Source of the DNA: Chlamydoabsidia padenii
Taxonomy: Eukaryota; Mucoromycota; Mucoromycetes; Mucorales; Cunninghamellaceae
Length of the DNA: 64,000 nt
Direction: 5' to 3'
Assembly: GCA_025330725.1 (NCBI GenBank)
Contig: JAIWND010000019.1
Span: 62,001-126,000 of the forward strand
The position numbers and the translations under genes are program-made. Shown piece by piece: positions 1 to 64,000 of the stretch. The notes under the pieces were generated by a model. It did no database searches. It saw only the letters and a list, made by a program, of their open reading frames with translations, and was not told the DNA's origin. The number at the start of each line of letters is the position of its first letter. Within the stretch, counting starts at the first letter, position 1.

Positions 1-20
1 AGTGTAGGCATTGGTTTTGG

Positions 21-165
21 CATGATGAAAAGACTCTGGATTCTTTTTTTAAACGTAAATTTCTCCTCTCGTAGGCTATCCCTGACAACGACACTTGGTT
101 TGCTGAATTGGGAAATTCATGGAGAATCGGGATCTGAAATTGAAATGCCGCCTTGCATGAATCAA
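21..165 (+). repeat. Dispersed repeat, copy A
   Basis: The 15-mer catgatgaaaagact (21-35) is identical to 24333-24347. Downstream, gaaattcatg (112-121) recurs at 24427-24436 with collinear spacing (91 against 94 nt). Between them lie matching T-tract, aaacgt and tctcct blocks. The copy ends in a CGGGATCTGAAAT variant and TGCATGAAT (154-162). It is probably a degraded short repeat; no terminal repeats or coding potential are seen. Confidence 0.6.
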
Positions 166-639
166 CTTTCGCTACCGTGTGAGCCTATCATTGGGGCCAG
201 GTGTGTGTGGGGGGGGGGCGAATATGATTAGGTGGGCCATACAGGTATAGGTAACTTTGCATGAATTGGGGTTTGAATATGCATAATCAGCTGTGGGGTG
301 GGCTATAGAAGACATGCTATAGAAGCCATGAACTCGACTACAGACTATGTTTTTTGAAGATTTTGGGATGTGAAAGCGGTGTCAGCTGAAAATTCGTTAC
401 TCATGCTAAATTCAAACCCGATTAAATTCCCATATGCATCTCCGCATCGTTCACACACCGTGAAACAAAAAAAAGCGACTTTTTGAATAAAAAGGTAATG
501 ATCTATTCCTCTTCTTCCTCTTCTTTTCTTTCTTTATATTACTATTAACTCTGCGACGATGAACAAAAGGTAAAGGTATCGAAATAAGGATGAGAAAAGA
601 CTTGTCTAACAATTTATTCTATGTATTCATTTTATGTAT

Positions 640-1008
640 TCAACCCCCGCTCTGGATGCCAATAAGGTGCGGTTAAGAACTCTGATCAACTTTGACATGG
701 ATGATGACAACTTGACGCCAAAGTTGCGAAGTGTTGTATGCTGTCCTGTCTACAACATATTTCGGCGACGAAGTGCTCACGCGTCTAGACACATCCGGTC
801 TCTGGCCCTGTTCTCTGCGCCACCCATAACCATGCTGCTGCTGATTTTTCCTCCGATTCTCTTGCTCCTGCTTCTGATAACAATCCTCTACTCGCCACAT
901 CCGGGTTATGAAAACCCGTTGGATGCACTGATTCTCTTGCCATAATGACCCCAACTTAAATAATCCGGGTAGTAATAACCCGTCTGACGTATAAACCATA
1001 AGTGGCAC
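640..1008 (-). pseudogene. Possible retroelement Gag/zinc-knuckle relic
   Basis: On the minus strand a 111-codon open frame (673-1008) and its neighbouring frames show fragments that resemble the end of a retroelement zinc-knuckle protein: a WGHYGKR-like piece where a CxxCGHYGKxC knuckle would be expected, and, in another frame, HPTGFHNPDVASRGLLSEAG. Moving between frames requires frameshifts, and the expected cysteines are missing. This is only a resemblance read by eye; a chance open frame is equally possible. Confidence 0.2.
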
Positions 1009-1298
1009 CTCCTTTTCTTTTCCTTTTCTAATCCTTCCTTTCTATCTTTTTAGTTATGAACTTTTGTCTGGTTTATTATATGTATTTGAATAAAAAACTT
1101 GTACCCATCTCACTTCACTCTCTTTAATTTTTTATCTTCACTGCATTGATTGCAGGACAAAGGCGGAATTTGAATCTTTTATTTTAAACGCAAATTCATT
1201 GGCTGAAATTAAGTAAGCCACAGACTTCCTTTCAAATGGCGGGCGATGGAAAGAATTTTTTTATTTCTTCTTCCTCTTCTTTTCCCTGTACAATTATC

Positions 1299-2353
1299 AT
1301 GTCGACTTTTGAAAAGGTACGGTTAATGACACACAAACGATGGCCAATGACAATGGACAACCTCTCCTTTACTCTCGCTGCTCATTCTCGATATTATTTT
1401 ACTGGTATTGGGTCTCCGTTGTCTCTTCTCTTTGATACATGAACTTTATACAATATGACCTGGAAAACTTGTTTTGGGGGATATCAACTATAAGCTCGGT
1501 ATCATGGAATTGGAAACGGTGGACCTTTTTACTTTTGTGTAAAAGACAGAGATGGAGGAGGGGAAGGATGAACAAACTTTTGGTGACGTTTATTTTTTAC
1601 TGACATGCTTCTTTTTATTATTACTTGTTTTATAGGTTGTTGTCATTGATGGCAAAGGTCATCTTCTCGGTCGTCTTGCTGCCATCATCGCCAAGCAAGC
1701 CCTCAATGGTCAAAAGGTTGTCGTTGTCCGCTGCGAAGCTCTCAACGTGTCAGGCGAATTCTTCCGTAACAAGTGTAAGTTGAAAGCAAGGGATATTATT
1801 GAATGATGAAAAAAGAGGATCTTACTAACACAATACATATCTTACCTCTCTCCCTATATATACATGTATACGATGATGATCTATAAATTGATTATATCCA
1901 GTGAAGTACCATGCTTACCTTAACAAGCGTTGTCTCGTCAACCCCAACCGTGGTGCCTTCCATTTCCGTGCTCCTTCTCGTATTTTGTACAAGGCTATCC
2001 GTGGTATGGTCCCCCACAAGACTGCCCGTGGTGCTGCTGCCTTGGATCGCGTCAAGTTGTTTGAAGGTGTCCCTCCTCCTTACGATCGTGTCAAGCGTGT
2101 TGTCGTCCCTGATGCTCTCCGTGCCTTGAAGCTCAAGCCTGGACGCAAGTACACTACCATCGGTCGTATCTCTCACGAAGTCGGATGGAAGTACCAAGAT
2201 GTCGTTGCCAAACTCGAAGATAAGCGCAAGGCCAAGTCTGCTGCTTATTATCAACGCAAGCAAGCTTTGATCGCTATCCAAAAGAAGGCTGTCGAATCCA
2301 AGGGTGATGCTGTCAAGGATATCAACTCTTCTCTCTCCGCTTTGGGTTACTAA
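1299..2353 (+). CDS. RPL16: 60S ribosomal protein L16/L13a (uL13)
   Basis: This is a component of the large cytosolic ribosomal subunit, 202 residues long, close to the usual fungal length. Exons are 1299-1316, 1636-1774 and 1902-2353; the first coding exon is only 18 nt (MSTFEK) and is followed by a 319-nt intron. The protein reads [15 protein letters not shown] near the start, then [47 protein letters not shown] and [11 protein letters not shown], and ends in LSALGY, all hallmarks of the family. Codon use is strongly biased to C-ending codons (GGT/ATC/CGT/AAG type), as expected for a highly expressed gene. AATAAA occurs just after the stop (near 2361). The start was chosen because it yields the conserved N-terminus through the intron. 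An element variant lies about 135 bp upstream. Confidence 0.97.
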
Positions 2354-2840
2354 ATTTCTTTAATAAATGCTGTTTGTATTATTGTAGAATAGCTTTATTT
2401 GTAGTTTAGTTTAGTATCTTGATTCTTTTTTATAATAGTCTTTGTATTTATAATATGGATACATTTGATGAAAACAAAAACCTCGGGGCTAATGTTGTCA
2501 TGGTGATTAGTGTGTGGTCTTGGGATGGGTAACAGTTGGTAAGCGGGGGTGGATGGTTTTTTTATGTTTCAGTGACTAAATGGATATGTTATTGCCGATT
2601 GTAGCACTGACGGGGTTTGGACCATTCATTTATGCATAGTCTGATGCTAATACTTGAACAATCGATCCTGACAAAACCAGTCAGTCAGTCATCAGACTTT
2701 ACCAAAAGGTAGCATTTATACAACCAATTATCATTTACAACATTAATCATGTACCAATAAACAATAGACTTTATTAAAATAAGACAAAGTCATTTAAAAA
2801 AAAGGGGGGGGGGGAAGATCCTACATACTAATTAACTATT
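2354..2840. other. Convergent 3' region of RPL16 and SRA1
   Basis: The 3' untranslated regions of two convergent genes meet here. It contains AT-rich putative polyadenylation signals, a short CAGTCAGTCAGTCA repeat near 2681 and a G-run near 2805. No gene is seen. Confidence 0.6.
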
Positions 2841-3001
2841 CTAAGAGGAAGGGACTTTTTCAGAGAGATCAATCAATCGCTTTAAACCCAGTAGCCAAGA
2901 GCCATGTCGTTCGTATTCTGTAGTCATCAGTTGTCGATGGATATTGAGTGCCTTTTCCCAATCCTTCTTTTCTAAGCCTGTATATCAATTAGTAAGTTCA
3001 C

Positions 3002-3049
<48 letters not shown>

Positions 3050-3703
3050 GTCAGTATAACCCAGTCATTCCATACTGCTTGTCATTATTGCTGTAATGGT
3101 CTTACCTTGGCAAAGATCGTTGATTGCAACAATCACATTAGAGGCTATCTTTTCATCATCCATTTCCTTCAGCATTGTTTGAATTCGTTTCGCGGTGTCG
3201 TCGGTTATTCTTTTGTTGGGACCAGTCTATAAGAGTATAGCATATTCGTGAGTTGGGAAGAGACGATGACACACTACAAAATAAAACCCACCATTTTTTT
3301 TTTTTCAAACACTTACAGTAAATGTCGCCTGACAGGTCTGCACCAAAGTATCCAATCGAGCTTTGAGGTCGTTAATGTCGAGTTCATCGCCTTCGTGGTG
3401 GTTTGACTTGTGGAAAATCTACAAAAACATAAACAAGGTGAGGTTAATCAGATTCAACAAGTGCTACACAATCCTATACCGAGATTTTTACTTACCTTCT
3501 TTGGTGGATCATTCTATCAAAGCAAATATAATCAAAGTGATAAAATAGTTAGATGAGTTTGGTATACTTCAATAATGGCCATTTTTTTTTCTTACCCAGT
3601 GGTTTTCAATCGTTGCGTTTCTAAAATCGGACCGAGGGCTTGATGTGGTTGGTTGTGGTGACAAGTTGGATGATTGTGCTATGGGGGGTGTGCTGCCATT
3701 CAT
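2841..3703 (-). CDS. SRA1: SRA1-domain protein (steroid receptor RNA activator-like)
   Basis: Small helical protein of 161 residues. Exons on the minus strand are 3703-3596, 3513-3496, 3418-3317, 3226-3106 and 2977-2841; all junctions are in phase. The spliced product carries HWNDPPKK, matching the N-terminal WNDPP motif of SRA1 proteins, and this motif is created only by joining an 18-nt exon (3496-3513). The C-terminal half (DWEKALNIHRQLMTTEY...GSWLLGLKRLIDL) is the Sec31/SRA1-like helical bundle. In animals SRA1 proteins are linked to transcriptional coregulation; the fungal role is not established. Intron 4 holds a 45-nt homopolymer (T on the sense strand). A perfect CGGGATTTGAA copy lies 104 bp upstream of the start. 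The 3' end is convergent with RPL16. Confidence 0.85.
3003..3047. repeat. Poly(A) tract, 45 nt, in SRA1 intron 4
   Basis: An uninterrupted A run on the plus strand, which is T on the sense strand of the gene. It is wholly inside the intron. Confidence 0.95.
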
Positions 3704-3806
3704 ATTCAATAAAGTATAGCAAGAAAAAAAAAAAAAGGAGTGGAAGGAGCGAAAGAGATGGGCAAAATTGAGGGGCTGCACTTCAAATAAATCGAAGATG
3801 ATTATT

Positions 3807-3817
3807 CGGGATTTGAA
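3807..3817 (+). promoter_or_regulatory. CGGGATTTGAA element, 104 bp upstream of SRA1
   Basis: Exact copy of the recurrent 11-mer; its function is unknown and inferred only from recurrence and position. Confidence 0.5.
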
Positions 3818-3996
3818 ATTGTAGAAGCTGACTATTACAAGGAAGAATGATTTCTGTTGGTCAAGATGTCATAAGCAATCATAACATGGCAGCTTGCTAG
3901 TGTAAAACCAAAAGAATTCATTTAAGCACCATTTTCAACATAAAAAACATATGTCTTTTTTGAAAGCACACTTTTATGCATACCAAAAAAAAGTTG

Positions 3997-4175
3997 TTGA
4001 TTGTCGAGTGATGGTGATTGTAGTGAAGAAAACAAAGAGAAGAGATGGAAACAGATCATACTAATGTACATATAGTTTTTTTACGCTTATTCGAAAGCTT
4101 TAATATTCAGGAGCTCAACTCGACAAATAAAAACAAAAAAGGGTCATTGATTGTCGAGTGATGCTGATTATAGTG
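3997..4175. repeat. 29-bp direct repeat pair, 150 bp apart
   Basis: Positions 3997-4025 and 4147-4175 share ttgattgtcgagtgatg followed by tgattgtagtg or tgattatagtg, with two mismatches in 29 bp. Both copies follow a short A-rich run, suggesting a decayed tandem duplication. Confidence 0.75.
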
Positions 4176-4271
4176 GTCTCAAAAGGAGAGTACGCATAGC
4201 CCCACACGGAATTTCGAGTAGTTTGATCGGGATTCAAATGCCGTGAAAATCATGCAGAGGGTTTACTTTTT

Positions 4272-4282
4272 TTCAAATCCCG
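4272..4282 (-). promoter_or_regulatory. CGGGATTTGAA element (minus orientation)
   Basis: Exact copy read as ttcaaatcccg on the plus strand, 569 bp upstream of SRA1 and 400 bp past the kinase stop. Confidence 0.45.
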
Positions 4283-4681
4283 TCCACAATTTTCAATCAG
4301 TGTAGATACAAAAAAGATCGAGATAGTAAGATAGTATCTATATTCAATGGACCTGGCAATATGATAGTTTGAAGTAAAGTTTATTTTGAGACGGAGGGTA
4401 GGTAGAAAGAAGATTGTTTATTAGATATAGTTAAGTATAAAAATGACAGACTGTATTTGTTAAAGATATGTATAAATGAGCAGAAGTTATAAAAACAATG
4501 ATAACAAGGGTAAAACCAGTGACTATAGCTAAAGAGGCTAACGGCTAATTTTTAATGACTATTCGCTAACATGGTGGCTGACATAGTATTGTTGTTGTCG
4601 GTGATGCCAAAAATAAAGAAGGCATGATTAATAAATAATAATAAAGTTAAATGTAGTATGCCGCTGAAGAATCCAATTCCA

Positions 4682-5217
4682 TCAAAAAGAATGATCCACT
4701 ACATCATTAACACCAGGGCTTGTTGTTGTAGCCAAAGAGACGCTAGTTAAGCCATTCGTGCTGGTAAACTTATCGTAAGGTTCTGTTGGTTCTGTCATTT
4801 CGACTGGTGTTGGTATTTTAGAGGTAATGTCTTCTAGTGGTAACCGGATAGTTGGTTTTGTTGTCATTGATGTTGGTAATATTGATGCTACGGGGACAGA
4901 GTTGTAGTATAGCTGCTGTTTGTGTTGAGGTCGTGGCGCAACTGGTGAAGAAGAAGGTGGATCCCTGGTCTTTTTTGAGTTTAGCGTCGGATTCAAATCA
5001 CGTAGGGTATACACCAGTTCCTTTGTATTGAGGGGTTTCGTCAAGTATCCATTCATTTTGGCATTCATGCATACGACCCTTGCAGACGCTTGGACATCGG
5101 CTGTCAAAGCAATAATAGGAAGATGCGCTGTATCAGTACCAGAAGACTCCAGAGCCCGGATCCGTTTCGTCGCCTCTACCCCATCACACTACAAAATGTA
5201 AATATGTATTTGTGAGT

Positions 5218-5265
<48 letters not shown>

Positions 5266-8200
5266 TGCATTACCTTTGGCATATGATGGTCAAAGAAACC
5301 TACAGAGAAGTAATTTGGAGGCCGTTGTTGATAGAGTTTCACAGCCTCTTCTCCGTTATTAGCGCTTTTCACCACAAAGCCCATCTTTTCCAGTTGTTTT
5401 CGAAGTAACTTTTGCGCCACCATATTGTCTTCCGCTATCAAAACCGGCCGCTGTTTAAAGTAAGTCAATTCATCCATGCTTGCATAATCACTAATCCGAG
5501 ATCCATGCTGTTGTGATGGTGATCTACCGCCACGGAATGATCCAGCAGAGTATTGGTGATTTTGTCGTTGATGCTGTTGATTGGAGTTTCGGTGTATTAA
5601 TGATGAGCCATGTCGTTGTTGGTCCATCAGTAAAAGTTCCAAAATTCGTAGTAACTTTGTTCGTCTTGCAGGTTTCGCCATTTTGACCATTTTACCACGC
5701 CGATCCGACACACCATTGATTGCTTCCGCCGCCACCTTGTGTCCTTCTGTTGCAGGTGCATAAAGTAGTACAATATGGAGTTCACATTCGGGATCGTCGG
5801 CGACACTTTGTAGTTGATGAGCAATGAAGCTGTTTGGTTTCGGTGGGATATCCAGCAAAAGTACCTTGAAGTGATCTTGAAGGGCATGCGGCACTGCATG
5901 TTGTATATCAGAAGTTCGATGGACAGTAAATTCAGGCAAAAGAGACTTGAGCATGGTGGATGTATGATCGTGACCAGTTGCCAGTAATATGCTGTGTTGA
6001 GTAAGTTGAGAGACACGAGAAGCACTTTCTTCCAGACAATCCGGTGTCTTGTCCTTTTCCACCAGCACCGAAAACCAAAAGTTGGATCCATAGTCTGGCT
6101 TTGATTCCACATTCATTTCCCCCTTCATAAGTCGTACCAGTTGCAAGCAAATAGACAACCCCAAGCCAGTTCCGCCATACATCCGAGTTGTACTGCCATC
6201 CACCTGAGAGAATGGTTCAAACAGATTGCGTTGCTGCTCAGGTCGTATGCCAATACCAGTATCGATGACTTCAAACTTGAGTCGAATGTGATCGTCTTTT
6301 CGGTCCTCTTCGTCCAAGTGACACCGGATTACAACCCCACCATGGTGAGTAAACTTGATAGCATTTCCGAGTAGGTTGGTTAAAATCTGTCGAAGTCGAG
6401 AGGAATCACCAACGATCGTTTTGGGAACGTTTTGGTCGATTATATAAGCTAGTTCTAGCCCTTTTCGTGCCGCCAGAGAGCTGAGGATCTCTATAGTGTC
6501 GGCTATTACCTCCTCCAAGACCAAAGGCCCCAAATCCAAAGAGACTTTACCGGCTTCCAACTTTGAGAAGTTTAGAAGATCATCTACATAAAGAGTATAA
6601 AAGTAAATGATGCTGTGATGTTTAGAATAGGCAATGAAATCATGTATTCTGTTTTTTTTTTCCCGACTTACCAATGATTTTGAGTAGCATTTCACAGCTT
6701 TCTTTTGCAGTATGCACAATATCCAGTTGTTCACCATCCAAAGAAGTTTCCGCCAGTAGAGAAAGCATACCATAGAAGCCAGAGAATGGAGTCCTGATTT
6801 CATGACTGGTGTTGGCCAAGAAGTCCGCCTTTAGTTTCATCGCCCGTAATGCCGCCTCTTTACTTTTCCGAGCCTCTTCCAGAGCTGCCTTTTGGTTTTC
6901 GATCATCTTGACATTCGCATAGGTCACCTTTTGGATACTTTTGAATAAAAGAGCATTGGTCACACTAATACCCACCTGCTGAGATAACAAGCGAAGCACC
7001 ACCTCATGGCGGAATGTGAGAGATCCAACAGCACCTTCAATAAAGATACAACCGACAATGGCATTTTTGTGAGTAATTGGTGTACAGATCACAGATTTCG
7101 CACCGGTTTCAGAGTCAGAGAATCGTGAGTCTTGTTGTATATCAGGTATAAGCAGTGATTCTTGAGCATGGATGGCATAGCGTGTCACCCGGGTCACCAC
7201 TGAGTCGGCTTCTTCGGAGAGTAGTTTGGGAGGTTTTAATATCCTGCATCCTATACAGAAAAGAAGAAGAAAAAAAGAAAAAGAAGGTGTAAGTAATCAT
7301 GTGTATATATTGACTACTTTTCCATTTTGATATTACTGTAATGTACCTTCTACTTGAGATCCAGTCCCCATAATCAAAAATGAAGTATTTTCCTTGATAA
7401 TGATTACCCCTGATTCGGCACTTGAATTTTCCAAAACAATCTATAAATCAAGTAAAAAACGACAAGTTAAATATCATCCTATTACATAAACAATGTCCAT
7501 CACCTTCTTTTCTTTTTACTTACTTGTAGCATTTGTTTCATCAATAATTCAAAGTTCATTTCACTAGAGATAACTTGAGAGCTTTTGAGAATAGAAGCCA
7601 AATCAACCACATCAAGAGCCATCAAAGTCTCTTCGGGCGTTGCTTCATGGTTGGATATTTCAGTATGTAGGAAGTGCTCGGCAAGACTAAAGTCAGGGAC
7701 GGAATCACGGTGAGGTAGAGATGCAGCAGAAGAAGACACAGGATCAGTTTGGACTTCAACAGATTTCGACATGATGGTTCGTTCTTGATGATTGTCGGGG
7801 ATGCTGCTATATCCAATGTAGTTTTCCATTATAAGCATCAAATGGTTTCCTTTTCCATAACAGCCTTGATGTCGATACCCGTCGATTGCCTTCTCCAGTA
7901 AGAGTGCTGCCACATGCCGAGATCCATTCCGCATATAATATTCTCCAGCAAATTCGTACATTATGTTGGTTTCCAATTGCCAAGCGCCTGCCTTGGCTTC
8001 ATCGATAGCTTGATCGTACAGTTGTTCAGTTCGTCGAATGTTATCGGGGTCCAAAGAAGATAATTCGGCATCCTATAAAATTCATTTCCAAGTTAGTTTA
8101 CAATTGAGACAATATTAAGAATATGTATTATTACAACTTACAATCATGGTAACAAACATTTGAAGGTTAATTTTGCTATTACATCACATAAGAGGAGAAA

Positions 8201-9157
8201 AAAAAAAGGAGAAAGGTGAAGAAGGTGAGTAAGTTAGATGTACCATATATACGATCAAAACATATACTTACGAATGATGGGCCCATTCTTCAAGTTTTTG
8301 TCTAGTTTCCATGATCGTATGACTAAAGTCCGCTTTCTTGAGTTTATCACACCGAATCCATCGAATCATGGCCAAGCAGTAAAAGAAGAGCATCCAATGT
8401 GTATGTCGAAAGGAAGGTTGCTTTGTGGCGACAGAGGCAAAGTTCTGACCAATTTCGACCGCCTCTTTATAGTAACCAAACATCATGAGAAGAACTAGTT
8501 TCATGCCATAATACCAGTACATAGGTAGTGCTTCTGTTGTCGTCCCAGATTCCACCATTTCGCGTATATTGGCCATGTAATCCATCTCTACAAAGGTTTC
8601 ATCATCAAAGATTTCATCCCTCGTTAATTTTGTATTTCCTTGTAGAGCCATCACTGCGCGGATAGTTGTCATCGCCATCACTGAGGTCCCAGTGGTCTTG
8701 TTCCAGCCATCCACCTCGTCCAAGCATAATTTCGCCTCCCGCAGAGTGTCCGATAAGGGTTCGCCACCAAATAGCATGCTAGTAGCCATGTGTATGTGAG
8801 AGAGAGTAGCAGAGACACGATCGCCACCTAACAAAGCTTGTTTTAGTGCTTGGTGAAACATTGGCATGACATTTCGGTAGTGATCTTCCCAGACACCAAG
8901 GAATGCTCCATAGATGTGTTTCGCCCGAGCACATTCGGAGTTTCCACCATATTGATTGCATAGCGTCACACCGATTTGGCCTATTTTCTGGCCGAATTCA
9001 TAATCTTGGAAGAGGACAATAGCCGCCATGCCAAAGAAGACAAAGCCAACACCAGTCGACGGACAGATCGTGCCTTGATCAAAAGTTTTCTCCACCAATC
9101 GACAGCTAACGGCCATCACTGCCTTTGTATCGTTCATGCCATAGCCCCATATGCACC

Positions 9158-9241
<84 letters not shown>

Positions 9242-11817
9242 AAGAGTATTAGTAAGTGGTTAAAAATAGGGCATTATCGTCATCGTCATAGAGCATATTC
9301 TTACATTTCTTCCATGATAGATAAGCGAGTGCGCACCAAATGGTCTTCACAAACAGGTAATTTAAAGATATTGTCGAGCCCAATCTTCAAAACTTCACGC
9401 CGAGTATGTTGATATAATTGGTCCAGTTCAGCGTCAGTCAGATCCAAAGATACATCTTCAGAACCCAGTTCACCGAGACATTCCATCAAAATGTAAGCCT
9501 TCTCCTGATTCTGAGTATTAGACCATTGATGTCGATGTTGAAGTCGATAAGCAGCTGCCCGATCAATAGCCGATTTTGCGTTGTTGAGAATTGTTGACAG
9601 AAGAGTAGGTGTCATATCGTATCCCATAAACCAACTAATTTCCGCCAATTGAGTATACAAATGTAGAGTTTCTTGATACGAGGCATCCACACCATCGACC
9701 CATGGGTCAGGTTGGGCGAGAAGTTCTTGTGCTGCAGAGTAATAACAGAAGGCCAAGCTGTGAGCACCCGAATTGTAAGCACGATCACCAGCCTTTATCA
9801 GAATTGCCCGGTGTTTTGATTTCTTGTCGAATAGCTTGATCAATCGCATCGCCGCCTTGAGGTGATCAGCTACCCAACATGCATCCACGTCCGAATTGTC
9901 CATAAAGTAAGTCGCAATCTTGAGATGAATCTGGTCTTGTTTTTCAGGTTTGGCGAGTAGCATGGCAGCTTGAGAGTAGCGATCGTGGCTAAATCCAAAT
10001 TCATCGTTTGAGAATGCATGAATAAACCCCTGTTGGACGGCTGATTGAAGCCCATTGATAGCATCAGTTGATTGCCCATTGTTGTTTCGGCTGAGTGAAT
10101 TGGTTGATGTAGAAGTTGCAGACGGAGATGATGGAGTTGACGAAGATTCTGGTGATGAAGTAGAAGGTGTTGTAATATAGTCAATAGTATCATTCCTGTG
10201 AGGTGATACTGGAAGAGATTTGGTGCCGATAGAGTCGCTTTCATTTTCATCACTGTCTAGATCCGATCCAAGGCAACTTGTAGTGTCATCCATCATCAAG
10301 TGCCGTACTGTTTCGTAAGAGAACTTGTCACCAACGAAAGCCGCCCATTTCAAAAATCGTTGTCCATCCGAAGGTAATTCTCGTATTCGATGAACCAAGA
10401 ATTCAATGTTGATATCTTCATTCATTTCCACCATTTCTTGTAGTAGCGCCTTTTCGATTTCTTGTAGATTGTATTCCCATCGACACTGGTCCCATGTAAA
10501 ATAGATCAATCCCTTTTTTTCCAAGGTTGTGAGAAGTTGACAAGCATAAAATGGATTCCCCTTTGTTTTCTTGGTGATAAAATCGACTAATGGGGTGAGG
10601 AGGACAAGGTCGATTTCTTTATGGCGATGCATAGTTGTTCGTATCAGATCCATTAGTTCCGTTTGGTCCATGTTTTCCAGTTTGACATAGTTGACTGTCA
10701 AGTGATCATTACCCAAAAGTGTGGTAATCATGTCGGAATGATGATCGTCAATTCGATAAGTCACAATCACCAACAGGTCTAGACGAGCAGCAATCAAGGA
10801 GTCCAATAATTCGATCGACGCTTCATCTAAAATTAAAAAGCCGAATTTAAATGTCAGTGATCAAATTCTGTAAATGGCCCAGAAACACTGGACGGTTACA
10901 CGAACATTTTTCTGAAAGGGGAAGGGTTTACCTGCTTGATGTAAATCCTCTAAAAACTAGATAAACAAAGAAGCAAAAAGTGAGTTTTCCGTTTCGCCAT
11001 TCATTTTAATGTACTTACCAAAGTGACAAATTTAAAGTTGACAATTACTTGGAAGATTTCCAAAAAAGCAGAATGGAAACGCATCTTGATTTCATTGCCG
11101 TTGATTTCGTTTCCATGATCATTGTTGACAATATCCAAATCATCCAAAAAGACACCAAGTTCTGGAACATTGTCCATCAGTAAAGCAGGAAAGTCTTTAG
11201 AAAGATGAGTCCCCAGTTGCGCCTTTAGCACAGTTGAGAATCGATCGAATTCCGCCTGAGGTTCACCGAGAATGTTCTTGAAGAAGATGGAGAGGCATCG
11301 TAAGATACAGCCATAAGGGGTAGGTTGACGAGTATCGAATTTTGCCGTTGCGCTGTAACCATAGTCCCGAGCGACTTGACGAATACTGCGTACCAAAGTA
11401 GATTTACCAACACCAGAATCACCATATATAGCTACCATTTCCGTTGGTTTTTTCCATCTTGCTGGGTTGGATTCATGTGATCGATGTTGCCCTCGAGAGT
11501 TCATGCCATTGTTGATTTGGTTTGATGACCCCCCGTCTGTTGTGGCTGTGGTGTCACTTGTATTGAGAGGTGTGAGAATCGTTTCCAGGTTGCTGTATCG
11601 TGGTGGTTGATTCCGCATGTTTCGTCCATAATAATAAGCTGCTTTGCGTACAATATTAGTGACCATTTCCACTTCGCGCCGCCGGCCAAAACATCCATTA
11701 GGTAAGGTGAAGACACTGGCAATATCATATTTTCCCAGATTGAATGGTGCGATAGCCTATAGTTGTCAATAAAAAGAATAAGATTTAACTTTTAGTTAGT
11801 TCTTTAGTTGATGATGA

Positions 11818-11865
<48 letters not shown>

Positions 11866-13131
11866 AAACATACCTGAGGATCATTGGTAGCATCCAATTG
11901 TCGTTTGATTTCCTTCAAGTCTTCCCGTACGCCATGTGCACTTGTATATCGTTCGTCAGGTGACTAGACCAAGGATAGTAATAAAAAAGCATTAAGGGTT
12001 AAACATGATGTATTGTGATGAGCTAAAATAAAGGCGGAGATGATGATGATTCTTCTGAGTTGGCAATTACCTTGTGTGTAAGTTTATCCAAGATCGCCGA
12101 CAGAACCATTGGGAGATCGGGGCGGATTTCATGGACTGCAGTCAACCGACGATTCATCACATTGTGGACCACCTCCATTGGACTGTTGTGAGCAAATGGC
12201 GAAGATTGAGTCAAGACGACATAAAATGTGATACCAATGCTGTAGAGGTCAGTGCGGTGATCGGGTTGGAAGGTGGTGCGACCTGTTTGTTCGGGAGACA
12301 TATACATGAGCATTTGCAAAAAGTTGGAAAAACCGTGACGCTGCACAGTTTTCCGCCAACCTTCTGCTGTAAAGTTCGTTTCCAAGCTTTGTGACCCTGG
12401 GCCAAAATTCCATAACTTGACGGTGTTGTTTTCTGGCCACAAAAAAGAATCGAGTCGAATTTCACCATGGACAACTATTTAAAATAAAAAAGGGGGAAGT
12501 GGATGATTAAAAACATGTACATTAAAAGATATTTGTAATGTATTACTTTGATGTTTGTGAATGAATTCCAGACAATCACAGCATTGTACAGCAAAGTCCA
12601 AAAAAGAGACCAAGCTCATTGAAGGAGACGGTATCCGTGGAGTCTCTTCAGTATGTAGGTCGGTGTAATAAAAGTTGGGTTGACAAGATTCCAATCGATT
12701 TGTACCTAGATTTAAATAGTTGTTATTATTCGCCAGCCTTCTCTTTGTTTTTTGTTTATTACCTTCATACTTAAAAATGATAACAATAATTCCTTGAGGA
12801 AGAGTCACCTTTTCCAAAGGCATAATGAGGAATTGTTGAGCTTCAGAGAATCGATACAGTCGTTGTGCAATGTGGTATTCACGTTCCAGTCGGAGTCCTT
12901 GATTGGAGAGTTTGGCGACAATGGGAAGGCCATCCCTATTCCTACAATAGAATATATATAAAAGAATGTTAGTATTCAAGAATGCTTTTTACTTTTCAAA
13001 GATTCAGTTCGGCATTACCTTTCACCAAATGCAACAATAGCGGGATCAATGTCCTTTCCAAGAGGGGATGCAGTTTTCAGTGTATATCCATTAATCCTTA
13101 TGGAATCAAGGTTTATAGTTTTAAGGTTCAT
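4682..13131 (-). CDS. Group X hybrid histidine kinase (pseudokinase-ATPase-GAF-HisKA-REC)
   Basis: A 2395-residue sensor kinase similar in plan to S. pombe Mak2/Mak3 and C. albicans Chk1. Exons (minus strand): 13131-13019, 12941-12763, 12705-12547, 12474-12071, 11963-11874, 11756-11019, 10956-10932, 10826-9305, 9156-8272, 8175-8142, 8072-7524, 7440-7347, 7250-6672, 6583-5274, 5188-4682; all phases agree. Domains: protein-kinase fold at about 1-310 (MYMSPEQTGR, DHRTDLYSIGITFY), STAND/AAA-type ATPase at about 330-600 (Walker A GDSGVGKST near 427, Walker B-like FVTLFLEDLHQAD), a long helical, probably TPR-like, region, GAF at about 1570-1710, HisKA with NTSHEIRTP near 1745, HATPase (N box LLGNAIKF, DTGIGI, GGTGLGLS), and a receiver with phospho-acceptor Asp in FFDHHMPK near 2222. 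The kinase fold has HGEIRLDSF and WNFG where HRD/HKD and DFG are expected, so it is probably catalytically dead. No Hpt domain is present, so phosphotransfer must use a separate protein. Members of this group act in peroxide and osmotic stress relays. Confidence 0.93.
5223..5264. repeat. Poly(T) tract, 42 nt, in histidine kinase last intron
   Basis: An uninterrupted T run (A on the sense strand), inside the intron 5189-5273. Confidence 0.95.
9161..9240. repeat. Poly(A) (59 nt) plus GA repeat in histidine kinase intron 8
   Basis: 59 A are followed by about 21 nt of GA repeat. On the sense strand this is a CT/T tract running into the TTTACAG acceptor, so it serves as an extreme polypyrimidine tract. 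Confidence 0.95.
11822..11863. repeat. Poly(T) tract, 42 nt, in histidine kinase intron 5
   Basis: T run on the plus strand (A on the sense strand), inside the intron 11757-11873. Confidence 0.95.
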
Positions 13132-13477
13132 GGCAACCAAGATAATAGAAGCCAAAGAAAACTTGTTCTATTCAATGGCTTCAAGTGATTATTGGAAATA
13201 AAAGAAGAGAAGAAGAAAAGAAAAAAAAAAGACCGCTGTGCCCTTTTTAAAATTCGGAGTTTAAATCTAGTGAGAAACCGCTTGATCGCTTGGCCTGACC
13301 GATCCGATCGATGTCAGGAGATGGAGCAAATTGATATGATTACTATCTACCCCTTTTTGGTCACTATGAGACACACCGACACTACATAATACATCATTAT
13401 CATCATCACACATACACTATTTAAATATATATATATATACAAATCATACACCGCCATACCACAAAAAGATGTTTTTT
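13132..13477. other. Promoter region of the histidine kinase and 3' flank of the next gene
   Basis: 346 bp. On the sense strand of the kinase it holds a degenerate element (plus strand TTCGGAGTTTAAATC near 13253), then a pyrimidine tract (13199-13230 complement) leading to the start codon. A TA microsatellite lies at about 13425-13440. No gene is seen. Confidence 0.5.
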
Positions 13478-14161
13478 TTATTCCAAAGCATAACCATTAC
13501 TATTCCTAATTCTACTACTACTTCTACTACTACTATTATTATTATTATTACTGTTGATCCCAATGTTAGAGCCCGATAAATCATCGAGTATATCTGTTGT
13601 TTTAATTGTTGAGTAACCAATTTTCCTGTCACTACCTTGTTCCAAACCCTCTTGTTGTTTTTCCAATTGCCGTTCTTGTTGTATGCTACGTTGTCGCTTT
13701 AAGATATCCTGCTTCTTTTTGTTCTTCATCAAGTCCCTCCTACGTTTGCGTTCACTTGGAAGAATGCCGTGGTGATACTTGGTGTTAGTGTCTAGACATT
13801 GACTACGCCATAAGACATGTTCCTTTGACCAAAGTGGGGGATCTGTTTCACACACAACAGATTCGTGGATATAAAACGCCGTGGCCGCCCGTTGATAATC
13901 ACGGTCCAATTTGTCGTACCATAGTTCCAAAGCTTCCCACTGTTTCCGTGTCCAGGGTTGCAGAATATCGTCGTTATTCATAAATTGTGATGAGTTTTGA
14001 TCGTATAGAGAGATTTCGCTAGTTTGTCGACTAAGCAGAGGTTGTGTTTGTTGCCTTTGTAACGGTACTGGCGGTGGTGAGGAATTAGCTGCTGCATGAA
14101 GCTTTGGTGATGTCCGTTGTGTTTGAGTAAATAGTGAAGAATTCCGAGATGATATATTCAT
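13478..14161 (-). CDS. Unrecognised low-complexity fungal protein
   Basis: Single-exon frame of 227 residues. The start at 14161 was preferred over an in-frame upstream ATG at 14224, because the extra residues are encoded by leader-like sequence. The N-terminal third is Ser/Pro/Gln-rich and probably disordered. The centre has a tryptophan-rich segment, PWTRKQWEALELWYDKL, followed by AATAFYIHESVV and a second WSKEHVLW, reminiscent in spacing of Myb/SANT-like or other fungal W-motif domains. The C-terminal half is a basic, Gln/Glu-rich predicted coiled coil (ERKRRRDLMKNKKKQ onward) ending in Asn and Ser repeats. I do not recognise a family. It shares the 14162-14805 intergenic region with the divergent Rim15 gene, so both may be co-regulated. 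Confidence 0.7.
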   Translation of the reverse strand: MNISSRNSSLFTQTQRTSPKLHAAANSSPPPVPLQRQQTQPLLSRQTSEISLYDQNSSQFMNNDDILQPWTRKQWEALELWYDKLDRDYQRAATAFYIHESVVCETDPPLWSKEHVLWRSQCLDTNTKYHHGILPSERKRRRDLMKNKKKQDILKRQRSIQQERQLEKQQEGLEQGSDRKIGYSTIKTTDILDDLSGSNIGINSNNNNNSSSRSSSRIRNSNGYALE

Positions 14162-14805
14162 TTTGATATGGCAGTAAAGATGATGAAGAAAGTGTGGAAG
14201 AGTATGAGCGAAACAAACAAACAAAAAAAAAAAGCTTGCGTTCTATCAAAGGAAAATGATCGGCGTTTGAAAATTTCAAATTCTTATAAAAAGGAACAGC
14301 TTGTTCCCCTACCACTTTGGTTTCCAATGCCAGGCAACTACCAAAAGAATGACGACTCTTCGTTTTGATTGGAAGAAATAGTGATATAAAGTTAAGATGT
14401 TAAAGTAAAAGAATGTTCAATCTGAAAGCAAGAACTGGGAAATTGGTCCAAAATTCAAAGTGATGTCAGTTTTTGAGGCACATTTGTGTTAGTACTTTGT
14501 CTTACACCAACTAAAAAGCACATTGTATACTGTACTATCCGTTCAGCTAATACAAACTATGCTTTGCTAAGAATGTGTAAAGATAATGGGAAGGTATAAT
14601 GATATCATGTACTTTACAGTACAAGACAAAATTCGAGTTACCAAATTAGGTGGTCCGCATATCACCGCCGAACCAATCATTGAAAGTCAGCGCCTGACGC
14701 ATGTCCGCCAAATTTCATGTTCCCACTGATTTTCTCCTTTTTTTAATCGTCCTTCCTTTTTCTTCTCTCTCTCTTTTCCACTCACCCCTATTCAATGACA
14801 AACAT
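14162..14805. other. Divergent promoter region between unknown gene and RIM15
   Basis: 644 bp. Near 14265 lies a degenerate element (GGCGTTTGAAAATTTCAAA), about 100 bp before the minus-strand start. Near 14704 TCCGCCAAATTTCA is another distant relative. A pyrimidine-rich stretch (about 14728-14790) leads to the RIM15 start. In-frame ATG at 14701 would add 35 leader-like residues to Rim15 and was not used. Confidence 0.5.
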
Positions 14806-17800
14806 ATGGATCAAGTAGCTAAAGGGATACCAGGTCGCAATCAACCATTGTCAGCTTCCGATCACACCATTCCCACAGCTTCTGTCACTAAAGCCTTACG
14901 CGACGTCAATTTGGAAGAAAAGGAAACAACTTTGTCTAGCACAACACCAACAAGAAACAACACAACAACAATAACACCTTCATCTACAACAGAAAACACC
15001 GTCAATGATTCGGCAACTTTTTTTGGAGAACTGGATAAACAAGGATCGCATTTTAATGGGACTCACCAAATCTCAACAAAGTATACAAGTCCTCCTGTTG
15101 GCAGTGGTGGAAAATACATGCTAAAGTCGAAACGTGCCAGTTGGATTGAAGCTAACGCGTATGATATGATGGAACAGTCTTCTTCTTTGTCTTCAAGTTT
15201 ATCCGATCGACAACAGCAATCTCCTTTTACTGACGTGGGGAATCAACAATCACTCAAACCATCCACGACACTTCCGCCACCTGTCTCAGATAGTGTCTAC
15301 TCAACTTACAACAACAATAGTAATTTAATACCTGAACACAACACTATGCACAAGTCTGGCTCTCTTTCCTGGATTCGTGGTCATCGTCAAGGTAATCTGG
15401 ATCAGCAATCAACAACATCAACACCTTTAGCAACAAAATATTGTCACAAGTCACTACAAATTACGACTTCCATGTGTGAATCAACCAATCGACCTCGTAC
15501 CTCACCCTGCTCCTCTACTATAACTGACACAGCTGCATCAGTAGAAGAAGATGATGAATCACAATGCTCATCTTCTGTTTCTTATCATCCTCCAACCTCT
15601 ATCAGTCCAGTGTTTATTCATCAAGATAAAGGTAAAAATCAAGAAGAAAATAACATGCCAGATTACACTCATACTAATCAAGTCCATTATATTACTTGCT
15701 ATTATTAGGTAAATCGTCCTTCCTTCATGGCCATCACTCTGGATCTTCCTCTCCTCTCAGCAGTGAAATATCATCAACATCAAGTCTTCGTAATACCAAC
15801 AATAATAAAAGACGGTCATCTTTGTCTTTGATGAAAAATATACCCAGTATCGAACTAGCCAACATCATCACTAATGGTTACACTGGATCCAAACCTGGTG
15901 ACACCTCCGGATCGACTATGGCTAACGATGTCTCACGTATCAAACAAAATGCTCGTATCATTAACAACAACAACGCACTGCATTCTTCTTCAATATCTTC
16001 ATCATCATCATCACCATTGTCATCGGCATCGACATCAGTGCCTGTGTCTGCATCTCCAACTATATCAACCAGGTCAACATCCATTCCAACAATACATACG
16101 TCGAATAGTAATAGTGGCATCCCAACTTATCAACACTCTCTACACTCATTCTTCAAGCGAAAATTATCAGTTCCCAAGTCTTCCTGTAATACTGAAAACA
16201 ATACCATTACGTCAAATTCTTCTGGTGGAAATGACGGGGATGTTGTAGAAATCGATTTGAACAATGGCGGACCTTCTTCTCACATGGCAAGACCTTTGGA
16301 CGATGTATCACAACCATTATCATCAACTTTATATCCTGCGTTACTTCTTGGAGGACTTGATAAAGACACCGGCGGCTTTGGACCATCACCTTCAAAGAAC
16401 CCGTCCTTGTATATCAATACCTCGGGATTACTGCATACTTCTGCTCCTGATCTTCACCGCTTGGATGACACAACAATGGGGTATTTTGATCTATCTACGA
16501 ATAAGGGAAAAGGTAAGACCAATAGGCGGGAACTGAAGAGCTGGACTAGAATGCAGGTCTAACTCCTTCATTTTATTCACTTGATAGATATCAACACTCC
16601 TTTATCTGTCTTGGGAAACCGAACTCTGCCAACCAACACTCATGCTGCATATCTTTATCAGTCTCGGTCAAGGAAAATCAGCAAATGGTGTATCTTCAAA
16701 TGGAACGACACGAAAACTTTGGTCTTTATCTGGGTACGACAAAATTTAAACACTCAGGAACCATTCAAGTTATTGGCAAAATTACCTGCCTCTGAAATGG
16801 CACGCGATGATACAGACTTGGTGAACTGCATTCCTTGGACCAACTGGTTTGATGAAGTACAGCATAAGCACCACAACGCCCTACATCTTGACACTTGTTT
16901 GTTTAGTCGTCCGATTATTGTTGGAACATCTAAAGGTTCATCAAATACATCTGTTGGACCACATAAACACAACTTGTCTTTGGATTTGAACAACATCTCG
17001 ACTGGATTGATGCACGATGAAGGCTATCCTTATCACCCTTTGGATACTTCATGCTCTTCAGATAAAATGGCAACACCGATATCAGCCGACGATAGCTCCA
17101 TCTTATCATCTCGCCGTATATCAACATCTTCTTCTCATTTGGCTGCTGGAAGGTGTTCAACTGGTCATCCTATGTTTGATAATAGTGACTTGATTGGGTA
17201 CTGCTTTCAGGACACTGGGAATAGAATGGGTACATTTGGACGTATTGGTGGTGGTATCTCGGCTATTCTGGACGACAAAATACACACATCATCGACATCA
17301 TCATCCTTACACATTCGACATACTATCAAATCTCGGTTACAGACTGCGAAGGATGCTTGCAACAATGAAATACGAGTGATCATGGATGGACTCAACGAAT
17401 ATGTGGAACGTGGACTACGCTATGTCGAATGCTTGGACGAAGATTTGGAACAAGGTGGCGTCTCTGACGAAAGTGATGATCACGATGATATGTGTAGCAA
17501 CAACATATCGGACCTTAATCGACAGAATTCCACTCATCATACCCTCCACCCACTACATCAAGCATACTCTGGTACAACCAAATCATTACAGCATAATCTT
17601 TGCTCTTCACCAAGTAACGAACTACCACCACTATCTTATTCACCATCAAATACAAACATCACTACCACGGCCAATAACAACCCGGTCCGTCGTCGAAGTC
17701 TTGCTATACGACTACAGAACATTGAAGAACAAGCCGAATTAAGCTCCTCTGAAACTGACCAAAGCCAAGTGACAACCCCAAGTGATGAACGCATTCCAAA

Positions 17801-18525
17801 ACAAATGGTGATGAAATTACTACCTCAACAAACACCGAGCCAACATACACCTGCGACTAATACATCATCTTTGGTTACACAAGTAGACCCAGCTGACATG
17901 AAAACATCACCAGCATCACAATTGCCATCATCACGTTATGCCATGATCTCTGAAGACACTTATTTACCCACGCCATTTATATTAACTTTACAAAAATTGA
18001 TCATCCTGGCGCAAACTGTTTTGGATAATCCCTTAGAGGTGTACTTAGAAAATAGTGGTGGCTGCGCTGCGATTGTTTCTAGGATACAATCTGTGGGTAT
18101 AGAATGGGATGCTCACCCTCAATGGCCATGCCGGGAATGGTATGTCCGTCTTTTGCTCTGTGTCGCTGCATTTAATCGTGTAGTGGAATGGTGGGAAGTC
18201 GAACGCGGATTTTGGTGCTCAAGAAATACTTTAAATAGTGGTTATGACGATAATGTTGGATCTGGGAACTCTTCTAATTCCTATTTGGCTGAAAAGTATG
18301 GAGAATCAGATACAAGAACAAGAGCAAGTACAAGTGGATATGGACTCTCTATGGATGATACTGACGATGTGGATTCTTTGCCAGGTGCTCGATACCGTAG
18401 TATTAGTGAAACCGAAAGTGCTTGGAGCTGTATGGAATCTCAAGAAGACACATTATCAAAAAATGACTGTCCACATCTCGGCGACTTGGATTACTCCGAC
18501 AACAACAGCGTTAATGGGGAATACG

Positions 18526-18556
<31 letters not shown>

Positions 18557-21500
18557 CGACAATAATAATATCAACACCGGCAGTACTACACTACAAGAAG
18601 CTGTCAAACGGGGGCAAAGCAATACAATCGTTATGGAACTGACTCTTGAAACAACAACTGTGCAATATGTTAGTCCAGTCTGGCGGCAGCTCATTGGGTA
18701 AGTCGAATTCCCCTCAAAAGTGTATATTCGAATTTGACACTCATGTCTTTTTTTTTTTGGATTCCTACTCAAGATCCGACACACAAAGCATTATTGGAAA
18801 AGACATATCTGGTTTGTTGATGCCTGATGATCAACTGGTTTTTGCTGTCGCTACAAATAACCTTCTTCAGGATACTCTACGTACGGTCGAAGTACAGTTT
18901 GGCGTGCGACCTAATGAAACAACGGTGATTGAAATGGAAGGTAAAGGTATGGTCATGTATAATCGTGTTACAGGTGAACCAAGTCATACCATGTGGGTCA
19001 TCAAACCTCTATCACACCACGACCCTTCCCCGGCTACAGTGATCAAGCGACTGTCCACGTGCTCTTTTGCGGCTACTCAAGATTCAACCACCTCAAAAAA
19101 TCACCAAATGCGTATGAGCGACAATGGCGACAATACTATTATATGGTCGGCTATGCATACTGGGGATACAGGCAACAATGGAATACTTCGAAGTCGGTCT
19201 ATATCTGAACCAGCAACAGTGTCGATGGACAAAATGGCTATTGGACTCGGATCGTTATCTCGCATAAACAGTGATGATGGAAATGGCAACCAGCATCTAA
19301 TGACACTGGATTCATCGGCAACAACAATGCGAAGGGCAGTTTCGCACGGTGGATTACCATCATCGGACAATCCACTTCTCTCTCCTGCAGCTCTTTTGTC
19401 TTTGCCTCCTGTTTTATGTAGGGTGTGCGAAAAATTGGTGGTGGCAGCCTTTTTCGAACAACATTCGGAATTATGCGTCGAAATGCATCGTACTGAAATG
19501 GATGTCATCATCTGCAACGACAGCTTACAAGAATTGAAACATCTGGTGCAAGAAATTCTCGACAATTCATGCCAACAAACAAAATCATCAAAGGGACCAA
19601 AAGGTGATAACATCAACAACAATGAAGACTCATGTGTGGATTCAAGCTATGGTGTTGGAAATGATTCTGCTTCTGATGTGCTTACAGATGGTTGTACTCT
19701 GGATATAGATCGATCTAATGATAAGCTTGAAGAACAAAGACTGGACAATGTGGTTATGTGCAAGGAACTCTTGGAAATCTTGAACGTGGCGATCAGCATC
19801 CCGATTCCCGACAGCCAGAGTGATGATGGATACGATGACAAGGATATGGAAATTGATCTTGATGGCAGCAATACTCAAGGAGAACCTCTGTCTTTGGTAA
19901 AATCAAACATGGTGAAGATATTATACTGGCGACCTCCTCCTTTCGATGATCCAGACTATCTTCCCCTTATTCAAGATGTTGAAAATCTCACCAAGGGAAA
20001 GGTGGACTCTGTTAACCGTATGCGTGATCGACTAGAATACAATGAAAGGGTGCGATTGGACTTTCAAAAGAATATGCAACAGGGGAAAGGGTGGACAGAA
20101 TATGTGGAAGATGAAACAAATGGTGGCCACTCTTCTTCAACACTATCTCTCGATGGCTGTGCTGTTTCTACTGTGGATCATGCGCCTGAAGACCATACGA
20201 TTTTACCAACAAAATCGGCAACACCAGATAAAAGTCAACAGAAAAACTCCTTTATTGGTCGATTTAAAAACTGGAAATGTAAACGATCGGCGCGATCAAG
20301 TCGGGGTAAACGGCGAAAAAGTCATGCTATCAAGGTACGACCGCATATTGTGGAAATGGAAACAATCGACACTCCTATGGCTTCTCCAAACAATCATGAC
20401 AAGATGAAAAGCCCTCACATTCTTCCTACTACTAAACAGCCGCAAGCTTCAGCACCAACTTCAGCAACGTCGACCACATCATCATCAACAAATACAACTA
20501 CGCACCGCTCATCACCACCTACAATCAAAGACTACGACATCATCAAACCAATAAGCAAAGGCGCCTTTGGATCCGTCTTTTTGGCCAAAAAACGTTTGAC
20601 AGGCGACTATTATGCAATCAAGTTTTTGAAGAAATCCGATATGATCGCCAAGAATCAAGTCACCAACGTCAAGGCGGAGCGGATGATACTTATGACTCAA
20701 ACCGACAGTCCATTCGTCACTAAATTGTATTACACCTTCCAGTCCAAAGATTATCTTTATTTGGTCTTGGAGTATCTCAATGGTGGTGATTGCTCGGCGT
20801 TGATCAAGGTGCTCGGGCGACTACCTGAAGATTGGGCTCGAAACTACCTGGCCGAAGTTACTCTGGGATTAGGTTATCTATACAACAAGAATATTATCCA
20901 TAGGTATGTTGACATATACTCCATGTTTACCATCCTTAATATACTAAATCTTTATATATATATTTAGGGACCTAAAGCCCGACAACTTGTTGATTGATCA
21001 AAATGGACATTTGAAGCTTACTGACTTTGGACTATCAAGAATCGGGTTTCTGGATCGCCGCGTTCGTGATGAACTCAGCTATGATCCTTACTCTACAAAT
21101 GATGCTCCACTACCAACATCACCAGCTCCATCACGATCCAACACTCCGCCTCTTCCCTCATCTCCGACAATATCATGCAACACCAAACTATCACCCACAT
21201 TCTCAAACCTTTATAAACACTCCTACTTTAGCGCATTATTTGAAAGGGATCGACAACGGCGGGGATCACAAGCAAGCTCTTCTTCTAGCTGTGGCGGTGG
21301 CGATTTTGGTTCTGCCAATGACCAGTCTCCTCGGCTTAACCTCCATCAACAACAATATGTAACAAACTACTCTACATCAGCTACCTCAACTCCTGGATGG
21401 ATGGATGAAAGAAATTCTTTTTCTTGGCATCGATCAAGCAATGGGGGTAATCAAACCGGCATATTATCCACAGGTCATGGCAAGACATCTCTCGTCGACA

Positions 21501-23651
21501 ATGCAGAACAGGCAAATGATGATACTTCTAAAGAACAAACTCAACACAACTTTAGGGCTATTGGAACACCGGATTACATAGCTCCCGAAAGTATTCTTGG
21601 GACTGGGAACGACTCTATGGTGGATTGGGTATGATAAATCAAAACAGGTTAGACGTTAAAATTTACATTGACCAACTCCTTTTTTATATATAGTGGGCAT
21701 TGGGTGTTATATGCTACGAATTCCTCTACGGCTATCCACCCTTTAACGATGATTCTCCGGACAAGGTATTTGAAAACATTCTCTCAAGGCGGATTGATTG
21801 GCATGAAAATGAAATCGATGTCTCGGTAGAAGCACGCGACTTTATGGAAAAGCTAATGACACTGGATCCTACCAAGCGACTTGGTGCAAATGGACCCGAC
21901 GAAGTAAAGCAGCATCCCTTTTTTAAAGACATTGACTGGGACCACCTTTTATCAGCATCTCCTTCCTTTGTGCCTCAGCCTATTGGACAAGAAGATACTG
22001 CCTATTTTGATACAAGAGGCGCAACTATGCAAGACTGCAACAATCTTTTGGACGAAAATTTGCTACTTGGAAGTGAACGTGCCAAGGTGGATCACGCGAA
22101 ATCAATCATCATGCAACAAAACCCCGCAAATTCAACACCGAAATTTAGAAATGACAAAAATGGAAATACTAGTGATGTTTATCATGAAGGTGGTGCTGTG
22201 GATGTCAATCTCGCTTTGGGTACCGAATTAAAACAAGATGGTGCAGACTTCGGAACATTCATGTACAAGAATCTACCATTACTAGAAAAGGCCAACGAAG
22301 ATGCTATCCGGAAAATACGACATGACAGCATCGTGATCAATGCCTCTTCCCCGTCCTCTCCGAACTCTGCTGATGTCATGGCTTCTCCATCAAGAAGTGG
22401 TAGCGGTGGTGATTCTACATCAATGATGGCAGCACATTGGTTCCACAGGTCATTGCCAGCAATATCAAGGAAAAAGCGAAACTCAATCTTTGACATAGCA
22501 TCTGGAAGTGGCAATACACAGCGTACTTCGGCATCATCATCTTCTTCTTCACTAAATCACTTTGCATTTACAACATCTCTACCAACAACACCAAGCAATT
22601 TATCACCATCAACCTCATCAAAAATCATGCCGATATTATCACCTCCATGCATTCCTATTACACCACCGCGAAATTACAATAACAACAACAGTAGTGTCAC
22701 CAATGCCATCATCAGTATAGACAACAAAGGAAAATCGACTTTGCCGAAGAACACCGACTCTAGTGGGAGCTCTTCACGACTTCGATCTGTATCATCACCG
22801 GGGGACCGACTTTTTATTTCATTTGGCGGCCGTGCAACGAGATCATTTGGTGATATTATGAACGACAATCATGATGATAACAATGGGCGTAGATCTTCTA
22901 CCAAAGGTGATCACTACAAAACAAGTAAATCTGACATGGCACTATCACCTCACAGCAACACATTATATCATCAACTCTTATCTCACCATGGACCACAAAA
23001 CCAAGATCCTGTAGGCCTTCTTCCTTTTGGTGATATTGGCAGCTTTGAACTTGCGGATGTCAAAAGTCCTTTGAAATCAGAACGGACGTTGGATTGCTTA
23101 TTGGCCGATGATAACCCCATCAGTTGCAAGATACTCGAAACAATACTGGATCGATTCAACTGTCGTTGCGTCATCGTACGGAATGGGGCTCAAGCGATCC
23201 GATATGCTATGGGTGATGTGCAATTTGATATTATCTTTATGGATATACGGATGCCAATTAGTAAGTTACATTTTTACTAACAGCAGAACGTGCATGATTC
23301 AACTAACTCTTTTTTTTTTCTGTTTACATAGTTGATGGTGAAGCTGCTGCAAGGATGATCAAATCAGTCAAGAATCACAATCAGAATACACCCATCATTG
23401 CTGTAACGGCCTACGAACAAACAGTAAAGCTCACCAACACTTTTAACGACATTATTAGCAAGCCAGTAACCAGGGAAATGGTGCAACAACGAATCCGATT
23501 ATTTTGCCATGGCACTTTTGATGATACTGATTCTTCTATCCATTCTCCTGCACAACACTCATCTTTTCCACTCGAACCGTCTTTTGAATCGACCATTTGC
23601 TCCTCAACATCATTCTCGGCTCAACCTATCACAATTCCTCCACCTTATTAA
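14806..23651 (+). CDS. RIM15: Rim15/Greatwall-type PAS kinase with receiver domain
   Basis: AGC-family serine/threonine kinase of 2805 residues that in yeasts controls quiescence through endosulfine phosphorylation; this role is taken from the family. Exons: 14806-15631, 15709-16512, 16588-18697, 18774-20903, 20968-21628, 21694-23260, 23332-23651; all phases agree. Order: long Ser/Thr/Asn-rich N-terminus (1-1230), PAS-like domain around 1235-1330 ([25 protein letters not shown]), CxxC...HxxxC zinc finger near 1462-1485, kinase from about 1832 ([28 protein letters not shown]). A Ser-rich insertion of about 175 residues separates DFG (near 1977) from GTPDYIAPE (near 2155), the Greatwall hallmark. 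A C-terminal receiver (about 2644-2760) keeps its Asp in FMDIRMP. Repeats encode a ten-His run. It is larger than yeast Rim15 because of low-complexity linkers. The catalytic residues look intact. Confidence 0.94.
18525..18557 (+). repeat. CAT trinucleotide repeat coding poly-His in RIM15
   Basis: About ten CAT/CAC codons in frame; length-variable coding microsatellite. Confidence 0.9.
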
Positions 23652-23764
23652 TTGTTTCTTATTTATTGTTTGGCTTTACGATGTTTGCCAACCTACATTG
23701 TACTTATTCCCCCCTCTTTGTAATTGTCTATTTATTTGATTTGTCTTGTTTGTCTTCCTAGTGT

Positions 23765-23766
<2 letters not shown>

Positions 23767-23804
<38 letters not shown>
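23767..23804. repeat. Poly(T) tract, 38 nt
   Basis: Uninterrupted T run about 115 bp beyond the RIM15 stop codon. Confidence 0.95.
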
Positions 23805-24332
23805 CATCCCTTTACTATTTATACTTGCAGAATGGTAAACCTTTTAACAAATGGAGGTCCCACTGGATGATTCGCGAACCACTTTTTTTTTTACTTATCA
23901 CACACCTAATAAAAAATGTTTCAACATCGCTCATGCAAATAAATTTAAAAATCCCGCTGTCTTGTCTTGAGTCCGTCAACCTTCGACGGATGCTACCCAA
24001 AGTAGTATCAACATTACTGGAATAGCAGTGTTAACATATATTGATGTTATCAAGGTCAACTGTTGTTTTATCTTCTTCTTCTTTGTAGCTAGAATCTAAT
24101 TATCGCGAAGACATGATCTTGCTGTCTGAACTATCAATAAAGCGTATCCAGTCAGTATAAAAGCTCATTTATGTTAGACGAAATGAGATTGTGGTGGTCC
24201 TCAGAATGAAACAAGAAAAAGATATGAATAGCATCCTGTGTAGGGAGTCTTTATAGAGAAAACTTGCATGGATCTGGAACTGAATTTTCATGATCGAAGA
24301 TATTGGCACAATCAGAGGTAAGTGGGCCATAC

Positions 24333-24470
24333 CATGATGAAAAGACTTCAGATTTTTTTTTTTTCAAACGTGAATATCTCCTTTTGTCGAGTACCTACAA
24401 AGGTCAGAGCTGGTGTGTCGAATCAAGAAATTCATGCAGAATTGGGTTTCAAAATTCAAAACCCGATTTC
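24333..24470 (+). repeat. Dispersed repeat, copy B
   Basis: Collinear with 21-165: identical 15-mer start, T-tract, aaacgt, tctcct and gaaattcatg blocks. It ends in an imperfect palindrome, GGGTTTCAAAATTCAAAACCC (24453-24473). Confidence 0.6.
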
Positions 24471-24511
24471 GACGGTGCAACTCATACTGTAGCTGTGCAT
24501 TGGTACCAAAC

Positions 24512-24562
24512 CGGGATTTGAATTCCGTAATTCAAGACCCGCCTGGTAGGTGGTGCATGAAT
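24512..24562 (+). promoter_or_regulatory. CGGGATTTGAA element paired with TGCATGAAT
   Basis: Exact 11-mer at 24512-24522 and TGCATGAAT at 24554-24562. It sits in a convergent gap. Confidence 0.45.
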
Positions 24563-25229
24563 CATGCATGTATCATAAAATAGAATAGAAAAAGTACGCA
24601 AATCTGGGTAACTTTTGAAGGAGCTATTCAATTAATTTGAGCTTTTCAGGGTTATAAGACACTAGTATGAAGACCATATAGTTTAACTTTGGAGGAAATC
24701 ATCTTGTTATTAAGATATCCTTAAATGCTTTTGTGAGGAAAGTGTCGTCTTCATGACACAAGGAGGACTTGAATGATCACCTCAAAACATTAAAATGTTT
24801 ATTTAAATACAGTTACCCATATCATTTATTACCACTTGCTCTTTTAAGCTTTGTTAATAACATGTCATCAAGTGTTGTCGATGCGTTTCATTCAACAGTC
24901 TTGGTCTGCCGCCGTCTGTTTCTGTTGCTTTGTGCGACTAGATCTCAACGCATGGGTCTTTTCCATTTTTTTGGGGGTGGGGTTGGAGTGGCAGAGTCTA
25001 AAGTGATTTGAAAAAAAAAGTGTACACGTTATTCACAAATCATATTAAAATCCCACATTGTTACACACCTAAATAAGTATAGATCTGTACACATACGTTG
25101 GGGTATCACATAAAACAGCTAAATGACACAGTAGCATAACAGTAACTGAAAGATTACTGTTTAGCTGCTCTCGTGCTATCTCAGAGTGTCAACATGTTGT
25201 CCAAATACATTTCACAGAATCAAGCAAAC

Positions 25230-25270
25230 CGGGATTTGAAATTAAACACCGCACGCACTTTTGCATGAAT
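25230..25270 (+). promoter_or_regulatory. CGGGATTTGAA element paired with TGCATGAAT
   Basis: Exact 11-mer at 25230-25240 and TGCATGAAT at 25262-25270, about 430 bp beyond the 3' end of the subtilisin gene. Confidence 0.45.
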
Positions 25271-25697
25271 GTCCCTTTACCTTGAAATGCATAGTCATGA
25301 TACCATAAAGTGTTCATTTTTTTTTTTTTTCACTAAGTAGATATATAGAAAACCAGAAAGATGGTTATCTGGTGTATATTAATTGTATATGGTCTTTGTA
25401 TACATGGCATTGTTACGCATCACAAAACGTTGAATGCTTTAGTACATATCAAGTAAAAATGCCCTATTGTTGGAGAAAACGTGTAACCTATTCAGGTCAC
25501 AACAAAGTAATAGTCAAAATGACACTATTCCAATTAGAGGTTAAAAGCAAAAAAAAAAAAAAAGTTTATTGTAAATGGAAAGTCAAACTGTAGAATGTAG
25601 GCACGCATGCCCATGTTAAAAAAAATGAGTAGTTTCTACACTAAAAGAAAAATACTATAACTAGGTAAAAAAGTAAAAACTGAGCTACATTCTAATG

Positions 25698-27433
25698 TTA
25701 GTTGGAGGACTTGTTGGAGGTAGCTGTTTTGACCTTGGAGGCATCACTATAGGCAAGCAAGTTGACAGTTTTAGGTCGATTGTCTTTAATGACGTTTTTG
25801 GTACCCAGAGAAGTCAGGGCAGCAAACAAAGCCTTGGGAGTAGGATTATGCAAATCTTGAAGAATCAAAGCAGCAATACCAGTGAGGTGAGGAGCGGCCA
25901 TACTAGTTCCAGACATGATAGCAGTTGCATTCTTTCCACCAATGTAGTCACTTTCCACATTAATACCTAAAAATAAAGATAATGTTAGCCAATTTTGTTC
26001 GTTTGATTCGTCATGTCAAAAATACCTGGGGCAATAATGTCAACACATTTTCCGTAACAGCTTCTATAGTCCAAAGTATCCGTATTGTCCGATGCACCTA
26101 CAGTATAAACATTAGGATTACCAGCAGGCGTGACTTGACATGCATCGCTATTAGTGTAAAGTAAAGAGTTGGTTAGCATGTGGCGATTCTTATCAGTCAA
26201 TATACATACCTAGCCGAGTTTCCAGCAGCGACAATGATTGGCAATCCACTTTTGGCAGCAGCAGTGATAGCTTGATTCAAAGTATCAGCACCTGGAGCAA
26301 TAGAAGGAATACCAAGAGACATGTTGACAAGTGACTTTTTTGTGTGTTTCTTTGCATCCTTCACAACCCATTGAATACCAGTCAAAAGAGAGGATACCGT
26401 GCCTTGACCATTCTTGCCGAGGACTTGGACAGAGACAATAGTAGCATTCTTTGCCACTCCATATCGTTGACCAGCAATAATACCAGAAACATGAGTGCCT
26501 AATAATAAAAGAGATATAATCACTGAGCATTTTCTATCATTCCCCCTCTCCTTGTTATTTAGTACTTACCATGGCCACCACCAATCTTTGTAGTAGTATC
26601 GTTACCAATAGCTGAGAAACCCCAAGATACACGACCATTGAAATCTTGGTGATTCTTGTTGACACCATCGTCGATAACATAAACACGGACACCATGACTT
26701 TATGACAAAAAAGAAAATTGTTAATGTCCAAACAAGTCGAAGTTAATACTTTTTTCTTTTTCCTACTTACCCAGCGCTTTTAGGGTACAGATAAGGTGCT
26801 TTGAGATTGGCCTTGCGTTCACTTATACGTGCAAGATTCCAAGGAGCATTCTTTTGTTTGATAACTTGAGTTGTATGTTTTTTGGTGGTTTTGTCTGGCT
26901 GGTTGGCTGTGCGCTGTGATAATTATAAAGAAGAAAGTGTGAGTTTTTTTTTTGGATTCTCAGGAAAAGAGCGAAAATCGGGATTTGAAAATATCTATTT
27001 TTGGACTTACCATATAATAACGGCGGTGAAGGGAGCTTGGTTTGGGCAAATCAAATTGAATAACATCGTCAGGGACAATAGTTACAATATCATCAAAATG
27101 CTTCAACATGAAACCTAAAACACTCTCATCTGCAATCTTGGTGCTGATTGCCTTGAAAGAGCCATCAATGTCAAAAGTATCAAAGATATGAATCGGGTGG
27201 GTTCGCTTGTTTAAATGAGTTCCATCTTGCAATAATCCATCAGTACCACCAATCAGACCGCCAATTAAATCAAGGATACCTTTCAAGAGATCGGGAATGA
27301 AATCATCAATATCCGTAGTAGGTTTCAATTGGACGATATAATGTTGGTTTTTGCTGATGGTAGGTCGAGTGGCATTCACTAAAAGTGTAGTGTAAAAGAG
27401 GCAGAAAAGGAAGGAGAGGGGTTTAAAATACAT
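25698..27433 (-). CDS. Secreted subtilisin-like serine protease (S8, proteinase K type)
   Basis: Secreted endopeptidase of 457 residues. Exons: 27433-27011, 26913-26771, 26697-26570, 26498-26210, 26147-26026, 25966-25698; phases all agree. A hydrophobic signal peptide (MYFKPLSFLFCLFYTTLLVNA) precedes an I9-type inhibitor propeptide (HYIVQLKPTTDIDDF). The catalytic triad is visible as Asp in YVIDDGVN, His in GGHGTHVSG (created across an intron junction) and Ser in GTSMAAPH. IVAAGNSA gives the oxyanion-hole Asn. The propeptide is longer than in proteinase K because of an inserted Gly/Leu/Ile-rich stretch (LLKGILDLIGGLIGG). Intron 1 (26914-27010) contains an exact CGGGATTTGAA copy, and another element (CGGGATTTCAA) lies 199 bp upstream of the start. 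It probably serves nutrition or wall turnover outside the cell. Confidence 0.95.
26979..26989 (+). promoter_or_regulatory. CGGGATTTGAA element inside subtilisin intron 1
   Basis: Exact copy, the only one of the fifteen located inside a protein-coding transcription unit. Confidence 0.45.
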
Positions 27434-27631
27434 GAATGATAGTAAAAGAAAGGAATGGGCCGCTTGTTAAAAAAGGGTTAGACGGGAAACAAAAGTAAAA
27501 GGGTGATGGTTCTTTTCGATAATTAAAAAGAAGAAGTAAGGAAGAATTAATGAGTTTTTGATCGTACTCTTTTATATGTATCATGTGTAATATAATCATC
27601 CATTTTGTCGTGTAACTATTCCTTGATGCGT

Positions 27632-27642
27632 CGGGATTTCAA
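27632..27642 (+). promoter_or_regulatory. CGGGATTTCAA element upstream of subtilisin gene
   Basis: Exact copy of the C-variant, in reverse orientation relative to the gene. Confidence 0.45.
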
Positions 27643-28208
27643 TGTTGGCTGACAGTAGCTAATGCCTATCTCGGGTTCCATTTGATCAGCTTCCTCCACA
27701 GAAATCCAGTAGATAAAATACAATCAATCACAAAAAATGACAATAAAAGTGTAGATTTTTCCGCGCATGATCTAGAAAATAAAAAGTGAATCTATAAAAG
27801 ACAAAATCTTTCGGATTAGGTAGTCGTACTGTACGTACCTCAATACTCAGGAACTCCGACCAAGATTGGTAAATACTCTTGTGTTCCCTTGATAGCCTGG
27901 CAACTATGGTGACATACTTGTTGGTTTCAATTTCATTTGATGAGTTACAACAATAGAACTCGAAACGTTATCTATAGAAAGGAAAAAACTCATATAAAGT
28001 TGCGTGCTTTTCTATTGGTTATGTATCAACAGGATGACAAATTGCATGAATGTGAGTTTATCATGAACAAACTGAAACCTTAAACAAAAGCACATACATT
28101 TTATATGATATATAATTAGTTTAATGCATCTGTGTGTGCTTCTTTTCCTGTCAAATGCAAACTACATGATGGACAAGGCATTCTGGCTTGGGAGAATGTT
28201 TTTAAAAG

Positions 28209-28228
28209 CGGGATTTGAATTTCAATCC
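28209..28228 (+). promoter_or_regulatory. Double CGGGATTTGAA element, near-palindrome
   Basis: CGGGATTTGAA at 28209-28219 is followed directly by TTTCAATCCC, giving an imperfect inverted repeat. It is located 143 bp upstream of the CH-domain gene start. Confidence 0.5.
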
Positions 28229-28351
28229 CACTTTGACATGATGAAACGTGGATGTGTGTCCTTTTTCATTTTTTGTCTTTCTTTCCTCACTCTCTCTCTC
28301 TCTCTCTTTCTCTTTTTCCCTCTCTCTTCTAATTCACATTCCCTTTATCTA

Positions 28352-28832
28352 ATGTCTTACCATCCTTTTGATACCCCTCCTTTAGTGGAGAGCTCCACTG
28401 GAACTATGGATGAATCTTTACCAACACTACATGAAACGATTGTTGAAGAACCATTGTCTTTACATCAAGAACATCAGCTTCAACAACAACCGCAGTTTAC
28501 TTGGCGTCCTCAAAGTCCTTCTCCAGACAACATTATCCGGGCAGCAAGTCCAATGGGTCGTCGATATTTGAAACCTGTGAATGGAATCCAAATCAAAGGG
28601 TTTGCTCGATCAGGTAATTACTACATAGATTAGTTGCGAAAAGTACTCCAAATTAATCTACTTCTCCCCTTTGATCTCTCATGATTAGCTCAAAGAAGAT
28701 CCTCTGTTTTAACATTGGGAAGTATTGAACGTCTCCAGAACTTTTATGCCAAGAAGGACCTGGTCGTAAACAAGTAAGTTTTGGGTTGGGGAACACTCTT
28801 CATGGTACTAATATGAATACTTTATTTATTTA

Positions 28833-28867
<35 letters not shown>

Positions 28868-30309
28868 TAAAATAAAATAAGAGTAGGGACGCTTGGTTTC
28901 AAGTTTACAGAAGAAGCTGATCCCATGGATGACCAACCACCAACACCACAACATCCTCCTCCTAGTTGGGCAGAACTAGATGTGGAAACTGATCTCGACG
29001 TCTTACTACAGCATTGTTTCCAAGATATACAAGAAACACTAGTAGCATGGGCAATGGTGACTGGACCACGTATGTCCTTATCTGATCAATCTGTGGATTC
29101 GGATACTTCATCGGATACCACGACTTTGCAAATCTTACCTCTTCTCCAATCTGTCACCAAAATGATCAACTCTGTTAAAACTTATACTGTAAATCGCCAC
29201 GATCTCTCTGATCATTCGCTGACTCAGTTACGCCATTCTACTCTCAGTCTGCTCTCGGTGATGAAGGATCTGGAATCACTTTACCGAGTGGATGAAGAGG
29301 AACACAATGACGATACATTGGACGATGGGTATATCTACCGGGCATCCGATTTCCACCATCTCGACAAGGAACGCCAGGCTATTCATCACTATTTGACAAC
29401 AGTCGAAAAATATGCACTCAATCCTCCTCATCACCATGGTGGTCCTCCAACTGCTTTTACTGATGAAATCAAGGCTCTTATGGTCAAAACTGCCTCAGGA
29501 CCTCCCTCACCTATTGATGAAGAAAAGAATGATCAAGACTATCTCACCAGAACCAAATCAACCAACATTATACCTGTCTGGCTGGAAAGAGGATCCTTTT
29601 TGAATGATGACATTGGTAAGAATGAATAATGTGTATACATGGGTCTGACTCGAATTTTTGTTTATATAGGAAGATATCATGCTTTACTAATGGACCATTG
29701 TGGGGAAAATACAATGATTCCTGACCCTCATGAAGATCAAGATGCATTTTGGCAATTCTTGGCGTAAGTACTTGTGTGTGTGTGGATGATATACAGATAT
29801 ATATATATATATATACTAACTTTTTTAATTCTATTAGGGATGGAAATGTTTTATGCCATGCCTACAATAGCATAGTCAAACGATCTCGAAGACCATTTGG
29901 ATTCATCAGCAAGATACATGAAGATACCAAGCGAACATATCGAGCCGTTGAAAATCTTCGCTTCTTTGCTGCGTAAGTACATAATAGACAAGGGGTGATA
30001 ATAAAGATGACACACTCATATTTTATTTTCTAATAGGGCTTGCAAGTTTAGATTCGAAATTGTGTTTGATCCTTTTGATCCAACCATCATTGCCCGTAAA
30101 ACTGAACAAGGTATCTCAATGGTAAGTTAAACAACTAATGGAATCAACTTTTTGGGATTATACTTATCTCCTTTCTTGAAATGATCTAGCTGGAAACTGC
30201 TGTGGGTGTCTTTGGACAAAGCGTCATTCAAGAACTACGCCAGTCAATGGATGCACATTATGGATTAGACAAACTCCTAAACCAATCTCTGGACTTGAAC
30301 AAGAATTAA
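28352..30309 (+). CDS. Conserved protein with calponin-homology-like domain
   Basis: 504 residues. Exons: 28352-28613, 28689-28773, 28882-29615, 29670-29763, 29838-29972, 30037-30121, 30190-30309; phases agree. The N-terminus is Pro/Gln-rich. A central helical region contains SWAELDVETDLDVLLQHCF and QETLVAWAMVTGP. The C-terminal part, spread over four small exons, reads DGNVLCHAYNSIV, FGFISKIHEDTKRTYRAVENLRFFAAACKFRF and resembles a CH domain (the LxDGxxLCxxxN pattern), which binds actin or acts in small-GTPase signalling in other proteins. I do not recognise a named ortholog. The start at 28352 follows a long CT tract; an upstream in-frame ATG (28124) would add a leader-like hydrophobic stretch. 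Intron 2 has a T27 tract, and its acceptor is an unusual ATAAAATAAG. Confidence 0.75.
28836..28862. repeat. Poly(T) tract, 27 nt, in CH-domain gene intron 2
   Basis: T run on the sense strand near the 3' end of the intron 28774-28881. Confidence 0.95.
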
Positions 30310-31198
30310 TACTGTCACCCTCTTTATTTTTTTTTAATAATCACCATCTAGCTAGACATAGCTTTATTATCATCAGTAACCCCTACACTCAATATCATGC
30401 ATACCTTTTAACAAAAAAGAAAAAAAAAACGTTTATCAACTTGCTTTTAATTAACAACTAATAAAAATTATTCTCGTTTTATCATACCCATCAGGGAGAA
30501 CTAGTCTGTCTATGATGGTAAAGGTCTTTGACAGGGGCGACATGCACGTGGGTTCCTTTAAGGGATCGACCCCAGTGCCACGAGTGAGCGGGGTTTGAAA
30601 ATGTTTATTTTTCTTGGTGTTGGTTACCAAAGAATGAGAGAACTCAATGTCAATCCACATTCTTCTCATCTTTGACTTGACTGGCTTCAGGGTTTAACAA
30701 TGTTAATTGGAAGTACAGAAGAACAAAAAAACTACATCTCCATTTTTGAGATGCATTAGTTATTCAGTGAGTAATGGCCAGAACCCACAGTTGGTCTGGA
30801 CTGGCGAGATTTGAAAAATACTATCTTCTTCCTTGATGTTAAAGATGAGAGCTCAACCTGATTAAGGGGGTTTGTGTCTTGACCAACCGAGATAAACACC
30901 ACTGTGTATTAGTTTGCATGAATCGGGGTTTCAATGAAATCTCCGCCGGCGATCCAATGTGATATCATCTAAGAATGTTTTACATGAATAATTTTTTTTA
31001 TTGTACATAGGAAGCTATAATATATAAAAGTATGTAATTGTATGTAGATGGTAGGGGGGGGGCATAACTAATAATGGAATCAAATGATACTATCACTATT
31101 AAAAAAAAAAAAGAGAGAGGGGCATGAATTATAAAGTATAAGGTAACTACAAAGATATGTGTGTGGGGTGGGTAGACTAAAAGAGTAGACAGAGTGAA
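30310..31198. other. Convergent intergenic region with element variants
   Basis: 889 bp between two convergent genes. Element variants occur near 30588 (GCGGGGTTTGAAAAT), 30808 (GGCGAGATTTGAAAAA) and 30923 (TCGGGGTTTCAAT, directly after TGCATGAAT at 30915-30923). A minus-strand open frame near 30510-30620 (GRSLKGTHVHVAPVKD) looks protein-like but has no start, splice structure or recognisable family. Otherwise nothing is seen. Confidence 0.5.
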
Positions 31199-34100
31199 TT
31201 AGAATTGATAATATAAGTTGGATCTATGAATGATCCCATCAGACGCCTTGACCAGCAATAATGGCAACTGATAACAAGTTTTGTTGGAGGTTGGATCGGA
31301 AGGATAAGATTCGATAAAAGGACAATCCAAGAGTTCTTGTCGAGGAGGTAAACGGCACATGACCGATTCCCGACTCTTGTATTCGACCAAAGGCACTTTG
31401 ACATCCCCCAGCCATACTTGTAGATCCCTTGCCAAATTATCACCATGGAGTTGTAGCACATCGTCTTGTAGAGTCGAATAATGTGAGAGGTGAGGAAACA
31501 CAGACGCCGCACGGGGTGGCTGATCGATGATGGGTGGTGGTAAAAAGGTGTAGCTGGCAATATCCGTTCCCACCAAGGTCCATACCGCTGCATCTGATAC
31601 ATCTTCATACCAATACGCGCCACCCAAGGGTCCATTCATCCATGATGTGGTGGATGAGGATGAAGTGGAGGAGGCGGATGAGACGGATACACGGCGGTAA
31701 TGGTTTTCAGGAATAGACACCGATCGAGATCGAGGGTTCATCCAGTTAGTCGTAGTCCCCACCGTTGATGTCGATGATGATCCTTGTAGTACTTGTTGTT
31801 GTTGAAGTCCATAGTCGCTGTAACTGTTAACACGTCGTCGAGGTGGTGGTGGTGCAGAAGTAGTGTTGCTATAAAACTGTTGACCGCCAAATATATCTGC
31901 TGTCATAGCGTTGTTGATCGATGGTGATGGTGGGAGTGGATTGCCATAGGCCGAGACTTTTCTTTTCCGAACAACCCGACCACCTTCTTCAATCATTTCA
32001 TCTTGAGTGAATGTTGCAGGTTGATGCGGTGGAGGAGGTGGGGGCGTTTTCAATATCGGTTGTCGAGGTTCTGTTGATCTGTGCATCCCCACCATATCGT
32101 TGAGACAAGCCAAGTAAGTGACCGGCGTGCTATGCCGTGGTAACATGTATTCCATTATCCCCGATATCAAGTCGGAGCTTGCGTTCTGTTGATACTGTTG
32201 TTTAGTTGCTTGAGAAGGATCGTGGACGATTTGCAGAGCGATTTTGTGTAGCTGAGAAACAGGATCACCGAGAATTTCATCACCAAATTCACCACCATTG
32301 ACAAGTAGAGGTTCATCAATCGATCGAGCACCACCCACAACAGTTGAAGCCTTGTCTACTTTTCGAATGATCATCACCGGACTGACCAAGCCTGTAGTAA
32401 GGCATTGCAAGACAACGTGTTGATTATAATGTATTGCTAATGGTTGTTGAGTGGTATTCTTAAGAGCAATGGCCGGAGGAGGAGGATACTTTACACAAGG
32501 TTTGAATGCACGGTGTCCAATATAATCTTCAGAATGACTCGAGTGATTTCGATCGTCTTTAAGCCTTTGTTGTTCAGGAGATCTGGAGGTGTCGACAAGC
32601 CAAATGACAAAAGGATCCCAAGAAGCCGTTCTTGCCACAAAACAGGTACCATCGTTGCTTTTTGTTTGATCATCGAGTATTTGTCCAGGATAAGCAAAAG
32701 CAGAATCATTCCCATTAGATACACCGAGATATTTGGTGGATACAGTTTGTGAGCGAATGCGATTGAAGAGTGAAACAACAGACCCATGATGAATACATAC
32801 TATGTAGTAAAAAAAAAAATGATTGAGTCAGATGCCTTTTTTTTTTTTTTTCCCTTTCCTTTCCAATGTATACAGACTTACGTTCTACATTCTTGACACT
32901 TTGTCTTTTTTTGGATGGTTTGCTGATAACTTTGATACCTTTTCCTGCCAAAGTACCCGTCCACTGCCCCTGAATGTGTAACTTGACGAGACATTCCACC
33001 CTTTTCCGTTTTTCATCAGCATCGTTTATGTAGAGTTGCTTGGATACACATCGACCACCGCCCACCAGGTCTGCTCGAGGATTGTGGTACCAATCACCTC
33101 CATTGTTTTTAGTTTCGGTGCTTGAATGACTTTTGAATCGAGTACTATGAGAGGGACCAATAAGATCAGTTGCCGAGTTGATCATACCTGCTGTCTGAAG
33201 TGATTGTTGTTTAGGGAACCCAGTTTGTCCTAGGACAGTGGTGTTGGATTGACTATACCATTCGATTTGTCCAGCTTGTGAGGAAGATTCACCAGAGATG
33301 CATACCGTGACTTTAGGAGGAGTCACTACCGACATTGTATCACCATGACCTTCTTGGAATGTCGTGAGTTGTTGTTCATCTCCATCGCCAGTATTACCAG
33401 AGTCCGTTATCGTTGAGTATTTGTTCTTCTTGGTCCACCAAGTCGAGCCAACCAGGATCGCAGTAGGAGGAGGACATAAAAATCTATGTAAAAAAAAAAA
33501 AAAAACCAAAGTTTGAGTGGGTGAGAAAAAACAAAGTTGTGGGGTTAATAACAAAAAAGTGCTACTCACCTTTTTTCAGTGCCATAGCTCTTTTGTGCCA
33601 CCTTGCTAGACATGATGATCACAGTCTTTTCACCCATTGCAGTTGGATCTTTGGATTGTAGATACTGTTGAATGATCGGTTGTAATTTGGCTACAGTTGC
33701 CTGTTGTTGAATCACACGTGCAGTAGCCACCGAGTGAAGATTTCTTGGCGTTAAAGAGCGAAGAGCATTGGTATTGTTGTTAAGATTGGCACTTGTCGTT
33801 GATGTTGGAGTGGTTGGCATTGGTGTTGATTGTTTTCGATAATCCATTAGCAGTTCATCAGGTATCGCTTGGTGATTATCCAAGAATGGGAATGGATCAT
33901 ACGTCGAGTCTTCATTCATAGTAAGTATTGCATCAATATGATTCATACCATTTGTTTTTGTCGTATATGGCATACCAGTAGGAGAAGGGAGAGGTGGTGC
34001 CTGGTTGACGGTGGGATACTGCTGTCGAATAGAGAGATTGGATAATCGGTTATACATTGGAGTGATCGCAGGTGATGATTGTGTAGATGTCATTGTAGCT

Positions 34101-35064
34101 GGTGAAGATGGAGGAGTACAACCAGTTGAGATAGATATCGGATGGTGCTGAGAGGTTAATAACATTGTGCCGCCATTACTGTTACTTTGCATATCCCCTG
34201 ATGATAGAGGATGAACAGTTTTATCCGACGCCTATTTGTCATACCCAAAAAAAAGTCAGTCAGTCAGTCAGTCAGTCAATCTCTTTCCCAATTTAACCGA
34301 GAAGGAGGGAAGGGGAATGGACTTACCAGTGATGTATCATGTAGTGTATCAAATTTCATCGCATCAAAGCCAGTTTTGGTGGATTGTTTTTCATCAGGCG
34401 AAGAGTCCAGAAATCCATCAGGAGAGAAGGCTGTATGATTGGATGAGTTTATCGTTGAGTGTGAGCTGGGACGATTAGGTGTCGGTGATTGGTCGCAGGA
34501 TAAGGTGGAGTCCCAAGTTGCCAAGTGCATTTGTGCATCGGCAAACGATGTCCGCGAGTTCGATTCAAACGATCGATGATCAGTTTGTAGTATGGTGTGA
34601 AGAGAATCCTGTGAGTGTTGTTGACCTATGTGTTGACCATGCTGTGGTTGATGAGAATAGGATAATGGTTGTTGTGGTTGTTGTTCAAATTTGTAGCCAT
34701 CAAAGAAAGAGTCGCCGTGCGAGAAGCCATCAAATGGAAAAGGGACTTGACTAGTAGAAGAGTCCAAATTATTATGACTAGGAGCTTGAGAAGACATTAC
34801 GTTGATGTTGGAGGTGGTGGAATGTATGTTGCCCTGTTCTATTGTTGAAGACCAATGTTTCTGTTGTTGTTGTTGTTGTTGTTGTGAGGATGGAGGATTA
34901 CTTGGCCAGTGATAATCTTGATTAAAGGGTTCCAATGCTGACATGCGTTGTTTTCTTTTACGAGAGTCACCATCTCTATAGTCCATGAATCCAGGAGAAG
35001 TTGTTGTTGTTGTTGAATGGTCATAGTAATTTGAAGGGACGGACATTGGTTGGTACTCTGCCAT
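31199..35064 (-). CDS. CSL (CBF1/RBP-Jk/Suppressor of Hairless) transcription factor
   Basis: Nuclear DNA-binding regulator of 1200 residues; fungal members (S. pombe Cbf11/Cbf12) control adhesion, cell cycle and lipid genes. Exons: 35064-34327, 34231-33570, 33483-32882, 32799-31199; phases agree. A Gln/Ser/Pro-rich disordered N-terminus (1-465) precedes the N-terminal Rel-like DNA-binding domain beginning RFLCPPPTAILVG. The family signature KVISKPSKKRQSVKN is followed across an intron by LFNRIRSQTVSTKYL. The beta-trefoil domain shows VMIIRKVDK and DPVSQLHKIAL. An insertion of roughly 115 low-complexity residues separates it from the C-terminal Rel-like domain (WTLVGTDIASYTF...LQVWLGDVKVP). 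Large N-termini and insertions fit the fungal F2 class. The residue before the start follows CTACAG, so a 5' UTR intron is possible. Intron 1 contains a GTCA repeat. An exact element lies 183 bp upstream. Confidence 0.95.
34255..34279. repeat. GTCA tetranucleotide repeat in CSL intron 1
   Basis: About six GTCA units in the intron 34232-34326. Confidence 0.9.
34862..34885 (-). repeat. CAA repeat coding poly-Gln in CSL N-terminus
   Basis: In-frame Gln codons (GTT repeat on the plus strand). Confidence 0.9.
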
Positions 35065-35246
35065 TCCTGTAGCAGTATGGGAATACTATCAGAGAATGAA
35101 GAGAAAGTGCAAAAGAAAACAAAAAAAAAAAGTTTTGTTTAAATAATAAATAAGAGGAAGGAAAGAAGAAAAGTGTGGGAGACTAGATAAAAAAAAAAAA
35201 AAGACGGCAGTAAGTGGTTGAACATAAAAAAAGTGCGGGGTAGCGT

Positions 35247-35257
35247 CGGGATTTGAA
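35247..35257 (+). promoter_or_regulatory. CGGGATTTGAA element 183 bp upstream of CSL gene
   Basis: Exact copy, reverse relative to the gene. Confidence 0.5.
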
Positions 35258-36785
35258 TTGCTCCGCCGAATTGGATCCACTTCCCTTTTTGGCGAATGCC
35301 ACCAGAGAAGGTATAAAAGAGCAGTGGAGACACTATAAATGAGATGATATATGTAATACTAAACAATAAAAAGACATTAATCATTCCAATATATGTATAT
35401 ATAAATATATAAACTACCTAATAAGTTGGTTGATTTGAGTGATTGGTAGTTTATCCCGTTACTTCATGTAGATCAAAAAAAAAAAAAAAAGGCAAAAGTG
35501 GGGTCACACTTCCTTCAACCCCTCCCCCCAACAACAATATCCTCGTTTTATGGTATCTTTTTTGCCTTGGTTTACGTTACACTCAAAGGCATTTTACAAT
35601 CAAGACGAAATCTCTCCACATGACCCTTTTGTATTCACCACTTGTATAACCGCAATTATTTAAGGGGATCTTAAAAATAAACAACTTCAAAACCAAAGCA
35701 TAACATACAAGTTATTTTATTTTTGACATTTTATTAAAAACATACATGTATACATACATAAAAATAGTCTAGTCTATACTAATCTATTTTATACAAAGTC
35801 CAATAGCCATTTCGTTATTATATCTCCCCACCCCCGCACAATGTCTATTCCGAATTCAACAGTCAGACCTATAACTTTAAAAAAAAAAAAGAGGGTTCCA
35901 AGCCAAGTATTCCATTGGAGAATGCATGATGGGCCACCGGGAATGGTCCTATTCTTGATCCAAGTGACGTGAAGACCAAAAGAGTAGCACAATGAGTCTA
36001 ATTTTCCCTTTTGTCTTCTATGATGACGATAAAAACTTGGCCCATCAACGTGAGTTACAGTGGTCTCTTTTTATCACCTGAGCCCATTGATATTCAAATT
36101 GCCTTTTTACCATGAGTTTCGCTCAAGTTACAAGTTTGCAATTACTATTTATCTAAATAAAAAGACAGTTTACAGGTTAATACATCCATTTGACTTGCTG
36201 TAGTCTAGTCATTTAAAAAAAAGACCTTTTTTTTTTTGTACGAAGGACTGACTATAGAAATGATCAGTGGTTTGTCAAGTGGGTCATTAGTGTTGGTTCT
36301 TTTACTTTTTTCTGTTTCCATTATTCAAGACCGTCGAAGAATGAAAGGAGTATTACAGAGAAGAGAGAGAAAGGCGTCCATTGAATTTCTTGTCTCTTTT
36401 TTTTTTTTTGTGCCTCGTTTTAAACCCCCGCCGACCTGCATGGCCTTGACACAACATGATGAGATTCAAGGATAATAAGGATCATCCTTCCCCACATTCT
36501 TTCATCTTTATATTTGTTCAGATTCGAATGAATTATATGTTATGAATGGATGTATAATAGTGGATAGCAACTAGTCAAATACCAATTCATTGGGTAAAGA
36601 GACTGTAATATTTTAAACGCCGACATGCGGGAGCAAAATGCCCCGTGGTGTGACAAGAAGAAAATAAACGTGCAAAAAGGAAAAAGGAACCAACAATAAA
36701 ATGATTTTGACATTTTGGAAAATCCAGGGGAAAATGTGAGGAAGAAACAAAAATATCAAATGAATTGGTGGTATGAGTTCAGTGA

Positions 36786-36836
36786 GAGGAGGAGGAGGAG
36801 GAGGAGGAGGAGGAGAAGAAGAAAAAGAAGAAGAAG
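36786..36836 (+). repeat. Purine-only GGA/GAA repeat
   Basis: About 50 nt of uninterrupted purines (GAG repeat changing to GAA), able in principle to form triplex DNA. It lies about 250 bp before the RasGEF start. Confidence 0.9.
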
Positions 36837-37089
36837 ATTAACAAAGGGGAAGGGGGGGGGATGAATACTTTCTTCTTGGTCAAGTACATACATTGGGCCC
36901 GCATACAGAAAAAAAGTCTTGCTCTCCGACAATTGGAAAAAAAAAAAAAAAAAAAAAAAAACTTTTTTTTTTCTCTTTCTTTCTTTCCATTCTATTCTAC
37001 GTTATACTTCTTTTTAAAACATCCAGCCTTATTTTATTCAACCTTTATACATACCTTCTTCTTCTTCTCCCTGTTATTATATTACCCCT

Positions 37090-37864
37090 ATGGCGCCTAT
37101 TGCCACGATTCCCTCCATTCCATTATCACCCGTGGCCAAAGCTTGGTTACTTTGTCGAACGAATCTTGAACAAGCTGACACAGCACTGTCCAAAGCAAAA
37201 AATCAAACTCAACCCGCTGTCTCTGTCAGTGTATTACGCAAACTCATTGAAGATGTAAAAGTGGAACGACATCGATATGATAACTTGGGACGACAAATGC
37301 AATCAGTACAAACAGCCACTGCTTTTCAATGGAGTCCTGATACCTTGGCTAAACAAATTGCAGTCATTGATTGTCAACTCTTTGGTATGGTTAAGCTTGA
37401 TAAATCCTTCCTTTGTCAAACTGACTTGGTGCACACTCGACTCGACAGACTGTTGGACTTTCACCATTATTTGACCAACAGTTTCGCTCATCAACTCATC
37501 TTTTGGTCATCTCTCACAAGGTCCTCATCATCAACACCAACGGAGGCGGACAATGTGATCCCTCCTGTGCATCCTAAAGACAATATGATATCTCATTTGG
37601 TACAAGTGGCTCATGGACTCTTACATACCTATCGCGACTTTTCTGGGTTTGTGGCTATCATGAAGGCTTTGTTATTACCTCAGGTACGACGTTTACGGTC
37701 ACTCTGGAAGAATTGTCCTTCTCGTATCAAGGAAATGTATAATGAAATGGTCCCTATCTTATCACCTGATCAACATTACCAGGCGTATCACAATGTGCTC
37801 TGTCAAAAACTATCCTACTTCTTTTTTACAGCAACAACAACAACAACACCATTATCACTAGTAC

Positions 37865-37904
<40 letters not shown>

Positions 37905-39612
37905 TTTACCACGGATGATAGTGATTCCTTGGATGCAACCTCATTTAATCTCATTACGCTCAATTGTGACTGACTATGCAGCTATGGGTGGCGATACTAC
38001 AGCAGCATCCGACGACTTGTGTCACCAATCAGCATCTTCTTCCAACATCGATCTGGTTTTATCTGCCCCGGGTCTCCAAAAATTAGCTGTGGTGATGGCA
38101 CTTTTGGAACAATGTCAAACATGCTCTGCCTCTTCATCACTATCTAATCACTCTGTTTCACCATCCTCTTCTTCTATAGACATACTTGAAGATTATATGC
38201 GATCATGGCGACAAGACAATCTTCATTCTTCGACTACTAGTATGGATGGAAAACGATCAAGGCGACAATCGATGATTTCATCAGTGACGACCAAGTCTGG
38301 GGCAACAGGTGCATCCACAGTCTGTGATCTACATGTTCTCTTTCCTGGTGATCTTTTGGTGCATCATTGGTTGGTGTCTCGTGTTTACCTTCGAATGGAT
38401 CAACTGGTCGACGAAAGTATTCAAGTTCAACCACTTCTTGACGGCGAACAATTGGTATGTGATACTTATTCACCTGATGATTCTTCTTTGGTCGCCATCA
38501 CTTTAAGTAAACCAACAACAAGCATATCACCACCACCTTCTCACAGTTTGGAATTGGAGGAATCTTATCATTTGGAGGATGCTCCATCACCTGTTATTAG
38601 TGCGACATTCGCTGGCTGGAAAACAACAACAACAACAACCGAGGCTTCCTACGATGACAACACCAATAAGGATAACGATCAACAACAAACCGATATGGCT
38701 GAATCAAATGTACACAACACCACAACAGATCTCAACAAACACCAAACAAATACAGAAGAGATAAAAGAACAACACTCAGTAATGGATGAAACTCGACAAG
38801 ATCAAAACACCTCTCAAGTGAATGAACTCGGGAATTCTGATACAGTAAAAGCGACAGATACACAATCAATAGTGGAAGACAACAATGTTATGGAACAAGG
38901 CAATACAACTAGACAAGAAGACGACACAGTAGACAATACATTGACAACAGAATCCATCATGTCATCCAGTACGGCTTCATCATCAACGGCATCATCAACA
39001 TCCTCCTCCGTCTCTGTCATCATTGAAGAACAACCAGTAGCAAAAATGATTGTGCACCCACCTGAAGAAAACGACATGAAGAACAAGGCCGACCCAACAA
39101 GACCGATTTCAATGGATAGCAACAACAAACACAGTAAAAAATCAAAACTCTCACCCACGGCACCGGAATTCGTTCCCTTATTGGCTCAACCTACGACACA
39201 GTATGAAAACATGCCATCTTCAGTCGCGGTCACACCATCCTCCTCAATCCATGACGGCTCAGTAAACAAGAAACGATATATACCAACAGGTGATACTACG
39301 TCTGAAGATGATGATGAATGGAACGGATACCCTAAACCGGCCATGGTTCATCCTCAACCATCAAAAGAAGAAGAAGAAGAAGAAGAAGAAGAAGAAGAAG
39401 ACGATGACGACGAAGATGAAATCTGGACGGGATACCCAGGACCAAAACGACGGGGATCCCTGCAATCGATGATCTCGGATGAATGGAAAGGGTATCAAGC
39501 AGCCAAGATGGAAGCGACCTGGGAATTGGAAATGGCACTCAAGGTACAACAACATGATTGGCAAGACTACACTTTGGAAACTTTGAATGTTGAAAACACG
39601 GAGGCTACATAG
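37090..39612 (+). CDS. RasGEF-domain protein with acidic W-GY repeats
   Basis: Single-exon gene of 840 residues. Residues about 80-300 fit the CDC25-homology RasGEF catalytic fold: SPDTLAKQIAVIDCQLF, the helix TRLDRLLDFHHYLTNSF, and YRDFSGFVAIMKALLLPQVRRLRSLWKNCP, so it probably activates a Ras-family GTPase. This stretch is interrupted by a Ser-repeat segment coded by TCA repeats. The middle and C-terminal portions are Ser/Thr/Gln/Asn-rich and acidic. The last 110 residues hold three spaced copies of a short motif, DEWNGYP, DEIWTGYP and DEWKGYQ, separated by a Glu run and basic patches, followed by MEATWELEMAL; this may be a partner-binding repeat. The start follows a CT-rich leader. No introns are present, unlike most neighbours. 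Confidence 0.8.
39367..39399 (+). repeat. GAA repeat coding poly-Glu in RasGEF C-terminus
   Basis: In-frame GAA codons between the first two W-GY motifs. Confidence 0.9.
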
Positions 39613-40784
39613 GTTGGCTTGATCTTGTTTTTGTAGTAGTAGTTGATGATAGTATGATTTGAATTTAGTTTAGCTGTTTTTTATTTTTATACTCATAATA
39701 AACAATCAAAAAGGGTTCTTCAAAAAAAAAAAAAATGCCTTGATGATATGAACTGGGACTATACTATACTGGGGAGGCAGGGTATTCACGATTCCCAATG
39801 AAATTTGTCTATGAAATGGTATTGATAAACTTTCTCACTTTTTCTCTTAGTGTCTATATCAAGAATATGGGAAAACGGGAAGAGCTCACATCAATGCAGA
39901 AAAAAAAAAGGCGGGGTTGAATTCAAATCCCGGCGGACCCCATTTTGCATTGACGATGCAAGTTGGTTATCAGCTTTCCTGATAAAGTGATAAGATAAAA
40001 AAAAAATACATATACATATTGGCTGTAGAATAATGGTATTCTATGAAAAGGGGTTTACTTGCAAAGGGAAGATGGGATATCCAGCATTGATTACACAAAT
40101 CCTAGGCCAAAAGGCTTGCCATATACATATCCTTCCAACTGGTATTCATCACCGCTTTTCTCTACAACTATAGAAAAGCCCTTTTGATTTGTTTTCTACA
40201 TTGGTTGTAGGAACGGCGTCATCGAAAAAGAATCAATTCCAATATAAGCTCTGCTGGGTCATGCGGCGGGGATTCAAATCATTGTTTTCTAAGCATCTCA
40301 TCAAAACCCCATGACATTTGTTCTTTATGAATAGAAGACACTTTTATTCGATTTCAAGCCAAATGACGTACCTCTTGACTATCATGAAAACAAGTTGTTT
40401 AAGATCATGCTTTCCATCACATGAAATAGCATGTTTAAAAATACATATCACTCAATATGAAAGGTCAGGGCCAAAAAAAAAAAAAAAAAAAAAGGATGTA
40501 CCCCTTTATTCTTGCCACAGGTGATCGAGCTCTTATTTTTGATCCATACAAATTCAAGTTGTTTTAAAACCTATAGTGATTGATGAAGATACTCTCATTT
40601 TATGTAGTTGAAGATCATGCCTCCACGTGAGTAGTATTTTGTTTCGAGAATCCACCTGTCGGGGTTTTAACTCAAATGACATAATGCCTTCTTTTGTGAT
40701 TTTTCCTTTTTCCTTTCCCTTTCTTCTTTTTCTTCTATTCCACTTTTTTTTTTATTTATTTACAACTTTTATCTTCTTCAAGTC
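39613..40784. other. Intergenic region upstream of the WOPR gene
   Basis: 1.17 kb with no intact gene. An exact element in minus orientation lies at 39922-39932, with variants near 40267 (GCGGGGATTCAAATC) and 40658 (TCGGGGTTTTAACTCAAAT, 127 bp before the ATG). A TC-rich leader follows. ATGCCTCCAC at 40618 followed by GTGAGT could be an alternative first coding exon of the WOPR gene. Confidence 0.5.
39922..39932 (-). promoter_or_regulatory. CGGGATTTGAA element (minus), flanked by GGCGG
   Basis: Plus strand reads ttcaaatcccg followed by gcgg. Confidence 0.45.
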
Positions 40785-42269
40785 ATGCCTGTTGTAGAAT
40801 CTTTTTATGGATATGTAGAAACCACAAAAGATTCATTGTTATTACTGGAAGCCTGCCGACAAGGTGTTTTACCAAGAGTCACCCGACGATTACAAGAACA
40901 GGAACGACATTTGGTTAAAAGTGGTGCTGTATTTTGTTTCGACGAAAACGAAAGTGGTAAGTATTAGACTATTGATACAACATATAATGACTTGACTCTT
41001 TTGTTTTATGTTTTGTGCGTGTAATATAGGTATTAAACGATGGACGGATGGGCTGGTCTGGAGTCCTTCTCGAATACTGGGAAACTTTCTAATCTATCGC
41101 GAACTAGGGGATCGAACAAGTGAACAAGACGACAACACACAACAAATTACTTCTGGATTGACACTGCTGTCCAAACGACAACGAGAAAAATCTTTACTGG
41201 GCTCTTTACGGAACAGTTACCAATTCAAACCGAACGGTCTCATCAAGAAATCAATGTCCGTGGTTATCAATGGCGTCCACCAACACCTTGTTAGTTATTA
41301 CAACAAGGAAGATGTTCTCAACAACAAGTTCAGAACACCTTCGACTATTCCTGAACTGGCTACACTCACAATCTCCACTGAACTCCTCTATGATCAGCAC
41401 TTTAGGATACCATTCCTTATGGAAGGCGAAACCAATGGTAATAAGGGGTGTCATAGAGACTGGTAGACTCACACACGTATTTTTTTTTTTCTTGCTATAA
41501 CCATATAGGCACCAAGTTGGAAAAAAGACCGACAAGACAAAAAAGACGATCTGCTTCCTATGGCTTTAGCAACCCACCTCCACGACGACAATACAGTAAT
41601 AGTAGTAGCAGTAGTGGCAACAGCAACAACAGTAGCAACAACAGCATTGTCAGCGATACCAGTGTCGGTAGCAGTATACCCACTCCAACACTTGATACAT
41701 CATTCCTATCAACACCTTCCACTTACAACTGGACTCAAGACGATCTTCCACAACCAGATACCACCACGTTATCGTCAACAAAAGCAGCCTTCATGGACCC
41801 ATCACCCGACACAACACTGTTCTCACCGCCATCTTGTCATCATCCACCTACACACACTATATCCTATAGTCAACATCAACCTCCGTTTTCGATCGGTATG
41901 TAGAAGAAAAAAAAAACCTCAAGATTCAAATACTGACTTGTTTTTGGTGATATAGATTTGCAGCAAAGGAAACCCACGACTTTTATGATACCATCACCTC
42001 GAACACCATGCCAAGAGCAACAACAATCTCAAAGTCAAATCTTCTCATCTGGAGTTGGATCCTATGCACAATACCAACCATGGGTACCAGAAAACGGACG
42101 ATCGGATCAAAACCCTCACCAACATTTATTCTCCTCCTCCTCCTTCCATACTATCAATCATGCTTCTCTTCACGCTGGTCGTACCACTGAACTCGTTAGT
42201 AATGCATTTATGCTGGATACAAGTGCCTTGATAGGATTTGGTTGGAATGATATGGAATTGCAAATGTAA
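40785..42269 (+). CDS. Gti1/Pac2 (WOPR) family transcriptional regulator
   Basis: DNA-binding regulator of 426 residues related to Wor1/Ryp1/Sge1/Pac2, which govern morphology, gluconate uptake or virulence traits in other fungi. Exons: 40785-40956, 41030-41437, 41509-41895, 41956-42269; phases agree. The WOPR domain opens with ESFYGYVETTKDSLLLLEAC and VTRRLQEQERHLVKSGAVFCF, then across the first intron GIKRWTDGLVWSPSRILGNFLIYREL, the most conserved block. The second half of the domain has FKPNGLIKKSMSV and HQHLVSYYNKEDV. The remainder is a Ser/Asn/Gln/Pro-rich tail without recognisable domains. An AATAAA follows the stop near 42317. An alternative upstream exon at 40618-40627 would prepend a few residues (MPPL). 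Convergent with CDK10. Confidence 0.95.
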
Positions 42270-42505
42270 CCTAGTTATAGCTTGACCCTTCTGTTATGTA
42301 GTCTTTTTATATTGTAATAAACATTATTATTATTTTTTAATTAATCGTTTGTGCCTATTTCCCGTGATGACTGGGATACATGGGTTTCACCAATTTGACA
42401 GGATGAGATGGTGAACACAGGCCAATCTCTTCCAAATGATCAAACCATCCCCCTAAATAATGATAAAAAAGACATGTGCTTTATTATGATAACAAGATGA
42501 TAAAA

Positions 42506-44163
42506 CTATACTAGACTATTATAGGATGCCGCTGCCAATTTCTGTTTCTTGTATTTGGTCAATATACTGCCATCCCCATCAGACGCACTTGTAACATGTA
42601 CCATCCGCCGTTTACGTTCTTCATCTTGAACGCGCCGAGCCCTACACAAAGGACAAACATGAGTATCACATCATCGTGGCGACAAAAAAAAAAAAAAAAA
42701 AAAAGAACTTACTTTTCTTTTTCTGACATGATGTTTCGTATTTCTGGATAAGTAGGAAGCATGGCAGGATCTTGTGCTACAATAAATAAAGAAAATGGAA
42801 TCAGAATAACTGCTCCCCCCCCACTTTTTTTTTTCCCCCACTTACCTCGAGGAGATTCTCTAAAGTATGGATGTTGTAAAGCCTGCCTAACATTGAGCCT
42901 AGATCGTGGGTTGTATGTGAGAAGACCTGCCAGCAGGTGGGTGGATTGATCCGATATTCTCGGGAAAGCCAACTTGAGAGTGTTTTTATCTTGTTTCGGC
43001 AATAAGAGAGCCTTTCCCAAAGGTAATTGTGTGAATCCAGGCCAGATAGTTTCGTTTGGTGTGCCGAGTAGTTTGACAATCAAATTCAGTTGTGTTTGTT
43101 CTGTTGTTCCTGGTAATAAAGGTCGATGTTGTAATAATTCACCCATGATACATCCTGCCGACCTAAAAAGAGAAAAGGTGAGATGGAGGGTCAAGTAGTA
43201 TGATATTATTTTATTACCATAAATCAACTGCAGTCGTATAATTAGCATCTCCATAGAGTAGTTCGGGTGATCGATACCATAGTGTCACCACATTAGGTGT
43301 CATTGGTTTACCAGGAAGACTGAGGGTACGGGCAAGTCCAAAATCCGCTATATATAAAAGGATTAAAATCATAGTCATCATAGGTAATCAATCATCTTAC
43401 CTATTTTAAGTAATCCAGTAGAAGTCAGTAGTAAGTTTGACATTTTCAAATCACTAGACAAATAAACCAGATATTAGTATATCATCATTCCCCCCCCCTC
43501 CCCATCTTTTTGTTTTCACTACTTACCGATGGATGATTGAATGAGCATGACAGTATTCCAATCCTTTCAATAATTGCATCATTAAGCATTTCACTACCCA
43601 CAAATCATAAAAGATACAATGAGCCAAGTTTTCCCCTCCCCCTACTTAGTTTCCTTGTACTACCTACCTTCAGAAGCAGTATAAGGTGTAGATATCATAT
43701 CCAGCAAAGTCCCCAAGTCTTGTTCACAATATTCCATTACCAAAAAGATCGATTCCAGTTTAGGTCCCACTGCAACATCAGAGACATTGACAATATTGGG
43801 ATGTCGCATTCGTTTCAATAGACTGATTTCCCTTAAACTGGAAATGGGCATGCCATCCGTTTCCCGTTCCATTCTTATCTTTTTCAACGCCACCACAGCA
43901 CCCGTCTTGGTATCCTTGACTCGACTTTATATATATATATATATATAACACGTGATTAGTGTATTGTTGTTTCGAGGGTTTACTACTTACTAGACGACCC
44001 CATAAGTGCCTTCGCCCACCCGATTAAGTTTTTCAAAGTCTTCCACATCACGACAATCGCCATAGAATGGATGTGTTTCAGAGTATTTGACTTGTTTTTT
44101 ACGAACGGAGGTTAGCACCGAATGTGATTGTTCACCTTTGGTGTTGGTGGTATGATTGGCCAT
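42506..44163 (-). CDS. CDK10: Cyclin-dependent kinase 10 homolog
   Basis: Nuclear CMGC kinase of 398 residues. Exons: 44163-43991, 43924-43668, 43593-43527, 43453-43401, 43347-43218, 43162-42846, 42776-42713, 42641-42506; phases agree. Features: [22 protein letters not shown] (Gly loop), VALKKIRM with the catalytic Lys, [18 protein letters not shown] (PSTAIRE-like cyclin helix of the CDK10/CDK11 type), [54 protein letters not shown] and [13 protein letters not shown]. The match is closer to CDK10 than CDK11 because of [17 protein letters not shown] and the short C-terminus. All catalytic residues are present. CDK10 orthologs bind cyclin M in animals; the partner here is unknown. The basic tail (ERKRRRM, YKKQK) may be nuclear targeting. 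An element variant (TCGGAATTTTAAA) lies 86 bp upstream, followed by a T17 leader. Confidence 0.94.
42684..42704. repeat. Poly(A) tract, 21 nt, in CDK10 last intron
   Basis: A run on the plus strand, inside the intron 42642-42712. Confidence 0.9.
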
Positions 44164-44397
44164 GATCAAGATAAAAAGTGGTGTTTGGGAAGAAGAATGA
44201 GGATTCGTAGAAGGCAGAAAAAAAAAAAAAAAAAAGTTGACCAAACGTCGGAATTTTAAAACACAAGGAGTGCCATGGAGGATGAAGAACAAAAGTCGAC
44301 TTTATTATAGATTTACAAATCAAAAAGATAAATAAGGGAATGCATATAGATAAATGTAGTTGTATTAAAAGAGAGAGAGAGAGAGGAATTTGTGTTA

Positions 44398-45455
44398 TTA
44401 TTCCGTATTCGATGGCACCTTGAGACGCTTTTCGAGATCCTCCGCCAGTTGATCGATTTCCTTGTCTTCAGTTTCCTTGTTTCCAGTTTCTTTTTGAGGG
44501 GTATGAGTGTCTTCATCTGCTTGATTCTCTTCGTATTCCTGTTGCTCTGCCGCCCATCGTTCCTTCAGTTTCTTGGTTTCCTTTTCATGGAGCCTGTCCA
44601 GCTCGTCCTAGAAGAAGAAGAATGATCATGAGTAAATATATAACACAGCAGTAACATACCTTCCATCCCAGTAAATCAGCCAATTTTTCAATCCCTTCAT
44701 CACAGTCGCCCAAGATAACGGCATCACGTTTTTTGCCATATTTCCATTTAAAGTCAAACCCATGATGTGGTGAATGGTGCTAACAAAACAAAGAGGGGAG
44801 GTGCCTGTTAGTTTCATCCAAGTATTTGATTTTTGATTTTTTGATGTTTCTTACCACACCAGCAATATCTTTATTGATCAATAACCTAGGTGTATAATCT
44901 GGTACGTTATCGATGAGAGCAGCAAAAGGTTGTACCTGAAGACTTGTACCAATCACTATTAACAGATCAGCTTCATCAAAATCCTATATACGTATACATA
45001 TCAGTTAGTCCCCCCTATTGCTTTTTTTTTATATTACCCATTCCTTTTACTTACACGAAGACGTTTAAAAAAAACGCTTGGGTAAACTTTCACCAAAAAA
45101 GGTGATATCAGGCTTGATGAGACCATCTTTACAAACAGGGCACCGAGGAATACGAGACTGTAAGATTTCCCTTTTGACGATTTCCATATCCGCCTTTTCT
45201 TCACATTCAGTACATGAAGCCGTGGCAAAACTTCCATGGGCTTCCACAATCTTGTCCTCGTCCAATCCACATATCCGTTCCAGAGTATCAATGTTTTGTG
45301 TAAAGTTTCGCAAGAGCATCTTTTTTTCGTGAAGTAGTCGAATAAAGTAGTGGGTTTTGGTGGGATAGTATTTACCGGGGTAGAGTTCTTTGGCCAATGC
45401 ATAGAAGGGTTCAGGTCGTTCCTACATTTACATGTATATAAAAGGTGAGGTGTCA

Positions 45456-45486
<31 letters not shown>

Positions 45487-45823
45487 GAGGAGATTGGTTT
45501 TACCTCAAAGTAGTCAATATCAAATATTGCTTCGGCATAAGGTAGATCAAACTTTTGTAGGTTGTCATAAAGTCCAGTGTCCTTACTTCTAAAGTCAGGG
45601 ATGCCCGCCGCTGTTGAGATGCCTGCACCCGACATTACAATAATGTTTTTGACTGGTAGAAAGAAAAAAAAAAAAAAAGAAAGAACTATGTTAGATCAGT
45701 TTACAGACTTTTTTCTTTCTTACCATCATTGTTTTTGATATAGTTTGCAATGGATTCTACTGTAGAGCTTTCCAATTTGGCAGCCTCGATTTTCGCTTTG
45801 ACTTTTGATCTTGTTGCCGCCAT
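44398..45823 (-). CDS. HST2: Sir2-family deacetylase (Hst2/SIRT2 type) with apparent frameshift
   Basis: NAD-dependent protein deacetylase, about 357 residues if the frame is continuous. Exons: 45823-45724, 45652-45504, 45421-45055, 44983-44855, 44779-44660, 44607-44398. Motifs: [17 protein letters not shown] (NAD binding), [27 protein letters not shown] with the catalytic His, zinc ligands CTEC and [16 protein letters not shown], and [12 protein letters not shown]. The C-terminus is acidic and coiled-coil-like. Exon 3 is 367 nt, one more than phase requires: an eight-T run (eight A at 45067-45074) makes SLPKRFF run into a stop, while seven T would read FFKRLR and join the next exon (DFDEADLL) in frame. 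Either an assembly homopolymer error or a real inactivating insertion; both flanks are well conserved. Intron 2 carries a GT repeat. Confidence 0.88.
45456..45483. repeat. GT dinucleotide repeat in sirtuin intron 2
   Basis: About 13 GT units. Confidence 0.95.
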
Positions 45824-46704
45824 GTGAATAAAGAGGGAAGAGCAAGGAAACAGAAAAAAAAAAAAAAAAAAGCGATCGCTCGCTTTACAAAATTTAGACC
45901 GCCGGAATTTGAATTTGAATTTCACAAAAGAGGTTCTTCTTTGGGTGGTTTGCTCTTTCAAAGGCAAAACAAGCTCTCATGAGATTAGAGTATACATCCA
46001 CTCACAAGTATGTTGTAACCAAAGGTCTTTTCATCTCACCACTCAAGATCAGCATACGACTACTGTGCAAGGAAACTCTGCCCCTGGAACTGGCGGGATT
46101 TCAAACCAAACATTGAAGTCCCCGCCCATTAACAATGCAGTGACAGAGAAGCAACTTGTTTATCATACATCATCCAGTCAAACGAAACGTAAACTAAAAA
46201 AGGATTCAAGATGATGTCAAGCTTACATCACTATCAGTAGAGTCCTGTGGATCCCAAAAAAGGAAAGACATGGGGTGAGGAGAGTGAAGACAAAAAAAAA
46301 ATTTTTATCGTCAAGGGGACTTCCACATAGTCACATTGTTGAAACTCCATTCGCACACTTAAAAGGACGGTTCGAGTGCCATCTTCTCTTTTTTTTTCTT
46401 TATTCGATCAAAATAAACCACTTGTGGCTAGAGCGTTTGATCTTGCTTTTTATTCAATAAGAGCAATGTAGCTCTGTCTGTCACATCAGATTGATGTTTA
46501 ACCAATGTATCTACCAAGTGATTATTTTCAATTGATCACAAGGCTCGTAATTTTGGTTTACAGCTCTATATCTATATAAACAAAATGAAAATGAAAATAA
46601 AGCCCATCATCGTTTATAAAACAACTTTTTTTTATTTATTTAAACATACAAAGAGGAGGGGAGGGGGAAGTATCTATGGCTATATGTAAGGAGGGGAATG
46701 ATCA
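45824..46704. other. Promoter region of the sirtuin and 3' flank of the GH85 gene
   Basis: 881 bp. Close to the sirtuin start are a CCGGAATTTGAATTTGAATTT variant (about 45903) and a T-rich leader. An exact CGGGATTTCAA lies at 46094-46104. No gene is recognised. Confidence 0.5.
46094..46104 (+). promoter_or_regulatory. CGGGATTTCAA element, preceded by GG
   Basis: Exact C-variant copy, 271 bp upstream of the sirtuin start. Confidence 0.45.
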
Positions 46705-49472
46705 TCAAGTGTAATAAACTATACTGGGTAAATCTATGGTATGTGTTGATTGAAGTCGGCCAAGGTTATCCACCATTTTGATCTTGATTAGTTTGCGACA
46801 AGAGGCATCCGTAGTTAAATCCACCCCAGATATCCTAAACAAGGACGAAAACGAGGTACCAAGGAAGATATCGTCATCGCTGGCTTTAGTTGATGTTAGG
46901 TACACTAGAGCATAATTAGTTCTACACCAATCAGGTATATCTTGTTGTCGTTCAAGTTGATGTTCCGGTATTTCGTCGCCCTTCCTGTTGTTTTTCCAAT
47001 GCCAATCAAGAGTGCCCCAAAAAGTAAGCTTTTGATGATTCCTGTCGTCGTCCTTCCCAGTCTGTTCCCAACGGATGTTTCCCCAGTCGAACCGTCGAGT
47101 CTCGTTTTCGTCGATCGCCATAGGAGCAATACTGACCAAGCCAATACGTACCAAATCAATCTTGTTTGTGTGATCCTTTCCAGGTGGTTGTTCCGAGATG
47201 ATGGCGACCATGAATCCAAGCTGATCAATCGTCCTTTTAGCATAGTTTTCGGTTGTTATGAATTCAAAGTTGATCTTTTGTAGCATCCATCCATTATTCA
47301 TAGCTTCTGTTGTTGTTTTTGTGATATGAAGTCCATCCTTGCCATTGTTGTTTCTACCATCAGTGCAATCAATATGATGTAAATCTTGTGTTTCAGTAGA
47401 ATCAGTAGCCACAATGTGTTCGCGTAGGACGCATTTTAAAGTGTGATCATATTTAGCAGCTTCCGGCATCGGCTTGTACGCATAGCATAGTTGGTATATC
47501 AAAGATGGATCGATATCGAGTGAGAGGTTATATAACATAGCAGAGGATGTCGCAGTATGGGTATCACCTCCTTTGTAGATTGGGTGTGGCGGATAGCATT
47601 GTAGTATGAGAGAGGATCCACCATTATAAGCATCCGTTCCATCCATTTTGGTGAGATTAGTCAAGTTGGCGGGAATACTTTGGTGAGAGAGATGTGACCA
47701 AGGCTCATTTAACAATTCCTACACATGGAGACAAAGTCGCGATTAGTAGTTGCAGTCTCCCCCCTTTTTTTTTCTTTGATTACCTTTCCATGAAGATAAA
47801 ACTTGGTACCATAGCCACGATCAAAACAAGATGCAAACCAGTTAGTACCAGGGGAAGGTTGTTTTGTTTCCCCGGCACCAGGATGATAACCGTGAGGTAC
47901 AAGATCCACCGCTTCATCCTTTTGATGACCGAGTTCAGTTTTTGAAGGAGGGAATTCCGAGGGTTTGCCACCTTTCCAAAATAGACGGTCCATAAGATCA
48001 AAGTTTTGCTTGTTAAAATGTTCATAAGTCCAAGCCATACCAAACAAGGCTGCTGATGCGCCTCCTTTTGACGAATCTTCAACGCCCTACCGGAGAATAG
48101 AATGGTAAGTAGAAGGATCAAAAAAAGGGGGGTACCGAGTTTTATTACCTTGTAAGAGTTGAATTCTCCACCGCCATGAGTTCCTCGGCCCCAAACATCC
48201 GTGCCAAAGTAAACATCAGTTCCACGTCGGCCTATAAGAAAGGAAAAAGAAAGAGAGATTAGTAAGTGTTCAAGTCGAAGAAATATTTTCTTGTCATCTT
48301 ACCCACACTTTCTGCCAGTTCAGATGCTTTCTTGGGATAATCATCCTATACGTAAATTGGTAATTAGTATAATAGTTTACATGGAATCCGACATTCCACA
48401 GATTGTCTTTACCCTCCACCAGTAGTTCAAGAAGATCCCATCAGTCACTTTGAAGAAGGGCAAATTATCTTCAGTCAGTTGATTTTGCCAGTCGATAATA
48501 CCGTCCCTGGTGAGACTGTCGTACCATAAAAGTGTTGATCCAGGTATTTCTTCATGTAATTTGGTCCTGAAGTAATTGAGGAAACTAACCCCCCCCCAAA
48601 AAAAAAGAGATGATTAGTTGTTTTGAACCTTTTTTGTTTTGTTTTGTATTACCATGTTAATTGTTGAGCTTTCTCTTGTACAGGAGTGGGGAAAGGCATG
48701 AATGAGCATTCGATATTCATCAGCCATCCATCAAAGCCATAATGTTTTGCAATAGCCACTAACCCAATAAAAAGATTAAGTTTCGGTTTTAAAGTTTCGT
48801 CTCCAGCCATATCTTACCCAATTTGTCCGCATAATAAGGATTCCAGAGTCGCATTGGGTCCTTGTCACCTAGCACAGGAGCATCCGGAGGTCCTTGAAGT
48901 AGCATTTCGAGTTCACCCATTTGATCGCCTTCTACAATAAAAGTTCCAAGGCAAACAACTCCATTTCGATGACAAGTATTGATCCAGTTTACAGGAGGGA
49001 TTGTTACGCGTTCATGAGAGAAACTATTGTACATAAAAAATCAAGACAAGTTAGCATCAATATTGTGTTAACGGTATTATCCTTGGTTGTTGTTATTGTA
49101 TTGTTAACTTACTAGATAAATGAGTCCACGTATTCCCAGTATTGTATGTTGTATATTGTATCATAGTTGTTTCCTTGGATCCACAAGTCTTCTTTGTATC
49201 CACCTATTTTACACAAATTGAAGATGAGGTTAATGAAACTACAATATGATAGTATTAATGCTAATCAACTTACCAGCCATATCATGACATAAGAGAAGTC
49301 TTGGACCTTGTGTGCCACGAGTTACTGGACGTGAATGTAACTTGGTGGAGGCAATGTTGGCCACATCTTGTGCTTGGTTTGCATCCCATTCTTTCAACTG
49401 CTTCATGGAAGACAAAGGTTTGGAAACAGGAAGGTGGACATCTTTATCCTGTTGAAGTTGACGTGACGGCAT
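46705..49472 (-). CDS. Cytosolic endo-beta-N-acetylglucosaminidase (GH85)
   Basis: Hydrolyses the chitobiose core of N-glycans, typically free glycans from misfolded glycoproteins in the cytosol. 738 residues. Exons: 49472-49274, 49203-49113, 49023-48818, 48758-48653, 48584-48413, 48345-48303, 48231-48149, 48086-47784, 47718-46705; phases agree. The GH85 barrel reads LLCHDMAGGYKEDLW, IQYWEYVDSFIYFSHERVTIPP, HRNGVVCLGTFIVEG and FDGWLMNIECSF; the Asn and Glu of NIE are the catalytic pair. Further blocks are TLLWYDSLT, GIFLNYWW and RGTDVYFGTDVWGRG. The last large exon encodes beta-sandwich modules. The start at 49472 suits a cytosolic enzyme; an in-frame upstream ATG at 49559 would add 29 residues with a hydrophobic stretch. 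One element variant (TCGGGAATTCAAT) lies about 80 bp upstream of the chosen start. Confidence 0.94.
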
Positions 49473-49639
49473 GACAGCAATATAAATAAAAAGTAAAAGA
49501 AGAAGAAAAAGAGGGGGAAGAGTGACAAAATTAATATAAAAGACCCGTCGGGAATTCAATCGATCCGATAGGCTGATGGTTATCGTTTTTATTAAGTGGT
49601 ATTACATGCATACAAACTATTCTAAACCAATCAACTATA

Positions 49640-49795
49640 CTATATCAAACGACGATGTTGGTTTTTTGAAATCTTTTGATCCAGTAAAAATTTGCGACGG
49701 AAGACACCATTCTTTGCCGCATTATGAGATGACCTTGGTGCTTCAGTAATAGTCGTGGAGGGAGGGAGTTCAACGTCATATAATGGTTTTGACAT
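49640..49795 (-). CDS. Small 51-residue ORF, possibly a real gene
   Basis: ATG at 49795 opens a frame starting MSKPLYDVELPPSTTITEAP and ending in a basic stretch (VFRRKFLLDQKISKNQHRR). It follows a good acceptor (TATTCTAG, about 49805), and a donor-like GTAGGT lies near 49872, so a 5' UTR intron is plausible. A short upstream frame (MVTPTSYQSLSGASR, stop) would sit in the first leader exon. No family is recognised. Two elements lie upstream (variant near 50030, exact at 50095). Confidence 0.4.
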   Translation of the reverse strand: MSKPLYDVELPPSTTITEAPRSSHNAAKNGVFRRKFLLDQKISKNQHRRLI

Positions 49796-50348
49796 GGTTA
49801 TAGATCTAGAATATACTATACAGAAGGAATAATCAAGTTAGTGAGCAAGTGTTTTTAAAGTTGAGTGACCTACTTGAGGGAGCTTTGTAGAATTGTCAGC
49901 GTGAGGCACCAGATAATGATTGATAGCTTGTTGGGGTGACCATAGTGGATTGGATAATGTTCAAAGTGGAAACAAGAGAGGAGGACTTCATTTCCCCCCC
50001 CTCTCTCTCTCTTGAAACTTTCAAATGGCGGTATTTGAATCTTGCAGTGACCGGAAAAGGAGGCAGGCTGTCAGGTACCAGCATTTCAAAATGGCGGGAT
50101 TTGAAAAAATGCGGGGTACGCGATTTCTGCATAAATGAAGATTACGATAACAGATGCAATATATAAGAAAAGAGAACATCATTGTCTACAAAAAGAATCA
50201 ATCTTTATTTAAATCAATATAAGAGAAAAGACTTTAATCATAAAAACTCTTATTGATTGTTAGAATGGAAAGAGGGAGAAGAAGTTACACTGGGGGATGA
50301 TCACGATTTTTTTTTTCTGATTTCATTTTCTAATGATTTTTTGGCCAA
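49796..50348. other. Leader/promoter of the small ORF and 3' flank of GH134
   Basis: Contains a CT-rich stretch (49995-50015), element copies at about 50034 (GCGGTATTTGAATC) and 50095-50105 (exact), each preceded by AATGG/AAATGG, giving two tandem AATGGCGGxATTTGAA units about 60 bp apart. Confidence 0.5.
50095..50105 (+). promoter_or_regulatory. CGGGATTTGAA element
   Basis: Exact copy, 300 bp upstream of the small ORF; part of a tandem pair with the variant near 50034. Confidence 0.45.
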
Positions 50349-50903
50349 TTAGATGGGAGTAACGTTTACCCAGCATCTGGTATCATCATACATGTATTGG
50401 TTGTTGTTAGCAGTAATTTGATCTTGAATCCAGTAAACACCGTTCTTGTAAGTATTAATATCGTCTGTGTATGGGTTGTTCACACCAGATTCACCGTCTC
50501 TGTGTCCACCGAACCATTTGTCGATACCATAGTAGTTTTGAGAATCTTGACGCGCATGGATATCATCCCACAAGTTGCTGTTAAGAACAGCACCATTGTT
50601 CCATTCATCGGTTGTTTGACCTTTGAATTGACTAGTAGAAGTTCGAAGCATAAACCAGTTTTGCTTGAAAATACCAAAATTTGCGGAATCGTAGGTTTTA
50701 CCATCACCATAATTGTAGTCAGTACCCATATCATTAGTTTCCAACATGGCAATAGCAAGTTCTAAAGTGCCACCACCATTGTTCAACACTGCCTGCTTCT
50801 TTTGCCCATAATTTGGGATAGTATAACATCCACGGTCATCACCCATCACAGCGGTGGAGGCAAGGAAGAGAACGGCAAAGTAGCTGAAGATCTTGATAGT
50901 CAT
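50349..50903 (-). CDS. Secreted GH134 endo-beta-1,4-mannanase
   Basis: Single-exon gene of 184 residues. A signal peptide (MTIKIFSYFAVLFLASTAVMG) precedes a mature domain with the GH134 signature: YTIPNYGQKKQAVLNNGG, LELAIAMLETNDMGTDY, YGDGKTYDSANFGIFKQNW, AVLNSNLWDDIHARQDSQ, YGIDKWFGGHRDGESG and YTDDINTYKNGVYWIQDQI. The Glu of AMLET and the Asp of DSANFGIF region are the likely acid and base of this lysozyme-like inverting family, which includes enzymes from Aspergillus nidulans and Rhizopus microsporus. The length is typical. A TATAAAAA box (50969-50976) lies about 65 bp upstream of the ATG. It acts on mannan outside the cell. Confidence 0.93.
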   Translation of the reverse strand: MTIKIFSYFAVLFLASTAVMGDDRGCYTIPNYGQKKQAVLNNGGGTLELAIAMLETNDMGTDYNYGDGKTYDSANFGIFKQNWFMLRTSTSQFKGQTTDEWNNGAVLNSNLWDDIHARQDSQNYYGIDKWFGGHRDGESGVNNPYTDDINTYKNGVYWIQDQITANNNQYMYDDTRCWVNVTPI

Positions 50904-50968
50904 TTTGATATTGTTGTAGTTGTTTGTTGTGTTAATGATAGGCAAAAGAGAGAGGTTGGTTCGCGCAC

Positions 50969-50976
50969 TTTTTATA
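50969..50976 (-). promoter_or_regulatory. TATA box of the GH134 gene
   Basis: TATAAAAA on the minus strand, 66 bp before the start codon. Confidence 0.6.
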
Positions 50977-51137
50977 TCATTTTCGATCAAGCCAAATTCA
51001 TGCATCAGTGTCGGAGTGTGAGAAATTATCTTATTTCCTCTGTACACGACGGGAAGAAACAAATTACTTTCATTGTATCTGGGAGTGCGCCCATCAGACC
51101 CATATCTTTTCTTTTTTCCAAAAAAGGATGATTTATT

Positions 51138-51148
51138 TGAAATCCCGA
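51138..51148 (-). promoter_or_regulatory. CGGGATTTCAA element 235 bp upstream of GH134
   Basis: Exact C-variant; plus strand ttgaaatcccg. Confidence 0.45.
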
Positions 51149-51599
51149 TAGCGATCACACCTGGTGACGATCAAGTCCACATCAAATGAAGACCTGTCTG
51201 GGAAAAAGTAGTTGATTTCAATTTTGATGGTCTCCTAGTTAGCATAGCCAGCTCTTTTGTCACTCTTTGAGTGATATGATAAAGGCGAATTTCCCACCCC
51301 TCACTTTTGGCGGAGGTTACGTTTGTTTTGCCTTATTCATGGAAAATGGGGTCTGATGAGTGGCACCCCTGATTTCTTTGACTTTCCCTTACACAAATTA
51401 ACGTCATTAGTGTTTTTCATTGATATTCGATGATGCGCATGACTTTAAAATACGTAAATGGAGATAATTAAAAAACGTTTTTCAACTATAACATCCCAAA
51501 GCTGGGTAACAAAACTTTGATCGGTTTGGCAAAAGGACCCATAATTTCATTTTAAACAGCCAATCGGATTTTGTGCATTACTCTTCCTGATGTTTGAAT

Positions 51600-51610
51600 C
51601 GGGATTTGAA
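51600..51610 (+). promoter_or_regulatory. CGGGATTTGAA element
   Basis: Exact copy about 700 bp upstream of GH134. Confidence 0.4.
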
Positions 51611-52254
51611 ATCGAAAAAGGGGTTCCTGATACTACAACATTCTAGTCTAGTTGCACAATATACTATCGCTCGGTTAATGTTCCTGATAACTGGAAAAGC
51701 AGATAACATGTGGCAGGAAAGTAAATTGAGACGGGGTTCAGATGGGAGGGGGATGTAGATGGTGAAAAATAAAAATGACCCGTGCTCCCCTGAGACAGCA
51801 CATCCTGTTTATGTGAGAGGAAAAAAAAAAAAAAGTACACAAGGTCAATCGAAACCCCATGTACGATATCCAAAGATGCATTCCGAGTCTTTCAATTATA
51901 CAGTAAATCCCAGTCCGGCGGTATACTTTGGGTAACATAAAGCCAAAAACATGGCACCGTCCACATTTAATAGGCAAATTATAATGTCAATTTAAAGAAT
52001 GTTTTATTGAGGGAAAATTGTACAATGGTAGGGGTAAATCTATTGTGTATCTACTTTAACATAAAAACTAAGCTAAAGAAGAGGTAGTATGGTCTATGTT
52101 TAGTGAATGGAGGGGGAGGGGAGCATAGAGTATGTATGCTAGAGAGATAAGGATGAAGTCGGTAATGTTGTATTATGGTGAGATGTAGACCGTCATGTGC
52201 CATAATCGCTTTCACGGATCCAACCCATAATGATCTGAATTCCTATTTTCAGCG

Positions 52255-53015
52255 CTACGGTGTAATTGTTGATGCATATGTCTTGTACCCACTAATGATA
52301 TCACCAGGGGCAGCCGATAGGACTAGCAAGAGCAAAAATAAACCACCAGGACACCACATGTGGCAAATAAGGTATCCAACCAGAGAAGACACCAGAGGTA
52401 TATCGTCCATGAGTATTTCATTTTAAAGATAGAAAAGCAAGTATCACTTTCCCCCTCCCCTTCAAACGACATTTTGGTGGGTTGTTGTATGTAAGTTCTA
52501 AATAGTAATATACATGTTTCCAGTTAGACGTTGTGCCATCTTTTTGAGACAGTCAGTTTGTTGCTACTTACCCTGAGAGTCATCTTGATAGAATATTCAT
52601 AGAGTCACCTAGCATTCCAACGTCATCAATGTTTTAAAACGTTTAGACTACTTTGTTTACCTAATTAAATCCATGTTGATCCGAGTGAGAGTTGAATCAA
52701 CATTTCCATCACAAGAGGGACAAAAGTTGATGTTTGAGGGATTGAAGGATTGGATAAAAGTCTTTAAGAGAGTTAGTTGAGCTAATTAACAATAGGTATC
52801 TGCTATTAAACTTACATTTCCAAGGTATAATTAAAGAGTTCAAAAGTTCTCCAATGAATATCTGCTTCCATTATACGGGACTTGATAGCAGAACACATAT
52901 ACACCAATTGTTGGCATGGTAGAGTTGGCAAAGCAAAACAGAAAGAAGAAGGAAAAAAAAAAATCGATTCTCTATTTAGAAATCGTTGAAGCCTGACCGA
53001 GCGGAGTTTTTGCAT
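52255..53015 (-). other. Unresolved, possibly spliced or decayed minus-strand gene
   Basis: Three minus-strand blocks look coding but do not join in one frame. Block 1 (52812-52896) reads MCSAIKSRIMEADIHWRTFE and ends at a good GTAAGT donor. Block 2 (about 52667-52766) begins after a CTAAC branch and AAAG acceptor and reads, in the frame that stays open, FIQSFNPSNINFCPSCDGN, with a CxxC pair, but this frame is not in phase with block 1. Block 3 (52255-52410) is a 51-codon frame starting MDDIPLVSSLVGYLIC with one predicted membrane segment. A spliced small gene, a decayed gene or chance are all possible. Confidence 0.25.
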
Positions 53016-53160
53016 GAGCTTAATTCAAGTTGACATGCACAATTCCTTTAAACCCCTCTCTTTCACTAGACTCATCTCCTTGCAGGTAACGTCAACAACA
53101 GAAATGACAGACGGACAAGATACGAACGATATCATACATCGACAAATGGGCATAGATAAA

Positions 53161-53189
53161 TGGATGGATGGATGGATGGATGGATGGAT
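53161..53189 (+). repeat. TGGA tetranucleotide repeat
   Basis: About seven TGGA units in the RPL15 upstream region. Confidence 0.95.
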
Positions 53190-53321
53190 GTTTTGGTGTA
53201 TTGAACGACCAAACCAGCCGATTGATGTTGGAGTTCGATTCTGAAATTACCATGAATTGTCAATTTGAAGGATGGTTTAACTAACTCTTTGATTTATATT
53301 ATCATATCATAGGGTTAAAAC

Positions 53322-54060
53322 ATGGGTGCCTACAAATATCTCGAAGAATTACAAAAGAAGAAGCAATCGGATGTCCTCCGTTTCTTGCTCCGTGTCCGCT
53401 GTTGGGAATACAGGTATGTACTTGCCCCTTAACTCACTTGCCATCATTCATCTTTATAGACACCATCCGTCCGTCCTGACTCTCACCTACAATACACCAA
53501 CTCACTCTATCTTTTTTTTTATATTATGCATCTATAGACAATTGAATGTCATCCACCGTGCCTCTCGTCCTTCTCGCCCTGACAAGGCTCGTCGTCTCGG
53601 ATACAAGGCCAAGCAAGGATTTGTGATCTACCGTGTCCGTGTCCGTCGTGGTGGCCGTAAGCGACCTGTCCACAAGGGTGCTACCTTTGGCAAACCTGTC
53701 AACGAAGGTGTAAACCAACTCAAGTACCAACGCTCTCTCCAATCCACTGCCGAAGAACGTGTGGGTCGCAAGTGTGCCAACCTCCGTGTCCTCAACTCTT
53801 ACTGGATCAACCAAGATGCTACCTACAAGTACTTTGAAGTCATCCTCGTCGATCCCTCCCACAAGGCTATCCGTCGCGATCCCCGTATCAACTGGATCGT
53901 CAATGCCGTCCACAAGCGTCGTGAAGCCCGTGGTCTTACTGCCATCGGTAAGAAGTCTCGTGGTAAGGGTAAGGGTCATCTCTTCACTAAGACCCGTGGA
54001 TCCGGTCGTCATGCCAGCTGGAAACGTCGCAACACCCTCTCTCTCCGTCGTTACCGTTAA
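53322..54060 (+). CDS. RPL15: 60S ribosomal protein L15 (eL15)
   Basis: Large-subunit ribosomal protein, 204 residues, exactly the usual length. Exons 53322-53413 and 53538-54060, joined within the Arg codon of [11 protein letters not shown]. The protein opens [20 protein letters not shown] and contains [83 protein letters not shown] and ends in [12 protein letters not shown]-rich codon choice marks high expression, as in RPL16. The region just before the ATG ends in ATCATAG, an acceptor-like string, so a 5' UTR intron is possible. A degenerate element (GAGCGGAGTTTTTGCATGAG) lies about 315 bp upstream. AATAAA occurs at about 54137. Confidence 0.97.
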
Positions 54061-54257
54061 ATCGCTCCTTGAATGGGGTCGACTTTGGGTTTGCTTCTTC
54101 CACTAGTTTTAGTATGTTTTTTAAATGGTTATACTCAAATAAAGGATGTGCTTTTTTATGATTTGTGTCTTTTGGTTGGGTGATTATTTTCGAGGTTTAA
54201 ATATTTATGCGCATTGTTATGGGGAAGGGGGTGGTGGTTTTTTGGAAACCAGGATTT

Positions 54258-54285
54258 CGGGATTTCAACTACTTTTGAAATCCCG
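54258..54285. promoter_or_regulatory. Perfect inverted repeat of the CGGGATTTCAA element
   Basis: CGGGATTTCAA (54258-54268) and its exact reverse complement TTGAAATCCCG (54275-54285) are separated by six bases. They lie 157-184 bp upstream of the SPC3 start and about 200 bp after the RPL15 stop. The arrangement suggests a dimeric binding site or a terminator-like hairpin. Confidence 0.6.
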
Positions 54286-54441
54286 CTTTTTTTCTTTTGA
54301 AAAAGGGGAGGGGCTACAGAAAATTTTGAAATCACCTTTCTTTTGCCTCCCTTGTTTTTTGTGCGTGTCATTTAAAGTAGCAGAGTCTACTTTACAAACT
54401 TTTTTTACAGACCATCAATACATATACCATTCGACAGGACC

Positions 54442-55410
54442 ATGTTCAACCTACAACAACGATTAAACGTAAGCCAAATTCAAGTTTATTGTCTCACAAC
54501 ATACCACACCACGCCACTAACCAGCTTCCTTTATACTTTATAGATTGTGTCTTCTTTTGCAATGACCTCTATTGGGTGTGTGCTGGCGGTTATTGCTGCT
54601 ATATCGGCTTTAACTTCATATGGATATCCTAACGGTAGCTCTCTCAAGGTGGACACTGATACTTTTCGCGTGTAAGTCATACTATTATCATCTGATCTCT
54701 CCTTCCCTCTTTGAATTACTCACCTTTTTATAATGAACCTATTACTGTTATAGAGTAACCCGGCGCTATGGTCCTGACCACTATGATTACCGAAACTCGA
54801 AAAGTGAATTCGCTCGACTTGCTTTTGATCTTGATGCAGGTAAAGTATAAATGGATGAGCAAAAAAAAAAAAGGGGGGGGGACCCGCTCTACTATCAAAA
54901 CTATGTTACTGATTTCTCTCTCTCTCTTTTTGTCATATATAGACTTCTCTCCCATGTTTAACTGGAATACTAAACAAATCTTTGTAACAGTTGTAGCTGA
55001 ATATGAATCAAAAACACACGTAAGTAGAATGAAGACCAAATGGGTATTAAGGAAATTAACTTGTTCTGTTTGAAATTTATACATGTAGAATCGAAACAAA
55101 ATTGTGCTTTGGGATCGGATTATTACTACCAAGGACAAGGCTAATCTCAAGTTGCGCAATGTGCCAAACAAGTATGCATTGATCGATGTCAGTCGAAAAT
55201 GGAGGTAAGATTAGATTTTTAGAACACATGAATAGTTCATGTCAAATTAACTTTTTTTTTTTTTTTTTTTTTTTTTGTCTTTGTACCAGTCAACAACAAG
55301 CCAATCTGTCTTTACACTGGGATGTTACCCCTTATGTGGGTATTCTTCAAAGCGGTCAAACTCCTGATGCTTTGGCTAATATAGTCTTATCCCCTGCCCC
55401 TCAAAAGTAA
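54442..55410 (+). CDS. SPC3: Signal peptidase complex subunit 3 (SPC22/23)
   Basis: ER membrane subunit required for signal-peptide cleavage; 184 residues. Exons 54442-54468, 54544-54671, 54754-54839, 54943-55019, 55089-55204, 55290-55410; phases agree. The first coding exon is 27 nt (MFNLQQRLN). One N-terminal membrane segment (FAMTSIGCVLAVIAAISALTS) is followed by a lumenal domain with FARLAFDLDADFSPMFNWNTKQIFVTVVAEY, NKIVLWDRII, and LSLHWDVTPYVGIL, matching the family order (FDIxADLxxxFxWNxKQLFxxxxAEY). The last intron has a T25 tract leading to the acceptor. The perfect inverted repeat lies upstream. It ends only 213 bp from the convergent mannosidase relic. Confidence 0.95.
55252..55276. 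repeat. Poly(T) tract, 25 nt, in SPC3 last intron
   Basis: Sense-strand T run close to the acceptor. Confidence 0.9.
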
Positions 55411-55455
55411 AACCAATAAAACTCTTTATTTGTCTTTTTATGGTCTATTATTTGA

Positions 55456-55481
55456 TGTGTGTGTGTGTGTGTGTGTGTGTG
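55456..55481. repeat. GT dinucleotide repeat
   Basis: 13 GT units in the SPC3 3' flank. Confidence 0.95.
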
Positions 55482-56209
55482 AATGGAATTAGATTATACT
55501 TTGTTGAGACTACAAATACATGCGTGAAGTGTGAAGATCAAAAAAAGAAGTATCATTTATCTTTATTACAATTGATTTTGGATCTAGATTTAATAAAAAC
55601 TATGCTATATAAACTACAACAAATTAAACTAATTGGACTTTAAGAGTCATGATCTGGAACGGAAATAGTGTAAGACGGAAGGCATCATTCTTGTCCATCA
55701 TTAGTACTTGATTTGAGTCATCTTCCAAGATATTCGATACTTGAATTGATTTAATATCCAAAGAGCTATTTCATTGATAAAAAAAAGAATGAGAATAAGA
55801 TTATATAACACCATCATCCCTCCCTGCATGAGACATATACATTACCTTGTAAGATCACCTTTACATTGTCCACCATAAGCTTCATAAAGTCGAAGGATCA
55901 AACATTTCCCTTGCCCCTGATCTTCCTCGGCAAGTTTCACAGTGTCAATGATAATTCGTCCTGGTGGATTGATTGTAAACATGCTTGGGAGAATGAGTTC
56001 GGGTAAAAAGCAAATGATTTGTTTGACTATAAAGTAGATAAAGTGAAAGAATGGTTATAATATGAAGATATCATTGATGGTCAGGTTATAATAAAGTCTT
56101 TACCAATATGACAAAGGTACGTATAATTCCAAAGCCTTCTGGACCACGTCGGATGACTGGAAATCACCATTATGGGATAAATTGCATACTTGAATTGATG
56201 CTGACCTGT

Positions 56210-56211
<2 letters not shown>

Positions 56212-56243
<32 letters not shown>
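56212..56243. repeat. Poly(A) tract, 32 nt, in mannosidase intron
   Basis: A run on the plus strand (sense T), beside the TTGCACAG acceptor. Confidence 0.95.
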
Positions 56244-56245
<2 letters not shown>

Positions 56246-58343
56246 TTGAGGATTCGTTCATTAATCATACCTACCCAATTTTCAAAGTGGCGTACTTACC
56301 ATCCCAGGCATCCCAGTAAGTTGGCTATACAATGTCAGCATTATGTATCTATCTAACATGTACCACTTTTTTTCCCCCCATTTACCACGTCTTCATACAG
56401 CTGCAAAAGATTTCCTTTGCTACCATCAGGGACCAAATTTCCTCTACGTGTGTAGTAGAACACAGCATACCATTAGTGGTAAAGAGTGGTTAGTTATGTG
56501 ATTGTTCTGAATCATCCCCTCGATTTGGTTACCTGTCATATTTCTTGTCATACAATTCGAAAAGTTGACCACGAGCGTTAAAAACAGCCTTGATTTTTGG
56601 ATTTTCCAATACAAAGTCCCCCGATTCAAGTTGATATGCTACCGCCAAAAAAGGAAACATCGGGTCAGTCTTGTTTCATTCAAGTAACTTGATGTCATCC
56701 TGTTTTCATAATACCTACCTTGAGCTCGGCTGTCTGACTTTACAATCGACACACTGCTGGAAGTGATCGCAGATACAGAAAAGCCCGGTACATTTTCAAC
56801 TATATATTTGTCGGTAAAGATGATAATGTATTAGTTAGTACATGTTTATTATTTAAAAAGATGATCAGTTCTAATTTCTTACCGAGGATTAGTTCATGAT
56901 TGTCTTTTTTCTGTTGATTTAACCATGCAGTGTTCTTTTGCGGAACGGAGACAACATCCGATCGGAACCAAGGAAGGGTATTGAAAACAGCGATACCTGA
57001 AAAAAAAAAAAAAAGACAAGAAGAGTTAGTATGTTTTCCAAAGAGTTAGAATGATTACCTTCGTTAGACTGGATATCTTTATGGTTTGCATCACCGAAGA
57101 GAATATAGTCTTGAGCTTTTTCGACGAAGTGTCAGTGATTCAAAGATTACATCACGATGATACTATGGTAAAGATCAAAACCCCCGTGTTGTTAGAGATA
57201 TAGCGTTTACTTTTCTAGTTAGTATAAGTCCAGTTTACCTTGTGTACATCCACATAAGCTAAGCCAATTCCAGATCCAGGTAAGCAGTCGTAAAACTGGT
57301 TCAAACAAATAAGTTTCCAGAGCCGTTTGATATCATTTGACGGGTAGTCGTATGGTGAATTCGCCTTGTTGTTCTCCAATACCCTGGCCACTGTTGATAG
57401 GAATTCCACGACTCGATCAAGACTTCACTTTGCTTGTTGCCGCGTTTTACCAGAGCCTGCGTTGTATATGTGTCACGATGGAATTCCAGATACAATTCAC
57501 CTTTGTATGATTGTAGTTTTTGACTATTGTTTTCCACACTTCTAAAAAAGTCGATGACTTGACAGGGTTTGCATAAAGGCATCCCATCCTAGTGCAATAA
57601 AAGAGATACACAAAAGTTAGTAATACAGATCGCTTGGTTAATATTCTAGCGCCTGTCCAATAACTTGTTTTTCATACTTACAACGTTCTTCATTCGTTTC
57701 AAACGTTCCAAGTGCTCGGAAGTTGGTCCACTATCACCATCACCATCACCATATTCAAAAAAAAAACAAAGAAGTTAACATGCAAATTACCAGAAATTAT
57801 AAACAAGCTTACCCAAAAACAAGGATGCTTTTGTTTGAGTATTCAATAACGTGGTGATTTTGAGTACTAAAGAACGAAGACAAGTTGGTCGTTAGTTTGA
57901 AGACCATCAAGCTTTTATACTTACCATTTGTATAGTTCACTAGGAGTTACTGGTGCATTATACCTAAATAAGTATTAAGAGTTATGCAAGTTGAGTTTTT
58001 TTATCAGTATGTATCAATCATTTTACTACTTACGTATCAGCAGGAGTAAGATAAGCCAAAACTTTGGAATTGTCGATACCAGTCCACCAAAAGGTCGTCA
58101 AAGGGAATTTGTTGATGTTATTCCAGGAGAGCTTTTGAGTGAAGAAGTAATCACAACCAAATTGTTTGAATACTTGTGGTAGCTAATGAGGTTTTATAAA
58201 AATGAAGACAGATGATAATCGCGCATTTAGTAGTTATAACCTCTATTCAAACTATACACCGATAAGATAGTGCTTGCTTTTACCTGACCAGAGTGTCCTA
58301 TATAAGCATTTAAAGTGATATAACTTATATTAGATACCTGTTA

Positions 58344-58345
<2 letters not shown>

Positions 58346-58390
<45 letters not shown>
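58346..58390. repeat. Poly(T) tract, 45 nt, in mannosidase intron
   Basis: T run on the plus strand (sense A), inside an intron of the pseudogene. Confidence 0.95.
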
Positions 58391-58582
58391 CCTTCAACTT
58401 ACCAAATGAATCAGGTAACCAAAAGACTTTTGTTCTTTTTCCAAAGTGTTCTTCATAGTATTTCTTCCTTAAAAGCATTTACCGACACAAGGATTCACCA
58501 GAAGGCATGTTTGTATCTACATAAATGGTAATCAGCTAGTAAGGACATGCAAATAAAGGCACAAAACAAGTATTAATCTTAC

Positions 58583-58598
58583 CATGGTCCACCCAGCT
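58583..58598 (-). other. 16-nt microexon of the mannosidase relic
   Basis: AGCTGGGTGGACCATG, bounded by TTACAAAG and GTAAGA, supplies the SWV part of the family GGTWVEMD block between two larger exons. Confidence 0.6.
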
Positions 58599-60155
58599 CT
58601 TTGTAATCACACATCATATCAAGAGAATTAATTAGTGCCCATGTATCATTAGTATGAGAAAGCAACCTACTCCACCAATAATTTCCCACCGCCCAGCTTT
58701 TTCTTGTTTCTTGATCTTGAGGAAAAGATGAGGATAGAGTTCTTGAAGCCATTCATATTGTTGCACCTATAGGATGTGTAAAACGAGAATGAGTAAGTAT
58801 ACACTCTTATCAATTAATCCGCTGTCATCTGTGTTTTGTTTTACCTGAGAAGCCGTAAAAATATAACCCGGATACCTTTCGATTAGATCCAGCTGTTTTG
58901 ACCAAGAGCGAGCCACTTTTCTTTTGATTCTTCATATGGCCATAACCGAGCAGTGTCAATATGACAATGGCCAATAGAAGTGATTTGATGTTCGCCTTGT
59001 CCATTAGATGTTGAGAGAAACGCCTTGGTTAGATCCAAACATTTTTTGGTCGTAGAGCTGTCGTGAATAATAAACAGATTGATGACTTCATTCAATGTCC
59101 AAAGAGCCTGTCGGGCACGAGATGATTCTTGAGTTGTGTCATAAGCAATACCCCTAATAACGCTGTAAGATAAAATGAGTCATTATCCTTTTTCCTTTCC
59201 CTTTTCGGAGTACTTACATTAAATCATGATACAGTTGTTGCAGCGAAGTATTGCGCACCACCAAATCGGCTTTCTTGATGCTGAAATAGCGATTAGGATT
59301 AGGCACCATGGCGTCGTTGCTTCCAACACCAAATATTCCATTACAGGCAGCTTCGATATAAAAGGAGAATGTTTGATCCTTTTTTGAACGATGTGTCAAA
59401 ATATATTCGTGGCGACTTTGGTCAGCTATGGTTGTTAAAAGAATGTATAGTTAGTTCAGTATGAGCTTATGTAATTAATGTTATTTGACAACCTACATCC
59501 ACCTGTCAAGCCTTGTTGAGGAGCACCATCTTCAGATCAAACCAGAGCTTCAGAATCCATGTCCCATTGGAAAACAACATGTTGATTTTCCAAAAAGCTT
59601 GTTATAAGAATATCCACTTTGAACCAATGAGTAGATTAGCTAGGACCAAAAGTTCGCATTTGTTGTACTATGGGATCAAATTTCTGTGCTACAGCTTCCT
59701 AGCAGGGGAGAGGAGAATACTTTATTAGTCTCCGCCTTAACTGTTCAGTTCCGTCATTATGCAGCCCAGTCTCTATTCCAAATTACTTACCTTGAATGTA
59801 ATTCGCTTTGACGTGAATACAATAGGCAGTTAGAAGACACAAGATATGGAGTAATAGTTGTAAAAGGGGTAGCAAGTTAGTAATAGTCCGTCAGGGCAAA
59901 TAGCATTAGGTGTCATGTTGTTTTCTTCTTCTTTTTTGCCAATAATTTGTGTTTCACATTTACCTTTAGGTTGGGAACACTGTAAACACCAAGTTTAACA
60001 TGAGGAGCACCTGATAGTCTTGTTTTCCAATGGTCTTGGTGAATTCCCATACCATAGAATTGTCCAGTTTCAGCTAAAAAGTTGTTAATGCGTGATTGAT
60101 TAATGTTGCGCGGTACCCTTAGCGTGTTATCGATTGAAGATTTCAGTGTCGTCAT

Positions 60156-60386
60156 TGTTGTAAATAGAAGAAGGAGAAAGAATATATCGAATATAAACTA
60201 ACAGTTGCAAGTGGGTAAAAGTAAAGGAAAGAGAGGGAAAACGTTTTGGGACAATAATAAAAAAAATCCATCATCTGATTCGGAATTTGAAAAGTCTTTT
60301 TCTTGCCAACCTGTGGATTTCCTTTTTTCTTTCTTTCTCTCAAACTTATTTAAATCTTTACATTCTATATCATCCTTCACTGTGTC
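60156..60386. promoter_or_regulatory. 231-bp divergent promoter, mannosidase relic / hydrolase
   Basis: Contains one element variant (TTCGGAATTTGAAAAG near 60280), central to both starts, flanked by T-rich leaders on each side. No gene is present. Confidence 0.6.
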
Positions 60387-63300
60387 ATGTCATTCCAACT
60401 CTCTAATGTCTGGCATGTCCTTGGTCCTTTTCCAATTGGCATGCGCGAACAAGATTTTGGCGCTGACCCTTTGGAAGCATATGGTAAGACTTCTCCAAAA
60501 CGGGAATGCTTGGCTATTAATGAATAGCATAAAAATGAACCTGATTACTAATTTTACTTTTTGTATATTAACAATAGGTGGATTCCGTAACCTCAAGTAC
60601 TCGAAAAAAGCAAGATTCCCAAGCGAACTAGATCAAAGTGGACATGTTGGGTGGACGGTTACTCAGTCTGTGGATAATGTTGTTGGTCCATTGTCATTCC
60701 CAAACGTCAGGTAAAGAAGCAACTGTTTAACATAAAAAACATAATTATAATGTATCAAATGTTACTAACCACTTTATTTTAATCATTACTTGTACTATCC
60801 GCTGTGTAGGTGGATGCAAAACGGATCTGCGTTTGGATGGTCTATTGAACAATATCAAGCTTGGACTCGGGGCACATTGAAAATCACAAAACAAAGTAGT
60901 ATACTTATCCAAATGCACGGTGTCACAACCTTTTACATTAATGGAAAAAGATATTCCGGTGATCTTTACGGCTACAGCACAACATTGCATTGGGTGGAAC
61001 TAGAAAAGGGCACGCATATATTGGAAACCCGCTTGGTGCATGATGTTCGGGTATTTGGGGGTGGCAACAACAAAAATGGTCCACAATGCAAATTCTCCAT
61101 CTCTATTTTCCCTTTGGATTGCAGCACATTTGTGGATGATACTCTCTTCTCGCATCAACATCGCCTCAACACCACCGCGACACTTTTGACTCGGGATATG
61201 ATGAAGGAGGTACTCATGCCATCCTTTTTACAAAACATTGGCTTTGCTGGAAAGTATGGGTCTGTATCTATCCACAACCTTACTATGGAATCTCTACAGG
61301 TGATCTCGATCCGACTGGTCTTCCAAGCGTATTCTTCATGTAACCATTTATCAGATGTCGTCACTATATTGGTAAAAACAACGATAGAACCAATGATAAA
61401 GACAAAATACTGACCTTTCTCTTTCTCTCTCTTTTAATTGTATCCAAATTAGAGACCCGGAATACTAACTCAACGATCGAATCACACTACTCTTGTCAAA
61501 GGACAACAAAGACGCATCGGATTCTCATTTGATCTTAAAAGAAACACTACCCACGATGAAACTCTCTTTATACAGGCATCCAAAATCCATGTCAAGATCA
61601 TTGTATCACTTGCTACGCCAACTAATACTTTTACCTTGGTCGACGACAATAATACCATTGCTGCTATAAAGTGGGGGAATTATGACAAGAAGAATAGTAA
61701 TGAGAAGACAGATGGCCAAGAATCATTTGTCTTTTGTTATACATTCTTGGACTTTGATGGATCGGTACAATACGCCAAAGCAAAGCGACCAAAGACACTC
61801 GACACTGACGAAAACAAGCCTGTGATATTGGCCTTACATGGAGCAGGGGTGGACATTGGGAAAGACTCATTTTGGACAAGCTCGATCGATGCACAAGAAT
61901 CGGTTTGGATCGTGTTTGCCACAGGGCGGACTCCTTGGTAAGTATATCATAAAAGGGGATCAGGCCCCCCCCCAAAAAAAATTAAGATGATGTCTAATCA
62001 GTATTACTTTTCTTAAATAAATAGGGGAATGGATTGGCATGGACCAAGTATGAAGAATGCTTTTTGCGCGTTGGATGGTCTTGCTCAAGTCATGGATCTG
62101 CTATTCTCAAAATCGATAGAAAACCATCAACAAACTTCTGATGACTATGATTGGGTTGTAGGTAATATAATAAAAATGGTTCCTCGATTGAACTTACTCA
62201 CCTTTTATTCCTTTTATAGTGGACAAGTCGGAATCCTTCTCTATTGGTGATATAAATCGGTTGATCTATATGGGTAAGCATATGCCAATTCACCATTGAC
62301 TCTTTTTACTAACTCTTTTTTTTTCCCTATCCCATAGGACACAGCAATGGCGGACAGGGGGCGTGGTACTTGGCAACACACTATCCTGATCGTGCAGTGG
62401 CAGGTAAAATACAATACCTAGTGCTATTTGACTTTCATTAACTAAATCTATTTGTTTTAGTCGTGGCTGCTGCTGGATATGTGAAGATTCAAGATTATGT
62501 ATCCTATGCCAACTGGATTAGCCACTCTCATATAGACCCATTGTTGTTTGGTGTAAGTCAAAATAAATACATGAAGCATGTGGGAATACTAACATTGACC
62601 TTCTTCTTGTAGATGCTCGAAATGGCCTATGCTGAATACAATAATGATTTACATATTCCAAATATGGTGGGACTTTCTGTACTTGCAAGATACGGGTCTG
62701 AAGATGATAATGTGCCTCCCTTACATACACGGAAATATGTGCGTCTACTCAATGAATATAACAAGAATCCTGAACTTATCAAGTAAGTAAAAAGAAGAAG
62801 AAAAAAAGGTTGATCAAGGTCTGAATACTAATGATATATTGGCTTTGGGGTGCATCAATTAGGGTATCATCTGTAGAGGGAAAAGGCCATTGGTGGGATA
62901 CTGTACTTAACGATAAAGAAGTCAACAAATTCCTGGAAACCACCATACAGAAATCCACACGGATACAGGACAACGAACAACAGCATTTTACCATTGTCAC
63001 TACTAATCCAGCATCGACAGGCACCGTCCACGGAATTCAAATCGAGCAACTCTCCATTCCCTATAGGTAAATCATTACAAAGTGAATCATCAATCATCTT
63101 TATAACCAACTAGTAACGTTTTACACTATGTAGGAAAAGCTGCATTTTTGCTGATTTGGATTATGACAACAACTCCCTTGTATTAAAAACCACCAATGTA
63201 TCAGCCTTTAGGATTTGCCGCCGCTCGGAGACCACAGTGGTCATTGATCAAACAGTCATCCACCAGGTTGACATATACAAAGGTGTACTATTTACATTAG

Positions 63301-64000
63301 ATAAGAATGGCAAATGGAAGGTAAGCAGGAAATGAAATCTACTACAGTACGAATCTAATTTATTATGTATATAGATCGAAGACAAGAAATGGCCTAGAAG
63401 AGGTGAACGTAGTCGGCAATCCTATGGACCTTTACATCGACTGTATGAATCAAGCAAACCACTAATGATTGTGATACCCAGCATAAACCGACAACAACTA
63501 CCTTCATCAGCATATACCACTTATCATCACCTCGCACTACAGATTGCTCACGACTGGTATCTCTATGGCGGCGGAGATTCAATGATTGTGGGGGATGATC
63601 ATCCAATCGTCGCTTTTGAGGAAATCGATCTAACAGCAGTGACCGAAGACGAATCACCATTTTATCGTATATACCTTGGTGTTGGCCAAGATAATCATGC
63701 AATGACCCAGTTACTTGGCTTAGAATCTAATTATGTGGACATCGAAATCGACAAGTCTAGTATACAAATTGGATCTAGACGCTTTGATGACCCTGGTACA
63801 GGTAAATGAACTTTTTATGAAATGTAATGAAGATCCCCTTCCCCTTACACATCTCCTTTTGAATTTAGGTATTTTATTTGTATGTCCGGGCAGCAGCTCA
63901 AATGAAATGGCTATTGTCATATCCGGTCTAGATTTTGAAGGATTGGAATTGGCATGTCAATTGTTACCTAGGCGTACAGGTCTATTGGTACCAGAATGGA
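60387..64000 (+). CDS. Large alpha/beta hydrolase, 3' end outside window
   Basis: At least 900 residues; the frame is still open at the window end. Exons: 60387-60483, 60578-60710, 60810-61371, 61453-61937, 62025-62161, 62220-62273, 62338-62403, 62461-62552, 62613-62782, 62863-63066, 63134-63320, 63375-63801, 63869 onward; phases agree throughout. The N-terminal half (VLGPFPIGMREQDFGADPLE, TLKITKQSSILIQMHGVTTFYINGKRY) looks like beta-sandwich modules. The catalytic alpha/beta-hydrolase region has the oxyanion segment ILALHGAGVDIG and the nucleophile elbow YMGHSNGGQGAWYLA, with GKGHWWD offering a likely catalytic His and GSEDDNVPP the acid region. It resembles S9-type or esterase-type hydrolases conserved in fungi; the substrate is not evident, and no signal peptide is seen. 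It begins 231 bp from the divergent dead mannosidase. Confidence 0.85.

Follow-up and report, generated by a model that had tools for sequence, protein, structure and literature searches.

A 15-bp element found in either orientation upstream of protein-coding and tRNA genes in Chlamydoabsidia padenii is probably a general promoter element

Introduction

Several described DNA elements resemble the one reported here. In snRNA promoters, the human PSE is placed at −55, and PSEs are directional elements. The B-box of tRNA genes has the consensus GGTTCRANNCC, with a G before TTC and an invariant C, and the E2F consensus is TTTSSCGC. To our knowledge, little is in print on promoter marks in early-diverging fungi. 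The CHR element has the core TTYRAA, and a CDE four bases upstream of it is common but not obligatory, according to the passages of PMC4974476 that treat these elements. In budding yeast, general regulatory factors (GRFs) may take part in the formation of nucleosome-depleted regions, according to the section of PMC7466152 that concerns them.

Here we describe an abundant element in the mucoralean fungus C. padenii, first noticed as a recurrent 11-mer in a 64-kb stretch of one contig (hereafter, the window). No report of the element, or of the word as a motif, was present in the open-licence literature among the matches listed.

Results

In the window, the 11-mer CGGGATTTGAA occurs ten times and its C-variant CGGGATTTCAA five times, against dinucleotide-shuffle expectations of 0.03 and 0.05, respectively, and these counts were reached in 0 of 100 shuffles. 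A preliminary description had listed the same fifteen sites and an expectation of about 0.03 per 11-mer. All fifteen were recovered, and 14 of the 15 coordinates agreed; the site given as 51138 begins at 51137. Its total was too low, however, as 38 sites in the window scored above 12 bits.

Across the 34.2-Mb genome, CGGGATTTGAA is present in 3,811 copies (1902 and 1909 on the two strands), whereas the reversed word occurs only twice (1 + 1). The degenerate 15-mer RKCGGRNTTTNAAWW likewise occurs 2966 + 2928 times, compared with 12 + 13 for its reversed form. The enrichment on which the preliminary description had staked the word is thus genome-wide and, together with the shuffles, leads us to reject a chance origin. 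Motif fitting yielded RKCGGRNTTTNAAWW as a sharp 15-bp motif with position-specific tolerance; conservation extended no more than two or three bases beyond the core, and the flanks were unconserved. In 314 kb, 223 sites exceeded 12 bits, compared with 14 in an order-3 Markov control. The abundance and the shape of the motif are therefore established.

Inverted pairs of sites were found (e.g. 54258/54275), but the spacing between neighbouring sites was loose, and a hairpin or obligate dimer is accordingly not supported. Adenine methylation was also considered as the reason for the word and rejected, as the A-T step within the motif varies; the string 'CGGG' is absent from the sections consulted of a Mucorales 6mA paper (PMC11258239).

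Sites were located relative to gene models from an HMM built for this analysis and applied to the 314 kb (0.9% of the genome); gene starts are thus predictions from sequence, and 5′-UTR introns lie outside the model. After 30 repeat-borne sites were dropped from the 223, the remaining 193 had densities of 1.86 per kb in intergenic DNA, 0.21 in introns, and 0.08 in coding DNA, a restriction to intergenic DNA that was also seen for exact CGGGATTTGAA sites (48 intergenic, 3 intronic, and 1 coding; n = 52) and CGGGATTTCAA sites (10, 1, and 1; n = 12). The equal density in exons that had been named as an argument against the motif was therefore not seen. None of the fifteen exact window sites fell within predicted coding DNA and one (26979) lay in a predicted intron, as originally noted. 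The main window sites are listed in Table 1.

Table 1. Selected copies of the element in the 64-kb window and their position relative to predicted genes
Feature	Position	Strand	Context
Element	1162..1176	+	130 bp 5′ of ATG, ribosomal L13-family gene 1299-2353
Exact 11-mer	3807..3817	+	109 bp 5′ of ATG, gene 2841-3703 (-)
Exact 11-mer	4272..4282	-	Intergenic
Element	14259..14273	+	105 bp 5′ of ATG, gene 13347-14161 (-)
Three-element cluster	24453..24543	24453-, 24510+ (exact 11-mer at 24512), 24529-	2-kb convergent gap
Exact 11-mer	25230..25240	+	Same 2-kb convergent gap as cluster 24453..24543
Exact 11-mer	26979..26989	+	Predicted intron, subtilase gene 25698-27433
C-variant	27632..27642	+	204 bp 5′ of ATG, subtilase gene 25698-27433 (-)
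Exact 11-mer	28209..28219	+	24 bp 5′ of predicted ATG, gene 28238-30309; start may be misplaced
Exact 11-mer	35247..35257	+	188 bp 5′ of ATG, CSL-type gene 31199-35064 (-)
Exact 11-mer	39922..39932	-	Intergenic, 858 bp 5′ of Gti1/Pac2 (WOPR) gene
Element	40658..40672	+	120 bp 5′ of ATG, Gti1/Pac2 (WOPR) gene 40785-42269
Element	44247..44261	+	91 bp 5′ of ATG, protein kinase gene 42506-44163 (-)
Element	45901..45915	+	85 bp 5′ of ATG, sirtuin gene 44398-45823 (-)
C-variant	46094..46104	+	276 bp 5′ of ATG, sirtuin gene 44398-45823 (-)
Element	49547..49561	+	82 bp 5′ of ATG, gene 46705-49472 (-)
Exact 11-mer	50095..50105	+	Intergenic
C-variant	51137..51147	-	137 bp 5′ of ATG, GH134 gene 50349-51005 (-)
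Exact 11-mer	51600..51610	+	Intergenic
Inverted C-variant pair	54258..54285	both	162-179 bp 5′ of signal-peptidase-subunit gene 54442-55410
Single element	60279..60293	+	231-bp divergent gap (60155-60387), 131 and 101 bp from two ATGs

At Pol II promoters, motif sites peaked 50–200 bp 5′ of predicted ATGs. A site was present in the upstream gap of 93 of 106 genes, and for 63 of these the nearest one was at 50–200 bp. The near-matches reported before several gene starts in the window are thus real, and the pattern is general across the 314 kb. No site above 10 bits was found within 300 bp in 31 of the 106 promoters. The splice-donor-like word AAGGTAA was present in 10 of these 31 compared with 6 of the other 75 (uncorrected p = 0.003), a nominal excess that hints at 5′-UTR introns or misplaced predicted starts among the siteless promoters.

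Among gaps shorter than 600 bp, 29 of 37 divergent and tandem gaps contained a site, compared with 2 of 17 convergent gaps (Fisher p = 5 × 10−6). Compact divergent gaps of 171–259 bp contained exactly one site in eight of nine cases, placed centrally at 71–149 bp from both ATGs (p = 5 × 10−4 against the intergenic density). Convergent gaps of up to 435 bp had none (0/10, versus 8/9 for divergent gaps; p = 1 × 10−4), a ceiling that was chosen post hoc, the gap next in size (436 bp) having a weak site of 12.9 bits.

Strand use was symmetric, at 36:36 over 72 gene–site pairs and 29:29 when seven two-gene sites were excluded. As with GRF-type sites, copies therefore lie near starts in either orientation, judged by position in the sequence. 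An RNA-level role of the word was rejected because of this symmetry. When 65 promoters were aligned on the motif, pyrimidine content rose from 0.55 at +30 to 0.84 at +50, and in the 53 unshared promoters this rise occurred at the same place for both site orientations, 40–50 bp from the site.

Over half of the classified intergenic sites are not promoter-proximal: among 154 flanked by two genes, 62 were distal and 28 lay in convergent gaps. These distal and convergent-gap sites scored equal to or slightly above promoter sites, so that promoter placing may not be the sole role of the element.

The motif was also present before 10 of 20 tRNA genes at a fixed place, with its centre at −50 to −55. 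Matches above 11 bits at −62 to −57, positions that were chosen post hoc, occurred at 10 of 20 genes (p ~ 1 × 10−13 at the intergenic rate), or at 7 of 17 when four related flanks were taken once (p = 3 × 10−9). Three of the ten sites had the same orientation as the gene and seven the opposite one. A motif variant was found 3′ of 12 of the 20 genes, and TATATA lay within −45 to −20 of 17. B-boxes were present inside 15 of the 20 gene bodies by a strict pattern, while the RKCGGRNTTTNAAWW motif lies outside the genes. The link to tRNA drawn in the preliminary description was therefore correct in that the motif is tied to tRNA genes, but the motif sits outside them at a fixed upstream place. ARAGORN detected no tRNA in the window or in 250 kb, and Rfam gave no match in the window or the whole 314 kb.

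Discussion

As the element is often found ~50 bp before apparent starts, in either orientation and at both ordinary and tRNA genes, it looks like the site of a general promoter protein. We consider that RKCGGRNTTTNAAWW is probably the site of one abundant, GRF-like general promoter factor that acts irrespective of orientation on Pol II and Pol III genes. The idea of a binding site in the preliminary description is well supported at the sequence level by the sharp motif, its tolerance pattern, the unconserved flanks, and the intergenic and promoter position, although the binders it named are not.

The mechanism would be as follows. The element may function as double-stranded DNA, bound by a single abundant sequence-specific protein and active in either orientation. 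One bound site would open the start region ~50 bp away, on one or both sides, possibly by opening chromatin or helping to place the initiation complex, and the pyrimidine tract may mark Pol II starts. The element would serve most Pol II genes; at many tRNA genes it would sit the same ~50-bp distance away, upstream of the TATA box, and CACGTG seems to substitute for it at some of them. The strongest version is put forward only tentatively: in this Mucorales lineage, both polymerases would have their start region set at ~50 bp by one and the same element, whichever way it points, and a central copy would drive both divergent genes. If true, this would represent a two-polymerase promoter architecture, perhaps based on a factor of SNAPc type, or a domesticated one, that has acquired a general role; we know of no described fungal counterpart.

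It is unlikely that the element is instead PSE/USE-like, read by a SNAPc or SNAPc-like complex whose use has widened beyond snRNA genes to the promoters of tRNA genes and mRNAs. Although it occupies the fixed place above the TATA box that SNAPc would need at half of the tRNA genes, and one element is common to Pol II and Pol III genes, both orientations are used at both gene classes and divergent genes share a single site. Just 7 TATA words were found at +10 to +19 in the 65 Pol II promoters. The genome contains a SNAPC3-family gene, seen as two adjacent matches, one of them read through a stop, which speaks for this reading.

It is also improbable that the element is an insulator or architectural site flanking transcription units, whose proximity to promoters would then be incidental. 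The copies on both sides of tRNA genes and the distal and convergent-gap sites would suit this reading, but short convergent gaps are siteless and the distance of ~50 bp between site and pyrimidine tract suits promoter work better. The SNAPc and insulator readings overlap with the GRF-like one, and the likelihoods of the three need not sum to one.

The CHR/CDE identity proposed in the preliminary description, with a LIN54-E2F (DREAM-like) complex as the binder, is very doubtful. The TTTGAA half is present in 82 of 193 sites and the genome has six E2F/DP domain matches, but TTYRAA itself occurs in only 110 of 193. The spacing GGCGG-N4-TTTGAA was found 0 times in 314 kb, compared with 11 for the N2 form, and the E2F core TTTSSCGC in 0 of 193 15-mers. 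The element is also too widespread for cell-cycle genes alone, and it occurs at tRNA genes. No match to LIN9 (DIRP) or the LIN54 CXC domain was found in the genome, but this is a weak negative because control genomes were silent too.

The other proposed identity, TFIIIC/ETC sites or tRNA-derived relics with the complement TTCAAATCCCG as a B-box, is highly improbable. Because this complement does look like the T-arm of a tRNA, true B-boxes may account for a few of the 3,811 copies. However, the G before TTC was present in only 5 of 193 sites, the second half of the motif tolerates change most at the base equivalent to the B-box C (0.62), tRNA genes have B-boxes of their own, and the window has no tRNA or Rfam match. 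Two weak matches to B-block_TFIIIC are of little value, as this family also matches 4 of 14 prokaryote controls.

Dispersal by a short transposon or satellite can practically be dismissed: repeats internal to the 314 kb contain 30 of the 223 sites and a 240-bp tandem array carries one word copy per unit, but conservation stops just beyond the core and all 14 window flanks searched genome-wide matched only themselves at the sensitivity of the search tool, which indicates that the element is neither a transposon nor a SINE. The suggested SINE or tRNA relics thus fall away, and no longer consensus shared by the copies was seen. For the flank of 24512, a 71%-similar neighbouring stretch is present on contig 4, but it does not span the site itself.

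If the reading as a general promoter element is right, a group of fungi would have a near-universal promoter code that is open to direct testing, with Pol II and Pol III genes seemingly using one upstream element at equal distance. The central site between two genes would be a ready experiment, and the element a handle for synthetic promoters.

Among known systems, the B-box/ETC resembles the element through the complement, but the element lacks the defining G, is tolerant at the B-box C, and lies outside tRNA genes. It shares with CHR and CDE-CHR sites (LIN54, E2F-DP) a TTTGAA half beside a G+C-rich half; unlike them, it does not require TTYRAA, has a spacing of two rather than four, lacks an E2F core, and is near most genes. 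The housekeeping promoter elements of flies (DRE, motif 1) are, as here, abundant near many promoters, including divergent pairs, but they are unrelated in word and lineage, and Pol III use is added in C. padenii. Like the PSE/USE of snRNA promoters (SNAPc), the element has an upstream place above the TATA box and is found with both Pol II and Pol III, but it is orientation-free and occurs at mRNA and tRNA genes; the plant USE, RTCCCACATCG in the excerpt consulted, differs from RKCGGRNTTTNAAWW when compared by eye. The sites of budding yeast GRFs (Reb1, Abf1, Rap1) are likewise short, sequence-specific, and intergenic, occur at many genes, and lie close upstream of starts. The Reb1 site, CGGGTAA, has CGGG in common with the element. 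The yeast words are otherwise different, and the C. padenii element, as known from sequence alone, has a tighter ~50-bp offset and extends to tRNA genes.

Abundance and shape of the motif

The ten and five exact words reported in the preliminary description were all found in the window, one coordinate being off by one, where shuffling predicts 0.03 copies of the ten-copy word and 0.05 of the five-copy word. A count across the genome (34.2 Mb, 95 contigs) confirmed the enrichment that it had proposed to check, with 3,811 copies of CGGGATTTGAA vs 2 of the reversed word; a degenerate 15-mer occurred 5,894 times vs 25 reversed. The genome is very probably that of Chlamydoabsidia padenii (Mucorales), whose sirtuin shares 98% identity with the one encoded in the window.

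Motif shape and location were analyzed in a 314-kb sample consisting of the window and 250 kb of five other contigs (200 kb from contig 1). When 11-mers with at least three different letters were ranked by excess over expectation, the motif word came first, with trinucleotide repeats behind it. Expectation maximisation gave the consensus RKCGGRNTTTNAAWW, in which CGG, TT, and AA are almost invariant, a few positions in between are tolerant, and the flanks are unconserved. Scores above 12 bits were reached at 223 places vs 14 in a Markov control, and extrapolation from this sample would put the genome total at ~20,000 sites.

The motif is not a repeat. Fourteen window flanks, which cover all 15 exact sites because two flanks overlap, were searched against the whole genome (very common words skipped, best candidates alone scored), and each matched itself only. 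With conservation limited to the motif, this counts against the earlier idea of SINE or tRNA relics and against a longer transposon consensus. Within the 314 kb, 48 of the 223 sites had a similar flank of some kind elsewhere; the 30 sites spanned by the similar stretch were dropped, and 193 were kept. Some of the dropped sites sit in a 240-bp tandem array, as shown for genome piece L015, whose repeat had no match in an Rfam search. Motif pairs 237–240 bp apart also occur elsewhere on contig 1.

Location relative to protein-coding genes

Genes were modelled with a splice-aware HMM trained on the DNA itself, which predicted 139 genes in the 314 kb (median intron 74 bp, donor GTAAGT); Pfam recognised eight of nine tested models, plus one raw frame. 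The 193 sites had a density of 1.86/kb in intergenic DNA, 0.21 in introns, and 0.08 in coding DNA, so the avoidance of exons noticed previously holds and equal exon density was not seen. Sites peaked 50–200 bp 5' of ATGs, with a trough right behind stops. Among gaps shorter than 600 bp (two of ≤20 bp excluded), 29/37 divergent or tandem gaps contained a site vs 2/17 convergent ones (p = 5e-6). Among the 106 complete genes with ≥100 aa, 93 had a site between themselves and the next gene or piece end on the upstream side, the nearest lying at 50–200 bp in 63; with repeats included, a site above 12 bits lay within 300 bp upstream of 70 and downstream of 34.

The site showed no preferred direction relative to the gene, either in 72 gene-site pairs (36 with, 36 against) or at the 58 sites belonging to a single gene (29:29). 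Eight of nine divergent gaps of 171–259 bp held exactly one site, 71–149 bp from both ATGs (p = 5e-4 against intergenic density). None of ten convergent gaps up to 435 bp had a site, and the next longer, of 436 bp, had one weak site.

With 65 promoters lined up on the site, the fraction of pyrimidines stayed at ~0.55 through +39 and reached 0.72 at +40 and 0.84 at +50, a steeper rise than in the ATG-aligned profile. For the 53 promoters whose site is not shared with another gene, this rise came at the same distance in both orientations (0.73 and 0.83 vs 0.72 and 0.86). In the 59 of 65 promoters with a clear tract, the site-to-tract-start distance varied less than the site-to-ATG distance (sd 22.6 vs 33.6). 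The tract may mark where Pol II starts.

Promoter proximity does not describe all sites. Excluding 16 of 170 intergenic sites at piece ends, 154 were flanked by genes on both sides: 64 count as promoter-proximal (mean score 17.5), 62 as distal (17.9), and 28 fall in convergent gaps (18.1). Most exact G-form 11-mers of the window are separated from a predicted ATG by 400–2,000 bp or fall in a long convergent gap. Distal and convergent sites could be accounted for by 5'-UTR introns missing from the gene models, by non-coding transcripts, or by a second role. At 31/106 promoters, nothing within 300 bp scored above 10 bits. Upstream of these 31 genes the splice-donor-like AAGGTAA was nominally enriched, suggesting that they have 5'-UTR introns or that their starts were mispredicted.

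tRNA genes

Twenty tRNA genes were read, chosen regardless of the motif; the Rfam genome search scored 63 of 1,723 tRNA candidates. Ten had a site above 11 bits (12 above 8 bits) whose 15-mer begins between −62 and −57, which places the motif centre at −50 to −55; three of the ten ran along the gene and seven opposed it. Four of the ten have related upstream sequence by eye; counting these once leaves 7/17 genes (p = 3e-9 at the intergenic rate, with positions picked after looking). Past the gene end, a variant above 10 bits started at 22–27 bp in 12/20 genes, 11 of them along the gene, again at positions picked after looking. B-boxes lay inside the gene, separate from the motif (15/20 by a strict pattern).

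TATATA was found between −45 and −20 in 17/20 genes, and CCAAT stands above the TATA box in some. The word GCTTTATATA has 266 genome copies vs 77 reversed. CACGTG occurred upstream of five genes, at some of them in the motif's place, as if two factors were interchangeable. Flanks common to different tRNA genes suggest duplicated flanks or mobile elements targeting tRNA genes.

Coordinates of features associated with the motif (tRNA positions relative to the gene)
Feature	Location	Observation
CSL/RBPJ-type gene (BTD + TIG domains)	window 31199-35064	exact 11-mer 188 bp 5' of predicted ATG
Window flank, one of 14	24512	71%-similar stretch on contig 4, adjoining site (search within 314 kb)
Tandem repeat	L015:2760-3693	240-bp unit, 3.9 copies, one AGCGGGTTTTGAAAT copy per unit
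Sequence similar to L015 array	contig 1 near 27.2 and 46.0 kb; L027; L029	
Contig 1 inverted duplication	L009 near 9.4-10.0 kb / L017 near 3.7-4.5 kb	~77-90% identical, motif copies recurring
TATA box of tRNA genes	L040-L059, about -38 to -28	TGCTTTATATA-like, strongly conserved
CACGTG without motif, at about its usual place	L047 (-66 and -51), L058 (-58), L059 (-59)	starts
CACGTG directly above motif	L046 (-71), L048 (-66)	
Common 3' flank of tRNA genes	L047, L054, L056; L053, L057	by eye
Common 5' flank of tRNA genes	L045, L049, L050, L057	by eye

Candidate identities and comparison with known systems

The preliminary description had proposed a CHR element bound by LIN54 with a CDE/E2F half. 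According to PMC4974476, LIN54 requires TTYRAA, and the CDE lies four bases upstream in many DREAM promoters. TTYRAA was present in 110/193 sites, the N4 spacing occurred 0 times and N2 11 times across the 314 kb, and no E2F core was found within the 193 sites, which rejects this identity. E2F/DP domains matched six times in the genome: three of the matches are short, and the three longer ones are apparently DP-like by length; LIN9 and CXC gave no match in the genome, and control genomes were equally silent. The other suggestion, a Pol III B-box read by TFIIIC, fails on the B-box G, present in 5/193 sites; the genome's two B-block matches are weak, and that family also matches prokaryote controls.

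We conclude that the motif is a real, genome-wide promoter element at the DNA level, with a putative binder, and that it is probably GRF-like. Its use common to Pol II and Pol III genes is an unusual feature. At tRNA genes the arrangement is similar to that of type 3 Pol III promoters (PMC9845283), and a SNAPC3 gene is present; unlike in a SNAPc-type reading, the element here is non-directional. In function, the GRFs described in PMC7466152 are the nearest analogue.
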